Origin: Arenicola marina
Taxonomy: Eukaryota; Annelida; Polychaeta; Arenicolidae
Direction of reading: 5' to 3'
Assembly (NCBI GenBank): GCA_964019135.1
Contig: OZ025252.1
Coordinates: forward strand, 4,790,823-4,854,822
Length of the DNA stretch: 64,000 nt
The stretch's first letter is position 1. Each line of letters starts with the position of its first letter. The position numbers were made by a program, and so were the translations under genes. Positions 1 through 64,000 of the stretch are shown piece after piece. Under the pieces are notes generated by a model. That model worked only from the letters and a program-made list of their open reading frames with translations, did no database searches and was not told the origin of the DNA.

Positions 1-3000
1 TGTACGTACCTTCTCAAACCTGGCCTGGATCAGGTTGGCCTTGTCTATGAGGCGCTGTATGTGATGTACGTACCTTCTCAAACCTGGCCTGGATCAGGTT
101 GGCCTTGTCTATGAGGCGCTGTCCGTGATGTACGTACCTTCTCAAACCTGGCCTGGCTCAGGTTGGCCTTGTATATGAGGCGCTGTATGTGATGTACGTA
201 CCTTCTCAAACCTGGCCTGGATCAGGTTGGCCTTGTCTATGAGGCGCTGTCCGTGATGTACGTACCTTCTCAAACCTGGCCTGGATCAGGTTGGCCTTGT
301 CTATGAGGCGCTGTATGTGATGTACGTACCTTCTCAAACCTGGCCTGGATCAGGTTGGCCTTGTCTATGAGGCGCTGTATGTGATGTACGTACCTTCTCA
401 AACCTGGCCTGGATCAGGTTGGCCTTGTCTATGAGGCGCTGTATGTGATGTACGTACCTTCTCAAACCTGGCCTGGATCAGGTTGGCCTTGTCTATTAGG
501 CGCTGTCCGTGATGTACGTACCTTCTCAAACCTGGCCTGGATCAGGTTGGCCTTGTCTATGAGGCGCTGTCCGTGATGTACGTACCTTCTCAAACCTGGC
601 CTGGATCAGGTTGGCCTTGTCTATGAGGCGCTGTATGTGATGTACGTACCTTCTCAAACCTGGCCTGGATCAGGTTGGCCTTGTCTATGAGGCGCTGTAT
701 GTGATGTACGTACCTTCTCAAACCTGGCCTGGATCAGGTTGGCCTTGTCTATGAGGCGCTGTATGTGATGTACGTACCTTCTCAAACCTGGCCTGGATCA
801 GGTTGGCCTTGTCTATTAGGCGCTGTCCGTGATGTACGTACCTTCTCAAACCTGGCCTGGATCAGGTTGGCCTTGTCTATGAGGCGCTGTCCGTGATGTA
901 CGTACCTTCTCAAACCTGGCCTGGATCAGGTTGGCCTTGTCTATGAGGCGCTGTATGTGATGTACGTACCTTCTCAAACCTGGCCTGGATCAGGTTGGCC
1001 TTGTCTATGAGGCGCTGTATGTGATGTACGTACCTTCTCAAACCTGGCCTGGATCAGGTTGGCCTTGTCTATGAGGCGCTGTATGTGATGTACGTACCTT
1101 CTCAAACCTGGCCTGGATCAGGTTGGCCTTGTCTATGAGGCGCTGTATGTGATGTACGTACCTTCTCAAACCTGGCCTGGATCAGGTTGGCCTTGTCTAT
1201 GAGGCGCTGTCCGTGATGTACGTACCTCCTCAAACCTGGCCTGGATCAGGTTGGCCTTGTCTATGAGGCGCTGTATGTGATGTACGTACCTTCTCAAACG
1301 TGGCCTGGATCAGCTTGGCCTTGTCTATGAGGCGTTGTCCGTGATGTACGTACCTTCTCAAACCTGGCCTGGATCAGGTTGGCCTTGTATATGAGGCGCT
1401 GTATGTGATGTACGTACCTTCTCAAACCTGGCCTGGATCAGGTTGGCCTTGTCTATGAGGCGCTGTCCGTGATGTACGTACCTTCTCAAACCTGGCCTGG
1501 ATCAGGTTGGCCTTGTCTATGAGGCGCTGTATGTGATGTACGTACCTTCTCAAACCTGGCCTGGATCAGGTTGGCCTTGTCTATGAGGCGCTGTATGTGA
1601 TGTACGTACCTTCTCAAACCTGGCCTGGATCAGGTTGGCCTTGTCTATGAGGCGCTGTATGTGATGTACGTACCTTCTCAAACCTGGCCTGGATCAGGTT
1701 GGCCTTGTCTATGAGGCGCTGTCCGTGATGTACGTACCTCCTCAAACCTGGCCTGGATCAGGTTGGCCTTGTCTATGAGGCGCTGTATGTGATGTACGTA
1801 CCTTCTCAAACCTGGCCTGGATCAGGTTGGCCTGGTCTATGAGGCGCTGTATGTGATGTACGTACCTTCTCAAACCTGGCCTGGATCAGGTTGGCCTTGT
1901 CTATGAGGCGCTGTATGTGATGTACGTACCTTCTCAAACCTGGCCTGGATCAGGTTGGCCTTGTCTATGAGGCGCTGTATGTGATGTACGTACCTCCTCA
2001 AACCTGGCCTGGATCAGGTTGGCCTTGTATATGAGGCGCTGTATGTGATGTACGTACCTCCTCAAACCTGGCCTGGATCAGGTTGGCCTTGTCTATGAGG
2101 CGCTGTATGTGATGTACGTACCTTCTCAAACCTGGCCTGGATCAGGTTGGCCTTGTCTATGAGGCGCTGTCCGTGATGTACGTACCTTCTCAAACCTGGC
2201 CTGGATCAGGTTGGCCTTGTCTATGAGGCGCTGTCCGTGATGTACCTACCTTCTCAAACCTGGCCTGGATCAGGTTGGCCTTGTCTATGAGGCGCTGTAT
2301 GTGATGTACGTACCTTCTCAAACCTGGCCTGGATCAGGTTGGCCTTGTCTATGAGGCGCTGTATGTGATGTACGTACCTTCTCAAACCTGGCCTGGATCA
2401 GGTTGGCCTTGTCTATGAGGCGCTGTATGTGATGTACGTACCTTCTCAAACCTGGCCTGGATCAGGTTGGCCTTGTCTATGAGGCGCTGTATGTGATGTA
2501 CGTACCTCCTCAAACCTGGCCTGGATCAGGTTGGCCTTGTCTATGAGGCGCTGTATGTGATGTACGTACCTTCTCAAACCTGGCCTGGATCAGGTTGGCC
2601 TTGTCTATGAGGCGCTGTCCGTGATGTACGTACCTTCTCAAACCTGGCCTGGATCAGGTTGGCCTTGTCTATGAGGCGCTGTCCGTGATGTACGTACCTT
2701 CTCAAACCTGGCCTGGATCAGGTTGGCCTTGTCTATGAGGCGCTGTATGTGATGTACGTACCTTCTCAAACCTGGCCTGGATCAGGTTGGCCTTGTCTAT
2801 GAGGCGCTGTATGTGATGTACGTACCTTCTCAAACCTGGCCTGGATCAGGTTGGCCTTGTCTATGAGGCGCTGTATGTGATGTACGTACCTTCTCAAACC
2901 TGGCCTGGATCAGGTTGGCCTTGTCTATGAGGCGCTGTATGTGATGTACGTACCTCCTCAAACCTGGCCTGGATCAGGTTGGCCTTGTCTATGAGGCGCT

Positions 3001-3584
3001 GTATGTGATGTACGTACCTTCTCAAACCTGGCCTGGATCAGGTTGGCCTTGTCTATGAGGCGCTGTCCGTGATGTACGTACCTTCTCAAACCTGGCCTGG
3101 ATCAGGTTGGCCTTGTCTATGAGGCGCTGTATGTGATGTACGTACCTTCTCAAACCTGGCCTGGATCAGGTTGGCCTTGTCTATGAGGCGCTGTATGTGA
3201 TGTACGTACCTTCTCAAACCTGGCCTGGATCAGGTTGGCCTTGTCTATGAGGCGCTGTATGTGATGTACGTACCTTCTCAAACCTGGCCTGGATCAGGTT
3301 GGCCTTGTCTATGAGGCGCTGTATGTGATGTACGTACCTTCTCAAACCTGGCCTGGATCAGGTTGGCCTTGTCTATGAGGCGCTGTATGTGATGTACGTA
3401 CCTTCTCAAACCTGGCCTGGATCAGGTTGGCCTTGTCTATGAGGCGCTGTATGTGATGTACGTACCTTCTCAAACCTGGCCTGGATCAGGTTGGCCTTGT
3501 CTATGAGGCGCTGTCCGTGATGTACGTACCTTCTCAAACCTGGCCTGGATCAGGTTGGCCTTGTCTATGAGGCGCTGTATGTGA
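1..3584 (-). repeat. 64-bp minisatellite made of DRC7 exon end plus splice donor
   Basis: There are 56 head-to-tail units of exactly 64 bp (56 x 64 = 3,584), and the array runs off the left edge. Read on the minus strand, each unit is a copy of the last 48 nt of DRC7 exon 15 (QRLIDKANLIQARFEK) followed by 16 nt of intron that starts with the donor GTACGTAC. The real exon end at 3594-3641 is effectively unit 57. Two main variants alternate (gtatgtga and gtccgtga). Rare changes include an E-for-K codon just before the donor (acctcc units) and one donor GTAGGTAC near 2250. The array lies in the intron after exon 15. No indel is visible, so it is young or strongly homogenised. Confidence 0.97.
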
Positions 3585-3593
3585 TGTACGTAC

Positions 3594-3788
3594 CTTCTCA
3601 AACCTGGCCTGGATCAGGTTGGCCTTGTCTATGAGCCGCTGTTTGAGGTCGGCGCGGCAGTCGTCCATCAGCTTGAGGGCCAGCTGGCGATCCAGTCTCT
3701 CCGGATCTCCCACCTGGGCCAGGAAGGGCGCCAGGTAATCGAGCTCCATCTCCTGCCGGCGACGCTTCTCCTCAGCCTCCTGCTGCTC
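3594..3788 (-). CDS. DRC7: DRC7 exon 15, last exon in the window
   Basis: The exon has 65 codons, phase 0 (acceptor TTATTTGCAG, donor GTACGTAC at 3593). It reads LDYLAPFLAQVGDPERLD and ends QRLIDKANLIQARFEK, a C-terminal coiled coil. Its final 48 nt and donor are the source of the 56-copy array that fills the next intron. The protein should continue in at least one exon to the left of the window. Confidence 0.95.
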
Positions 3789-6700
3789 CTGCAAATAAAA
3801 GAAATCGGTGTTTCATGCCGCTTTTGTGCACACAAGGGCTAAAGTCGGCCAAGGAGCCTCAAGCGCAAGATGTCCTGCAAGTTCGCGGGGTCGAACTCCC
3901 CAATGGGACAATGGCTGCCAAGAAGCTTTGTCCACGTAAACACAAGCCGGTTAACGCCCGGGATAAGTCAGTGACAAGAACAATTTGCTTGATGTGTAAA
4001 AAACCTCTTCAGGTTCTTCAATAGATATACGACCGTTACTTACCAATTCTGCGCGATGTTTCTTGGCCTTCTCATTCCGTCCTGTATCGTAGACGGAGAT
4101 CTCCAGGTCACATGCAACCTCCTCTCGTGTTCGCTCATTGAGGATCTTCAGGACCTGTAACAACCAGGACCAGGATCTCACAACTCTGAGACACGTATAT
4201 CTATATTGAAGCAACAAATAGCTTACCCCTTATGGATAGAATTTACAACACGATCTGGCTTGCCACTAAAAGTACCTTCCATGGTCCATTAAAGGTTAGA
4301 GTTTAGATCATTTCACGGCGTTTTGGTCCTCGGTGAACCCAGCCGCGCAAATAAAGTAATTGTGAACACCAGAAACAGCCAAAGCTCATTACCATAGCAC
4401 AAGAGCTATACCAGAGAAGAATAGTACTGCTTTCGGTAATGTGTCAAATTCGACAACATCGAATTAGCCATATGCCATTACGCTGTGAAGTGGTTACAGT
4501 AATAAAATTAGTGCGATCGATGCAATAAGCTATAAAACTATGGCCACTGTTTGTCATATGATGCCAATCTACAGTAGCCCCTATGAGGCACTAGCGGTCG
4601 ATAGTCTCACCTCCTCTTCGGATTGCCGGACCTTCTCGCGACACTGATCTTCAGCTTTGAGCAGTTCACACATCATCTGGTACAACTCCACTTTCTTTCT
4701 GTCCTCTTTACTGAGACCAACCTGAAGTATGACCAGCATGTTATCGAGAAACGTAAGTACGTACCAACTCGTTAGATATGTTCAACCGAAAATTTTGAGC
4801 AGTTAGTAGATGCAGGCAATTTCCAACGTATGAAAAAGTGTTTTAAAATGTTGATATCCATAGAAATATTGCGGCGAAAGAATCGCGTCGATCTGCCATG
4901 TGCGCGAAAATCATTTCTGTATAGCTCGCGTATTACTCGCACAGTACAATTACTACAATAATCGCGAATTGACCCCTTGCCTGGAACGCGACGTGGTTTT
5001 CCGGGTGCCAGACAACAGTGGCTCCTTTCTCATCGGCGTTGGCCGGTTTCAGGAACTCCCGATTGGAGGAGGATATTTTGGTGACATCGGTGTGGTAGGT
5101 GAGTTGGATTTTTTCCTCCGCCACCAGAAACACGAGTTCTGCAATGTCGTCGTTCGCGCGTTTCTCTACATTGCGGTGGTAACGCTCCACCATTTTCTAT
5201 AAGAAACAGGAGTCAGAAGTCACAGAATTGCAATGGTCAGGAATAAACTGGTGCTTTGGGTTTATATCTGCGGTTGTAGTTCTATTCAAGTTAGTTGCTA
5301 CAATAGACCGGTACAGGCTGTCAATCATTCACTGACGTCACTGTTGCTTTTATCCAATCATGTGGTGTAAAGGGTCTTCCATGTGTGCTATGTCGGACAA
5401 ACAAGTCCCACAAACAAAGCAGCATGTCACTTTCTTGTCAGTTTCAGAGATGAGTACTTCTCACGTGTGCTATGATTGTCAATTTCATACTCACGATAAA
5501 CAAAGAGGACTCAAACGTGGGCGGGACTTAGCGTCGGGTTAGGGATCGGTCTATCCTTTACATCTCAAGACACATACATAATCCTGTCACCAAATCTGAG
5601 AAAAACCATCATGATGGGCTTCTGGCTGACGGCCTCCGATAGATAAGAGATACACAATGTACTACAAGGACCCACCACGATGGGCCTCTGGGTGACGCCC
5701 TCCGCGGGACCGAACTTCTTGGCTCGCTTGCCGAATTCCACAGACCGGAAGAACAAGTGGTCGTCGCGGCCAGTGAAGTGCTCAGCCATGTCGGTGGGCG
5801 ACTCGACCCGCTTCTGCAGCCCGTCCACGCGTGCCTGGTCGTAATATACCATCGTCCGCTCGTTCTCCGGCCCCACGTCGCCGGCTCTGTAGTGATGCTC
5901 TAAAACACACTCCGCATAGTCACCCGGCAGTCCCTCATACGTGGCAATATTGGATAAATATAAGAAGCTCAGTCACTGTAGTGGTGCTCTACCATACACC
6001 CCGCATATAGTCACCCGGCAGTCCCTCATACGTGGCAATATTGGATAAATATAAGAAGCTCAGTCACTGTAGTGGTGCTCTACCATACACCCCGCATATA
6101 GTCACCCGGCAGTCCTTCATATGCGGCAATATTGGATAAATATAAGAAGCTCAGTCACTGTAGTGGTGCTCTACCACACACCCCGCATAGTCACCCGGCA
6201 GTCCTTCATATGCGGCAATATTGGATAAATATAAAGAGCTCAGTCATTCCTATCATGTATCAATGCGTCCCTAAAAAAGGATGCAAGCACCAGTTGTTTA
6301 CTTTTGTTTCAAGATCGACCATGTGGCAGAAAACATTCTACCAAAGTGTCGACCCAATATACATCAAAGAAATTAAACAATAGACTAAAGTGAAGGGTAA
6401 AAATTTGATTCGCTGGGGTATATTTAAGGTAAACAAACATGCAACTTCAGTACATACTAATCTTTACCTTTCAAACTTTTCTGTCTCCCTGGAGCATAAT
6501 ACTCAGTGATCCAACCAGTCCTCTTGTTGTACACACGTTCCAGAAGTTTATCTGCTCGATTGGCATAAAACTCCTTCACCGTCACAAGGTCAGTCACTGA
6601 AAAGTCCGCCATTCCACGATAAATACCACACCATGGGGCAAATTATTACAATTTCACAGAAGCGATTGGACCTTACAATATATATATATTATATGTAAGT

Positions 6701-9700
6701 TATACAAACACCTACTTAAAATTGTTACCTGAATTTTGTACAACCAAACTGATATGATTCTTGTCTTGCAAACGAAAACGCTGGCACATTTCTGAAAATG
6801 AAAATTCATAGTTGCTACCGATTGAACACCACCCCGGCCCAGATTGTATGTGGACTCAACTACATTATAACATTGACACTTACAATCCTTGTCTTCATAC
6901 ATCGACAGGCGAGAAACAAGTCCATCCTTCATCAGGTAATGGGCAAACTTCTCCAGCTTGGCTCTCCTGTATAGCTTTGTCTTCTTTCCCTGGGGGCAAC
7001 GCATCTGAAAATCTACACACAAAGCGAGGATCCTCAAAGACAAAGCCAATATAAAGTCAATACAGTCACGCATAGAACTCGGAAAGATACATTGTTTTTC
7101 AAATGAATAAAGTCATTTTTGGCTTCACCCATCAGTATTATAACGGCCCACAGTTAATTATTCGTTTGAGACTGAAACTTTACACAATGATGGCCAGTGG
7201 GCATAGTACACTACCCTTGTCACAGAAGCACTTGGGATCTTGATAATCCTGCATGAACAGATGGAGTGGACCCCCGAATTCAAGCACGATGGCTGGCCTG
7301 GCAGAGCTCACTCGACAGCATAGAGTTGTAACAGCCAGCTATTTACCTGTCTGCGACAGTTCGATGCGTTCTACCCAAGATGGAGGCATGTCAAATGTCT
7401 TTTTATTGGCGTCATCCTCTTCCTCCTCATCCTGGAGATCAAACCCATTGTTAAGAGTTGTATCGATAATATACATAAATCATTACCATGGTTCCTTTAG
7501 GCAACAGTGCTCATTTAGTCTTGTAGATGTCTTAAAGCAAATGCTACAAAACTATTTTATTTAAATGATGATTCATTCACATCTAGTCAAATGCCAAGAT
7601 CAGCTTAATTCCACGCTAATCGCATACTTCGAGAACAAATAATATTGTAGTGAATATAAATAGTCCATGATCGTGTCTTGCAGCGGTGGTGGGGCGGGGC
7701 GCAAATTTGGAAAAACTTAACTAATTTATTAATTTAATTGGAGCTTACCTCCTCGTCGAAGTCTTCTCCAAGTTCATCTCCAGGAAGTTGAAGTTTAGGT
7801 TTCTCATCCGAAGCGAACATGTACTCCCAAATTGTGCAGTCACCAAGGTCATAGCGCAATTTCTAAACAAAGAAAGTTAAAATTAATCTTCTACCCCTGC
7901 GCGGGTAGCATGTTCACCCATTACACACACACAACTAAATTATGATTTTCATTAGTTTAAGAGGGAACTGAATTGTCGGGATTAATAAGGCAACTTTTGT
8001 GCATCTGATTTAATATAAGAGAGATCACGGGTTGGGGTTAATAAGACAATTGTTGTGAGTTCGAAGGCTAAATCCGACCAAGAAACATCCCAGGACAATG
8101 ATACAGAGTCGGTAAAACATGCTACAAACGCAGGTACTAGATAACCAAAGCATGACTTGTTGAATTGTAGCCTGAACCAACTGAACTTCCGATATTCGAT
8201 AACAGACATATATAAAAGCTATGCTGTTGCGGCAGGATTTTAATCTGCGTCGATAAGTATAGACATCTGATACACCTGTGGGTTAATTACCCACCTTGAC
8301 TCCTTCGGAGCAATCCTGCATGTTAACCCAGTAGTTGGAGTGGCTCCAGACGCTCTCGATGCCCAGGTACTGATCGCTGGTGATGGACTGGGCCAGCCCA
8401 GTCAGGGGTTCTATGAAGAAACTCTCCGGCACTTCCCTCTTGCCTTCGAGGACCAGAACCCAGGAGTGGACGCGGAGACCGTGCAAAGGATCTGGAGGAG
8501 GTTGCTCCAGCTCCTGCAGTGGAACCCCATGATGAAACGGTGAATGGCCAGGCTTATTTCTCAAGGTTGTCCCTTGAAAGGTTTTGCAGAACACATAGCT
8601 TTATAGCATTACCTATTTAATAACTAAACTTATGCATCAGATGTATGGAAATTGTTGACAAAATGGTGACACAACAAGGTAATACAATTACAGATCATGG
8701 TGAACGATATGTGCACAGTAGAAAGTGACTTTCTCGACCCATGTCCTTTTCCTATGGTAATCACTCCCTGTTCAACTTTGTTTATAAAAACGTTGTATAA
8801 TTGATATATCAGCAGGGAGAAATGTGAATATTCATCAAAGCGGTAAAAGCTCAAAGGTTAACCTCTTGTTTCTGTTCCTCTTCTAGTCTCAATTTCTCAG
8901 CAGCGTCTTCTGCTTCTTTCTCTTTTCTCTTCACCATTTTTAGCTCAAATTTGCTCCTCAAGTCCTTGGGCGGTTTGACAGTGTACTTTTCCATTTTCTT
9001 TTTCTCTGCTTCTTCTTTAGCCTTTAAACAGAGATTGTGGCTATTTTATTGATCGACAAATGCACACCAAGAATATATAACTTCACTGTTACTGGTTACT
9101 TTTGAATTGGCTACAGACATGTAATATTAAGAGAATACAAAAACTACAGTATATACCAGGATAGTTGTAAGTCCTACTTACTAAACACTCTTTGGAGAGT
9201 CATATCAAATTACATTTGCCTAACTTGTTAGAAGTTATCAAGTATGTGAGGTACAAAAATTGTGATGAGTATGAATTAGGATACCTTCACTTTCTTCTTC
9301 ATCATAGGACAAATTTCACGTGTTTCATCCATATAGCAAGTCTCTCTGCTGGCATAGCCACTAACAACATATGCATCATAGCCTACTCCTATAAGTAAGG
9401 AGGCAAGCAGTGTGCTGTATTCAAAGCAGTTGCCTTTCTGTCGCTTCAGGGTGGTAGTTGGGGACAGCAGTCTTTCAGGCTACAAACAGGAAGCATTCAA
9501 ACTAACTGCTTGTCAGTAGAGTTATATCTGTTTGACACAGATGATGACCACTTTATATGATATACACCAACCATTTTGACAGAAATAAATCAAGAATTAT
9601 AATAGGATATTTGTTAAGTAACTATGGTATGGACATGCATGCAATTTCATTTGTTATTACTTTGAACCCAAATGTTTTGCTAGTGCAATGACAGCCATAT

Positions 9701-11359
9701 ACCATATGACCATTTACATTTTATACAGGTAAAGTTAGATTTCATAATATGCAAGCACATCAGGGCATAGGGTTAAAGTTTGAAACTTACAAGTTCATGA
9801 GCTGGCTCAAGAGGAACATAGTTTAGGTAATCAGCAACAAATTCTGCTGCTCCATCCCAGTTATAAAGTTCTTTGTAGCAAACTTGTGTTGGTCTGATTG
9901 TAGTACATACAAATTTCTGAAACAATTTAATCATATCTTTATTGAAAAGCATCTTAGGATGTATTAGGACATGGGTTAAGCACAAAGAGACAACTTAGTT
10001 TAAAGAGAAATGCAGTAGAATATCTTTTTAAAATAGACTATTGTAAACTCAAACAAAATTAGTTGAAAGTTTAAGTCCAGTTATCGATGAATCAATACTA
10101 AAGTACATATGCTGTTTTTAATAAGTCCAAAGTTAATTTATTTAACTGAAGAAAACAAATATTAGTTACCTTGACATCACATTCATTTACAGGATTAAGG
10201 AAGAGAGGCTTTCTGTCTCTATAAAGATGGACATACTGCCGCCTGAAGTTTTCTGCAATTGCTAATGCGACGTTTTCCTTAGAAGTGTTTTCCCTATAGC
10301 TCTGTGGAAAATCAGCTGCATCAAATACCTCTGGTGGCTCTCTAGAAAAAAGTAATAAGAAAGAACAGCACTTATATTAAATGTGTCAAATGTTGATAGA
10401 CAGTGGTCCCTGCATTATACAAGTTCTGTTCTGCCAGCTATATAATGGAGGCATAATTGACTGATGTCCCCAGATAAGCCATTTAGGTCCTAAGTATCAT
10501 AACATGCAAAAATCTAACTATAATATACATGCTTAGCCAAAAAAACATAAACATCACTGGCTCCCTTTTTCCACTTATTCATGACAGCATCCGTATCTCA
10601 AGGATTTTCTGAATTTGTATTTAAACACACTTAAACGATGCTGCGATGCTGATACATAACCCTGCATACAGGTCTCCAGCTCTGTGGCATGGCTAGCCCA
10701 GAACCCTAGGCAGCCATAGCCATGGGTTCATGGCCAGTTAATCATTAATGGCTATAATATAGATAGACCTACATCATATATAACAGGTAATTAACCATTT
10801 ATGTACTCATTCTTTTAGCCTACTTTTAGAGATTTAGTCAATAATATAATACAGAAAGATGAAATGATCAATAAGAAATGAAAGTAAAATAAAATACATT
10901 ATCTCATGCAGCCTGTTCAAAATTTTAACAAAAATATTGGCCAAAAGATGAAAAGTCAAAACTGCAGTGTGCATGCACACTGTTTACATGTTGCAACAGC
11001 AATTGTTAATTTGACTTTATCTAGGGAAGTTTAGTAAATCTGAGCATCTGCAATTCTTGTCTGTAAACTGACACCATATTTGTTGGTAGATTCACTGTGA
11101 TTTTATCCAACTCTTCTTTCAGCGAATGGGCATCCTCGGTGAGATCCATGACCTCTTGAGAATTATTTTTGTTCTCGGCATCACTGCCATCACTGCCGTT
11201 TTCAACCCCGTTTTCATCTTCTTCATCAACCGGAGTTATGTTGCGCGATTCGGCAATGTCACTTCCAACACTTTTGGTTCCATCTCCTGCCTTGTCTCCC
11301 GACATATCAGGTGTACCGGGAGAACTCCCAGCAATATCGACATCAGTCTCTTTACCCAT
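3594..11359 (-). CDS. DRC7: Dynein regulatory complex subunit 7 (CCDC135), 3'-partial in window
   Basis: DRC7 is a subunit of the nexin-dynein regulatory complex, which links outer doublets in motile cilia and flagella. I recognise it from family memory by blocks such as PLHGLRVHSWVLVL, GIESVWSHSNYWVNMQD, RCPQGKK, ARVDGLQKR, ISVYDTGRNEKAKKH and LDYLAPFLAQ. Fourteen exons (2-15) join in frame: 10341-10170, 9916-9791, 9479-9285, 9021-8863, 8513-8295, 7862-7749, 7431-7347, 7012-6884, 6596-6468, 5899-5676, 5196-4981, 4721-4611, 4154-4044 and 3788-3594. They give 728 codons, plus about 112 in exon 1. The usual length is about 870 residues, so the last coiled-coil part lies left of the window. Domain order is acidic N-terminus, transglutaminase-like fold (exons 2-4), charged coiled coil (5), conserved core (6-12) and C-terminal coiled coil (13-15). 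Introns hold nothing recognisable apart from the two exon-derived repeats. Confidence 0.95.
4044..4154 (-). CDS. DRC7: DRC7 exon 14
   Basis: The exon has 37 codons, phase 0 (acceptor TTGTTACAG, donor GTAAGT). It reads VLKILNERTREEVACDLE, then ISVYDTGRNEKAKKHRAEL, the latter almost diagnostic of DRC7. Confidence 0.94.
4611..4721 (-). CDS. DRC7: DRC7 exon 13
   Basis: The exon has 37 codons, phase 0 (acceptor ATACTTCAG, donor GTGAGA). It reads LSKEDRKKVELYQMMCELLK then EDQCREKVRQSEEE, a coiled coil in the position of the LxYQYExMMxLKxEE helix of vertebrate DRC7. It is too interrupted by introns to stand out as a long open frame. Confidence 0.9.
4981..5196 (-). CDS. DRC7: DRC7 exon 12 with GC splice donor
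   Basis: The exon has 72 codons, phase 0. The acceptor is TTCTTATAG. It contains DDIAELVFLVAEEKIQLTYH and ends ENHVAFQ. The sequence after it is GCAAGG, so the intron is GC-AG. Using this donor keeps frame with exon 13 and removes residues (ARGQ...) that have no counterpart in the family. Confidence 0.92.
5676..5899 (-). CDS. DRC7: DRC7 exon 11
   Basis: The acceptor is TGTGTTTTAG and the donor GTGGGT; the exon is phase 1 in and phase 0 out. It includes YYDQARVDGLQKRVESP and FFRSVEFGKRAKKFG, then QRPIV, all family signatures. It is markedly GC-rich, unlike exons 2-5. Its 5' end and acceptor are part of the four-copy repeat at 5887-6247. Confidence 0.95.
5887..6247 (-). repeat. Four-copy 89-91 bp repeat carrying the DRC7 exon 11 acceptor
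   Basis: Units start at 5887, 5976, 6067 and 6158. On the minus strand every copy keeps an AG followed by AGCAYCACTACAG, which is the first 13 nt of exon 11. Only the copy at 5887 continues into the exon. The other three lie deeper in the intron, so the splice acceptor and exon start are present four times. Confidence 0.92.
6468..6596 (-). CDS. DRC7: DRC7 exon 10
   Basis: The acceptor is ACTTTTCAG and the donor GTAAAG, phase 1 in and out. It reads TDLVTVKEFYANRADKLLE and WITEYYAPGRQKSLK, matching the family's KEWYxNRxDxLE and YFxPGxPxxL patterns. Confidence 0.92.
6884..7012 (-). CDS. DRC7: DRC7 exon 9
   Basis: The acceptor TGTGTGTAG at 7013-7015 is chosen over a nearer ttttcag because only it keeps frame, giving D-FQMRCPQGKK. 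It continues LYRRAKLEKFAHYL and GLVSRLSMYEDKD, a conserved DRC7 segment. The donor is GTAAGT, phase 1. Confidence 0.93.
7347..7431 (-). CDS. DRC7: DRC7 exon 8
   Basis: The exon has 28 codons plus one base (acceptor ATCTCCAG, donor GTAAAT). It reads DEEEEDDANKKTFDMPPSWV then ERIELSQT; the FDMPPSWVERIE block is conserved in DRC7. It ends in phase 1, which fixes the start of the next exon. Confidence 0.92.
7749..7862 (-). CDS. DRC7: DRC7 exon 7
   Basis: The exon has 38 codons, phase 0 (acceptor TTTGTTTAG, donor GTAAGC). It reads KLRYDLGDCTIWEYMF, matching the family's DLGD...WEYM motif, and then becomes acidic (GEDFDEE). Confidence 0.93.
8295..8513 (-). CDS. DRC7: DRC7 exon 6, most conserved core
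   Basis: The exon has 73 codons, phase 0 (acceptor TTCCACTGCAG, donor GTGGGT). It contains DPLHGLRVHSWVLVLEG, KREVPESFFIEPLTG and GIESVWSHSNYWVNMQDC, the blocks that identify DRC7 most clearly. Confidence 0.96.
8863..9021 (-). CDS. DRC7: DRC7 exon 5, charged coiled coil
   Basis: The exon has 53 codons, phase 0 (acceptor TTTAAAG, donor GTTAAC). It includes YTVKPPKDLRSKFE, a family signature, followed by a long Glu/Lys/Arg/Ala run (KRKEKEAEDAAEKLRLEEEQ) with coiled-coil character. Confidence 0.92.
9285..9479 (-). CDS. DRC7: DRC7 exon 4, transglutaminase-like core
   Basis: The exon has 65 codons, phase 0 at both ends (acceptor TTTGTAG, donor GTATCC). It carries KGNCFEYSTLLASLL and IGVGYDAYVVSGYA, the Cys-containing helix and following strand of the transglutaminase-like fold. 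In DRC7 this fold is generally regarded as structural rather than enzymatic. It ends in a Lys-rich MMKKKVK leading into the coiled coil. Confidence 0.94.
9791..9916 (-). CDS. DRC7: DRC7 exon 3
   Basis: The acceptor is TTGTTTCAG and the donor GTAAGT, and both ends are phase 0. The 42 codons start KFVCTTIRPT and end VPLEPAHEL. The YNWDGAAEFVADYLNYVPL segment matches the DRC7 family block ahead of the Cys-containing transglutaminase-like motif. Confidence 0.93.
10170..10341 (-). CDS. DRC7: DRC7 exon 2
   Basis: The acceptor is TTTTTCTAG and the donor GGTAACT. After one base completing a split codon, 57 codons read EPPEVFDAADFPQSYRENT...NPVNECDVK. This includes the conserved RQYVHLYRDRKPLFLNP stretch that opens the transglutaminase-like domain of DRC7. 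The incoming phase of 2 is what leaves the junction with exon 1 unresolved. Confidence 0.93.
11021..11359 (-). CDS. DRC7: DRC7 exon 1, N-terminal acidic region (end uncertain)
   Basis: The likely start ATG is at 11359 (MGKETDVDIAG), although the frame stays open upstream to 11500. The segment is Ser/Asp/Glu-rich and ends in VSVYRQELQMLRFTKLP, which resembles the residues just before the conserved block in other DRC7 proteins. In this frame a TAG at 11021-11023 follows directly, and I see no good GT donor of the phase (2) that exon 2 needs. A non-canonical donor, a small missed exon or an assembly error is possible. The coordinates are those of the open frame, not of a proven exon. Confidence 0.6.
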   Translation of the reverse strand: MGKETDVDIAGSSPGTPDMSGDKAGDGTKSVGSDIAESRNITPVDEEDENGVENGSDGSDAENKNNSQEVMDLTEDAHSLKEELDKITVNLPTNMVSVYRQELQMLRFTKLP

Positions 11360-14300
11360 ATTTGCATTTACAATATTATACCAACTCCCCTGTTGACATC
11401 GGAGCTGAGTTACAACCAGAGAGAAGCTCTGTAATATTACGCTTCTTAGCAACCGCAGAAAGTAGTGCCATACAGTTAGCAGCACTTTTGAATCCATCAC
11501 CCATATTTAAACAGTACAATGATATTCGTTGCAAATAGAGTATCCAGGAAAGACAAACGAAGCATTTATAGAAGAAATGTATATGTCAGTTACGATTTAG
11601 CTATAACCTTACTGGATTGCACTCTCCTGACATTAGAGTTCTCTCGTTGTACAGTGTATATTTGATTGGGTTTGAACAAAGCGCCCTCCCTCGGGAAATC
11701 GGTTTGTTTGGACCGGGACCAGCCTTTTTGGGTCAGGTTACCAGTCTAACTAAAGGTTGCACACCAATAAATGACGCGTATGAATACATTTATACTTTAT
11801 AATATATATTAGATTGGCGTTAAAGCTGCTCGTGCACCTTTATTACGGCCCATAAAAACACGAATGCTTTAATGTACAAGAGTCAAAAAGGAAATGCCTT
11901 TGAGACATGTTCTGTCATATTTGTATGGCCTGGCATAGGCAATAAATTCATTATTATTGAAAGTATTTAGTAAAAAAGGAAAGTAATTATTAAAATATTA
12001 TTGAAAGAGAAAAATGCCAATTTGTTTTTCATGCGGCTTTCTCATGCTATATGTAAAACAACATGATGCATACCGTGATATGATACGGACACGTTACAAA
12101 GAGGTTCAATTTCGTTATGAATAGTTCTGAAAATGGAATTGAATCCATGCCGCGCGGAGAATTATAAGTACAGTCTTTGGTATATATTCCATGCGTGGGG
12201 TGGGAGGGGGGGGGGGCACTGCCTGGCCTTACTGCATTTGTGGGGGTGTGCCGCCCATGTCATACAGGATGGAAAGAAACATATGCGATTTTGCCATCGA
12301 CAGAGAATATTTTAAGTTAAATATCTCTTCAATCGACATTGACTATCAAGGGGATCCAGTATACTACCTCCAATTTTTTCAAGTTATATTCTGGGGCTCA
12401 ATTGGACTAATAATTAACAGGGTGGGGCATGCAGTGTAGTGGCTCAACTCTCTCCAGCATGGGGCGCCGTCATTGACTGGTAGGCCTACGGGATTTTTGT
12501 GACGTTGTCAGGTACGTAATCTGACGTGACCTTTTTTTTCACAGGGGCAGATCCAGGGGGGGGGGGGGGCGACCCGGCCCCGACCCCCCCTTTCAGGGCC
12601 GAAATGCATAGATTACCATTTCATATATGAAAACCAAAACCGTCCCCCCCCCATCCAGCATATCTGGATTCGACCCTGAAACCGGCCCCCGGCCCCCAAT
12701 CCGCCCCTATATCAGTGAAATGCACATCGTGAAATGTATATACGCTGACTTGCACACCGGCCGTGAAATGCAAAGATATGGACTTATAGCCTCTTACAGC
12801 GTTGTGCCTACACCTCAAGACTTACAATATCGTCCTCTGGGGGGGTTGGGGGGGGGGGGTGTCCCCAGATTTAGATACTGAAGCTTCATTCTCCATCACT
12901 CAACGGCGACTCAACCCCCCCCCCCTCCCTACTCCTTGACTGCCTGGGTCCCAGCCAAAATATCCGGTACTATTTTCAGTCATGTGACAATTATGATCAT
13001 GTGATTCACGAAGCGGCAGTTTGCAAACTTTTTTGAGTCGTCCTTGTCACCGTTTATCTGTTTATATAAGCTTAGTTGTTAAAAGTTTAATAGTTAGTCA
13101 TCAAATGATCTGGTGGATCGCTAAAGCTGTTAAAAAAGGAGTATGGTTTTCAAGTTAAAGGTAAGTCTATTTTTTACATTGACCATTGCTAACCGTAATA
13201 ACTTATGACATGTGGCGCTCTAATGCCTCTAGTCTATAGATCTACTAAACTTATACTGCTATACGTCTATAGGTAGCCTGTCCAGGTAAAAAAATTAAAT
13301 GTGGATAAAGCCATTTATTAATGTCTATCTAGAAACTAGAGTGCATCAGAAACTTAATAAAAAAGATCTGGTGAAAAAATATGAATAAATAAAAAAGTTA
13401 TAGCACTTTATAGATTTCGGTCACCGTATCCATTTCTGTGATTTCGTGGGGTAAAAAAAGGCCAATTTTTAACTAATTTGTCACTATTTTGCCATTTTCT
13501 TCAGACTGGTCCAAGATAAATCAATAAAACTTGGCCGAGTGATGTGTTTTTGAATATGTCATTATTCGTTTCCACGAAGATATTATATTCATTAACCGAG
13601 CTAGAGAGCAATATATGCCTACCTCAGCTTCTTCAGAAACAAACTTCTATAGAGGAAAACATTCTTTAAGGCGGTAGAATATTTAGGGATGGCTGTGTAC
13701 TTGTTACACTAAATGCCTTCCATAGTTTATAAAATTACTTCTTTAAGATTTGTATACTATTTAAAGGTTAGATAGCACAGAACAGTATAACGATATATTG
13801 ATATTTTAAAGTGATTAAAATTATCAGAAGCAATTTAAACCCTTTTATTAAATATTGATTAGTTTGTCAGTTATATAATATATAAGTATCTCCTCCCAAC
13901 TATGAATCAGTCCATAGATATGTAAAAATAGCAGATATGGCTGAATTGTATTACATGTAACCATCCCCCCCCCCATATAAAATGTATAAATTATAAGAAT
14001 AGAGTTAAACATAAAATATCCCTCAGTTCAGTTCTAATATTAACATATCAGACTGATAATATGTTTAGAAAAATAATGTTAGTGTATTAAAGACAAGATA
14101 TTGCGACAGTTAATAATTTAAATTAAGCAAATATCAAATAAGTTTAATTAAAACTACTAAAAAATATCATAAAAGAAATATACAAAGATATATTTATCCT
14201 AACTAAGTCAAGGTTGATCTGCAATGATACCAAAGTATGAATAAATGCATGGCAGATCTATAAATATTATAATTTTAATGGTCAAACAAGTCAGAGCAAG

Positions 14301-15513
14301 TTCGAAATAAAGTTTTAAATAATTTAAAAATAGTAAAATACATGAATAATTGGTATTGAAAGCATGTAATGCACAAACAAACACATAATTTTAGGCTAAA
14401 TATACATGCTGCCATCCCTATTTACGCGTACTATCAATTTAACAGAAGTTATTTAAATGTTGACGTCAATCTCTTACGCAATGCAAAGTCCGTAACGGCT
14501 CCTAATATCGCCCACTCGGAGGGGGGCGCTTCAAATCGAAAGCTGGCACACTCAGGCAACCTTAGATATAGAACTAACAATTGTCTCTATGGGGTTATAA
14601 GGGCTTCTAAATTCAAATTCCCGTGCCGGAAAGTTCTCCGATTTCAACTTCTATTAAATTCCTACATACCTCTCTATTCATCTGGCTCTAAAAGCTTTAT
14701 TTTTGGTCGATTTGAATTCTCCAAGCAGACAAATCATCCTGAGAATGCCGCCATGGCGGGAGGATAAAGGGGAAGTAACTACAATAAGAACTGTAGGTGT
14801 GCCGATCGCGGAAACAGAGGCACCCCCTAAATCACACATTTGCGAACCGCGCGACATCATTTTGCAGCGCCATCTAGCGTTTATTGGACAGGCTACTATA
14901 GGCCTACTAGCATAGGATATTTAAAGCTGCTTTTACCAGTCCTGCATACAAGTTACACTAAGTAAGTTACTGCCAATTTCTTCCTGCATGATTTTAAAAA
15001 TAATTTGGTGAAAAGTCCTAGATATATTGTCTGACTGTGACTGTTAACTCAAAATTAGATGTAAAAATATTTTTCTGGGAAAATATTGCATTATGTAGAG
15101 TTTATATATAACTTTATATAATGATGATTGCTTAATGATGACTGCTTATACAGTAATCTACTACTATCATGACTTTTAAAATACCTATTTAATTTTTGTA
15201 TAATACATTATAAGTTTTATGTAAGAAAGCTGTACTTTCCAATATCATTCGGGTAAAAAAGAACCTTTACAAGCTACCTTTTTAATTATTGCATATTACA
15301 TATTTATGTATTTGTGCAATAACAACCAAAATAAGCTTATATTGTTTCCATTATAAAGATTGAAAATGCATATCAGACAAATGCTGTATGAATATAAATT
15401 TGAAAGAGCATGCAGAGTGGGGTATATAACCACGCAGTGTATATCAGCACCCTTAGGTAGAGGGGCTTTGGCCGGAATTGACAGAATGTACAGTACAACT
15501 GCCATATGGCATA
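11360..15513. other. Gene-poor DNA upstream of DRC7
   Basis: I see no supported gene. The DRC7 promoter should lie in the first few hundred bases, but no clear TATA box or complete RFX X-box is visible. 13.0-15.5 kb is AT-rich. G/C homopolymer runs occur near 12208, 12559, 12841 and 12916, and mark a low-complexity patch around 12.55-12.93 kb. Confidence 0.6.
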
Positions 15514-15520
15514 ACATATC

Positions 15521-15627
15521 TTAGCCTGAATGTTCAGACTTTACAGTTTGACAGTCTGATGCTTACCATACTGTACTGTACTGCTTACTACAGTCACAAG
15601 ACTGTACTGTCTGAACATTCAAGCTAA
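15521..15627. mobile_element. Short fold-back (MITE-like) element with 7-bp target duplication
   Basis: The left end TTAGCCTGAATGTTCAGAC is an imperfect inverted copy of the right end, which reads GTCTGAACATTCAAGCTAA. The pairing continues inward with interruptions, so most of the 107 bp can form a hairpin. The flanks 15514-15520 and 15628-15634 are both acatatc, a likely target-site duplication (8 bp with a one-base shift). An 8-bp duplication would suit hAT, but the ends are too little to assign a superfamily. Confidence 0.75.
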
Positions 15628-16540
15628 ACATATCTGATCTATTTACGGCTTGAAAGTCACAGTCATCAAAGTTTTGCAGAATTCGATAGTTTGATCCTTG
15701 CTTGTAGGCATATAAATATATGATACATACATATTACTTCTCAAGTCTGATGTATTTATCCCAGTATAAGTCTCCAATAACTGCATGTAAGCTGTAGGAC
15801 AATAGCTATTAGAGGCAAATAGCAATATCCTATATGCATATTATCTCCTAAAGATGAGTGAAATGTTTATAATTCTTAGCTTAAAATATAAATTTAATAT
15901 ATAATTAACCATCAATGAAAGAAAAAAATGTATTTCTCTCTCTACATATATTTGGTCTAATATGATTTTAACCATGCAAATTAACCATGTAAATGTGCCA
16001 TCCCGCAATGTTATTTTAAGCAACCAACCATTGCTGAACAACTAGGGCCACCATTTCAAAGACAGGAGATGTGCAACTTTTAATTGGTATATAACCTGGG
16101 TATTTAAATCTGTCAGCTAGCAGATATCATTGATTATCAATAAGATCACTGACAGGAAAGTCTGCCAAATCTGATGTGGAATCCTGATAAAAATCATGCA
16201 GCAATTCAATATGACAATATCACCTTTGCTGGGGAAAGGGAGGATGTGCCAATAAGTGGATGGGGCAGTGTCACACTGCTCTGTTCATGTTTCATTATCA
16301 ATTCACAGCATATGTACACCAATTTCTTGCAATGTCTGACCAATTTCTTTGTGTAGCATCCCCCCAGCGGTGGTAATGGATTTATGGTTACGAGTTTAGA
16401 CATGGGCTGTTGGGACATCTGCTTGAAACGTGGGTGGAAACCTGGGTTGCTTGCCTTGGATATGAGAGGCATCTATTGATAACGTGTTCTACGTCTGCGT
16501 CGTGAACGCCAATCCATCAAAGATAAAGTTTGGACTTCCA

Positions 16541-17032
16541 GACATGTGTTAGGAGCCAAAACGTCATAGTGGCGAAAACGTACACAAGGCCTGCACCATC
16601 TAGGAGCAAATGTACAGTTTCACACTGTGCCTCGATTGCCGTGTCTATTGACGGTGGCTATGACTATAATATATGAGGTAGTAACTCTTCAGTTCCAGAC
16701 ATATATGAGTAGTTTCATAAACGATGGAATATGGGGTATCGCTTGACCCCTACCCACCAGGGTCTAACCCTTGGGACCTTATACCCCTAGAAACCTTAGT
16801 TTCTTTTTATCTGCGCATATTCGCGAATTTCGGCCTCCAAGATGTCACTAATTGTGAATCAATTCTTTAGCCCCGAGTGACCCCTCCCCGTTTCCTTTAG
16901 AAACGTCACGAAGGATTGTGTGAGCGATAACCGGGATGGTTAATCAGAATTCAAACTTAAAACTGTATATTTCATTCTACCAAGGTCTGACGTTTTCGTC
17001 ACTATGACGTTTTGGGTTCTAACAGATGTGCG
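16541..17032. mobile_element. Non-autonomous DNA transposon with ~40-bp inverted ends
   Basis: The left end (16541-16581, with CCAAAACGTCATAGTG) and the right end (about 16990-17032, with CACTATGACGTTTTGG) are inverted copies differing at a few positions over about 40 bp. The ~410 bp between them has no coding frame with transposase motifs. I could not find a convincing target-site duplication, so the superfamily is open. Confidence 0.75.
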
Positions 17033-18869
17033 CCCTCGTGATCAGCGAGGGGCATATAAAGCTAAGCAAATCTGTGAGGCCTTTCCCATTGCTCTCAGTA
17101 ACTTGGACGGACTTTCTCATGGGGAGCACTATAGCCTAACTGTTGCCAAACACCCGCTGCTCATTTGCCGGGGTAGCACCGTACGGAATTAATAAAGTAC
17201 CCTCCTTACCATGGAGCCCATGAGGTTCGTATTTCCTCCCCTACGTCACACCTACCGTGGCGCCGATACGAACGAACCAAGAGAGGCATTTACTGCCACA
17301 TCCGTGATCATTATAAACATGTCAAAATCCGTTCAATTTGAAATTTTGGGGCGTTATTTATCTGACATTGTCTCGTGAGTTTTCTTGGCCCCAATTTGGC
17401 CTTCGCGTGCCCAAAGGTACCCAAAGAAACAACAATATATCCATTTATAACTGAAGGTTTATCCGGTTATACGTTTTTCATCAAACTAGGAAGAGCATAG
17501 TTAGAAGCGGAAGGTTGTCTCAGAAACCTGTTTCTGAAGCTTGTCGGGCTGTCCGAGAGGCCAATTACTGAGATTGCCTTCCTTTTAAACCTCCCTCACT
17601 AGAGTCACATTCGAAGAAATCATTTTTATTTCTTGTGCGTGACAAGGCGTGCGAGCAATATCGCCCCGTCTTGTTTACTCGTCTAACCACTTTCTGGCTT
17701 GTGAATGTATTTTATTCCCATGTCTGAAGGTATTGAACATGTCTCTTTAGACATTTCATTTCCTTTACCATCATCTGTGGCCAGACCCCAATTCTGGCTG
17801 CGTGGGTGCCTGGGCGGTCCGTACTTCTTGCTTAGACGCCCTGGCCATTTCACGCCATAACGAACTGGAGGAGGGCAGGACAATCTGATTAGGAGGGTCA
17901 TTCCAGTGAATCGATCTCTAGTTATATGGACCCGCCGGCAAATTGCATGCCAAGAGCGGGCAGCGAGCCTCAGCTGTCAGTCTGGCGCGGATGTACAGCC
18001 GCCGCCCCTGCGTTTGTGTGGCGTAGTAATACAATTAGGTACTGTGCGGTGACGGCCCTCGCATGAAGGTTTAAAGCAAGACTTACAGGCTGCGCGCTTG
18101 AAGAAGTGGCTGACTTTCGTTACCAACTTCGGCGTAATGCCCGTTCAAATCAGATTAAGTTCTAATTTGGCTTTGGTTTCATATTCAATTGATAATTTGG
18201 CGAACATCCATTGCATCACTGGTGCATCTGCAAAATGTTACTTGAGTTTATGGCCTTGCTCTAAGCTTTCACTTTCATGTTTTCTTTCTTATTGAATTGT
18301 TCGTTATGCCCATTATTGTAATACGAACGCGGGAGTCTTAAACATAATTATATTAAATATATTAGACTTCTATAGCTAAATCGTGTCAATTATGATTTGT
18401 GAATGATGTAACTGAGAATAATCTTTACACGTTCATCGGTGTGGGGATTTAGCATTGAGACGTTTTACTGACAGTTTATCGCACGGCAACCCTAGCGCGG
18501 CGAAAGCTATTAGGCCGTGGATTGGCATTTACCACCGTGCACACAGTGCCCGGCGGACGTGACAGTTGAGGTCGGAAGGTCAGTCGCCAAGGGCGCTTGG
18601 CTGCCCCTAACCTTGGGCGGTTGGGGGCCTTGGGCGATCGGGGGCCGGGCTGTGACATTAGAAAGTTGTATGGAGACCGACAGACACATATTGAGAGCAA
18701 CAGGTTTTGGGGGAGAGGAATGAAGGAGTGGTCGATTGCCCTGGTATAGAGGGTCAGGCCTCACCCTTTTTCCTGTCGTGTCCCTGGGAATTGTATCGCA
18801 TGGCGTTTTTTGCCCTGATCACCCCTCCCGATATGTAGTGGCTAGAATCCCGCACTCTGCTCCATCGTT
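17033..18869. other. No recognised gene
   Basis: The GC content rises from about 17.8 kb. No open frame here resembles a known family, and no repeat structure stands out. Confidence 0.5.
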
Positions 18870-19133
18870 CGTTGGTTGTACAAGTATATTCAGGACGCTC
18901 TAACCGCCTTTGATCATATCGCGTCAACGGGAGAATGAAGGGAGAGTGGAGCCATGTCCCTGGGGGTAATCCCCTACTTTTTGCGAATAACAACATGGGA
19001 TCTTTATCCTGCGAAACTCACAGATATGGCCACAGCGACGCGCGAACCACCGATCCACGTGCCATTTGGCCCTCAGGTGACCAGAGCTCTCAAGGCAAGC
19101 GTTCTAACCCACTGAGCTATCGGGCGGGCCCCT
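18870..19133 (-). mobile_element. tRNA-derived SINE, copy 1 (full length)
   Basis: Read on the minus strand it starts with GCCCGATAGCTCAGTGGGTT, a tRNA-like box A, followed by a box B-like GGTTCG. The body includes GATAAAGATCCCATG, AGTAGGGG, ACATGGCTCCACTCTCCC and TTGACGCGATATGA, and the tail is ATATACTTGTACAACCAAC. Related copies occur at 27.5, 29.7, 33.6, 41.3 and 45.9 kb, which defines the family. Confidence 0.88.
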
Positions 19134-19254
19134 CCCTCGCTCTCGTATATGGCTGCTGAGGGATCATGCAGTCTCCCTCCACACCCTTGACTTGTTTGTG
19201 AAGTAGACCTAGCATAGCTTTATTAGCCCGCAAGGGGTGTGAGGTTGGGGTGGG

Positions 19255-19700
19255 TGGGCGGGGAGGTGGGGGGGGGGGGGGTGGTAGCGTCACGTACCCG
19301 TCACCGCCAGTGGGAGTGTCAGGGTGCTCTACACGGAAGGGAAGGCGCTATTGCCCATACAGGGCCAGCAGCAGCCGTCTCGTTTGGGGGGTTGTTTCTG
19401 GCTTCCTGTTGATCGCGGCGCCTGTCGGGTGATCGCCCAGGAGTGGTCGGGTCGGGGAAATGGCCGGGCCCTGGCAAAGGCTTCCCTGACAACCGTTTTC
19501 TGTCTGAGAGACAATGGCACCGGCACCTCGGGTGTGTGTGAGGCTCTCTCTATCCCGACTGTCATTAAGACAGTCTCCCCTCCCCTCCCCTCCCCTCCCC
19601 TCCCCTCCCCTCCCTCCTTCCAACACCCTCCTTCCAACACCCACCCGCCTAGCAGGAATTGCCGTTGTGACGTAGGGAGGGGAGGGTGGGGGGCAAAAAA
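19255..19700. repeat. G-rich and CCCCT-rich low-complexity stretch
   Basis: There is a poly-G run near 19267-19280, a CCCCT pentamer run at about 19575-19612 and further C-rich patches. The GGGGA strand of the pentamer run could form G-quadruplexes. The overlapping open frames here come from biased composition. Confidence 0.7.
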
Positions 19701-20460
19701 CCCTCCGGTCTTTGTCATTGCGCTGCGCAAGACGACCACCCACCCGGGATACCTTGCCCTCCACGACACTCGCCCTCCCCGGGGCGTCGCGACCATTGTG
19801 CGTTGTAATTGAGACATTATATGAGGCCATATTTGTTGCGCCTTTTGTGCATGCATTCCGGCCGCAATTTCACGGGCGGCAGGCTGCGGGATAGCGTCGT
19901 AATGGAAACAGCAGGAGTGTCGGCCATCTCGTTACAAGCTCCTCCCACACGAATTGCCGCGTGCCACGTCCCCACTCTCATGACCCGCCGACACGTCCCC
20001 GCGTCGTTCCTCTTTTTCTTGCTGCCATGCCCCTGTCTTTTCGCGGTATATATATGGGGGCCACGTCCCTTCCATTGTATCCGCGGTTGATGGGCCTGCG
20101 TGTAATGAGTGTATGCCGGCAACGTGGCTGTAACGATGTCCCCGATGGCAGAAAATGCCATCTTTTCCTTCCGCCTTTGTTAGGTATTCAGCCTTTTACA
20201 TCGGTGCAAATGCCGCATTGCCTCCCCACCCCCCGCACTAACCCCCTGCCCCCCCCCCGCCCCTACGTCGCCATTGCCTAATTCCCCCCTTTTGCATTTA
20301 CGATTGGTTCTCAACTGCAATGACGTTGCCTCATCATTGCGACAAGCTCTCTACAGTCAGTCAAGTTGTTTGGTCTCTCCTCCCAACCATAACAATTGCG
20401 AACCGGTATTAGTTTTATGCAATGGCGGTAATGGGTTGTTCTGAGATATAGGCGCGTGAT

Positions 20461-22357
20461 CCCCTTTAGGGCAGTCCGCTGGGGTAAGATGTGTATGGAT
20501 TGGGGTGATCACACGTTGACGTGGTCCCCTTTAGGGCAGTCCGCTGGGGTAAGATGTGTATGGATTGGGGTGATCACACGTTGACGTGGTCCCCTTTAAG
20601 GCAGTCCGCTGGGGTAAGATGTGTATGGATTGGGGTGATCACACGTTGACGTGGCCCCCTTTAAGGCAGTCCGCTTGGGTAAGATGTGTTTGGATTGGGG
20701 TCATCACACGTTGACGTGGTCCCCTTTAAGGCAGTCCGCTGGGGTAAGATGTGTATGGATTGGGGTGATCACACGTTGACGTGGTCCCCTTTAAGGCATT
20801 CCGCTGGGGTAAGATGTGTATGGATTGGAGTGATCACACGTTGACGTGGTCCCCTTTAGGGCAGTCCGCTGGGGCAAAATGTGTATGGATTGGGGTGATC
20901 ACACGTTGACGTGGTCCCCTTTAAGGCAGTCCGCTGGGGTAAGATGTGTATGGATTGGAGTGATCACACGTTGACGTGGTCCCCTTTAAGGCAGTCCGCT
21001 GGGGTAAGATGTGTATGGATTGGAGTGATCACACGTTGACGTGGTCCCCTTTAAGGCAGTCCGCTGGGGTAAGATGTGTATGGATTGGGGTGATCACACG
21101 TTGACGTAGTCCCCTTTAAGGCAGTCCGCTGGGGTAAGATGTGTATGGATTGGAGTGATCACACGTTTACGTGGCCCCCTTTAAGGCAGTCCGCTGGGGT
21201 AAAATGTGTATGGATTGGAGTGATCACACGTTGACGTGGTCCCCTTTAGGGCAGTCCGCTGGGGTAAGATGTGTATGGATTGGGGTGATCACACGTTGAC
21301 GTGGTCCCCTTTATGGCAGTCCGCTGGGGTAAGATGTGTATGGATTGGGGTGATCACACGTTGACGTGGTCCCCTTTAAGGCAGTCCGCTGGGGTAAAAT
21401 GTGTATGGATTGGAGTGATCACACGTTGACGTGCTCCCCTTTAGGGCAGTCCGCTGGGGTAAGATGTGTATGGATTGGGGTGATCACACGTTGACGTGGT
21501 CCCCTTTAAGGCAGTCCGCTGGGGTAAGATGTGTATGGATTGGGGTGATCACACGTTGACGTGGTCCCCTTTAAGGCAGTCCGCTGGGGTAAGATGTGTA
21601 TGGATTGGGGTGATCACACGTTGACGTGGTCCCCTTTAAGGCAGTCCGCTGGGGTAAAATGTGTATGGATTGGAGTGATCACACGTTGACGTGGTCCCCT
21701 TTAAGGCAGTCCGCTGGGGTAAGATGTGTATGGATTGAAGTGATCACACGTTGACGTAGTCCCCTTTAAGGCATTCCGCTGGGGTAAGATGTGTATGGAT
21801 TGGGGTGATCACACGTTGACGTGGTCCTCTTTAAGGCAGTCCGCTGGGGTAAGATGTGTATGGATTGGAGTGATCACACGTTGACGTAGTCCCCTTTAAG
21901 GCAGTCCGCTGGGGTAAGATGTGTATGGATTGGGGTGTTGACACGTTGACGTGGTCCCCTTTAAGGCAGTCCGCTGGGGTAAGATGTGTATGGATTGGGG
22001 TGATCACACGTTGACGTAGTCCCCTTTTAAGGCAGTCCGCTGGGGTAAGATGTGTATGGATTGGGGTGATCACACGTTGACGTGGTCCCCTTTAAGGCAG
22101 TCCGCTGGGGTAAGATGTGTATGGATTGGGGTGATCACACGTTGACGTGGTCCCCTTTAAGGCAGTCCGCTAGGGTAAGATGTGTATGGATTGGAGTGAT
22201 CACACGTTGACGTGGTCCCCTTTAAGGCAGTCCGCTGGGGTAAGATGTGTATGGATTGGAGTGATCACACGTTGACGTGGTCCCCTTTATAGCAGTCCGC
22301 TGGGGTAAGATGTGTATGGATTGGGGTTATCACACGTCGACGTGGTCCCCTTTAAGG
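20461..22357. repeat. 65-bp tandem array, about 29 units
   Basis: Each unit holds CCCCTTTAAGGCAGTCCGC, then TGGGGTAAGATGTGTATGG and TGATCACACGTTGACGTGG. Spacing is 65 bp almost throughout, and units differ by a few substitutions (AAG/AGG, GGGG/GGAG). The core GGG|GTAAGA fits a strong plus-strand splice donor, and TCCCCTTTAAG before it looks acceptor-like, but I know of no neighbouring exon. 65 bp is not a multiple of three, so coding is unlikely. Confidence 0.95.
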
Positions 22358-22399
22358 CTAAGATGCTGATCGATAGTTTGCTTGTCTACCTGCCAGCTG

Positions 22400-23060
22400 A
22401 GACCCCGCAACCTTGGAGATGGAGGATGGGGTGGGGGTGGCAAGGAGCGATGATTCGGGATAGGACGCATGCCTAGGGTGAAGCCTAGATGATTATGCGG
22501 CTGATCGGGGTGGCAGTGGTGGGTTGTCAGGGTGGTCAGAGTGATTCAACTAGGAGAGATCGGTGGGCCAGGTGAGGGGGGCGGCGGGTGTGTGGTGAGG
22601 GTGGGCAGGGTAAGGCAAGGTAACCCGGGGTGTGTGGGCCGGGTGGTCAGGGTGAGGCGGAAACCAAATGTGGGTGGTGAGATTAATGCGGCTGGGAAGG
22701 GTGGGTGGTTAAGGTGATGAGGGTAACTTTGGTGAGGCGTGGTTTGGGGTGGGAAGTCCCAATTACTGGGAAGATGTAACATTTTAATGGGAACTATGTA
22801 ATCAGTCGATTGAAAGATGGAGTGTAACATTGGGGAATGTAATCATTTGATTGCAAGATAAACTGTTCTATTGGGAGATGTAATAATTTGATATCGAGAT
22901 GTAATGCTCTATTGGGATGATGTAAGCGTCCGGTTGGAAAATGCTCTGTTCTGCAGTGCAGTGAGTATGTGGCCGGGCATCTATTTGGCCTTCTTGTGAA
23001 AGTAAACAAATTAATTGATTGATTCGCATATGTAATCGTTTGAGTCGGACATATAATTAT
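22400..23060. repeat. Degenerate GGTGAGG/TGTAAC-type repeats
   Basis: 22.40-22.76 kb is G-rich with repeated GGTCAGGGTGAGG-like words. 22.77-23.06 kb repeats a loose motif around GATGTAAT...ATTGGGA every 30-40 bp. The copies are too diverged for a reliable unit length. No gene seen. Confidence 0.55.
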
Positions 23061-23219
23061 TTGATTGCAATACGCAGCGTACTACTTGAAAGATGCCAGC
23101 CGGCGCCGCACTGGATTGGTCGGTGCTGTATATAATCTAACTTTCCTTTCCTGTGTTGCTTCCTATAGATACGATTCTTTAACACTACGGCTTTGTCATA
23201 ATTCATTATTGATTCATTA

Positions 23220-23277
23220 TTCATCGGTATTCATCATAGATGTATATGATGAATTCACTAAGATGAATACTGATGAA
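23220..23277. repeat. Inverted repeat (16-bp stem)
   Basis: TTCATCGGTATTCATC pairs with GATGAATACTGATGAA with one mismatch, across a 26-nt loop that itself contains ATGATGAATTCAC. It may be a small fold-back element or simply a local palindrome in AT-rich DNA. Confidence 0.6.
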
Positions 23278-24639
23278 CCAATACGATTACTTAATTGATT
23301 ACGATCATTGATTATGATTACCCCATGTCTGTTCTATCTAATACTGTCGTGGATTCATGTGACACAATGCACATGCAAAGTAGCATTTTTTTCAATGTAA
23401 ATTCAATGTCAGGCATTATCAAAGGCACTAGTGTTACACCGCTATGTTACCGAAGAGCAGGAACAGCGATACCCAAGTGATATAGGTGCGTGTGCCCTTG
23501 GGCCATTGATATGGTGGCTAAATCCAAGGTTCGGATCGTTGAATATGCCTTATCCTATGCCCTGAAGATCATTTTCAGATCAAAACACCTTATCTATAAC
23601 GATAACGATGGTTTTGTTTTTGTGACGATGAACTGATTATTATCCCACACCCACGTTGTATTGGCCTGATAATACCAAATATGTTGGTTTAGCCTGCTTC
23701 TTCCGTGCAGTGGCGCCTGTCTGATATTCCGACATCATGAGCTAGAAGACGGAAAGTGGCCAGCTGTTTCACTGGCGCCTAAGCCTCGTTGTCAGTTGCA
23801 GGTCGCCAGTGATTTTGACGAAGCGTATAACAATAGGTCCCTTGGCCGCTGATATTGTCCGTTCCAAGGAAAGTAACACGTCCATCTGTAAATAGATCCG
23901 CGACTCTGGACAAAAAACAGTCGATTTCCATACTTGGTGGAGTGAATGGCCAGTCACCACCTGAGCAAATGGAGCAGACAACCTACGCAGGAAATGATCG
24001 CAAATCTTGCAATTTTGTATCTTGTGTACCGTTGAGAGATATCGAATCCGGGTAACAACGTTGTTTGTTGGATTAGGTCACACGGAAAAATAGTCAAGGA
24101 ACTTGTGACTAGTAGTGTAGTTTGAACGTTGAATTCATACCAACCAACTGGTTAAAAACTGACCTGATACTTTCTTTTGATTTACTCAAAAATCAGTGAG
24201 TTGTATGGGTTTGGAATGGACAGTTCGAGTGACGGCCGTCCTTACAATAGCCTATTGGCCCGTGATGTTGACAGAAGATCAATGCTAGACCTGTCAGTTT
24301 GGGGACGGACAGCATCCAAGTGGCTATTTGTTTTTGGGAAGGGGGGTCTAAGGATGGGTTGGGGGGAGGGGGGTCATTAAAATTTAGTCCTAACGTTTAC
24401 CCTTTGTATGATACGTTTTGTTTGTTTTTATGTTCTACTTGCGTGTTCTGCCATCGAAGCATTTTCTGTGTGAACTGATATATAAAGGTGGACAGGCGTT
24501 AGCGATTAATTAATCTTAGCCTGTGTCTCCCAACCTGCAATATCTCTGTAATGCGTATGTATTCATGTAACAACATATTTATTTGTTTTGGTTAAAAAGA
24601 TGAAATGAACTTTGAACTCTATGTGGCTTAACAGGAGGG

Positions 24640-25720
24640 GATGTGAATAAATGGCTTAATGGCCTAGCAGGGGACGATGCGGCCAAATGGCTTAACGGCC
24701 TATCAGGGGACAATGCGGCCAAATGGCTTAATGGCCTAGCAGGGGAGGATGCGGCCAAATGGCTTAGTGGCCTAGCAGGGGAGGATGCGGCCAAGTGGCT
24801 TAGTGGCCTAGCAGGGGAGGATGCGGTCAAGTGGCTTAGTGGCCTAGCAGGGAAAGATGCGGCCAAATGGCTTAATGGTCTAGCAGGGGCAGATGCGGCC
24901 AAATGGTTTAGTGGCCTAGCAGGGGAGGATGCGGCCAAATGGCTTAATGGCCTAGCAGGAAAAGATGCGGCCAAATGGCTTAGTGATCTAGCATGGGAGG
25001 ATGCGGCCAAATGGCTTAATGGCCTAGCAGGGGAAGATGCGGCCAACTGGCTTAGTGGCCTAGCAGGGGCGGATGCGGCCAAATGGCCAAGTGGCTTAGT
25101 GGTCTATCGGAGGAGGATACGGCCAAGTGGTTTAATGGCCTAGCAGGAGAGGATGCGGCCAAATGGTTTAGTGGCCTAGTAGGGGAGGATGCGGCCAAAT
25201 GGCCAAATGGCTTAGTAGCCTAGTAGGGGAGGATGCGGCCAAATGGCCAAGTGGCTTAGTGGCCTAGTAGGGGAGGATGCGGCCAAATGGCCAAGTGGCT
25301 TAGTGGCCTAGTAGGGGAGGATGCGGCCAAATGGCCAAATGGCTTAGTAGCCTAGTAGGGGAGGATGCGGTCAAATGGCTAAGTGGCCAAGTAGGGGAGG
25401 ATGCGGCCAAATGGCCAAGTGGCTTAGTGGCCTAGTAGGGGAGGATGCGGCCAAATGGCCAAGTGGCTTAGTGGCCTAGTAGGGGAGGATGCGGCCAAAT
25501 GGCCCAGCGGCTTAGTGGCCTAGTAGGGGAGAATGCGGCCAAATGGCCCAGCGGCTCAGTGGCCTAGTAGGGGGGAATGCGGCCAAATGGCCCAGTGGCT
25601 TAGTGGCCTAGCAGGGGCGGCTGCCGTCAAATGTCCAAGTGGCTTTGTGGCCTAGAAAGGGCGGGTGCGGCCAAATGGCCAAATGGCCAAGTGGCTTCGT
25701 GGTCTAGCAGGGGAGGCAAA
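24640..25720. repeat. 36-bp then 44-bp tandem array
   Basis: From 24640 to about 25090 the period is 36 bp and the frame repeats a 12-residue unit (AKWLNGLAGEDA), open on both strands. From about 25090 on, units gain 8 bp (an extra GGCCAAGT), giving a 44-bp period and loss of frame. Such openness is expected from a 36-bp repeat without stops, and no splice or start context supports translation. Confidence 0.92.
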
Positions 25721-27298
25721 GAATGAAGTGGCAGTCTGGGAGCATGGCTCTCCGCTACTCGTGTGACTTACCTTGGTATCTTGCCATACACTTAGTGAAT
25801 ACATAAAACACGGACCGCTTCAGACAAAGTGGTCCAACCTATGGCATTGCGCTGTGTGAAACGAAAGGTCAGCTTGGGGGAAAAAAATTGGAAATGGAAA
25901 AGTGAATAGTGTTATTGGTCAAAATTTAATTAACACGGATTGGAGGACATCCGCCGGCGACCACGAAGCGAAAATAACTGGCATTTAATTGGCAAAATTA
26001 AATTTAATCGGATTCCAAGTAGACGCCATAATGACGTGAAGCGAAAATAATACATATGTAATTTGGTTAAAAAAAATCACTTCGCATGGGTGTCATAGCA
26101 TGGTATAGAAATAGTGAGGTTCGCTGGAAGTATGTGCTTCCGGACTGGAGTGACATGTCGGCGTGAAGGGCTGGAGGGTCTGGCGGCAGCTCCAATTGTA
26201 TGTCACCGTTATCACGTCTCCATGCCGACCGCACGGTTAATGATGCCGGCGCCTGTCAACCGGAAGTGAGTCCAGCGTCTCCTAAAACCAATTGGTGAAA
26301 AGCAGTCTGTCACCCAGGAAGCCTAGGAACCGGATTACCAAGCGGGAGACTTTTCCTCTGAATGTGTCCACCGCCCCCCGCTCCCCCAGCTCGGTCCCCA
26401 GCTCTCTTCCCACTCCCTCTTGCTGTGTCATTCGCTTGGTTCTTCGCTGTTAGATTCTGTTGTCATTTTGGGTCTGCCTTTCTTTTTCCCACTTAATTCT
26501 AATTTATGTTTTTTTTTGTTTGACCCTTGTCTGCACCACTCATCCTTCTTGATTATCCCGTACTTCTGTCGCTCGGATCCATTTGGTTTCTGTGCTCTCT
26601 TTCCCTTGTCTCTCTCACTCTCTCGCTCTTTCTCCATCCATCGATCTCGTCTCCTTGCTCTGTCGATCTGCTCTTTTTATCTTATTCTCTCTCTGCGTGT
26701 CGCGCTTGTGACTTCATTGTTACCCTCCCTTAAGGCATGGCGACACAAATTATGCCTATGCCTAGATCTATGAAACTGACGAAATACATTACGTTTGTTG
26801 TACACATATATGTCAAATGACAGCAAGCAGATTTCGATGTCCTCAATCGAAAATCGGAAATGAAATATGCCTTAGAATTAGTATTACATGTACAAGCAAT
26901 AAACTGTTCCGTGTAAACAAAGGCCTCGTGCAATAAACAGAACGTGACAACGTGGCGATGGCATATTCTAGATTCTAGATGGCTTTAGGCGCCAAGGTGG
27001 CCGCTGCGCTTATGAGCCATTGAAAACCACTCCTGCCAACTGCCTGCTGCAAGGATGGCCTCGCGCTCTGGATATTCGCATCCGCTTGCTGGCCCTCATT
27101 GCCAAAAAGTCTCCCTTATCTATGAAGTCACAGTCGGTGTGCAAATCCCTTTGGGATGGCCGCGCGCCAAATGTCTTGGGTTAATGGCAGTAAAGGAACA
27201 GGCTCTTAAACTTGCTTGATTCCTAGTACTCGAAAACAAAAACTAGTCTTGAAGCCTGAGCATTCTATGCTATCCATGACACAATGCCTGTCACTTAT
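25721..27298. other. No recognised gene
   Basis: A pyrimidine-rich patch (about 26330-26720) gives long but biased open frames. I recognise nothing else. Confidence 0.5.
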
Positions 27299-27428
27299 CT
27301 CGGGCGTGGGCCGGGACTTGACCATCTACTTTCTGCCTAATATCAGGCGGGGACCGAGACTTGGCCATCTACTTGGTATTTAATATCAGGCGGGGACCGA
27401 GACTTGGCCACCTATTTTGTCCTTAATA
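27299..27428. repeat. 43-bp repeat, three copies
   Basis: Three copies of a unit built on ATCAGGCGGGGACCGAGACT and TGGCCATCTACTT, with exact 43-bp spacing between the last two (27342, 27385). The first copy is more diverged. Confidence 0.85.
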
Positions 27429-27471
27429 CGGGGCGTACTATGTGCTTAGTATATGCAGGAGTAATCAATAA

Positions 27472-27702
27472 TGGGTGGGTTAGAGCGCTCGCGTGAGTGT
27501 TGAGCGTTCTGGCCATCTGAGAGCCTAACGGCACGTGGATCGGTGGTTCGAGCCCCGCTGTGGCCATGTCTGTGTGGTCGCAGAATAAAGATAATGTCCT
27601 CCTTCGCAAAGAGTAGGGGGTTAACTCCGGGGGCATGGCTCCAATCTCCCTTCCTTCTCCCATTGACGCGATATGTAGATACAACCTACAACCAATCAAT
27701 AA
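27472..27702 (+). mobile_element. tRNA-derived SINE, copy 2
   Basis: It starts at GGGTTAGAGCGCTCGCG (box A) and has a good box B, GGTTCGAGCCCC. The shared body runs to TTGACGCGATATG and the tail to ACAACCTACAACCAATC. The first few head bases are missing or changed compared with copy 1. Confidence 0.87.
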
Positions 27703-28619
27703 TCAAGGATGAGGTAGACCATCAAAGCGACAATTAACCATGTTAATGTTTTCCTCTTTGCTTCCTATTGATTCTGTTGCTTATCAAAGTGAGAGAGGAA
27801 CCTACACCCTGACAAGAAGATCGATGTTACTTACGGCCTCCAGTGCAAACCGAAACAGAAACCGAATCACCTTTGATATTCGGCTCAATTCCCAGTGGCC
27901 TTGGAGCGTCTGTGCCCCCTTCGTTCCTGTTAGCAGGGAGTTTACACGTGTCAACGCAAGTTTACACAGGCTTCTTTGTGCATCTAACCCTCTCTTCCCA
28001 GGCACACGATGTAATCATATAAGGGGTTTCACGCGTGCCCTAGACAACTGACCCTAGCAATCGTCGATACGCGTGACGGAGAGGTCGATCATGACCCAAT
28101 AAGAAAATACTCGAAATCCGATTTATTAGAAAGGGCTGATAATCACCTCAAAGCAAATGATTACGGGGAGTGTTTGAGTTAGATAAATACCGGAAATAGA
28201 CGTGATTGCGGGGTCTGAGCCCGATTCCCCCCGTCGCCTGCATGGTGGAGAGGCTATGATTAACGTTGTGAAGCAATAAGTGTGGGGATGGGGATGCCTG
28301 CCTGGTATACATGTGGCCCCGAACTGTTGCACTGTGCTCTTATATTGTCTCGCCTCTCGGAATCGAGCTGCTTACTGTTGTCATACCTTGCTGTGTGGTT
28401 GTGACTTGGTTGTCCAACCTGCCGGATACTTTGCTGGTTGTGTGTTTCAATGGTAGGACCTATATACGTGTGTAGGAAGTGTTTTATATATATATACGTG
28501 TTGGATTGCTTCAGGCCGCCGACATGGCTACGAGGACCGAGGCATGACGATTGTCTCGTCGTATTGGCTATTGTTATCGGTGTGTGCCATCGATGAGGAG
28601 GAGGAGGTCACGGGGTGTT

Positions 28620-29130
28620 GTCATCATGGAGGTTCGATCATGCTGGCTGGGTGGCTGGCTGGCTGGCGCGTGCGGCGGCTCCTGTTATCTATAGTTAGGG
28701 TGTGGGGGGGGGGGGGGGTGGCGCGTCTGCACTCCGTGGCAGCCAGACAGCCTGGCGCCATGCACGCCCGCCCGCCCGTCAGCAGCCCCCGGAAGAGGTG
28801 CTGGGCTGCTGTTGGTAAGCTGACTACGAGACCCGAACAAGCAAGCAAGCAACCGAGCAACCAGTTGACGAGCAGATATGCCCTTCATTAGTGGGAGGCT
28901 TTGCATGGGGCAGGGGTAGACGCTCAGGGCAGGGGCAGGGACGGGGCATGGGGTAGAGGCAGGGCCCGGGGCAGGGGTTGAGGCTGGGGCACAGGGCCAG
29001 GGGCCAGTGGCAGGGGCTAGGCCGTCCTCCGTGTGCCAGGCCTCGGCACGACCTGCAGGCTGGCTGGCTGGCTGGCTGGCACACACCCACACGGCCCGAG
29101 CGAGAGCCCTGCCCCCCACCCCCCCACTGT
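28620..29130. repeat. GC-rich low-complexity DNA
   Basis: GCTGGCTGG tracts at about 28640 and 29060, a poly-G run near 28706 and repeated GGGGCAGGG words at about 28905-28990. These cause long open frames on both strands. No gene seen. Confidence 0.6.
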
Positions 29131-29741
29131 GGTCATCCACGGGACAAGTGCCAGACCCACAAGGCCACTCTGACTGGTAGACTGCATGCGTCTGGCTGCT
29201 TGCGGAGGGCCATTCCCGCGCGGACCTGTCAACCCGATGTCTCCTCATAGGACAGTTACGCATGACATACCAGTGTGAGCTCACTTACTCACTCACTCAC
29301 CCGCACGTTTGCTCGTCCCCCACCCCGAACTCCGATCCCGGACCCCACCACCCCACCCCTTTTTTTTCCTCCAACCGTGGCCGCAAGACCCCACGGCGAC
29401 ACACTATCTGTGGACATCGCGGTGGAGGTCGAAACAGGACTTCATTAGTACATTCACCCAGCGGGAGAAACTCTGGGAGGTGGCGATGTGGGCGATGTGG
29501 TGACATGCCGTCAGCCTGTCTGTAATGTAACACATCACGTGGATTATCTGTCACCACCATTTGACCGCTGGATATCACAGGGCCCAGAGGGATCTCATTT
29601 TGTTCGGTTCACACGCGAAATAAAGGTGAGGCCGTGTACGTGTGTTTAGTATGTATGTTTCCAGCTGGAATGATGTCCTGCCACAATACTTTCGCTGAAC
29701 CCCGCTGCTTCAGGTAAACGCCGGCGATATCGCTCCGATAA

Positions 29742-29932
29742 AATGAATGGTTCGAGCCCCGCTGTGGTCATGTCTGTGTGGTCGCAGGATAAAGATCCCA
29801 TGTCCTTCTTCGCAAAGAGTAGGGGGTTACCCCCCGGGGACATGGCTCCACTCTCCCGTCCTTCTCCCATTGACGCGATATGACCAAAAGTGGTTAAAAG
29901 GTCCTGAATATATAACCAACCAACCGGTTAAA
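29742..29932 (+). mobile_element. tRNA-derived SINE, copy 3 (5'-truncated)
   Basis: It begins just before box B (GGTTCGAGCCCCGCTGTGG) and lacks the box A head. The body is well preserved, with AAAGATCCCATGTCCTTCTT, AGTAGGGGGTTAC and TTGACGCGATATGACC. It ends in AACCAACCAACC, a typical simple tail. Confidence 0.87.
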
Positions 29933-30071
29933 TGAATAGCATTGATGATAACAATACAATTAAATGACTCGTCTAGTTAACTATAAACTGAGAGGCTATC
30001 ACTCGTTGCTTCTTGCGATCACGGCTGGCGTCTGGCTTTATTTGCCGTTGTGGGAAGCCCAATTAAACATA

Positions 30072-30122
30072 TACATGTATTATATGATAATATATAATAT
30101 ATAATATATATATAATTATTAC
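30072..30122. repeat. AT microsatellite
   Basis: A run of TATAA/TATATA words about 50 bp long. Confidence 0.8.
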
Positions 30123-30249
30123 ATGATAATGTAAAGAATTATAGGGTTTTATCACGGTGGTTAAGCATTGCGCCATGATTAATGGCGTGTGATATTGACC
30201 GGGTGTTGGTAAGGCTCTTCATACATGGTCCTGTTGTTCTGGGGTGAGG

Positions 30250-30930
30250 CTACTGGTGGCCATAAAGATGAGGGGGTGGAGGTAAGGGACAGAGGGGTGG
30301 TTGGGCGTGTAGGGGTGAGGAGCGGTGGGTGGTGGTGGGGGTGGTTGGAGGGGAGGTGGTGAGGGGCGATGCTGGGTCGGCTGAGGTGAAAGTGGTGAGG
30401 GGTGATACTGGGTGGGCTGAGGGGTGGTGGAACGGGGGGTGGGCGGTTAGGGGTAGAAGGGCCCGGGAGATGGTGAGGGATGATGCTGGGTTGGGCTGAG
30501 GGGTGGTGCTGGGGTTGTAGGGGCATTGAGGGGTGGAGGTGGATATGAAACCTGCCACCGACAGATGGCCGGTATATAGATGATATTAAAAAAAGCTCTT
30601 TGTCCATCGCTTATTGATTTCAACTAATATATGAATAACGAGACCTTGTCGAGGTCTCCAGCTCTTGTCTATGACAGGAAGAGCGATTTCGATTACCAGT
30701 AATTACGGCCCCCGGGTCCTTCCTCATTTTGATACGAATGACCCCCCCCCCCCCCACACTTCCTACCCCCCCCCCCCGCTTCCTACCCCCCCCCGCTTCC
30801 TACCCCCCCCCTTCCCTTTCCGCGTCCTAAGCCCCCTGCACGCTTCCTACCCTCCCCCCTCTCCGCTTCGTACCCCCCGCGTCCCCGCTTCCTATCCCCC
30901 TCCCCGCTTGCTACCCCGCCGCCCGCTCCT
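30250..30930. repeat. GGTGGGG-rich and CTTCCTACCCC-rich simple DNA
   Basis: 30250-30560 is a G-rich degenerate repeat (GGTGAGGGGTGATGCTGGGT-like words). 30738-30920 repeats CTTCCTACC plus variable C runs on a 20-25 bp rhythm. The frames here are compositional artefacts. Confidence 0.7.
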
Positions 30931-31061
30931 GTATAAAGCCCAAGGTATTCATCCTTGGGTGAGCTATCAACTTTACCATCCAGGGCGAATCCAGCCCTTA
31001 AACCAACGAGCGTTAGATTGGATTTCGTTCTGACGACGGTTTATGTTTCCTGTGCATCATT

Positions 31062-33315
31062 CTCAGGTTCTCGTCTCTGCATAGAGCATGGAACCCACTC
31101 AGGTTCTCCTGTCTTCATAGAGCATGGAAACCCCTCAGGTTCTCGTCTCTGCATAGAGCATGGAACCCCCTCAGGTTCTCGTCTCTGCATGGAGCATGGA
31201 ACCCCCACAGGTTCTCGTCTCTGCATAGAGCATGGGACCCCCTCAGGTTCTCGTGTCTGCATAGAGCATGGGACCCTCTCAGGTTTTCGTGTCTGCATAG
31301 AGCATGGAAACCCACAGGTTATCGCGTCTGCATAGAGCACGGAACCCCCTCAGGTTATCGTCTCTGCATAGAGCGTGGAACCCCCTCAGGTTCTCGTCTC
31401 TGCATAGAGCATGGAACCCCCCTCCGGTTCTCGTCTCTGCATAGAGCATGGAACCCCCTCAGGCTCTCGTCTCTGCATAGAGCATGGAACCCCTCAGGTT
31501 CTCGTCTCTGCATAGAGCATGGAACCCCCTCAGGTTCTCGTCTCTGCATAGAGCATGGAACCCCCTCAGGTTCTCGTCTCTGCATAGAGCATGGAACCCC
31601 CTCAGGTTCTCGTCTCTGCATAGAGCATGGAACCCCCTCAGGTTCTCGTCTCTACATAGAGCATGGAACCCCTCAGGTTCTCGTCTCTGCATAGAGCATG
31701 GAACCCCCTCCGGTTCTCGTGTCTTCATAGAGCATGGAACCCTCTCAGGTTCTCGTCTCTGCATAGAGCATGGAACCCCCTCAGGTTCTCGTCTCTGCAT
31801 AGAGCATGGAACCCCCTCAGGTTCTCGTCTCTGCATAGAGCATGGAACCCCCTCAGGTTCTCGTCTCTGCATAGAGCATGGAACCCCCTCAGGTTCTCGT
31901 GTCTGCATAGAGCATGGAACCCCCTCAGGTTCTCGTGTCTGCATAGAGCATGGAACCCCCTCAGGTTCTCGTCTCTGCATAGAGCATGGAACCCCCTCAG
32001 GTTCTCGTCTCTGCATAGAGCATGGAACCCCCTCAGGTTCTCGTCTCTGCATAGAGCATGGAACCCTCTCAGGTTCTCGTCTCTGCATAGAGCATGGAAC
32101 CCCTCAGGTTCTCGTCTCTGCATAGAGCATGGAACCCCCTCCGGTTCTCGTGTCTTCATAGAGCATGGAACCCCCTCAGGTTCTCGTCTCTGCATAGAGC
32201 ATGGAACCCCCTCAGGTTCTCGTCTCTGTATAGAGCATGGAACCCCCTCAGGTTCTCGTCTCTGCATAGAGCATGGAACCCCCTCAGATTCTCGTCTCTG
32301 CATAGAGCATGGAACCCCCTCAGGTTCTCGTCTCTGCATAGAGCATGGAACCCCCTCAGGTTCTCGTCTCTGCATAGAGCATGGAACCCCCTCAGGCTCT
32401 CGTCTCTGCATAGAGCATGAAACCCCCTCCGGTTCTCGTGTCTTCATAGAGCATGGAACCCCCTCAGGTTCTCGTCTCTGCATAGAGCATGGAACCCCCT
32501 CCGGTTCTCGTGTCTTCATAAAGCATGGAACCCCCTCAGGTTCTCGTCTCTGCATAGAGCATGGAACCCCCTCAAGTTCTCGTCTCTGCATAGAGCATGG
32601 AACCCCCTCCGGTTCTCGTGTCTGCATAGAGCACGGAACCGCCTCAGGTTCTCGTCTCTGCATAGAGCATGGAACCCCCTCAGGTTCTCGTCTCTGCATA
32701 GAGCATGGAACCCACTCAGGTTCTCGTGTCTTCATAGAGCATGGAACCCCCTCAGGTTCTCGTCTCTGCATAGAGCATGGAACCCCCTCCGGTTCTCGTC
32801 TCTGCATAGAGCATGGAACCCCTTCAGATTCTCGTGTCTTCATAGAGCATGGAACCCTCTCAGGTTCTCGTGTCTGCATAGAGCATGGGACCCTCTCAGG
32901 TTCTCGTGTCTGCATAGAGCATGGATCCCCACAGGGTCTCGTCTCTGCATAGAGCATGGAACCCCTTCAGGTTCTCGTGTCTTCATAGAGCATGGAACCC
33001 TCTCAGGTTCTCGTGTCTGCATAGAGCATGGGACCCTCTCAGGTTCTCGTGTCTGCATAGAGCATGGATCCCCACAGGGTCTCGTCTCTGCATAGAGCAT
33101 GAAACCCCCTCAGGTTCTCGTGTCTTCATAGAGCATGGGACCCCCTCAGGTTCTCGTGTCTGCATAGAGCACGGAACCGCCTCAGGTTCTCGTCTTTGCA
33201 TAGAGCATGAAACCCCCTCAGGTTCTCGTCTTTGCATAGAGCATGGAACCCCCTCAGGTTCTCGTGTCTGCATAGAGCATGGAACCCACTCAAGTTCTCG
33301 TCTCTGCACAGAACA
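31062..33315. repeat. 36-bp tandem array, about 62 units
   Basis: The unit joins GAACCCCCTCAGGTTCTCGT to CTCTGCATAGAGCATG and is mostly 36 bp, with some units one to three bases shorter. The frame phase therefore shifts along the array, and long open frames occur on both strands (for example 31663-32952 plus, 31725-32957 minus). The AG|GT core CCCTCAG|GTTCTC sits in every unit, and the first copy follows TTTCCTGTGCATCATTCTCAG, a good acceptor-like sequence. No homologous protein is recognised. Confidence 0.94.
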
Positions 33316-33587
33316 TGTATAATACCATTAAGTTCAGATTTAATATGTCTCACTCAGCCCGTCTGGCATGACAGATTGACGTCTAAATTCAATAGGGAGT
33401 AGTTTTCTCTGCTGATAAGTACCGGCAAACTGTGTTGGAGATAATACGTCTTTTTGTGCGGTCTGAGAGGCCTAGAGGCCTGGTGTTGTTCGCTGTACCA
33501 CACGACCCCGTGGTGGTGTTATCATCGAGAGACGACAGATGGTCGGACCACGTGGGGTATCCGGTCACATACAGGTCGCTATGGTAG

Positions 33588-33790
33588 ATGGTTGGTTTTA
33601 TATTCAGGACGCTTTAACCCCTTTTAGTCATATCGCGTCAACGAAAGAAGGAAGGGAGAGCGGAGCCCGGGGATAACCCCCTACTCATTGCGGACATGGG
33701 ATCTTTATCCTGCGACCCCACAGGCATGGCCACAGCGGGGCGCGAACCACCGATCCACGTGCCGTTAGGCTGAGCTATCGGGCCAGCCCC
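33588..33790 (-). mobile_element. tRNA-derived SINE, copy 4 (internal deletions)
   Basis: On the minus strand it has a head GCCCGATAGCTCAGCC, box B-like GGTTCGCGCCCCGCTGTGG, the body with AAAGATCCCATGTCCGCAAT, TTGACGCGATATGAC, and the tail ATATAAAACCAACC. It lacks part of the tRNA-like region between the boxes and part of the body. Confidence 0.85.
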
Positions 33791-34202
33791 TCGCTATGGT
33801 AGGGACGGAGCGGTAACTTTATATTTGAGAGCATGGGATCGATTGTAGCCCTCACGGTTACTGGATAGCCGTGTCGCCCACCCCCGGCATGTGGCTCCAT
33901 TCGTACGTAGCAGGGGTCGCTTGGGTTAATAGATCGCTCGTCACTATGAACATCGAAATAATTTCTAATTATATGTTTGAATGGAGGAATGTTAGACGCA
34001 GGTGGATAAAACTTGGATCAAAATTCTAAAACGAAAGGACGAATAGTCACTGGATGTAGACACCACCTGAGCATCGCTCGCCCCCTACCCGGTCAATATC
34101 CTGGGCCCACCTCCGGTCACAGTACGAGATCGTGGACCGAGAATCTATTGTTGTTTGCGACACATCCAGGTCTATGACATTTAATCCTGCATTGTTGGGG
34201 AA

Positions 34203-37200
34203 TATGAGCCGTGGTAAGCGAGAGTCATGAGCCGTGGTAAGCGATAGTCATGAGCCCTTGTAAGCAATAGTCATGAGCCGTGGTAAGCGATAGTCATGAG
34301 CCGTGGTAAGCGATAGTCATGAGCCCTTGTAAGCGATAGTCATGAGCCGTGGTAAGCGGTAGTCATGAGCCCTTGTAAGCGATAGTAATGAGCCGTGGTA
34401 AGCGATAGTCATGAGCCGTGGTAAGCGATAGTAATGAGCCGTGGTAAGCGATAGTCATGAGCCGTGGTAAGCGATAGTCATGAGCCGTGGTAAGCGATAG
34501 TCATGAGCCGTGGTAAGCGAGAGTCATGAGCCGTGGTAAGCGAGAGTCTTGAGCCGTGGTAAGCGATAGTGATGAGCCCTTGTAAGCGATAGTGATGAGC
34601 CGTGGTAAGCGATAGTCATGAGCCGCGGTAAGCGATAGTCATGAGCCGTGGTAAGCGATAGTCATGAGCCGTGGTAAGCGATAGTCATGAGCCGTGGAAA
34701 GCGATAGTCATGAGCCGTTGTAAGCGATAGTCATGAGCCGTTGTAAGCGATAGTCATGAGCCGTGGTAAGCGATAGTCATGAGCCCTGGTAAACGATAGT
34801 CATGAGCCTTGGTAAGCGATAGTCATGAGGCGTGGTAAACGATAGTCATGAGCCGTGGTAAGCGATAGTCTCGAGCCGTGGTAAGCGATAGTCATGAGCC
34901 GTGGTAAGCGATAGTCATGAACCCTTGTAAGCGATAGTCATGAGCCCTGGTAAGCGATAGTCATGAACCCTTGTAAGCGATAGTCATGAGCCGTGGTAAG
35001 CGATAGTCATGAACCCTGGTAAGCGTTAGTCATGAGCCGTGGTAAGCGATAGTCATGAACCCTGGTAAGCGTTAGTCATGAGCCGTGGTAAGCGATCTTC
35101 ATGAGCCGCGGTAGGCAATAGTCATGACCTGTGGTAAGCGAGGGTCATGAGCCGTGGTAAGCGAGTCATGAGTCGTGGTAAGCGATAGTCATGAGCCGTG
35201 GTAAGCGATTCATGAGTCGTGGTAAGCGATAGTCATGAGCCGTGGTAAGCGATAGTCATGAGCCGTGGTAAGCGAGTCATGAGTCGTGGTAAGCCAAGTC
35301 ATGCGCCATGGTAAGCGATAGCCATGAGCCGTGGTAAGCGATAGTCATGAGCCGTGGAAAGCGATAGTCATGAGCCGTTGTAAGCGATAGTCATGAGCCG
35401 TGGAAAGCGATAGTCATGAGCCGTGGTAAGCAAGTCATGAGCCGTGGTAAGCGATAGTCATGAGCCCTTGTAAGCGATAGTCATGAGCCCTGGTAAGCGA
35501 TAGTCATGAGCCCTGGTAAGCGATAGTCATGAGCCGTGGTAAGCGATAGTCATGAGCCCTGGTAAACGATAGTCATGAGCCCTGGTAAGCGATAGTCATG
35601 AGCCGTGGTAAACGATAGTCATGAGCCGTGGTAAGCGATCGTCTCGAGCCCTTGTAAGCGATAGTCTTGAGCCCTGGTAAGCGATAGCCATGAGCCGTGG
35701 TAAGCGATAGTCATGAGCCGTGGTAAGCGATAGTCATGAACCCTTGTAAGCGATAGTCATGAACCCTGGTAAGCGTTAGTCATGAGCCGTGGTAAGCGAT
35801 CTTCATGAGCCGCGGTAGGCGATAGTCATGACCTGTGGTAAGCGATAGTCATGAGCCGTGGTAAGCGATAGTCATGAGCCGTGGTAAGCGATAGCCATGA
35901 GCCGTGGTAAGCGAGTCATGAGTCGTGGTAAGCCAAGTCATGCGCCATGGTAAGCGATAGCCATGAGCCGTGGTAAGCGATAGTCATGAGCCGTGGTAAG
36001 CGATAGTCATGAGCCGTGGTAAGCCAAGTCATGCGCCGTGGTAAGCGATAGCCATGAGCCGTGGTAAGCGATAATCATGAGCCGTGGTAAGCGATAGTCA
36101 TGAGCCGTGGTAAGCGATAGCCATGCGTCGTGTTAAGCGATAGTCATGAGCCGTGGTAAGCGATAGTCATGAGCCGTGGTAAGCCAAGTCTTGCGCCGTG
36201 GTAAGCGATAGCCATGAACCGTGGTAAGCGATAGTCATGAGCCGTGGTAAGCGATAGTCATGAGCCGTGGTAAGCGATAGTCATGAGCCGTGGTAAGCCA
36301 AGTCATGCGCCGTGGTAAGCGATGGTCATGAGTCGTGGTAAGCGATAGTCATGAGCCGTGGTAAGCGATAGTCATGAGCCGTGGTAAGCCAAGTCATGCG
36401 CCGTGATAAGCGATAATCATGAGCCGTGGTAAGCGATAGTCATGAGCCGTGTAAGCGAGTCATGAGCCGTGGTAAGCGATAGTCATGAGCCGTGGTAAGC
36501 CAAGTCATGAGCCGTGATAAGCGATAATCATGAGCCGTGGTAAGCGATAGCCATGAGTCGTGGTAAGCGAGTCATGAGCCGTGGTAAGCGATAGTCATGA
36601 GCCGTGGTAAGCGATAGTCATGAGCCGTGGTAAGCCAAGTCATGCGCCGTGGTAAGCGATAGCCATGAGCCGTGGTAAGCGATAATCATGAGCCGTGGTA
36701 AGCGATAGTCATGAGCCGTGGTAAGCGATAGTCATGAGCCGTGGTAAGCCAAGTCATGCGCCGTGGTAAGCGATAGTCATGAGCCGTGGTAAGCGATAGT
36801 CATGAGCCGTGGTAAGCGAGTCATGAGTCGTGGTAAGCCAAGTCATGCCCCATGGTAAGCGATAGCCATGAGCCGTGGTAAGCGATAGTCATGAGCCGTG
36901 GTAAGCGATAGTCATGAGCCGTGGTAAGCCAAGTCATGCGCCGTGGTAAGCGATAGCCATGAGCCGTGGTAAGCGATAATCATAAGCCGTGGTAAGCGAT
37001 AGTCATGAGCCGTGGTAAGCGATAGCCATGAGTCGTGTTAAGCGATAGTCATGAGCCGTGGTAAGCGATAGTCATGAGCCGTGGTAAGCCAAGTCTTGCG
37101 CCGTGGTAAGCGATAGCCATGAACCGTGGTAAGCGATAGTCATGAGCCGTGGTAAGCGATAGTCATGAGCCGTGGTAAGCGATAGTCATGAGCCGTGGTA

Positions 37201-40200
37201 AGCCAAGTCATGCGCCGTGGTAAGCGATGGTCATGAGTCGTGGTAAGCGATAGTCATGAGCCGTGGTGAGCCAAGTCATGCGCCGTGGTAAGCGATGGTC
37301 ATGAGTCGTGGTAAGCGATAGTCATGAGCCGTGGTAAGCGATAGTCATGAGCCGTGGTAATCCAAGTCATGCGCCGTGATAAGCGATAATCATGAGCCGT
37401 GGTAAGCGATAGTCATGAGCCGTGGTAAGCCAAGTCATGCGCCGTGGTAAGCGATGGTCATGAGTCGTGGTAAGCGATAGTCATGAGCCGTGGTGAGCCA
37501 AGTCATGCGCCGTGGTAAGCGATGGTCATGAGTCGTGGTAAGCGATAGTCATGAGCCGTGGTAAGCGATAGTCATGAGCCGTGGTAATCCAAGTCATGCG
37601 CCGTGATAAGCGATAATCATGAGCCGTGTAAGCGAGTCATGCGCCGTGGTAAACGATAGTCATGAGCCGTGTAAGCGAGTCATGCGCCGTGGTAAACGAT
37701 AGTCATGAGCCGTGATAAGCGATAATCATGAGTCGTGGTAAGCGATAGCCATGAGTCGTGGTAAGCGAGTCATGAGCCGTGGTAAGCGATAGTCATGAGC
37801 CGTGGTAAGCGATAGTCATGAGCCGTGGTAAGCGATAGTCATGAGCCGTGGTAAGCCAAGTCATGCGCCGTGGTAAGCGATGGTCATGAGTCGTGGTAAG
37901 CGATAGTCATGAGCCGTGGTGAGCCAAGTCATGCGCCGTGGTAAGCGATGGTCATGAGTCGTGGTAAGCGATAGTCATGAGCCGTGGTAAGCGATAGTCA
38001 TGAGCCGTGGTAATCCAAGTCATGCGCCGTGATAAGCGATAATCATGAGCCGTGGTAAGCGATAGTCATGAGCCGTGGTAAGCCAAGTCATGCGCCGTGG
38101 TAAACGATAGTCATGAGCCGTGATAAGCGATAGTCATGAGCCGTGGTAAGCGATAGTCATGAGCCGTGGTAAGCCAAGTCATGCGCCGTGGTAAACGATA
38201 GTCATGAGCCGTGATAAGCGATAGTCATGAGCCGTGGTAAGCCAAGTCATGCGCCGTGATAAGCGATAATCATGAGCCGTGGTAAGCGATAGTCATGAGC
38301 CGTGTAAGCGAGTCATGCGCCGTGGTAAACGATAGTCATGAGCCGTGATAAGCGATAATCATGAGCCGTGGTAAGCGATAGCCATGAGTCGTGGTAAGCG
38401 AGTCATGAGCCGTGGTAAGCGATAGCCATGAGTCGTGGTAAGCGAGTCATGAGCCGTGGTAAGCGATAGTCATGAGCCGTGGTAAGCGATAGTCATGAGC
38501 CGTGGTAAGCCAAGTCATGCGCCGTGGTAAGCGATAGCCATGAGCCGTGGTAAGCGATAGTCATGAGCCGTGGTAAGCGATAGTCATGAGCCGTGGTAAG
38601 CGATAGTCATGAGCCGTGGTAAGCGATAGTCATGAGCCGTGGTAAGCCAAGTCATGCGCCGTGGTAAGCGATAGTCATGAGCCGTGATAAGCGATAATCA
38701 TGAGCCGTGGTAAGCGATAGTCATGAGCCGTGGTAAGCGATAGTCATGAGCCGTGGTAAGCGATAGTCATGAGCCGTGGTAAGCGATAGTCATGAGCCGT
38801 GGTAAGCCAAGTCATGCGCCGTGGTAAGCGATAGTCATGAGCCGTGATAAGCGATAATCATGAGCCGTGGTAAGCGATAGTCATGAGCCGTGGTAAGCGA
38901 TAGTCATGAGCCGTGGTAAGCGATAGTCATGAGCCGTGGTAAGCGATAGTCATGAGCCGTGGTAAGCGATAGTCATGAGCCGTGGTAAGCGATAGTCATG
39001 AGCCGTGGTAAGCCAAGTCATGCGCCGTGGTAAGCGATAGTCATGAGCCGTGGTAAGCGATAGCCATGAGCCGTGGTAAGCGATAGTCATGAGCCGTGGT
39101 AAGCCAAGTCATGCGCCGTGATAAGCGATAATCATGAGCCGTGGTAAGCGATAGTCATGAGCCGTGGTAAGCGATAGTCATGAGCCGTGGTAAGCGATAA
39201 TCATGAGCCGTGGTAAGCGATAGTCATGAGCCGTGGTAAGCGATAGTCATGAGCCGTGGTAAGCGATAGTCATGAGCCGTGGTAAGCCAAGTCATGCGCC
39301 GTGATAAGCGATAATCATGAGCCGTGGTAAGCGATAGTCATGAGCCGTGGTAAGCGATAATCATGAGCCGTGGTAAGCGATAGTCATGAGCCGTGATAAG
39401 CGATAATCATGAGCCGTGGTAAGCGATAGTCATGAGCCGTGTAAGCGATAGTCATGAGCCCTGGTAAGCGATAGCCATGAGCCGTGGTAAGCGATAGTCA
39501 TGAGCCGTGGTAAGCGATAGTCATGAGCCGTGGTAAGCGATAGCCATCAGCCCTGGTAAGCGATAGTCATGAGCCGTGTAAGCGATAGTCATGAGCCCTT
39601 GTAAGCGATAGTCATGAGCCGTGGTAAGCGATAATCATGAGCCGTGGTAAGCGATAGTCATGAGCCGTGGTAAGCGATAGCCATGAGTCGTGGTAAGCGA
39701 TAGTCATGAGCCGTGGTAAGCGATAGTCATGAGCCGTGGTAAGCCAAGTCTTGCGCCGTGGTAAGCGATAGCCATGAACCGTGGTAAGCGATAGTCATGA
39801 GCCGTGGTAAGCGATAGTCATGAGCCGTGGTAAGCGATAGTCATGAGCCGTGGTAAGCCAAGTCATGCGCCATGGTAAGCGATGGTCATGAGTCGTGGTA
39901 AGCGATAGTCATGAGCCGTGTAAGCGAGTCATGCGCCGTGGTAAACGATAGTCATGAGCCGTGATAAGCAATAATCATGAGCCGTGGTAAGCGATAGCCA
40001 TGAGTCGTGGTAAGCGGGTCATGAGCCGTGTAAGCGATAGTCATGAGCCGTGGTAAGCGATAGTCATGAGCCGTGGTAAGCCAAGTCATGCGCCGTGGTA
40101 AGCGATAGCCATGAGCCGTGGTAAGCGATAGTCATGAGCCGTGGTAAGCGATAGTCATGAGCCGTGGTAAGCGATAGTCATGAGCCGTGGTAAGCCAAGT

Positions 40201-40820
40201 CATGCGCCGTGGTAAGCGATAGTCATGAGCCGTGATAAGCGATAATCATGAGCCGTGGTAAGCGATAGTCATGAGCCGTGATAAGCGATAATCATGAGCC
40301 GTGGTAAGCGATAGTCATGAGCCGTGTAAGCGATAGTCATGCGCCCTGGTAAGCGATAGCCATGAGCCGTGGTAAGCGATAGTCATGAGCCCTTGTAAGC
40401 GATAGTCATGCGCCGTGGTAAGCGATAGTCATGAGCCGTCGTAAGCGATAGTCATGAGCCGTGGTAAGCGGTAGCCATGAGCCCTTGTAAGCGATAGTCA
40501 TGAGCCGTGTAAGCGATAGTCATGAGCCCTTGTAAGCGATAGTCATGCGCCGTGGTAAGCGATAGTCATGAGCCGTGGTAAGCGATAGTCATGAGCCGTG
40601 TAAGCGATAGTCATGCGCCGTGGTAAGCGATAGTCATGAGCCGTGGTAAGCGATAGTCATGAGTCGTGGTAAGCGATAGTCATGAGCCGTGGTAAGCGAT
40701 AGTCATGAGCCGTGGTAAGCGATAGTCATGAGCCCTTGTAAGCGATAGTCATGCGCCGTGGTAAGCGATAGTCATGAGCCGTGGTAAGCGATAGTCATGA
40801 GCCGTGGTAAAGCGATAGTC
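34203..40820. repeat. 23-bp satellite, about 290 units
   Basis: The basic unit contains ATGAGCCGTGGTAAGCGATA and is 23 bp. A shorter variant with CCAAGTCATGCGCC recurs every few units, and blocks of about 200 bp (for example near 37199, 37433 and 37855) are repeated, so there is higher-order structure. Every unit has a donor-like GTG|GTAAGC on the plus strand. Stops occur throughout and no long frame survives. Confidence 0.96.
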
Positions 40821-41320
40821 GGGGCGTAAGGCGCTATGGGCAACAGGCATTTTTCGCGCGTAAATTACGGCAGAAATGATGAATACAACGCCTGCAGCTC
40901 TTTCGTCCTCCACATAAATCGTGTGAATCGTTGCCCTGATGTGATGCTACGTTGAATGGTCCCAGATGTGTATACAATAACAATAACAGATGAGTGCACC
41001 ATTATACAGGTGGGCCTCAGCGTGTGAACCAATTATGGCCGGGACTGAATGGATGTATGTCACTGGCTGTGAATGTCACCGGGCTGTACACTCTGTGCTG
41101 TTTGTACACCTGTAGAGTTGAACTGTCCCACTGACATATGAACAAATAAATAGAGCTACCGTAGTCCATTGAACTGTGAATTCTACTCAGTCATCGGTGT
41201 GACTTAGACTTAAAATGGCGGAGTATTCTGATTTTATTGACTGACATGTGATCCGTTCATCTATGATCGAACTTGTCCAATGATATTGAACTCCCATGGC
41301 ACGTAAACTAAGCGTGTAAG

Positions 41321-41521
41321 GGCCGCCCCGATAGCTCAGTGGGTTGGAGCGCTCGCTCCAGACACCTGAGAGCCAAACGGCACGTGGGTCGATGGTTCGA
41401 GCCCCGCTGTGGCCATGTCTGTGTTGTATTAAGTAGACATAGTTCCGCTCTTCCCTTTATTCTCCCATTGACGCAATATGACCAGAATTGGTTAAAGCGT
41501 CCTGAATACACAACCAACACA
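41321..41521 (+). mobile_element. tRNA-derived SINE, copy 5
   Basis: The head is excellent: GCCCCGATAGCTCAGTGGGT, then GGAGCGCTCGC, with box B GGTTCGAGCCCCGC. The middle of the body (the AAAGATCC...AGTAGGGG part) is deleted. It resumes at TTCTCCCATTGACGCAATAT and ends ACAACCAACACAA. Confidence 0.88.
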
Positions 41522-41647
41522 ATAAGCGTCTAACATTAAACTCCACTCTCTGTATGAATTAGTCATTCCTCTTAGATTTGGTTGGATTGAGTGTAATCGC
41601 GACTAACGTTGATATCAATAAATGACCTGACCTGTGTAAACCTCCCT

Positions 41648-43690
41648 GTCACTGATCTGACCAATGACACGTGAAGTGCCATCTGTCACTGATCTGACCA
41701 ATGACACCTGCAGTGTCGTCTGTCACTGATCTGACCAATGACACGTGAAGTGTCGTCTGTCACAGATCTGACCAATAACACGTGAAGTGTCGTCTGTCAC
41801 TGGTCTGACCAATAACACGTGAAGTGTCGTCTGTCACTGATTTGACCAATGACACGTGAAGTGTCGTCTGTCACTGATCTGACCAATGACACGTGAAGTG
41901 TCGTCTGTCACTGATCTGACCAATGACACGTGAAGTGTCGAGTGTCACTGATCTGAGCAATGACACGTTAAGTGTCGTCTGTCACAGATCTGACCAATGA
42001 CACGTGAAGTGTCGTCTGTCACTGATCTGACCAATGACACGTGAAGTGTCGTCTGTCACTGATCTGACCAATGACACGTGAAGTGTCGAGTGTCACTGAT
42101 CTGAGCAATGACACGTTAAGTGTCGTCTGTCACAGATCTGACCAATAACACGTGAAGTGTCGTCTGTCACTGATCTGACCAATGACACGTGAAGTGTCGA
42201 GTGTCACTGATCTGATCAATGACACCTGCAGTGTCGTCTGTCACTGATCTGACCAATGACACGTTAAGTGTCGTCTGTCACAGATCTGACCAATAACACG
42301 TGAAGTGTCGTCTGTCACTGATCTGACCAATGACACGTTAAGTGTCGTCTGTCACAGATCTGACCAATAACACGTGAAGTGTCGTCTGTCACTGATCTGA
42401 CCAATGACACGTGAAGTGTCGTCTGTCACTGATCTGACCAATGACACGTGAAGTGTCGAGTGTCACTGATCTGAGCAATGACACGTTAAGTGTCGTCTGT
42501 CACAGATCTGACCAATAACACGTGAAGTGTCGTCTGTCACTGATCTGACCAATGACACGTGAAGTGTCGAGTGTCACTGATCTGACCAATGACACGTGAA
42601 GTGTCGTCTGTCACTGATCTGACCAATGACACGTGAAGTGTCGTCTGTCACTGATCTGACTAATGACACGTGAAGTGTCGTCTGTCACTGATCTGACCAA
42701 TGACATGTGAAGTGTCGAGTGTCACTGATCTGAGCAATGACACGTTAAGTGTCGTCTGTCACAGATCTGACCAATAACACGTGAAGTGTCGTCTGTCACT
42801 GATCTGACCAATGACACCTGCAGTGTCGTCTGTCACTGATCTGACCAATGACACGTGAAGTGTCGTCTGTCACAGATCTGACCAATAACACGTGAAGTGT
42901 CGTCTGTCACTGATCTGACCAATGACACGTGAAGTGTCGTCTGTCACTGATCTGACCAATGACACGTGAAGTGTCGTCTGTCACTGATCTGACCAATGAC
43001 ACGTGAAGTGTCGTCTGTCACTGATCTGACCAATGACACGTGAAGTGTCGTCTGTCACTGATCTGACCAATGACACGTGAAGTGTCGTCTGTCACTGATC
43101 TGACCAATGACACGTGAAGTGTCGTCTGTCACAGATCTGACCAATAACACGTGAAGTGTCGAGTGTCACTGATCTGAGCAATGACACGTTAAGTGTCGTC
43201 TGTCACTGATCTGACCAATAACACGTGAAGTGTCGTCTGTCACTGATCTGACCAATGACACCTGCAGTGTCGTCTGTCACTGATCTGACCAATGACACGT
43301 GAAGTGTCGTCTGTCACTGATCTGATCAATGACACCTGCAGTGTCGTCTGTCACTGATCTGACCAATGACACGTGAAGTGTCGTCTGTCACTGATCTGAC
43401 CAATGACACGTGAAGTGTCGTCTGTCACTGATCTGACCAATGACACGTGAAGTGTCGAGTGTCACTGATCTGAGCAATGACACGTGAAGTGTCGTCTGTC
43501 ACAGATCTGACCAATAACACGTGAAGTGTCGTCTGTCACTGATCTGACCAATGACACGTGAAGATTCGTCTGTCACTGATCTGACCAATGACACGTGAAG
43601 TGTCGTCAGTCACTGATCTGACCAATGACACCTGAAATGTCGTCTGTCACAGATCTGACCAATGACACCTGCAATGTCGTCTCACTGAAT
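41648..43690. repeat. 37-bp tandem array with an E-box in most units, about 55 units
   Basis: Each unit holds GTCACTGATCTGACCAATGA and then CACGTGAAGTGTCGTCT. Most units contain the palindrome CACGTG, inside an inverted repeat GACACGTGAAGTGTC. Variants have CACGTTAAG or CACCTGCAG in place of the E-box and AGATCT for TGATCT, and recur in blocks, which indicates multi-unit duplications. No coding. Confidence 0.95.
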
Positions 43691-43732
43691 TGTGCACTTG
43701 TCTGTCATTGATCTTACCACGTGACATGTAAA

Positions 43733-43945
43733 CTCGAATCCCGACTGGTTCGAATCCCACCGCTGCAAATACTGTTTGTGTAGTATTGTGTTTGTGTTGT
43801 ATTATATAATGTCTGTGATAATGATAAGGATCTTATGGCTGTCATCACAAAGAGTATAGGGGATTACTCCCTGAGTCATGGCTCCTCTCTACCTTCACCA
43901 TTCACGTTGTCGCGATATGACCTACAGAGGTTATATAAAGCTTGT
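43733..43945 (+). mobile_element. Divergent tRNA-derived SINE, second subfamily
   Basis: It has a box B-like GGTTCGAATCCCACCGC, then AGGATCTTATGGCTGTCATC, ACAAAGAGTATAGGGGATTA, TCATGGCTCCTCTCTACC and GTCGCGATATGACCTACAGA. The order of motifs is the same as in copies 1-5 but the sequence differs consistently, as does the copy at 63.65 kb, so the two form a separate subfamily. Confidence 0.78.
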
Positions 43946-45871
43946 GTTGAGAATTTACATTTTTGATGATTTCAATAGATACCCACCCTATATAACATCG
44001 TGCTATTTCTCCGCGATGCGTACAAATTAAGGGGACAAATTAAAATGTTTTAACATGTTACCTTATTTACTTGATGTTTACTTTGATATATTTGTACTTA
44101 GAGGTTGTGAGCCTACACTTCACAGTAAACTTATTATTATTAAAAATATGCATCAATCATTCATTCATTCAATTAATGATCTTACCAAGTGACTTGTAAA
44201 CTCTATCTGTTAATACACTCCACTGCTCTGTGCATTTGTTTTGTTATAACTGTGGTGATAGCACCAAGCACCAGTCAAACTAACCCACTGCGACTCAAAA
44301 CTAACTCGTCGTTTTGGTCCACAGCTCTGATAGGCATATTAAAACATCGGACAACCATAACATAGACAGAAACACCTATTATCTTCGTTTGCCCTGGATA
44401 TAGGATGCGGCATTGGTCATCGATATATACGTGTATAGAAACTCGACTTTTTGTTAACCTTTCGTATATTGTGGATGCTACTGACATCCTCTCATATGGC
44501 TGGTGTTGAAACTGGTTCATCGCAAGAAGTATCTGATCTCTCCCATGCTGGCCCGGGCCTCTGTGGGGGTGACCCTGATAAATGATCCCTCGCCGGAGCT
44601 TATGTAGCAATGTAATAATGATCCACAGATATGTTTACTGCGCAAAGACAATCAATGACAAATGTATGACAACGTGTATTTCGCCTCCGCGAGGCCGCTT
44701 CACACTCACATAGATCTACAATTGCGAGCGTGGGACTGATAATTACATTTGAATGACATGTTGGTGGGAGGGGGAGTGGCAGGGAGTTGTGCCGGGGGGG
44801 GGGGGGGGCAGCCCACGTATCCATCGCGGCATTAATCAGACACCACCGTGAAATGCGGCGGGGGAATCCTGTGCCTGTACAATGGCGCGTCACGAGACAC
44901 TTTTATGGTTATGAGATAATTTGATTGGCTGCGGCTAGCGCTGGGTGAACGCGATTCATCACGCCGGTGCATTTCTACCGACATTTACTGCCGGCAGAGA
45001 TTAGAAGGCGGAAAACAATCTGTCGCTTTCATTAATCCGGATTTCGTCGCAAATTAATTATTTTTGTTGCGAGATATGTTATCAGTTGTGTTTCTGTTCT
45101 ACGGCGGTTGTTAACTATGTTATCGGCGTCTCTGCTGATGGATTTCCGGCTCCACGATCACCATGGCAATCATGTCACGTGATGTCGCCGCTGGCTGCAT
45201 GGCCAGAAACGCCACCGCGTGGCTTCCGTTTTTCTTGCTAAACGCTGTGGCTGGGGAGGGGGAGGGGGAGATACGCGCAGACCACTTTGCCCCCCCCCCC
45301 AATATAACACCGCGCAAAATGCTGTTCCGCCCCTCACCCCCCCCCCCACCCCCCAACTAAGCCATGCATCCCATGTACGTGACAAATTAGGATCTGATGC
45401 CCCAGAAATTGAGACTCGTCCCTCACTACCGACCGTTGTTTTATTTTTACGACGCTCGCCTCCCACCCGCTCACCCCAACCCCGACCCGCCTCCGGTCAT
45501 CAGTATTGTAACCACGTCCACCTTCCTACCCCCCCCCCCTCCCGCCTCCAGTTGTCAATTTTGGTCACCCCTGAATTGAATTAAAGCGTATTGTTTACAA
45601 TGTCTGTGAAGGCGATATTTTCCATCGATAATTGCTGGTGATTCCACGCGATATGGATAGAAATACATCCTCTCGTCCATATTATCGCCCGTCTCGTCAT
45701 CTCGGCTTTGTTGACACATGAGATCGTTGTCACAGATTAGGCAAATTAAATGCCTTTATTGCTCCCCGGGGGGGGGGGGGGTGGGGGGTGAAGCATAACG
45801 GACCGATGAAAACAGATGTGGCTACCACAAAAAAATGACCTCCCCCCAACCTCTATTGAGATTTGAATACT
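43946..45871. other. No recognised gene
   Basis: It contains poly-G/poly-C runs near 44798, 45291, 45340 and 45769, and biased open frames. No family recognised. Confidence 0.5.
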
Positions 45872-45914
45872 GGTTGGTATATATATTCAGGACGCTTTAA
45901 ACTAATTCTGATCG
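45872..45914 (-). mobile_element. SINE 3'-end fragment
   Basis: GGTTGGTATATATATTCAGG followed by ACGCTTTAAACTAATTCTGA is the inverted tail and last body segment of the SINE family. The rest is absent. Confidence 0.75.
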
Positions 45915-46196
45915 ATTTGAATACTGACCATTGTATTAACTTACAATCCCACCTGTAGAAGCGGGAGAGGTGGGCGTCGGGTGCAAACGTACCCCCATAA
46001 AAGGGACGAAATCAGAGATAATTGGGGGCTTAGAGGAGTAAAGCGCAGCCCATTTTTGCACGTTAAGGTGAAGAACATGTTCGGCTTAGAATCTAAGTAG
46101 CTGTTAATTTACTGCGCAGAACCGTACCCACCCGCATTTCTAAACGAGTGTCGTACAGACATGCCAGTTATAACGTATGTAAGCAACAATGTTTAA

Positions 46197-46695
46197 TTGA
46201 ACAAATTCCATTTTCGTTGCTTGCGAAACTTTTTAGGCATATCTTGGCAAGATAAGGTAACAAATGCTGAACTGTTAGCCATGGCCAGCCTACCAAGCAT
46301 TCTTGCTCTTATAAAACAAAGGCGTCTTCGTACGCTTGGGAACGTGCATCGTATGCAAAAGGAACGCATTGCAAAGGATGTGCTCTACGGTGAGCTTTCC
46401 GAATGCAGAAGACCAATTGGACGGCCAAAGCTCAGGACTAAAGATGTTTGCAAGCGTGACATGAAGGCTTTCGGCATCGATTCAAATTCTTGGGAGGATC
46501 TCGTGCGAGAGGGAATGGCGCACCACGACTGGCCCTGGTTTGAGAAACTGGACTTGAAACGCCAATCTAGGCGTTCAATGAGTATAAAGCTAGACCTAAC
46601 GACAGGTCATCGATGCGACGACTGCGGTAAGCTCTGTCGATCACAGATAGGCTTATTTAGTCATTAGCGCAAATGCCGCGAAACAAATCTTCAAC
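46197..46695 (+). mobile_element. C-terminal remnant of a non-LTR retrotransposon (LINE) ORF2
   Basis: The open stretch reads FHFRCLRNFLGISWQDKVTN, then LIKQRRLRTLGNVHRM, LYGEL...RPIGRPKLR and KDVCKRDMKAFGI, typical of the region after the reverse transcriptase in a common invertebrate LINE type. A C-terminal Cys-rich motif (CDDCGKLCRSQIGLFSH) is followed by TAG and then RKC in the same frame, so a stop now interrupts the terminal zinc-finger-like motif. The reverse transcriptase and endonuclease parts are absent, a usual 5' truncation. I am not sure of the clade. Confidence 0.85.
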
Positions 46696-47377
46696 CAAAA
46701 CAAAAGCTGCAAATCTATCGTCTTTCGATGACGGACGGGTGCCAACCATGGAAATAATGAAAGCTGAATGGTTCTATTTGTATAGACTATATATTATACT
46801 TTCAGTCCTCTAATTGTAAATCAAAGGACGGGATTCTCAGCTGAAAGTTAACTAACTGGGCCCTGAAGTATCCTGAGATAACTATTTGATTGGTGTGTGC
46901 TGGCCCACTTACCCACAGCGCTCCGGAACTGCCGGATTTCCTTCTTAATTACTCCACATTATGTTGACACGCTTGTTATTGATAATACTACCCTACCTAC
47001 CGGTAAATCCACTGCCCATAAACTGATGGATGCCGGCATTTTGCAGACCTCCATGCGCCATAAAAGCCAGATACCTGGACTATGACCTCCTTGCCACAGC
47101 CCGGTAACCTCTTCCCCCGGGGCCATCCATTTGCGAAACCTCGAATTCGGCGGTTTATAGAGCAATACAATTGATCATGCCATCATAAGTATGCTCGCCT
47201 TGCACGACACCGCAACTTAGCCATCGCAAGTTAGACTACAGTAGCAAGTCTAATGCCACCGAAAATGACAGGGAAGCAGTTCCCGGTCTGAGTGGATATA
47301 ATCTGACGGGGTCTGGATACGCGGGGAGCGGGGAGGCACTTTGTACAGCGAAAACATACTTGCCAGGGACGGCTAGT

Positions 47378-47503
47378 CGGGGTGTCAGTTAAAATTTCCC
47401 TGTAACACCACGTGACTGCCGGGGTGTCAGTTAAAATCTCCCTGTAACACCACGTGACTGCCGGGGTGCCGGTTTAAATCTCCCCCTGAACCCCCCGTGA
47501 CTG
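47378..47503. repeat. 42-bp repeat, three copies
   Basis: Copies start at 47378, 47420 and 47462, each with CGGGGTGTCAGTTAAAAT then CACCACGTGACTGC. The third copy is diverged. Confidence 0.85.
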
Positions 47504-47599
47504 GCATCGCCTGATTGATGTTTCGCTTTCAAAGCCTGCGTATAACAACTCTAGGCCATAGGTTTGACAATTTACATATCACACAAATTAGAGCTTTTC

Positions 47600-47905
47600 C
47601 ATATTTATATCTCATTCAAATTCCATCTTTACCATATTTACATATCACGCAAAGTAGAGTTTCACTGCACTACCGTACAAACTAGAGCTTCACTGGACTA
47701 TCATACAAACTAGAGATTTACCAAGCTATCGTAAAACTAGTGCTTTACCAAGCTATGATACAAACTAGAACTAATTATCACGCATACTATAGCTTCACCA
47801 AACTATCATACAATAAGAGCTTTACCAAACTATCGCACAAACCTGAGCTTCACCTAACTATCATACAAACTAGAGATACACCAAACTATCATACAAATTA
47901 AAGCT
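47600..47905. repeat. Degenerate ~30-bp repeat just upstream of the PLD exon
   Basis: About nine loose copies of CTATCATACAAACTAGAGCT and TTACCAAA. They are well diverged, so older than the nearby arrays. The repeat ends about 100 bp before the coding exon at 48013. Confidence 0.75.
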
Positions 47906-48012
47906 CCACCCAATTTCGTTTCTAAGAGAGTTTTTTTTATAGAATTATAAACCATTAAATGCATTACACTGTCAGGTGGTATGTATACATTGGTCTTTGT
48001 CGTCGCTTCCAG

Positions 48013-48278
48013 CTGGGGAAGACGTTGCTGGGCCGCGGCCGAGCCATGAGCCAGTGCTCGGGTCTGTCGAGCCAATGCGACGTGCAGGTCATCATCACTG
48101 AGACGGAGAGCGAAGACGTGGACAAGACGGCCTACCAGCGGCCCGCCTACGTGGCCGTGGCCCTCATCCTCGCCATGACAACCGTGTCCGTCTTCTTTCC
48201 CATGGTCCTCACCGCCTGCGGCCTGACCGAGAACATCTACAGTCGCCCGCCGCCCGCGCCCTGCACGGACCCCTGTCG
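48013..48278 (+). CDS. PLD3/4-like exon a: cytoplasmic tail, membrane anchor, APCTDPC motif
   Basis: It follows a strong acceptor TTTGTCGTCGCTTCCAG. The frame is open from CTG at 48013, and the first ATG in it is at 48046 (MSQCSGLSSQCDVQV), so translation may start here or in an earlier exon. The hydrophobic run AYVAVALILAMTTVSVFF is the membrane anchor. It ends RPPPAPCTDPC plus two bases of an Arg codon, with donor GTGAGT. The last 35 nt plus the donor seed the array downstream. Confidence 0.88.
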
Positions 48279-51200
48279 GTGAGTGTGTGACCCCCCCACT
48301 GGCACGCCCGCCGCCCGCGCCCTGCACGGACCCCTGTCGGTGAGTGTGTGACCCCCCAACTGGCCGCCCGCCGCCCGCCGCCCGCCGCCCGCGCCCTGCA
48401 CGGACCCCTGTCGGTGAGTGTGTGACCCCCCCACTGGCCGCCCGCCGCCCGCCGCCCGCGCCCTGCACGGACCCCTGTCGGTGAGTGTGTGACCCCCCCA
48501 CTGGCACGCCCGCCGCCCGCCGCCCGCGCCCTGCACGGACCCCTGTCGGTGAGTGTGTGACCCCCCCCCCCACTGGCCGCCCGCCGCCCGCGCCCTGCAC
48601 GGACCCCTGTCGGTGAGTGTGCGACCCCCCCCACTGGCCGCCCGCCGCCCGCGCCCTGCACGGACCCCTGTCGGTGAGTGTGTGACCCCCCCACTGGCCG
48701 CCCGCCGCCCGCGCCCTGCACGGACCCCTGTCGGTGAGTGTGTGACCCCCCCACTGGCCGGCCGCCGCCCGCGCCCTGCACGGACCCCTGTCGGTGAGTG
48801 TGTGACCCCCCCACTGGCACGCCCGCCGCCCGCCGCCCGCGCCCTGCACGGACCCCTGTCGGTGAGTGTGTGACCCCCCCACTGGCCGCCCGCCGCCCGC
48901 GCCCTGCACGGACCCCTGTCGGTGACTGTGTGACCCCCCCACTGGCCGCCCGCCGCCCGCGCCCTGCACGGACCCCTGTCGGTGAGTGTGTGACCCCCCC
49001 ACTGGCCGGCCGCCGCCCGCCGCCCGCGCCCTGCACGGACCCCTGTCGGTGAGTGTGTGACCCCCCCCACTGGCCGGCCGCCGCCCGCCGCCCGCGCCCT
49101 GCACGGACCCCTGTCGGTGAGTGTGTGACCCCCCCACTGGCACGCCCGCCGCCCGCCGCCCGCCGCCCGCCGCCCGCCGCCCGCGCCCTGCACGGACCCC
49201 TGTCGGCGAGTGTGTGACCCCCCCCACTGGCACGCCCGCCGCCCGCCGCCCGCGCCCTGCACGGACCCCTGTCGGTGAGTGTGTGACCCCCCTACTGGCC
49301 GCCCGCCGCCCGCCGCCCGCGCCCTGCACGGACCCCTGTCGGTGAGTGTGTGACCCCCCCACTGGCCGCCCGCCGCCCGCGCCCTGCACGGACCCCTGTC
49401 GGTGAGTGTGTGACCCCCCCCACTGGCCGGCCGCCGCCCGCCGCCCCGCGCCCTGCACGGACCCCTGTCGGTGAGTGTGTGACCCCCCCACTGGCACGCC
49501 CGCCGCCCGCCGCCCGCCGCCCGCGCCCTGCACGGACCCCTGTCGGTGAGTGTGTGACCCCCCCACTGGCACGCCCGCCGCCCGCCGCCCGCCGCCCGCG
49601 CCCTGCACGGACCCCTGTCGGTGAGTGTGTGACCCCCCCACTGGCCGCCCGCCGCCCGCCGCCCGCGCCCTGCAAGGACCCCTGTCGGCGAGTGTGTGAC
49701 CCCCCCACTGGCCGCCCGCCGCCCGCGCCCTGCACAGACCCCTGTCGGTGAGTGTGTGACCCCCCCCCCACTGGCCGCCCGCACCCTGCACGGACCCCTG
49801 TCGGTGAGTGTGTGACCCCCCCCCCCACTAGCCGCCCGCCGCCCGCGCCCTGCACGGACCCCTGTCGGTGAGTGTGTGACCCCCCCCACTTACTGCCCGC
49901 CCCCTGCCCGACCACCACCCCCCGCCCCCGCCCCCCGCGCCGTGCACGGACCCCTGTCGGTGAGTGTGTGGGAGGGTGACCCCCACTCCCCTTACTGTTC
50001 CACCCCCGCGCCCTGCACGGTGTGTGTGACCCCCCCCCCCCCCACTAGCCGCCCGCCGCCCGCGCCCTGCACGGACCCCTGTCGGTGAGTGTGTGACCCC
50101 CCCCACTTACTGCCCGCCCCCTGCCCGACCACCACCCCCCGCCCCCGCCCCCCGCGCCGTGCACGGACCCCTGTCGGTGAGTGTGTGGGAGGGTGAGCCC
50201 CACTCCCCTTACTGTTCCACCCCCGCGCCCTGCACGGTGTGTGTGACCCATCCCCCCCCCCACTTCCTACACACCGCGCCCTGCACGGAGCCCTGTCGGT
50301 GAGTGTGTGGGAGAGAGTGTGACCCGCCTCGCTGCCCCACCCCCCCGCTCCCTGCACGTACCATATACAGTGACTGTCCTGTACCATACATAGTGACTGT
50401 CTTGTACCATACACGGTGACTGTCTTGTACCATACACAGTGACTGTCCTGTACCATACACAGTGACTGTCCTGTACCATACACAGTGACTGTCCTGTACC
50501 ATACACAGTGACTGTCCTGTACCATACACAGTGACTGTCCTGTACCATACACAGTGACTGTCCTGTACCATACACAGTGACTGTCCTGTACCATACATAG
50601 TGACTGTCCTGTACCATACATAGTGACTGCCCTGTACCACACACAGTGACTGCCCTGTACCATACACAGTGACTGTCCTGTACCATACACAGTAACTGTC
50701 CTGTACCATACACAGTAACTGTCCTGTACCATACACAGTGACTGTCCTGTACCATACACAGTGACTGTCCTGTTCCATACACAGTGACTGTCCTCTACCA
50801 TCCATAGTGACTGTCCTGTACCATACACACTGACTGTCCTGTACCATACATAGTGACTGTCCTGTACAATACGTAGTGACTGTCCTGTTCCATACACACT
50901 GACTGCCCTGTACCATACATAGTGACTGCCCTGTACAATACGTAGTGACTGTCCTGTTCCATACACAGTGACTGTCCTCTACCATCCATAGTGACTGTCC
51001 TGTACCATACACACTGACTGCCCTGTACCATGCACACTGACTGCCCTGTACCATACACAGTGACTGTCCTGTACCATACACAGTAACTGTCCTGTACCAT
51101 ACACAGTGACTGTCCTGTACCATACACAGTGAGTGTCCTGTACCATACATAGTGACTGCCTTGCACCATACACAGTAACTGTCCTGTACCATACACAGTG

Positions 51201-54200
51201 ACTGTCCTGTACCATACACAGTGAGTGTCCTGTACCATACATAGTGACTGTCCTGTACCATACACACTGACTGTCCTGTACCATACGTAGTGACTGCCCT
51301 GTACTATACACACTGACTGTCCTGTACCATTCACAGTGACTGCCCTGTACCATAATTAGCGACTATCCTGTACCATAAATGGTGACGGTGCTCTACCATT
51401 CACAGTGACTATACTGCTCCGTAAGCTCCTCTGTGATATCCAGTGGAGCCCTAACGATGCCCTCTAGTGTTAAGCTCGGAGATTGATTCCCCTCACAGCG
51501 CCACCCAGCGGCTGGCTGGCTAATGCTCATAACTCACAAAATCACGGATGATCTGTCGACCACGTGGTAGATGGACAGTCACCGGACTGCATTTTTTTGG
51601 ACCAGTTTTTTTTCAGCTGCCGGATTCCGTCAGACATAACATTTACGATACCTCTTAGCCCTGTGGCTCTGAACAAAAACCTGGAGCGGGGCACTGCGTG
51701 ATGGCAGCAATGCGTTTGAGAAATAAATCAAGGCAGTCCGTGGACAGAAAACGTACTCGACGAGAGGGGCCGGTCCATTACTGAACAGTTGCCGCGCCAA
51801 TCTCACCGGTCACCGCCACTAACCAGACGGCTTCCCGAGCCGCTCTTCGGGGCTACCCCGTCACCATAGAGACGGTCACGTGATGCGACAAAAATGAAAT
51901 TCCTTTTTTGGGCAACTGATCTTGAGATATAGGTGGGGTCAACTTATTTTTATTATGAGGCGTAATTTTTGGTTATCTTTTAAAATAAATCCCAGTTGTT
52001 CAGTTCGGAGAAAAGAAATATGGGTGTGGGTAGAAGCAAACAGTGCATACATTTTGTTTGTGTGCAAAATATAGCATTTCATTTTCGTTTGGCGACGAGA
52101 TAGTCTTTATAGATTTATACGCGTAAATAGTTGCGTACACTTTACTTGTGGGGTATATAAAAAAATGATCAACTAATTTATTTGTTGGTGTTTTGGGGCG
52201 CGTTTGTGCACATGGCGCAATAAAATGAAGGTCCAGCGTCACACATCTTGTTAATGTCGACAGCCTGGAGCCGTTTCTATCAATCCCTTTTCCCGCCAGC
52301 CTAAGCCGCAACAGGTTCTCTGGTTGCTGCGGGCCTCCAAGCCCCGCATTACAATGGCGTCAGACTTCTCGTCAGTGCAGCCGCCATTTTTTTTTTTTTT
52401 TTTTGCTGGGGGCGGCTGGAAATTCGAGTCCCTTTGAGTCCGTTTTTAGGTCACTTGTTAATCAGTGGCTGCATAAAGTTGAGGCCCTTTAGGGTGGCTT
52501 TAGTCCCGACTATGGGGAACCGTAAATAGCGAGGAACCCAGCCACCTGGCCCAACTACAGCCACCCTCGCAAACCAAGTCACCGTATCCCCCTATCCCCA
52601 GCCACCATACATCACCCCCGCCCCCACCCCCACCACCCCCACCCCCACCCGCCATACATCACCCTCACCCCCACGACCCCCATCCCCACCCATCATACAT
52701 CCCCCTCCCCCCCCACCCGCACCCCCACCCCCATACCCCCACCCACCATACATCACTCCCAACCCATTCCTTTGTCTCTGTCTCTCCCTGTTATTTCTGC
52801 ACATCTACGCTTCTTACTCACTTACATTGCCCCCCCCCCCCACCCCTTGCCAGCGCCGGTCCGCTTCGTTAATTGTTCTCCCCAGCTACGGTGACCCATG
52901 CATACAAGACGACTGAGTAATATACTATTTTACCTCCATCTCTCTCTTTTCTCTCTCGATCTGTCCATTTATGTCCGCATATAAAGATTGGTACAGTCTC
53001 CTATGTAAGCATTAATGCATGGTTTCGGGTGAGTGATGGGAGTTCCTTTACGGCTTGTTACTCGCCGAGGAAACATATAACAGTCGACAGAGCGCTCGTC
53101 ACAACCGGACGAACCGCCACAGGTCACTCACCAGAGGTCACTGCGGATGTGTAGTAACGCTGGGTCGTCTGTTTTTACTGGGGGTTATTACTGGGGTGGT
53201 GGTGCGGCTGGATGGTTTAAGTATTATACCTGGGAGGTTTGAGGATTATTTCGCGGGCGTGGTGTGTCAAAGGTTTAAGTATTACTCCGCAGGCTGGTGC
53301 GGCTGGAAGGTTTAAGTATTACTCCGCGGGCGTGGTGCCGCTGGAAGGTTTAAGTATTACTCCGCTGGCGCGGTGCGGCTGAAAGATTTGAGTATTACCC
53401 GCGGGCACGGTGTGGCTGGAAGGTTTGAGTATTACTCCGCGGGCGTGGTGTGGCTGGAAGGTTTGAGTATATCTCCGCGGGGGTGGTGCGGCTGGAAGGT
53501 TTGAGTATTATTCCGCGGGCGTGGTGCCGCTGGAAGGTTTGAGTATTACCCGCGGGCGTGGTGTGGCTGGAAGGTTTGAGTATTACTCCGCGGGCGGGGT
53601 GCGGCTGGAAGGTTTAAGTATTACTCCGCGGGCGTGGTGTGTCTGGGAGGTCTGAGTATTACTTTTTATCCCTCGGATTAATAGTGTGTTGTCGTTACGT
53701 ATGAGCTTAAGTCCCCAGCGGCTCGTACCTTTCATTGCGGCTTTATAATTCGTGTCGTCGGGCTCGGCCCTCGTGAGACCGCTCCATCTCTATACCGTGG
53801 GGACATAGTTCACCGCTGCTGGCTGTTCATGATGTATGAGGTCGGGGCTTTTACGCCGTGCGCCTGTGTAGAATCCGGCTGAGTTGTCTCGATACGTCGA
53901 ATTGCTAAAGTTACTCTGTAGAGGGATCAACGGGAAATAGATAATACAGTTTTCCCCATCGCTTTTTTTTTCTCTTCCCTTTCTCCCACAAAACTGATTT
54001 ACGGATCAAATTACAGATGTGACACTTCATCTCGTGGGAACAATTACTGGACAAGTCACGTGTTTAGTCGCGGCGGCAATGGTGTCGAGGATAAAACCGC
54101 AAAACGGTTAGATTGCCGCAAAACGTCGAGTATACTGACATGTCGCCCCGCACCTATGCAGGGCATCTACGGACCGAGGCTGTTTGCTGGGGGGAGGGGG

Positions 54201-54660
54201 GAGTGGGGGTAGAGGGAACTTTGAGTGACGTCAATCATATCGGTTTTGTAAGACTGATTGGGTTACTCACTGAGTAAAATATCGAAACCCCATTGGAAAG
54301 TGTTCTTTATTTGAACTGAAATACAAATGCAAATATCCGTATTTTGTATTTTAGGATCGCCTTAGTGGAGAGCACGTTAATCATTGCGTTAAATATCAAA
54401 ACCCACAACAAAGATTGAAAAGTGTTCTGTAATTGAATTAATATACAATTGGAAACAACCGTGGTATTTTGTATTTTAGGATCACCTTGGTGGAGAGCAT
54501 TCCGGAGAACTTGACCTTTGCCCCCGGGTCGCCCGTCCACCTGTCCACCTACGAGGGATGGCTCAACCTGCTGGAGGCAGCCAACAAGACCGTGGACATT
54601 GCCTCTTTCTACTGGACTCTCCGGGGATCCGACTTCTACAAGGACCCGTCAGACTGGCAG
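48013..54660 (+). CDS. PLD3/PLD4-like phospholipase D family protein, 5' part (two exons seen)
   Basis: PLD3 and PLD4 are type II membrane proteins of the endolysosome, and in vertebrates act as 5' exonucleases on single-stranded nucleic acid. Exon a (48013-48278) and exon b (54480-54660) join in phase 2 to give APCTDPCR-ITLVESIPENLTF, then DIASFYWTL, as in the family (APCxDPC...LVESIPE...LDIASFYWTL). From the ATG at 48046 there is a short cytoplasmic tail, one membrane segment (about residues 34-59) and the start of the luminal domain with two N-glycosylation sequons (NLT, NKT). The two HKD catalytic motifs should lie further right and are not in the window as far as I can see. I cannot tell PLD3 from PLD4. 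Confidence 0.88.
48244..50330 (+). repeat. Exon-derived minisatellite carrying PLD exon 3' end and splice donor, about 29 copies
   Basis: Each unit repeats the exon end (CGCCCGCGCCCTGCACGG, then ACCCCTGTCG, encoding APCTDPC) followed by GTGAGTGTGTGACCCCCC and ACTGGC. Unit length varies from about 58 to over 90 bp through expansion of CGCCCGC. By eye about 29 copies keep CCCTGTCGG, and nearly all keep GGTGAGT (exceptions near 48921, 49205 and 49687). A 217-bp higher-order block is doubled at about 49870-50086 and 50087-50303. Only the first copy joins the real exon. Read-through hits TGA at once. Confidence 0.95.
50356..51415. repeat. 23-bp tandem array, about 45 units
   Basis: The unit is TGTACCATACACAGTGACTG plus TCC, 23 bp, with frequent variants (ACATAG, ACACTG, GACTGC). 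Three units make 69 bp, so long open frames on the minus strand cycle through three reading phases. This is expected from the repeat and not evidence of a gene. It lies in the PLD intron directly after the exon-derived array. Confidence 0.95.
51416..53195. other. PLD intron, no further features apart from CCACCCCC-rich DNA
   Basis: 52560-52760 is a degenerate CCACCCCCACC / CCATACATCACCC repeat. A poly-T tract lies at 52388-52405. Nothing else recognised. Confidence 0.55.
53196..53662. repeat. 37-38 bp tandem array, about 12 units
   Basis: The unit has GCTGGAAGGTTTGAGTATTA then CTCCGCGGGCGTGGTG. Unit starts at 53302, 53340, 53378 and 53415 show the 37-38 bp spacing. It lies within the PLD intron. 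Confidence 0.92.
54266..54505 (+). repeat. ~125-bp tandem duplication of the PLD exon b acceptor and exon start
   Basis: Two copies each contain TAAATATC, AGTGTTCT and TTTTGTATTTTAG, followed by GATCRCCTTRGTGGAGAGCA. The AG at 54353-54354 and that at 54478-54479 are 125 bp apart. The upstream copy includes 20 nt of exon sequence and then runs into intron sequence. Only the second copy continues as the coding exon. Confidence 0.92.
54480..54660 (+). CDS. PLD3/4-like exon b: start of luminal domain
   Basis: The acceptor is TTTTGTATTTTAG and the donor GTAGGT. It supplies the last base of the split Arg codon and 60 more codons: ITLVESIPENLTFAPG, YEGWLNLLEAANKTVDIASF and YWTLRGSDF, ending SDWQ. 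This is the strongly conserved start of the first phospholipase D half-domain. Confidence 0.93.
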
Positions 54661-57261
54661 GTAGGTGACCGCGTGGCCTTCGTCCTTGACGTGTCCTCCA
54701 GACCCGCGTCCCCACCTCATTGCTATGCATTGGTTTGAGGAGTCACGGCTTCGGGTCGTGCAGTATGCGCCCGGAGCACGTGTTCGCCGCCGCTCTGCCC
54801 TCTGGCACTTGCTCATCGCGGGTGGGAAGAGAGCTGAACGCGATAGTATATTTATATTTGTCGGATGACAGGGCGAGAGTGCCGTACGCCTCATACAATC
54901 GTGTGTGGAAAGGAGCACCAATTCGAGTTCGTTTGTTATGACCGGTTTTCATGGTCCGCGTTCATTCATGGAAAGTGTATTTGATGACGGCTGCTGTCCG
55001 GTGCGCTGTTTATCACGGGTGACATTAAATTTGAGCTGGTGTTTCCCTTCTCCGTGCCGTCAGCGTGGAGAAGGTGTTAAATCAACCATAATGTCGACCA
55101 TATCTATCAGTCATGTGCCTTGTGTTGCCTGTTCGGCTGTCTTCTACATTAATCAGTCTTTGTTAGTGCCAACTTAACATGGCCTCTTTTTCTCGTACTT
55201 TTTCATGTGGCTACTTCATTTATCAGCACCAATTTCATTTTATGCCTCTGATTTCCCTCAATGGGGAACCCGGCATTTAGGGGGGGTGTCGGCGTACCAA
55301 GCTGAATGCGCCGTAACTCTTGAGCATGCCACTTGGTGGCGCGTAGCGTTCCATCAACGCCCGAAACAAACAGCGCGCGTCACTGTAACAACCATTCTCA
55401 TGCCCCGGGGAAATGTTTTCCCAAGTTTAAAGTCGGGCTTTTACGCGCTTCAATAAAGCTCTTTAACTTTGTCGATGCGTCATAAAGGTGCTGCCTTGTT
55501 CATCTCTTCGTTAGTGCCGTCGTTATTTTTTTAGGATTCGGGGTTTTTTTCCCTCTTATAACCAGCTTGTCTTGTCTTGAGCCTGAACGACATTGTCCTG
55601 GGGAGAAGTCTGAGTGTTTTTGGTGGGCTTTTTTCCCCACTCCACGTGACGTCACATAAATACTCTCCATGGGAAGGATTTGTGTCCGCTCAAGCACAGT
55701 GGACATAGCGACCATTAGCGTCTCGTTGTAAAGGATCTGATCAGCCTTCTCGGAGCTCGACTGCTGCCAAGCCCAAAATGGCGGCTTACGACTTGAGAAA
55801 AGAACAAAAATCGTGCAGCCCAGTCTGGTTGGTTGCTTGGTTGGTGCACGATGTTCAGTATCCACTCGACCTGACGCTGGGCTCTCATTTAATCGCCTTA
55901 TCTTGACTACGGCACACAGACACTTCCGGGGGCGGCCAGGTACAAGTTTTACCGCGATCTCCTTTTTGTGGCCATTCACAAGGGTTTTTGAACCCCATTA
56001 TCCCAGGATTTTGTCCAGCGTCGACTGCCGGACTCGTGATGATACCTGGGCCTGCGGGCTCAAGTCGAACCCCCGTGAGTGGGAGGCGTGGGGGAGGAGA
56101 GAGAGGGGAGGCGGGGGGGGGGGGGGGGCGTTGATATCCACCCGCGAAGCGAATTCCACAACTTGGAAATGTTGCGGGAAATGTTGCCTTCTTTTATTGA
56201 CGTTTTCATAAATTGGTGAACGTAATGATTTTCATGTCGTGGTTTTCGGGATCATGTTGAAGTTGGGTGCCTGTCAGCTTAACGTCAGTCACGGGGACGG
56301 CGGCTGCCTCGTGTTTCCGGCTGCATGGTCACGTGCGTCGTTACCCGTTGGCGCGTAAGCTCAGGTGGCCACGTGGGTAATGATGTCATGTCACGTGGGC
56401 GGTGTTGTTTTTTCTGGCTTTAATGAAGGCAGAGTATCCCATCCCAAGTATATTTGGCATGAAAACGATTAACTTTTTACGATTACTGTTTTGGGTATTT
56501 CGTTTTTGTTTTGTTATATAGCATGTAGGAGGCGCCTCCTTTGTGCTGGAGCGTCGTTATGCTGGTGATTATGGCCTTTGTGATATTTAAACTTTTGGTC
56601 CGGCTAAGCCCATTTGTTCTTAAAGATGGCTTAAAATACCGATGTATCCACCCAAGTATCCATGTTTAGCATATTGCCCACTTGTGATAATGGCGGGCAC
56701 TTCCCCATATGGTAAACTGCCATGTTGTATGAAGCTGTATGGCTTCTCCTCGCTGGGTGTTCCTCGAGATGAATCTACAGAGCTTCTCTGGCAATGCCAG
56801 TCACGCCTGAGCGAAAAGACGGCTTCCGATGGGCTTGTGTAAACCCCTGTCTGTCTGTCTGTCTGTTTGTCCCTCGCTGAGATGGCCACGTGGTCCCGGT
56901 CGGTGTGGACGAGAGCTCCACGAGAAGGGCGCGACCTTCACCTTCCTTACGATTCCCAACAGGCTTCAGCAATTAGTTGAACTACGCGGGGCGAATTGAA
57001 ACTGCCAGGGAAGGGCTAGACCTTTCGTTGTCACGGCAATGATGCATGGCCGTTTGGGGATGGAGAGACTAGAGAGGGCTGGCTGCGCGTGTATTGCCGA
57101 TGTTTGGGAGGGGTGGGAGGCGGAGAGGGCTGGGGGTAGGGGGGGGGGGGTTAGGTCGACTGGGGCCTCATGATGTTGTCGGCAGTGGGAATATAGATGA
57201 TTTTGTGATGCGTTGTCGGGGAAAAGAATTCCGTCGGGTAATGATTTAAAGGTCGCCAAAT
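54661..57261. other. Probable PLD intron, nothing further recognised
   Basis: I searched the plus strand for the next PLD exon (GEEVLxxL..., HTKxW) and found none. Poly-G runs lie near 56112 and 57140. CCACTTGGTGGCGC at about 55330 resembles a CTCF-type site by eye. Confidence 0.5.
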
Positions 57262-57910
57262 CGCGGAAGGTCCGCTTTCTAATGCCGCAAGGTGAAGGTC
57301 ACAAGCTTGTAAGATCGGGTATGTGACGCGGGTAGTAAAGGAGTTACCTTGGTTACGATATATAAACCGCCACTTGTGATACATCTTTTGTGAAGAAGGC
57401 TGAAACTGACATTGTGAACAACAGCGAAGGTTGCGCTTGGGTCAGGGCGGGGAGTGGGGGTTGGGGAGTGGGGGTTGGGGGCAAGCGGAATGATCCGCTA
57501 TGTTCTACCTGACCTTTGACCCACATCTTCCACACTAAGCGACGCAGGCCAGGCGGGTCACGTGGTAGAGCTGTGGGCTTAGGGCTGTGATTAGCCAGCT
57601 GGGTCCTTACCGCCGGCGGTACCCGTATGTACCCATGGGCACCCCTCCAGCCGGCCCCCGTCGGGGTTGTGGTTGTGTGGATAGATTATTGCTTCGGCGA
57701 AACGACCTTAATTTAGGGCATGACGCAAAGGAGCAAAACGCTTCGCATATTAGAAATTGTGTTATTCAATTTACATGGTTTTAGATACATCTGGAACGAT
57801 GTTTCATGCCTGCGGGTGAAGATAACGGTACAGTTGCTTGCACTGAAGTGTAGAACGAAAATAAATGCAAAATCTCAGTCAAAATTATATCGATCTTTCA
57901 TTTACGTGTT
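57262..57910 (+). repeat. Left copy of ~648-bp direct repeat flanking a LINE
   Basis: It begins TCGCGGAAGGTC and ends CATTTACGTGTTG. About 96-97% identical by eye to 60159-60807, with small indels (the GGGGTTG run and AATTTAGG). It contains a 15-bp GGTTGGGG-rich patch but no recognised gene. Confidence 0.92.
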
Positions 57911-60158
57911 GGTTTAAACATATTTGTTATTAAGCAATTGGAAATCAGGCAAAGCTTATAACAAATTCCTCTTGCTGAGGTACGTAGTCACACAACTGTT
58001 AAGAATATAGAAATGTCAAAACTCGTGTGATATAAATTGTAGAACGATAAACTAGGTTAATTTTATCCAGGGTATCAGCAGTTGTGAACAAAAGGTAAAG
58101 TAACTAAATGATTACACACAGGGTCAGTCCGATATACAGCCATGTTATTAATTTTATATAATATGATTAGATATCAAAACGTTTACTCTTGGCTATAAAC
58201 TCGTGGACCGCGACAAAAATGTCAGCGTTTACATCAAACGGAAAGTCAGGATTACCGTTTAAAATAGTCCCGATAGACACTGGAGCAAATAATCTTATTT
58301 GTCGCATGAGGGTATCCCGAATGTTACTGTAATGCTTACGAGAGAAAAAATAGTGAACTGCATCTTCCAGAGCTTCTCCACATGAACACAAGGGGCTATC
58401 AATTATATGCATATCATATAGATGCGATTTTAACAAGCTGCAATTCATCCTTATGCGAGCATGTATTATATTAATAGAGCGCGAACCCATTGCATAGAGT
58501 TTGGTCAGCCTTGTCTGATTTTGGGGCGTTATAGCGCGTTTAAAGGCATATAATTATGTCGCTTAATTGTCTGGTATCGGCAGGTAGCTCATTCCAAAGT
58601 CTTACTGTGCTGGGTAGAACAGATTTATGCATTACATTTAACCTTGTTTGAATCGATGTCATATTGAGCGCATGGGCATTTCGTAGTTGGTACACAGTTC
58701 TGGTGTTAACAGATGGTGGTAGTAGGTTACACAGATAGGGCTATGCCTTGTTGTAAAACATTTTGTGAAATAACATCAGTTTGGCTCGTTCCCTCCTTTT
58801 GGCAAGCGACTCCCACCCCAACTCGTTATAGATCTTGATATGGCTCGTGTACTTAATAGCGCCGCTTACCAAACGACCAGCCCTTAACAGTACCGACTCA
58901 AGTTTGTCGCTTTCATATTGAGTACATCCGTCCCATATAACACTCCCGTATTCTAAGGTTGGTCTAATAAATGCTTTATACAAAATGTCCAGAGTCTTTT
59001 GAGACAGGCGATGACTCAAACGAGCTAGTAAATCAACACGTCTGCTTGCCTTGAGATACATTTCACTAATGTGAGACGACCAGGATAATCTTGAGTTCAA
59101 GGTAACTCCGAGATGTTTACATTCCTTAACGGATTCAATTTTACCATTGCCCATAGTAAGATCAGGCATCATTGGACAATCTTTGTTTGATATTTCCATA
59201 GATTTGGTCTTAGACGCATTAAATTTAACGAATCATTTGGAACCCCAATTCTCCATTTTCTCTAGATCGCGTTGTAACATGGGTGTTGTATCTTCCATTT
59301 TATCTACGATGACAAATAAAGTTGTGTCATCCGCGAACAATCTTATGTTGGACTCGATACCGTCCGTTATGTCGTTGATGTAGATTAAAAACAGGAGGGG
59401 TCCAAGAACCGAGCCTTGAGGTACCCCAGCGTTGACGTGACCCCAATCTGACGTGGCCCCGTCGATAGTTACTCTCTGATATCTGTCAGACACGTAATCC
59501 TTAAACCAAGATAAGTGCTTGTCTCATATTCCAATATTATTTAATTTAGTAATTAACCCAGCGTGCCATACACGGTCGAATGCTTTTGAAATGTCACAGA
59601 AAACTATACGAACATCTTTTTTCTTATCAAGTGCCTCACACAGTAAGTGGTAGATGTTAACAAGTTGATTTATCGTTGTGTCTCCATGAATGAAACCAGA
59701 CTGGAATTGCGATAAGATACTGTGATCCCGGAGGTAATTAAACATATACTTGAATATTACTCTCTCAAACAATTTCCCAACACAACTAAGAAGGGAGACA
59801 GGCCTGTAGTTTTCCACGTGACTACGGCTACCTTTTTTATGAATAGGGATCACGTTGCCCCTCTTCCACTGTTTGGGCACTGAACAAGATGCTAATGACA
59901 GATTGAACAGCCTGGCAAGTGGCTTGCTTATGCTTGAGCCAGCTTCCTTCAGCATTTTGGGACTGATGCCATCGAAACCACACGCTTTGTTTGTATCAAT
60001 ACATTTTAGTAAGTCGTCAACATCGCTTTCTGCTACAGTGATATCAGTGAGGTCTGGATAATTACCACGAAGATCTGCATCTGGCATGTCCGTTGAGACG
60101 TTCTCGAGTGTTGATTGAGCGACAAAGAAATTATTAAAAAGTTGGGCTTTGGCAGCAC
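57911..60158 (-). mobile_element. 5'-truncated CR1-like non-LTR retrotransposon (LINE), interrupted
   Basis: It reads on the minus strand from the segment just before the reverse transcriptase (AAKAQLFNNFF) through RPVSLLSCVGKLFERV, FCDISKAFDRVWH, GVPQGSVLGPLLFLIYINDI and LFADDTTLFV (catalytic FADD) to a thumb domain (KECKHLGVTL...RPTLEYGSVIWDG). A CR1-type C-terminus (ARIRMNCSLL...CSCGEALEDAVHYFF) follows, with about 250 bp of 3' tail. One frame runs 60087-58741 with in-frame stops at about 59521 and 59230; the C-terminal piece is in another frame. The endonuclease is missing. It looks inactive, a few percent decayed, and lies exactly between two direct repeats. Confidence 0.93.
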
Positions 60159-60807
60159 TCGCGAAAGGTCAGCTTTATAATGCCGCAAGGTGAAGGTCAC
60201 AAGCTTGTAAGACCAGGTATGTGACGCGGGTAGTAAAGGCGTTACCTTGGTTACGATATATAAACCGCGACTTGTGATACATCTTCTGTGAAGAAGGCTG
60301 AAACTGACATTGTGAACAACAGCGAAAGGTTGTGTGCTTGGGTCAGGGCGGGGGTTGGGGGTTGGGGGTTGGGGGCAAGCGGAATGATCCGCTATGTTCT
60401 ACCTGACCTTTGACCCACATATTCCACACTAAGCGACGCAGGCCAGGCGGGTCACGTGGTAGAGCTGTGGGCTTAGGGCTGTGATTAGCCAGCTGGGTCC
60501 TTACCGCCGGCGGTACCCGTATGTACCCATGGGCACCCTCCCGCCGGCCCCCGTCGGGGTTGTGGTTGTGTGGATAGATTATTGCTTCGGCGAGACGACC
60601 TTAGGGCATGACGCAAAGGAGCAAAACGCTTCGCATATTAGAAATTGTGTTATTAAATTTACATGGTTCTAGATACATCTGGAACGATGTTTCATGCCTG
60701 CGGGTGTAGATAACGGTACATTTGCTTGCACTGAAGTGTAGAACCAAAATTAAAAAAAAATCTCAGTCAAAATTATATTAATCTTTCATTTACGTGTTGT
60801 CAAATAA
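60159..60807 (+). repeat. Right copy of ~648-bp direct repeat flanking a LINE
   Basis: It begins TCGCGAAAGGTC and ends CATTTACGTGTTG, then departs into TCAAATAAGC. Homology starts and stops exactly at the LINE junctions on the inner sides. Confidence 0.92.
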
Positions 60808-63179
60808 GCTTGCGGGCGGGTAGCTAAATTCAACGGGTTTTACCAAAAGGGCCCTCGGAGGTCAGGGGGAGAGGCCGGGACTACATGGGTATCAACAGTT
60901 ATTCTTGCTAATATTCTGGCAACTGGGGGAGGGGGGGGGGCGGAGGGAGAGGTCAGGGAGAGGGAGAGGTCAGTCAAGGGCACAACTATCCCACCCCGGA
61001 TGGCGTCCATGCCGCGGATGGCGGATGCAATGGCCGCGCAGCCCCGCCCGTGGCCTTTAAGATGGCGCCGTACGAGTCACTCTCAACGTGTGGGGGCGCC
61101 ACAGGGTGTCTGTCCTCTGCGTTGCCCAACCATATCACGGTACCGATCCAAATGGCGCTCTATTCGGTTTACGACGGAGTCTATCGGAGCCGGAGGCGAC
61201 GATGCGTTGCGGCTGTGGGTAAGGTGTGAGTTGTGTCTGCAGGGGATTATGTCCTACAATGCAAACAGCCAAAGTGAACCTAGATCCCATTGTTTAATTG
61301 TTACACCAGGATAGGTTTTTATATACATGTACTTAACTTGATAGTTATGCATGCAGCATAATGTTGCACCTTCATATTTTTTTTCATTTACCATAAGACA
61401 TCAATAGATAGAAGGACTTACTTGATAATGGGATTGAGCATGCATCTCAAAGTTACATCTATATAACTTTTGTCATGAGATTTCATTTCATATGATATAA
61501 AAGTAAAAGTAAAATAAATATTGCTTTCTTAAGTATGTGCTATTCATGACTATGCTGATGACTTCTGTTAATTTAAGAAATGTTTTGAGCATGTGATTTA
61601 ATGTTTTCCTTCGTTAGAACTATGTGACGATGAGAGATGAAATTTTAATCAGTCAGCTGGCGGCGCTTGTTTATCACATGTTTAAATTCAGGGAAGCTAA
61701 CTTAATTGTTTTGTTAATATTATATTTGCCATATAGCCTACAAGCAATGAGCACACAAAATAGAAATGTACTATGTATGAACTTTGGCCAGTGGCCGGTT
61801 CTGCAATAAAGTCATTATTATTATTATTTAAGAAATTCCGCTAACAATTTAGAGCCAAGGATCAATCTATTGATTTAGGGATGATAACAGGTCCTAGATC
61901 AGAAACTTTAATGCAAATAAAATATTACAAATATGCTAAGCTAACAGTCTATGGGAGCTCCATCAAACTATCCCTTACCTCAAGCCCCTCCCCTCCATGT
62001 AATGCCGGTCATGTTGACATCATGCAAAGAAACTTGTAATTACAAGGTGATAGAGCAAGTGAAAAATGCTCTTGATATTGACTTGACATAACTTATATAT
62101 TGCTTTGGGTTGCACATCCTACAAATTATTTATCTGCATTTCCTTGGAACTAAAGAGTGATTCTTAAATCTGATGGCAGTGAGGGCTTTTAAGTAAATGT
62201 TATATCTAGGTTACATAATAACAAGTAATTCTAAGTAGAGCTAAAAGAAAAAAGTCATATGGGCTGTATAATAAATGCTGACAAGTGTCCTGTTATAGCT
62301 GCTCTAGTCGTGTGCGACAGTGGCAATGACAACGGGACCGCCTCGACACTGCGACTCCAAAGTTGAATAGAACATGTTGTCAAAATTTTCTACCTTCGCC
62401 ACGAGGAACTAGAACACGTATCATTAATGGCTTTGTTTGGGTCGTAAAACTACTAAACGATACATTGGCAGGATCACAATTGATGTACATATGATCTATG
62501 AAGCAGAACCTACTTCCAAGCTACGTACAGTGGATGGTATTTGAAAAGATATATGGAGAAAGTGATAAATCTTGTAGTGTTGTCAACACTAGCGTGGCGT
62601 GACACGTCGATTTGTGTTCATGATATTTCTCTTCAACTCTATGTAAACCGCAATAACATCTCTTGGAAACAAAGATGAAATGTACAGGGGGTTTAAGCAA
62701 CTAATTACTTACCTTTTTATTCTGGCTGGTTCTGGATTGAGGTTCGTTTCTGCAGAAGCAGAAACCGCTGTAACCCGAATAGAGCACCATTTGGATCGGT
62801 ACCGTGCATATACGGCCCTCATAGACCCTATGCCCAAATATGGTGATGCATTGTGGCGTCAGTGCTACCCTTTTTCCGCCGTGTATTGTGGGACCTGATT
62901 ACTGAGCAATTTGTCACGCGCTGAGCATTCCGGTGTCGTCGGTGGCCGCGCTTTGTGTCCCGCTAGGCGCCGCCACCGGCACGTCGACAGACGCCTGGAT
63001 ACTATGGGGGGGGGGGGGATCCGTCCCACAATGGGACACAACGGGGGCACCCGCAGAGCGACATTTGAGTGTCGTCGTCAAATTTGCCGCGTTTTGAAGT
63101 GCGATATATCACAGACTAGGAAGGGGGAGGGGAAGGAGGAAAGGGAGGGGAGGGAGAGGGGGGGGGGGGGGGGCAGGTG
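60808..63179. other. No recognised gene
   Basis: 61.3-62.6 kb is AT-rich. A short ATG-starting frame at 62680-62898 has a hydrophobic start (LITYLFILAGSGLRFVSA) but no recognisable family and no supporting context. Poly-G runs lie near 60927, 63007 and 63161. Confidence 0.5.
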
Positions 63180-63565
63180 ACGCCCGGAGAGCGGGGAAGA
63201 GTGTGGGGTGTGAGAACCAGGAGTGATGAGAGACCAGGAGGAGATGGAATGAGAGACAAGGGGAAGACGAAGAAGGAGAGACCGTGAGGGGATGGGGGGT
63301 GAGATACCTGGAGGAGATGGCGAGTGAGAGACCAAGAAGAGAGGAGGAATGCGAGACCAGGAGGACATGGCAAATGAGAAACAAGGAAAAGAGAAGGAAT
63401 GAGAGACGCGAGGAGATGGGGGATGAGAAACCATGAGGATATGGAGAATGAGAGACCAGGGGCAAATGGGGACTGGACAGATCAGGAGAATGGAAGGGAC
63501 AGAGGAGAATGAGAGGAGGGCGATCAAGGCGAGAGCGAAGGGGATGCGGGTAGTGGACGCATGGA
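63180..63565. repeat. GA-rich degenerate minisatellite
   Basis: Repeated GAGAGACCAGGAGGAGATGG-like words about every 30-35 bp, with many substitutions. The open frames on both strands here are compositional. Confidence 0.75.
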
Positions 63566-63639
63566 GAGCGTGGAAAGGATGCGTGTCCTCCCATCTTATT
63601 ACAACTAGAGTGATATCAATATGGCTTCATATCATCGTC

Positions 63640-63770
63640 TGTTTGTGCAGGATACAGATCTCATGTCTTTCTTCGCACAGAGTGTGGGTTACTCCCGGAG
63701 ACATGGCTCCTCTCTACCTTGACCCTTCCCATTGTCGCGATATGACGTACAAGATATGCATATGGCATTT
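63640..63770 (+). mobile_element. SINE 3' part, second subfamily
   Basis: It contains GTGCAGGATACAGATCTCAT, TTCTTCGCACAGAGTG, GACATGGCTCCTCTCTACCT and TTGTCGCGATATGACGTACA, which match the copy at 43733-43945 better than copies 1-5. The tRNA-like head is missing. Confidence 0.78.
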
Positions 63771-63776
63771 GGTTTG

Positions 63777-63876
63777 AGCGCGAGATGGGTTTATCTCGGC
63801 ATCAGTTGTCCATATCCTATGATATATGATAGGATCTTTGTCCTGAGATTAACCCATCTCGTACGAGAAGCAATAT
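63777..63876. repeat. Imperfect inverted repeat near the right edge
   Basis: CGAGATGGGTTTATCTC at the left pairs with GAGATTAACCCATCTCG at about 63846-63862. A third, related GGGATGGGTTTATCCC palindrome lies at 63968-63983, so an element with this end may continue off the window. Confidence 0.6.
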
Positions 63877-64000
63877 CATATGCATTTTCTCGCACGAACC
63901 GCAGTCAAATTTCGCCCCGCGAGATGACAAATGGAACCTTTCCGATAGTACCCAGTCGCAGAGTGTGGGATGGGTTTATCCCAGACCTGGTGTCACAATG

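Follow-up and report, generated by a model that had tools for sequence, protein, structure and literature searches.

Tandem duplications that straddle an exon-intron junction are already known from lancelets, in which they have been termed 'mirages': tandem copies of the boundary, for which RT-PCR suggests regular splicing (PMC3087553). The available portions of the lancelet reports describe minisatellite-like copies of exon-intron boundaries, at donors as well as acceptors, in Adh3, the globins BflGb6 and BflGb9, troponin C and PGBD5, with units of approximately 10–160 bp that are said not to disturb splicing (PMC3087553, PMC3902484). The arrays analysed here, which the initial annotation described without naming mirages, share this copying of both kinds of site, in a host that is spiralian and not chordate. 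Their copy number rises to 107, whereas the same portions of the lancelet reports give no more than 7, and several arrays occur within one gene. The lancelet evidence includes RT-PCR and allele variation, whereas the present evidence is the sequence of one assembly. A phenomenon reported from lancelets is now extended to a distant phylum.

Two further systems are comparable in part. In the accessible text on intron gain from an AGGT-bearing exon segment, tandem duplication likewise multiplies splice-site cores (PMC3443670), but the segment duplicated here lies across a junction that already exists, and the gain of an intron is not shown; it is not purely exonic, the DRC7 exon 15 units including non-coding intron sequence. 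The internal tandem repeats of human segmental-duplication genes resemble these arrays as minisatellite expansions at gene parts that include exon-intron boundaries, but the excerpted account describes them from recent paralogues, puts half of them in coding sequence and says that they form novel introns at boundaries (PMC2812944). The junctions described here belong to conserved genes, in which no intron is shown to be novel.

The window, a stretch of 64,000 nucleotides from Arenicola marina, holds 15 exons of DRC7 on the minus strand, which give an 824-aa frame without stops and GT-AG splice sites throughout, save for a GC donor at exon 12. The phospholipase D gene of the window is PLD3-like, and nine of its exons were modelled. 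The features are as follows.

3594..11359, minus strand: DRC7 exons 15 to 1 (gene model; exons 16 and 17 fall beyond the left edge of the window)
3594..3788, minus strand: DRC7 exon 15, ending ..QRLIDKANLIQARFEK with donor gtacgtac (gene model, homologues)
1..3642, minus strand: DRC7 exon 15 donor array, 64-bp unit, extending left of the window to -3200
5676..5899, minus strand: DRC7 exon 11 (gene model)
5887..6246, minus strand: DRC7 exon 11 acceptor array of four 89–91-bp copies, the last joined to the exon
5606..5704, minus strand: DRC7 exon 11 donor, where the end of the exon recurs as a diverged second copy at a spacing of 66, borderline and absent from the initial list
48013..48278, plus strand: PLD3 exon 1, ending ..CTDPC(R) with donor gtgagtgtg
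48244..50309, plus strand: PLD3 exon 1 donor array of 29 units (20 measure 60–69 bp), the first with 35 nt of exon
54480..54660, plus strand: PLD3 exon 2 (gene model)
54262..54499, plus strand: PLD3 exon 2 acceptor duplication, two copies (54262–54374 and 54376–54499)

Gene models and array positions together confirm the four repeats initially reported to straddle splice junctions of DRC7 and PLD. The DRC7 exon 15 unit comprises 48 nt of exon and 16 nt of intron, with 57 copies in the window and 107 (106.9) when the left neighbour is included, so that approximately 6.8 of the 7.4 kb of intron 15 is array. At the exon 11 acceptor 13 nt of the unit are exonic, and at the PLD3 exon 2 acceptor the two copies are 77% alike with 20 nt exonic. 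The two copies at the DRC7 exon 11 donor (5606–5638 versus 5672–5704) are 85% alike and reach only 4 nt into the intron; the search for such diverged second copies was judged against shuffles only, since in the control with other introns the same-intron targets contain the query. Outside the window, the PLD3 exon 4 donor carries a 23-bp unit in about 20 copies and the exon 5 acceptor a 54-bp unit in about 29 (28.8 by TRF), these being the two ends of one intron. The proposal that large expansions sit at donors and small ones at acceptors does not survive this exon 5 acceptor array.

Each junction has, according to the gene models, one usable copy. Decoy sites were tested for frame at DRC7 exons 15 and 11 and PLD3 exons 1 and 2, and use of any one tested would bring in a stop codon. 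In DRC7 these were donors 2 to 5 of the exon 15 array and all three upstream acceptors of exon 11; in PLD3 they were donors 2 to 4 of the exon 1 array and the single upstream acceptor of exon 2. The donor GT is kept in all 56 full DRC7 units. In PLD3, GT is kept in 27/29 and 18/19 units of the two donor arrays and AG in 23/23, counts that lean high since the copies were located by patterns containing the site.

A third gene, NOL10, was found in a stretch whose position had been set beforehand, and 3 of its 21 junctions carry a strictly straddling duplication. Its donor array at positions 1–2250 of stretch L009 overlaps the exon by 3 nt and is borderline. A 24-nt copy upstream of the exon 2 acceptor (1699–1822 of the reversed stretch) was considered and left uncounted, the copies flanking the junction with none across it. 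Among the last candidate exons of a gene in another stretch, L007, no border duplication was seen on inspection by eye.

Straddling was scored strictly, requiring 5 nt or more on either side of the junction, or loosely, requiring 3 nt, across DRC7, PLD3 and NOL10, the first two of which came with the original finding. Under the strict rule the three genes have 9/23 tandem loci lying across a junction, where 2.81 are expected (P 2.1e-4); under the loose rule the figure is 11/23 against 2.97 (P 3.5e-6), and without the four initially reported cases it is 5/19 strictly, against 2.09 (P 0.035). By gene, the strict excess is significant for PLD3 alone (4/13, P 9e-5), DRC7 (2/3) and NOL10 (3/7) each giving P 0.21. 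The earlier argument that chance overlap is unlikely thus holds in direction, but chance contact is commoner than had been assumed, as arrays cover 41% of the 200 kb sampled; two of the three genes fall short of significance on the strict count. Strictly straddling duplications occupy 9 of the 70 junctions (about 1 in 8), at four donors and five acceptors and with units of 23–125 bp; two more reach 3–4 nt, namely the borderline DRC7 exon 11 donor, which takes in 4 nt of intron, and the borderline NOL10 donor array, with its 3 nt of exon.

Short tandem repeats are abundant in this 867-Mb nuclear genome, tandem loci occupying 29–55% of intron bases across the three genes. The window contains 17 such loci (18 if 48244–51423 is split), of which 13 lie at no known junction; TRF returned additional short arrays in the window, none across a known junction. 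Donor-like GTRAG was found in 2 of ten other array units of the window against 0.95 expected, and AGGTRAG in 1 of 81 sampled array units, neither being an enrichment.

Taken together, the arrays are most probably splice-junction minisatellites of the mirage kind, arising from a high birth rate and tolerated through splicing. Tandem duplication of a 23–125-bp segment would by chance take in an exon edge, and the array would then expand or shrink into the intron like any minisatellite. The exon-attached copy would retain the frame and the splice site, while the intron-side copies, as decoy sites, would be removed along with the intron. This account sets out from direct observations (the anatomy, the gene models, the decoy stops, recurrence in three genes and unequal divergence among copies), from which we infer splicing at the exon-attached copy, neutral arrays, a high birth rate and births that are not aimed at junctions. 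Junction arrays would be common because minisatellite density is very high and splicing can remove straddling duplications. Of the initial suggestion that duplications start at junctions or are tolerated there, it is tolerance that gains from the decoy stops and the third gene. The genome offers a natural splicing experiment, in which the spliceosome must choose among many near-identical donors and acceptors, allows junction duplications to be counted against an explicit null, and provides material for testing whether such arrays ever turn into new introns.

Because uniform birth predicts about 2.8 straddling loci against the 9 found, tolerance may not account for the whole junction excess. 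Exon-intron edges could be places where breaks, nicks, R-loops or stalled replication start duplications more often than elsewhere, which we regard as rather unlikely. Per available base, strictly scored tandem loci in the three genes are 5.9 times denser at junctions than in introns (P 2e-4), arrays of at least four copies (6 at junctions, 9 intronic) give a ratio of 6.2 (P 0.002), and one PLD3 intron was struck at both ends. This suggests a targeted start, but in a sample of three genes, of which two came with the finding itself, and with the signal mostly from PLD3; old cases of two to four copies are also easier to spot where coding constraint holds one copy, the unit lengths vary with no common motif noticed, and intronic arrays are plentiful. 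It is possible, if doubtful, that birth is aimed at exon-intron edges at about six times the intronic rate per available base, leaving a sizeable share of junctions with decoys, through a mutational process tied to gene structure and independent in lancelets and this spiralian.

That the arrays are functional (as enhancers of splicing, say, or as decoys or alternative micro-exons) is very unlikely. Between AG and GT the DRC7 unit does have 45 nt in frame, and splice dinucleotides are mostly kept, but the DRC7 units are too similar for conservation to say much, several changes in their exon part alter amino acids, extended donors run into stops, and the 19 nt that separate the units are too few to make an intron. 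Inflation of copies during assembly is highly improbable: exact copy numbers of the long arrays are uncertain in one assembly, but the point differences between copies come in mixed order, several of the duplications are both short and diverged, the assembly has contigs of up to 77 Mb, and three genes show the pattern, at nine junctions in all. The creation of introns by tandem genomic duplication, reportedly of the type of Rogers, Venkatesh and Hellsten and invoked in the initial annotation, is scarcely credible and unsupported here. The duplications do take in splice-site cores, and most of DRC7 intron 15 is array, but the introns also contain unique sequence, and the residues that come next, ETQELQKK, are not encoded by the non-exon part of the exon 15 unit, so that an intron was already present.

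Pfam scans of window stretches returned a single RVT_1 and nothing else, tRNA and Rfam scans gave no matches, and the sequence next to three candidate donor arrays among the sampled loci had no Pfam match. In a weakly resolved tree PLD3 groups with Capitella and a JGI sequence (96/88). The DRC7 tree was built from 27 of 46 homologues (the 46 taken from 120 listed) after removal of long branches and near-duplicates, and places the window sequence within a lophotrochozoan clade of 17 entries (support 100/99). A lancelet origin, suggested by the literature, is ruled out by this tree: grouping with Branchiostoma or chordates is rejected (p-AU about 9e-5), and the host is a spiralian and not a cephalochordate.

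The window lies in a 49.9-Mb contig (C5:4790823-4854822) of the 867-Mb, 762-contig assembly and contains parts of two animal genes, DRC7 and a PLD3-like gene. Translation of the 15 in-window exons of DRC7, on the minus strand, gives a single stop-free frame of 824 aa, which has Pfam matches to the DRC7 MORN and C-terminal domains and, in a homologue search, matched named DRC7 proteins from many animals; exons 16 and 17 lie to the left of the window. Exon 12 (4981-5196, minus strand) ends in a GC donor (CAG followed by gcaagg), the sole non-GT donor among the 15. The plus-strand gene, initially annotated as PLD, is PLD3-like, and with the right-hand neighbouring sequence its 9 coding exons (48013 to 85982, window coordinates) form a closed frame of 502 aa.

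Self-comparison of the window identified 17 tandem loci, or 18 if 48244-51423 is split. The four repeats that the initial annotation had placed at DRC7 and PLD3 splice junctions are real, and in each the repeated segment contains the exon edge. Local alignment of 33 window junctions against shuffles recovered these four and one further case, the DRC7 exon 11 donor. The copy at this donor scores 35 against a maximum of 21 in its own 100 shuffles; the top shuffle score is 31 within DRC7 and, across all 33 junctions, 36, which comes from the GC-rich donor of PLD3 exon 1. The exon 11 donor copy includes just 4 nt of intron and is classed as borderline. Further junction arrays were found in PLD3 outside the window and in a third gene, NOL10, carried by the sampled stretch L009, so that the original observation is both confirmed and extended. 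The junction arrays are as follows (window coordinates, negative values lying to the left).

-3200 to 3642, minus strand: DRC7 exon 15 donor array, 64-bp units, 57 in the window, 106.9 copies in total
5887-6246, minus strand: DRC7 exon 11 acceptor array, 4 copies
48244-50309, plus strand: PLD3 exon 1 donor array, 29 units
54262-54374 and 54376-54499, plus strand: PLD3 exon 2 acceptor pair, 2 copies, 77% alike
80597-81067 (outside the window), plus strand: PLD3 exon 4 donor array, 23-bp unit, 19.5 copies by TRF
81375-82952 (outside the window), plus strand: PLD3 exon 5 acceptor array, 54-bp unit, 28.8 copies by TRF, 23 by a stricter pattern
L009: two NOL10 acceptors with old spanning copies
L009: NOL10 donor array, 43-bp unit, 9.2 copies by TRF
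L009: borderline NOL10 donor array, 54-bp unit, at least 41 copies, running off the stretch, exon overlap 3 nt

The arrays at the end of PLD3 exon 4 and the start of exon 5 occupy both ends of one intron. The size of the exon 5 acceptor array also means that the contrast drawn earlier, of large expansions at donors and small ones at acceptors, is not a rule.

The wider sample comprised 20 stretches of 10 kb (L006-L025), taken at two preset positions on each of contigs C1 to C10. Across these 200 kb, 81 tandem loci (period at least 10, score at least 60) cover 41% of the sequence; L008 and L010 consist of tandem array over their entire 10 kb. A codon-usage scan trained on DRC7 and PLD3 returned 49 candidate coding segments, 40 of them listed, and L009, the richest stretch among the 40 listed and one whose arrays were already known beforehand, was submitted to Pfam (minus strand) with ten segments from other stretches. 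Among the ten, L016 gave a C2H2 zinc finger and L012 a single match below the cut-off. In L009 the match was to NOL10, of which ten joined exons give one stop-free frame, and spanning copies are present at 4 of the 21 junctions tested. An in-frame 24-bp tandem duplication (L009 2273-2323; NNEEKKRE-like) lies wholly within a NOL10 exon. Border duplications were sought by eye in the candidate last exons of a gene in L007, and none was seen there.

For comparison with chance, arrays were collapsed to one unit, and a segment of unit length was placed uniformly on positions that lie entirely within an intron or cross a single junction by 5 nt or more in both directions. Under this strict rule 2 of 3 loci straddle a junction in DRC7 (0.89 expected, P 0.21), 4 of 13 in PLD3 (0.27 expected, P 9e-5) and 3 of 7 in NOL10 (1.65 expected, P 0.21). 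The pooled result, 9 of 23 against 2.81 expected (P 2.1e-4), comes from three genes, two of them supplied by the original finding, with approximate unit lengths for old cases, possibly non-independent junctions within a gene, and a detection bias in that a constrained exon nearby makes old copies easier to spot. Without the four initial loci the strict count is 5 of 19 (2.09 expected, P 0.035), and in PLD3 to the right of the stretch first read it is 2 of 8 (P 0.003-0.005). A 3-nt rule that includes both borderline cases gives 11 of 23 (2.97 expected, P 3.5e-6), or 7 of 19 without the initial four (P 0.0014). Per available base, junctions have 5.9 times the locus density of introns (strict, three genes), and for arrays of at least 4 copies (6 loci at junctions versus 9 intronic) the ratio is 6.2 (P 0.002). 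Base coverage gives the opposite picture, with 29-55% of intron bases in tandem loci versus only 9-11 of 70 junctions in the three genes, the pattern that growth of arrays into introns would produce.

In the DRC7 exon 15 array, each of donors 2 to 5 would introduce a stop if used; so would any of the three upstream exon 11 acceptors, donors 2 to 4 at PLD3 exon 1, and the acceptor upstream of PLD3 exon 2. Among the cases tested, the exon-attached copy is the only one that gives a working frame, and the intron-side copies should therefore be spliced out with the intron. Births look recurrent rather than a single burst because divergence differs between arrays: the DRC7 exon 15 units are nearly identical, whereas the PLD3 exon 2 and NOL10 acceptor copies are well diverged. 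The initial annotation had proposed a process that starts duplications at exon borders or tolerates them there. This interpretation is borne out in part. Tolerance is favoured by the stops in the decoys tested, and a very minisatellite-rich genome in which splicing tolerates arrays across junctions is the simplest account. Birth of duplications targeted to junctions is possible, and would account for the junction excess.

Structures of this type are already known. Tandem copies of the exon-intron boundary received the name mirages in lancelet Adh3 and are also present in lancelet globins, with regular splicing suggested by RT-PCR and with haplotypes that differ in length (PMC3087553); they are noted too for lancelet PGBD5 and troponin C (PMC3902484). 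Further papers concern related phenomena, namely intron gain via tandem duplication (PMC3443670) and repeats located at parts of human genes (PMC2812944), as well as an intron minisatellite in an abalone gene (PMC6905558) and minisatellites in an intron of earthworm metallothionein, where exon 4 duplications are absent from the transcript (PMC12783039). Among the papers listed by full-text searches of the open-licence literature, none was recognised as reporting a mirage-type structure outside lancelets, which is weak evidence of absence. Here the known type of structure occurs in a new and distant host, is common among the genes studied and lends itself to direct testing. In the DRC7 tree the gene falls in a 17-row clade of lophotrochozoan and unnamed rows (support 100/99), and a grouping of the window gene with Branchiostoma, or with chordates, was rejected (p-AU about 9e-5). 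In the PLD3 tree, built from 24 of the 120 listed homologues and with many weak forks, the gene's partners are Capitella and a JGI sequence (96/88). The host is read as probably an annelid.

Other repeats were observed in and near the window. Upstream of PLD3, a 23-bp array of 291 copies (34204-40820, 6.6 kb) has GGTAAGC in its unit; GGTAAGC-like motifs were not enriched among ten array units tested. A 49-bp array of at least 24 copies at L004 8817-10000 (window 92817-94000) runs off the stretch and, with GTAAGT in its minus-strand unit, is possibly a donor array of another gene. Dispersed repeats on both strands, 79-97% alike (18885-19093, 27500-27675, 29748-29923, 33589-33771, 41363-41522 and 63632-63751), resemble a tRNA-headed SINE; ARAGORN found no tRNA in them. 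A 156-aa frame (46197-46664, plus strand) without a Pfam match looks similar to the tail portion of a non-LTR retroelement protein. A minus-strand reverse-transcriptase frame with stops (PF00078, about 59100-59840) lies between two direct copies (57261-57911 and 60159-60799), which are about 650 bp long and 94% alike.
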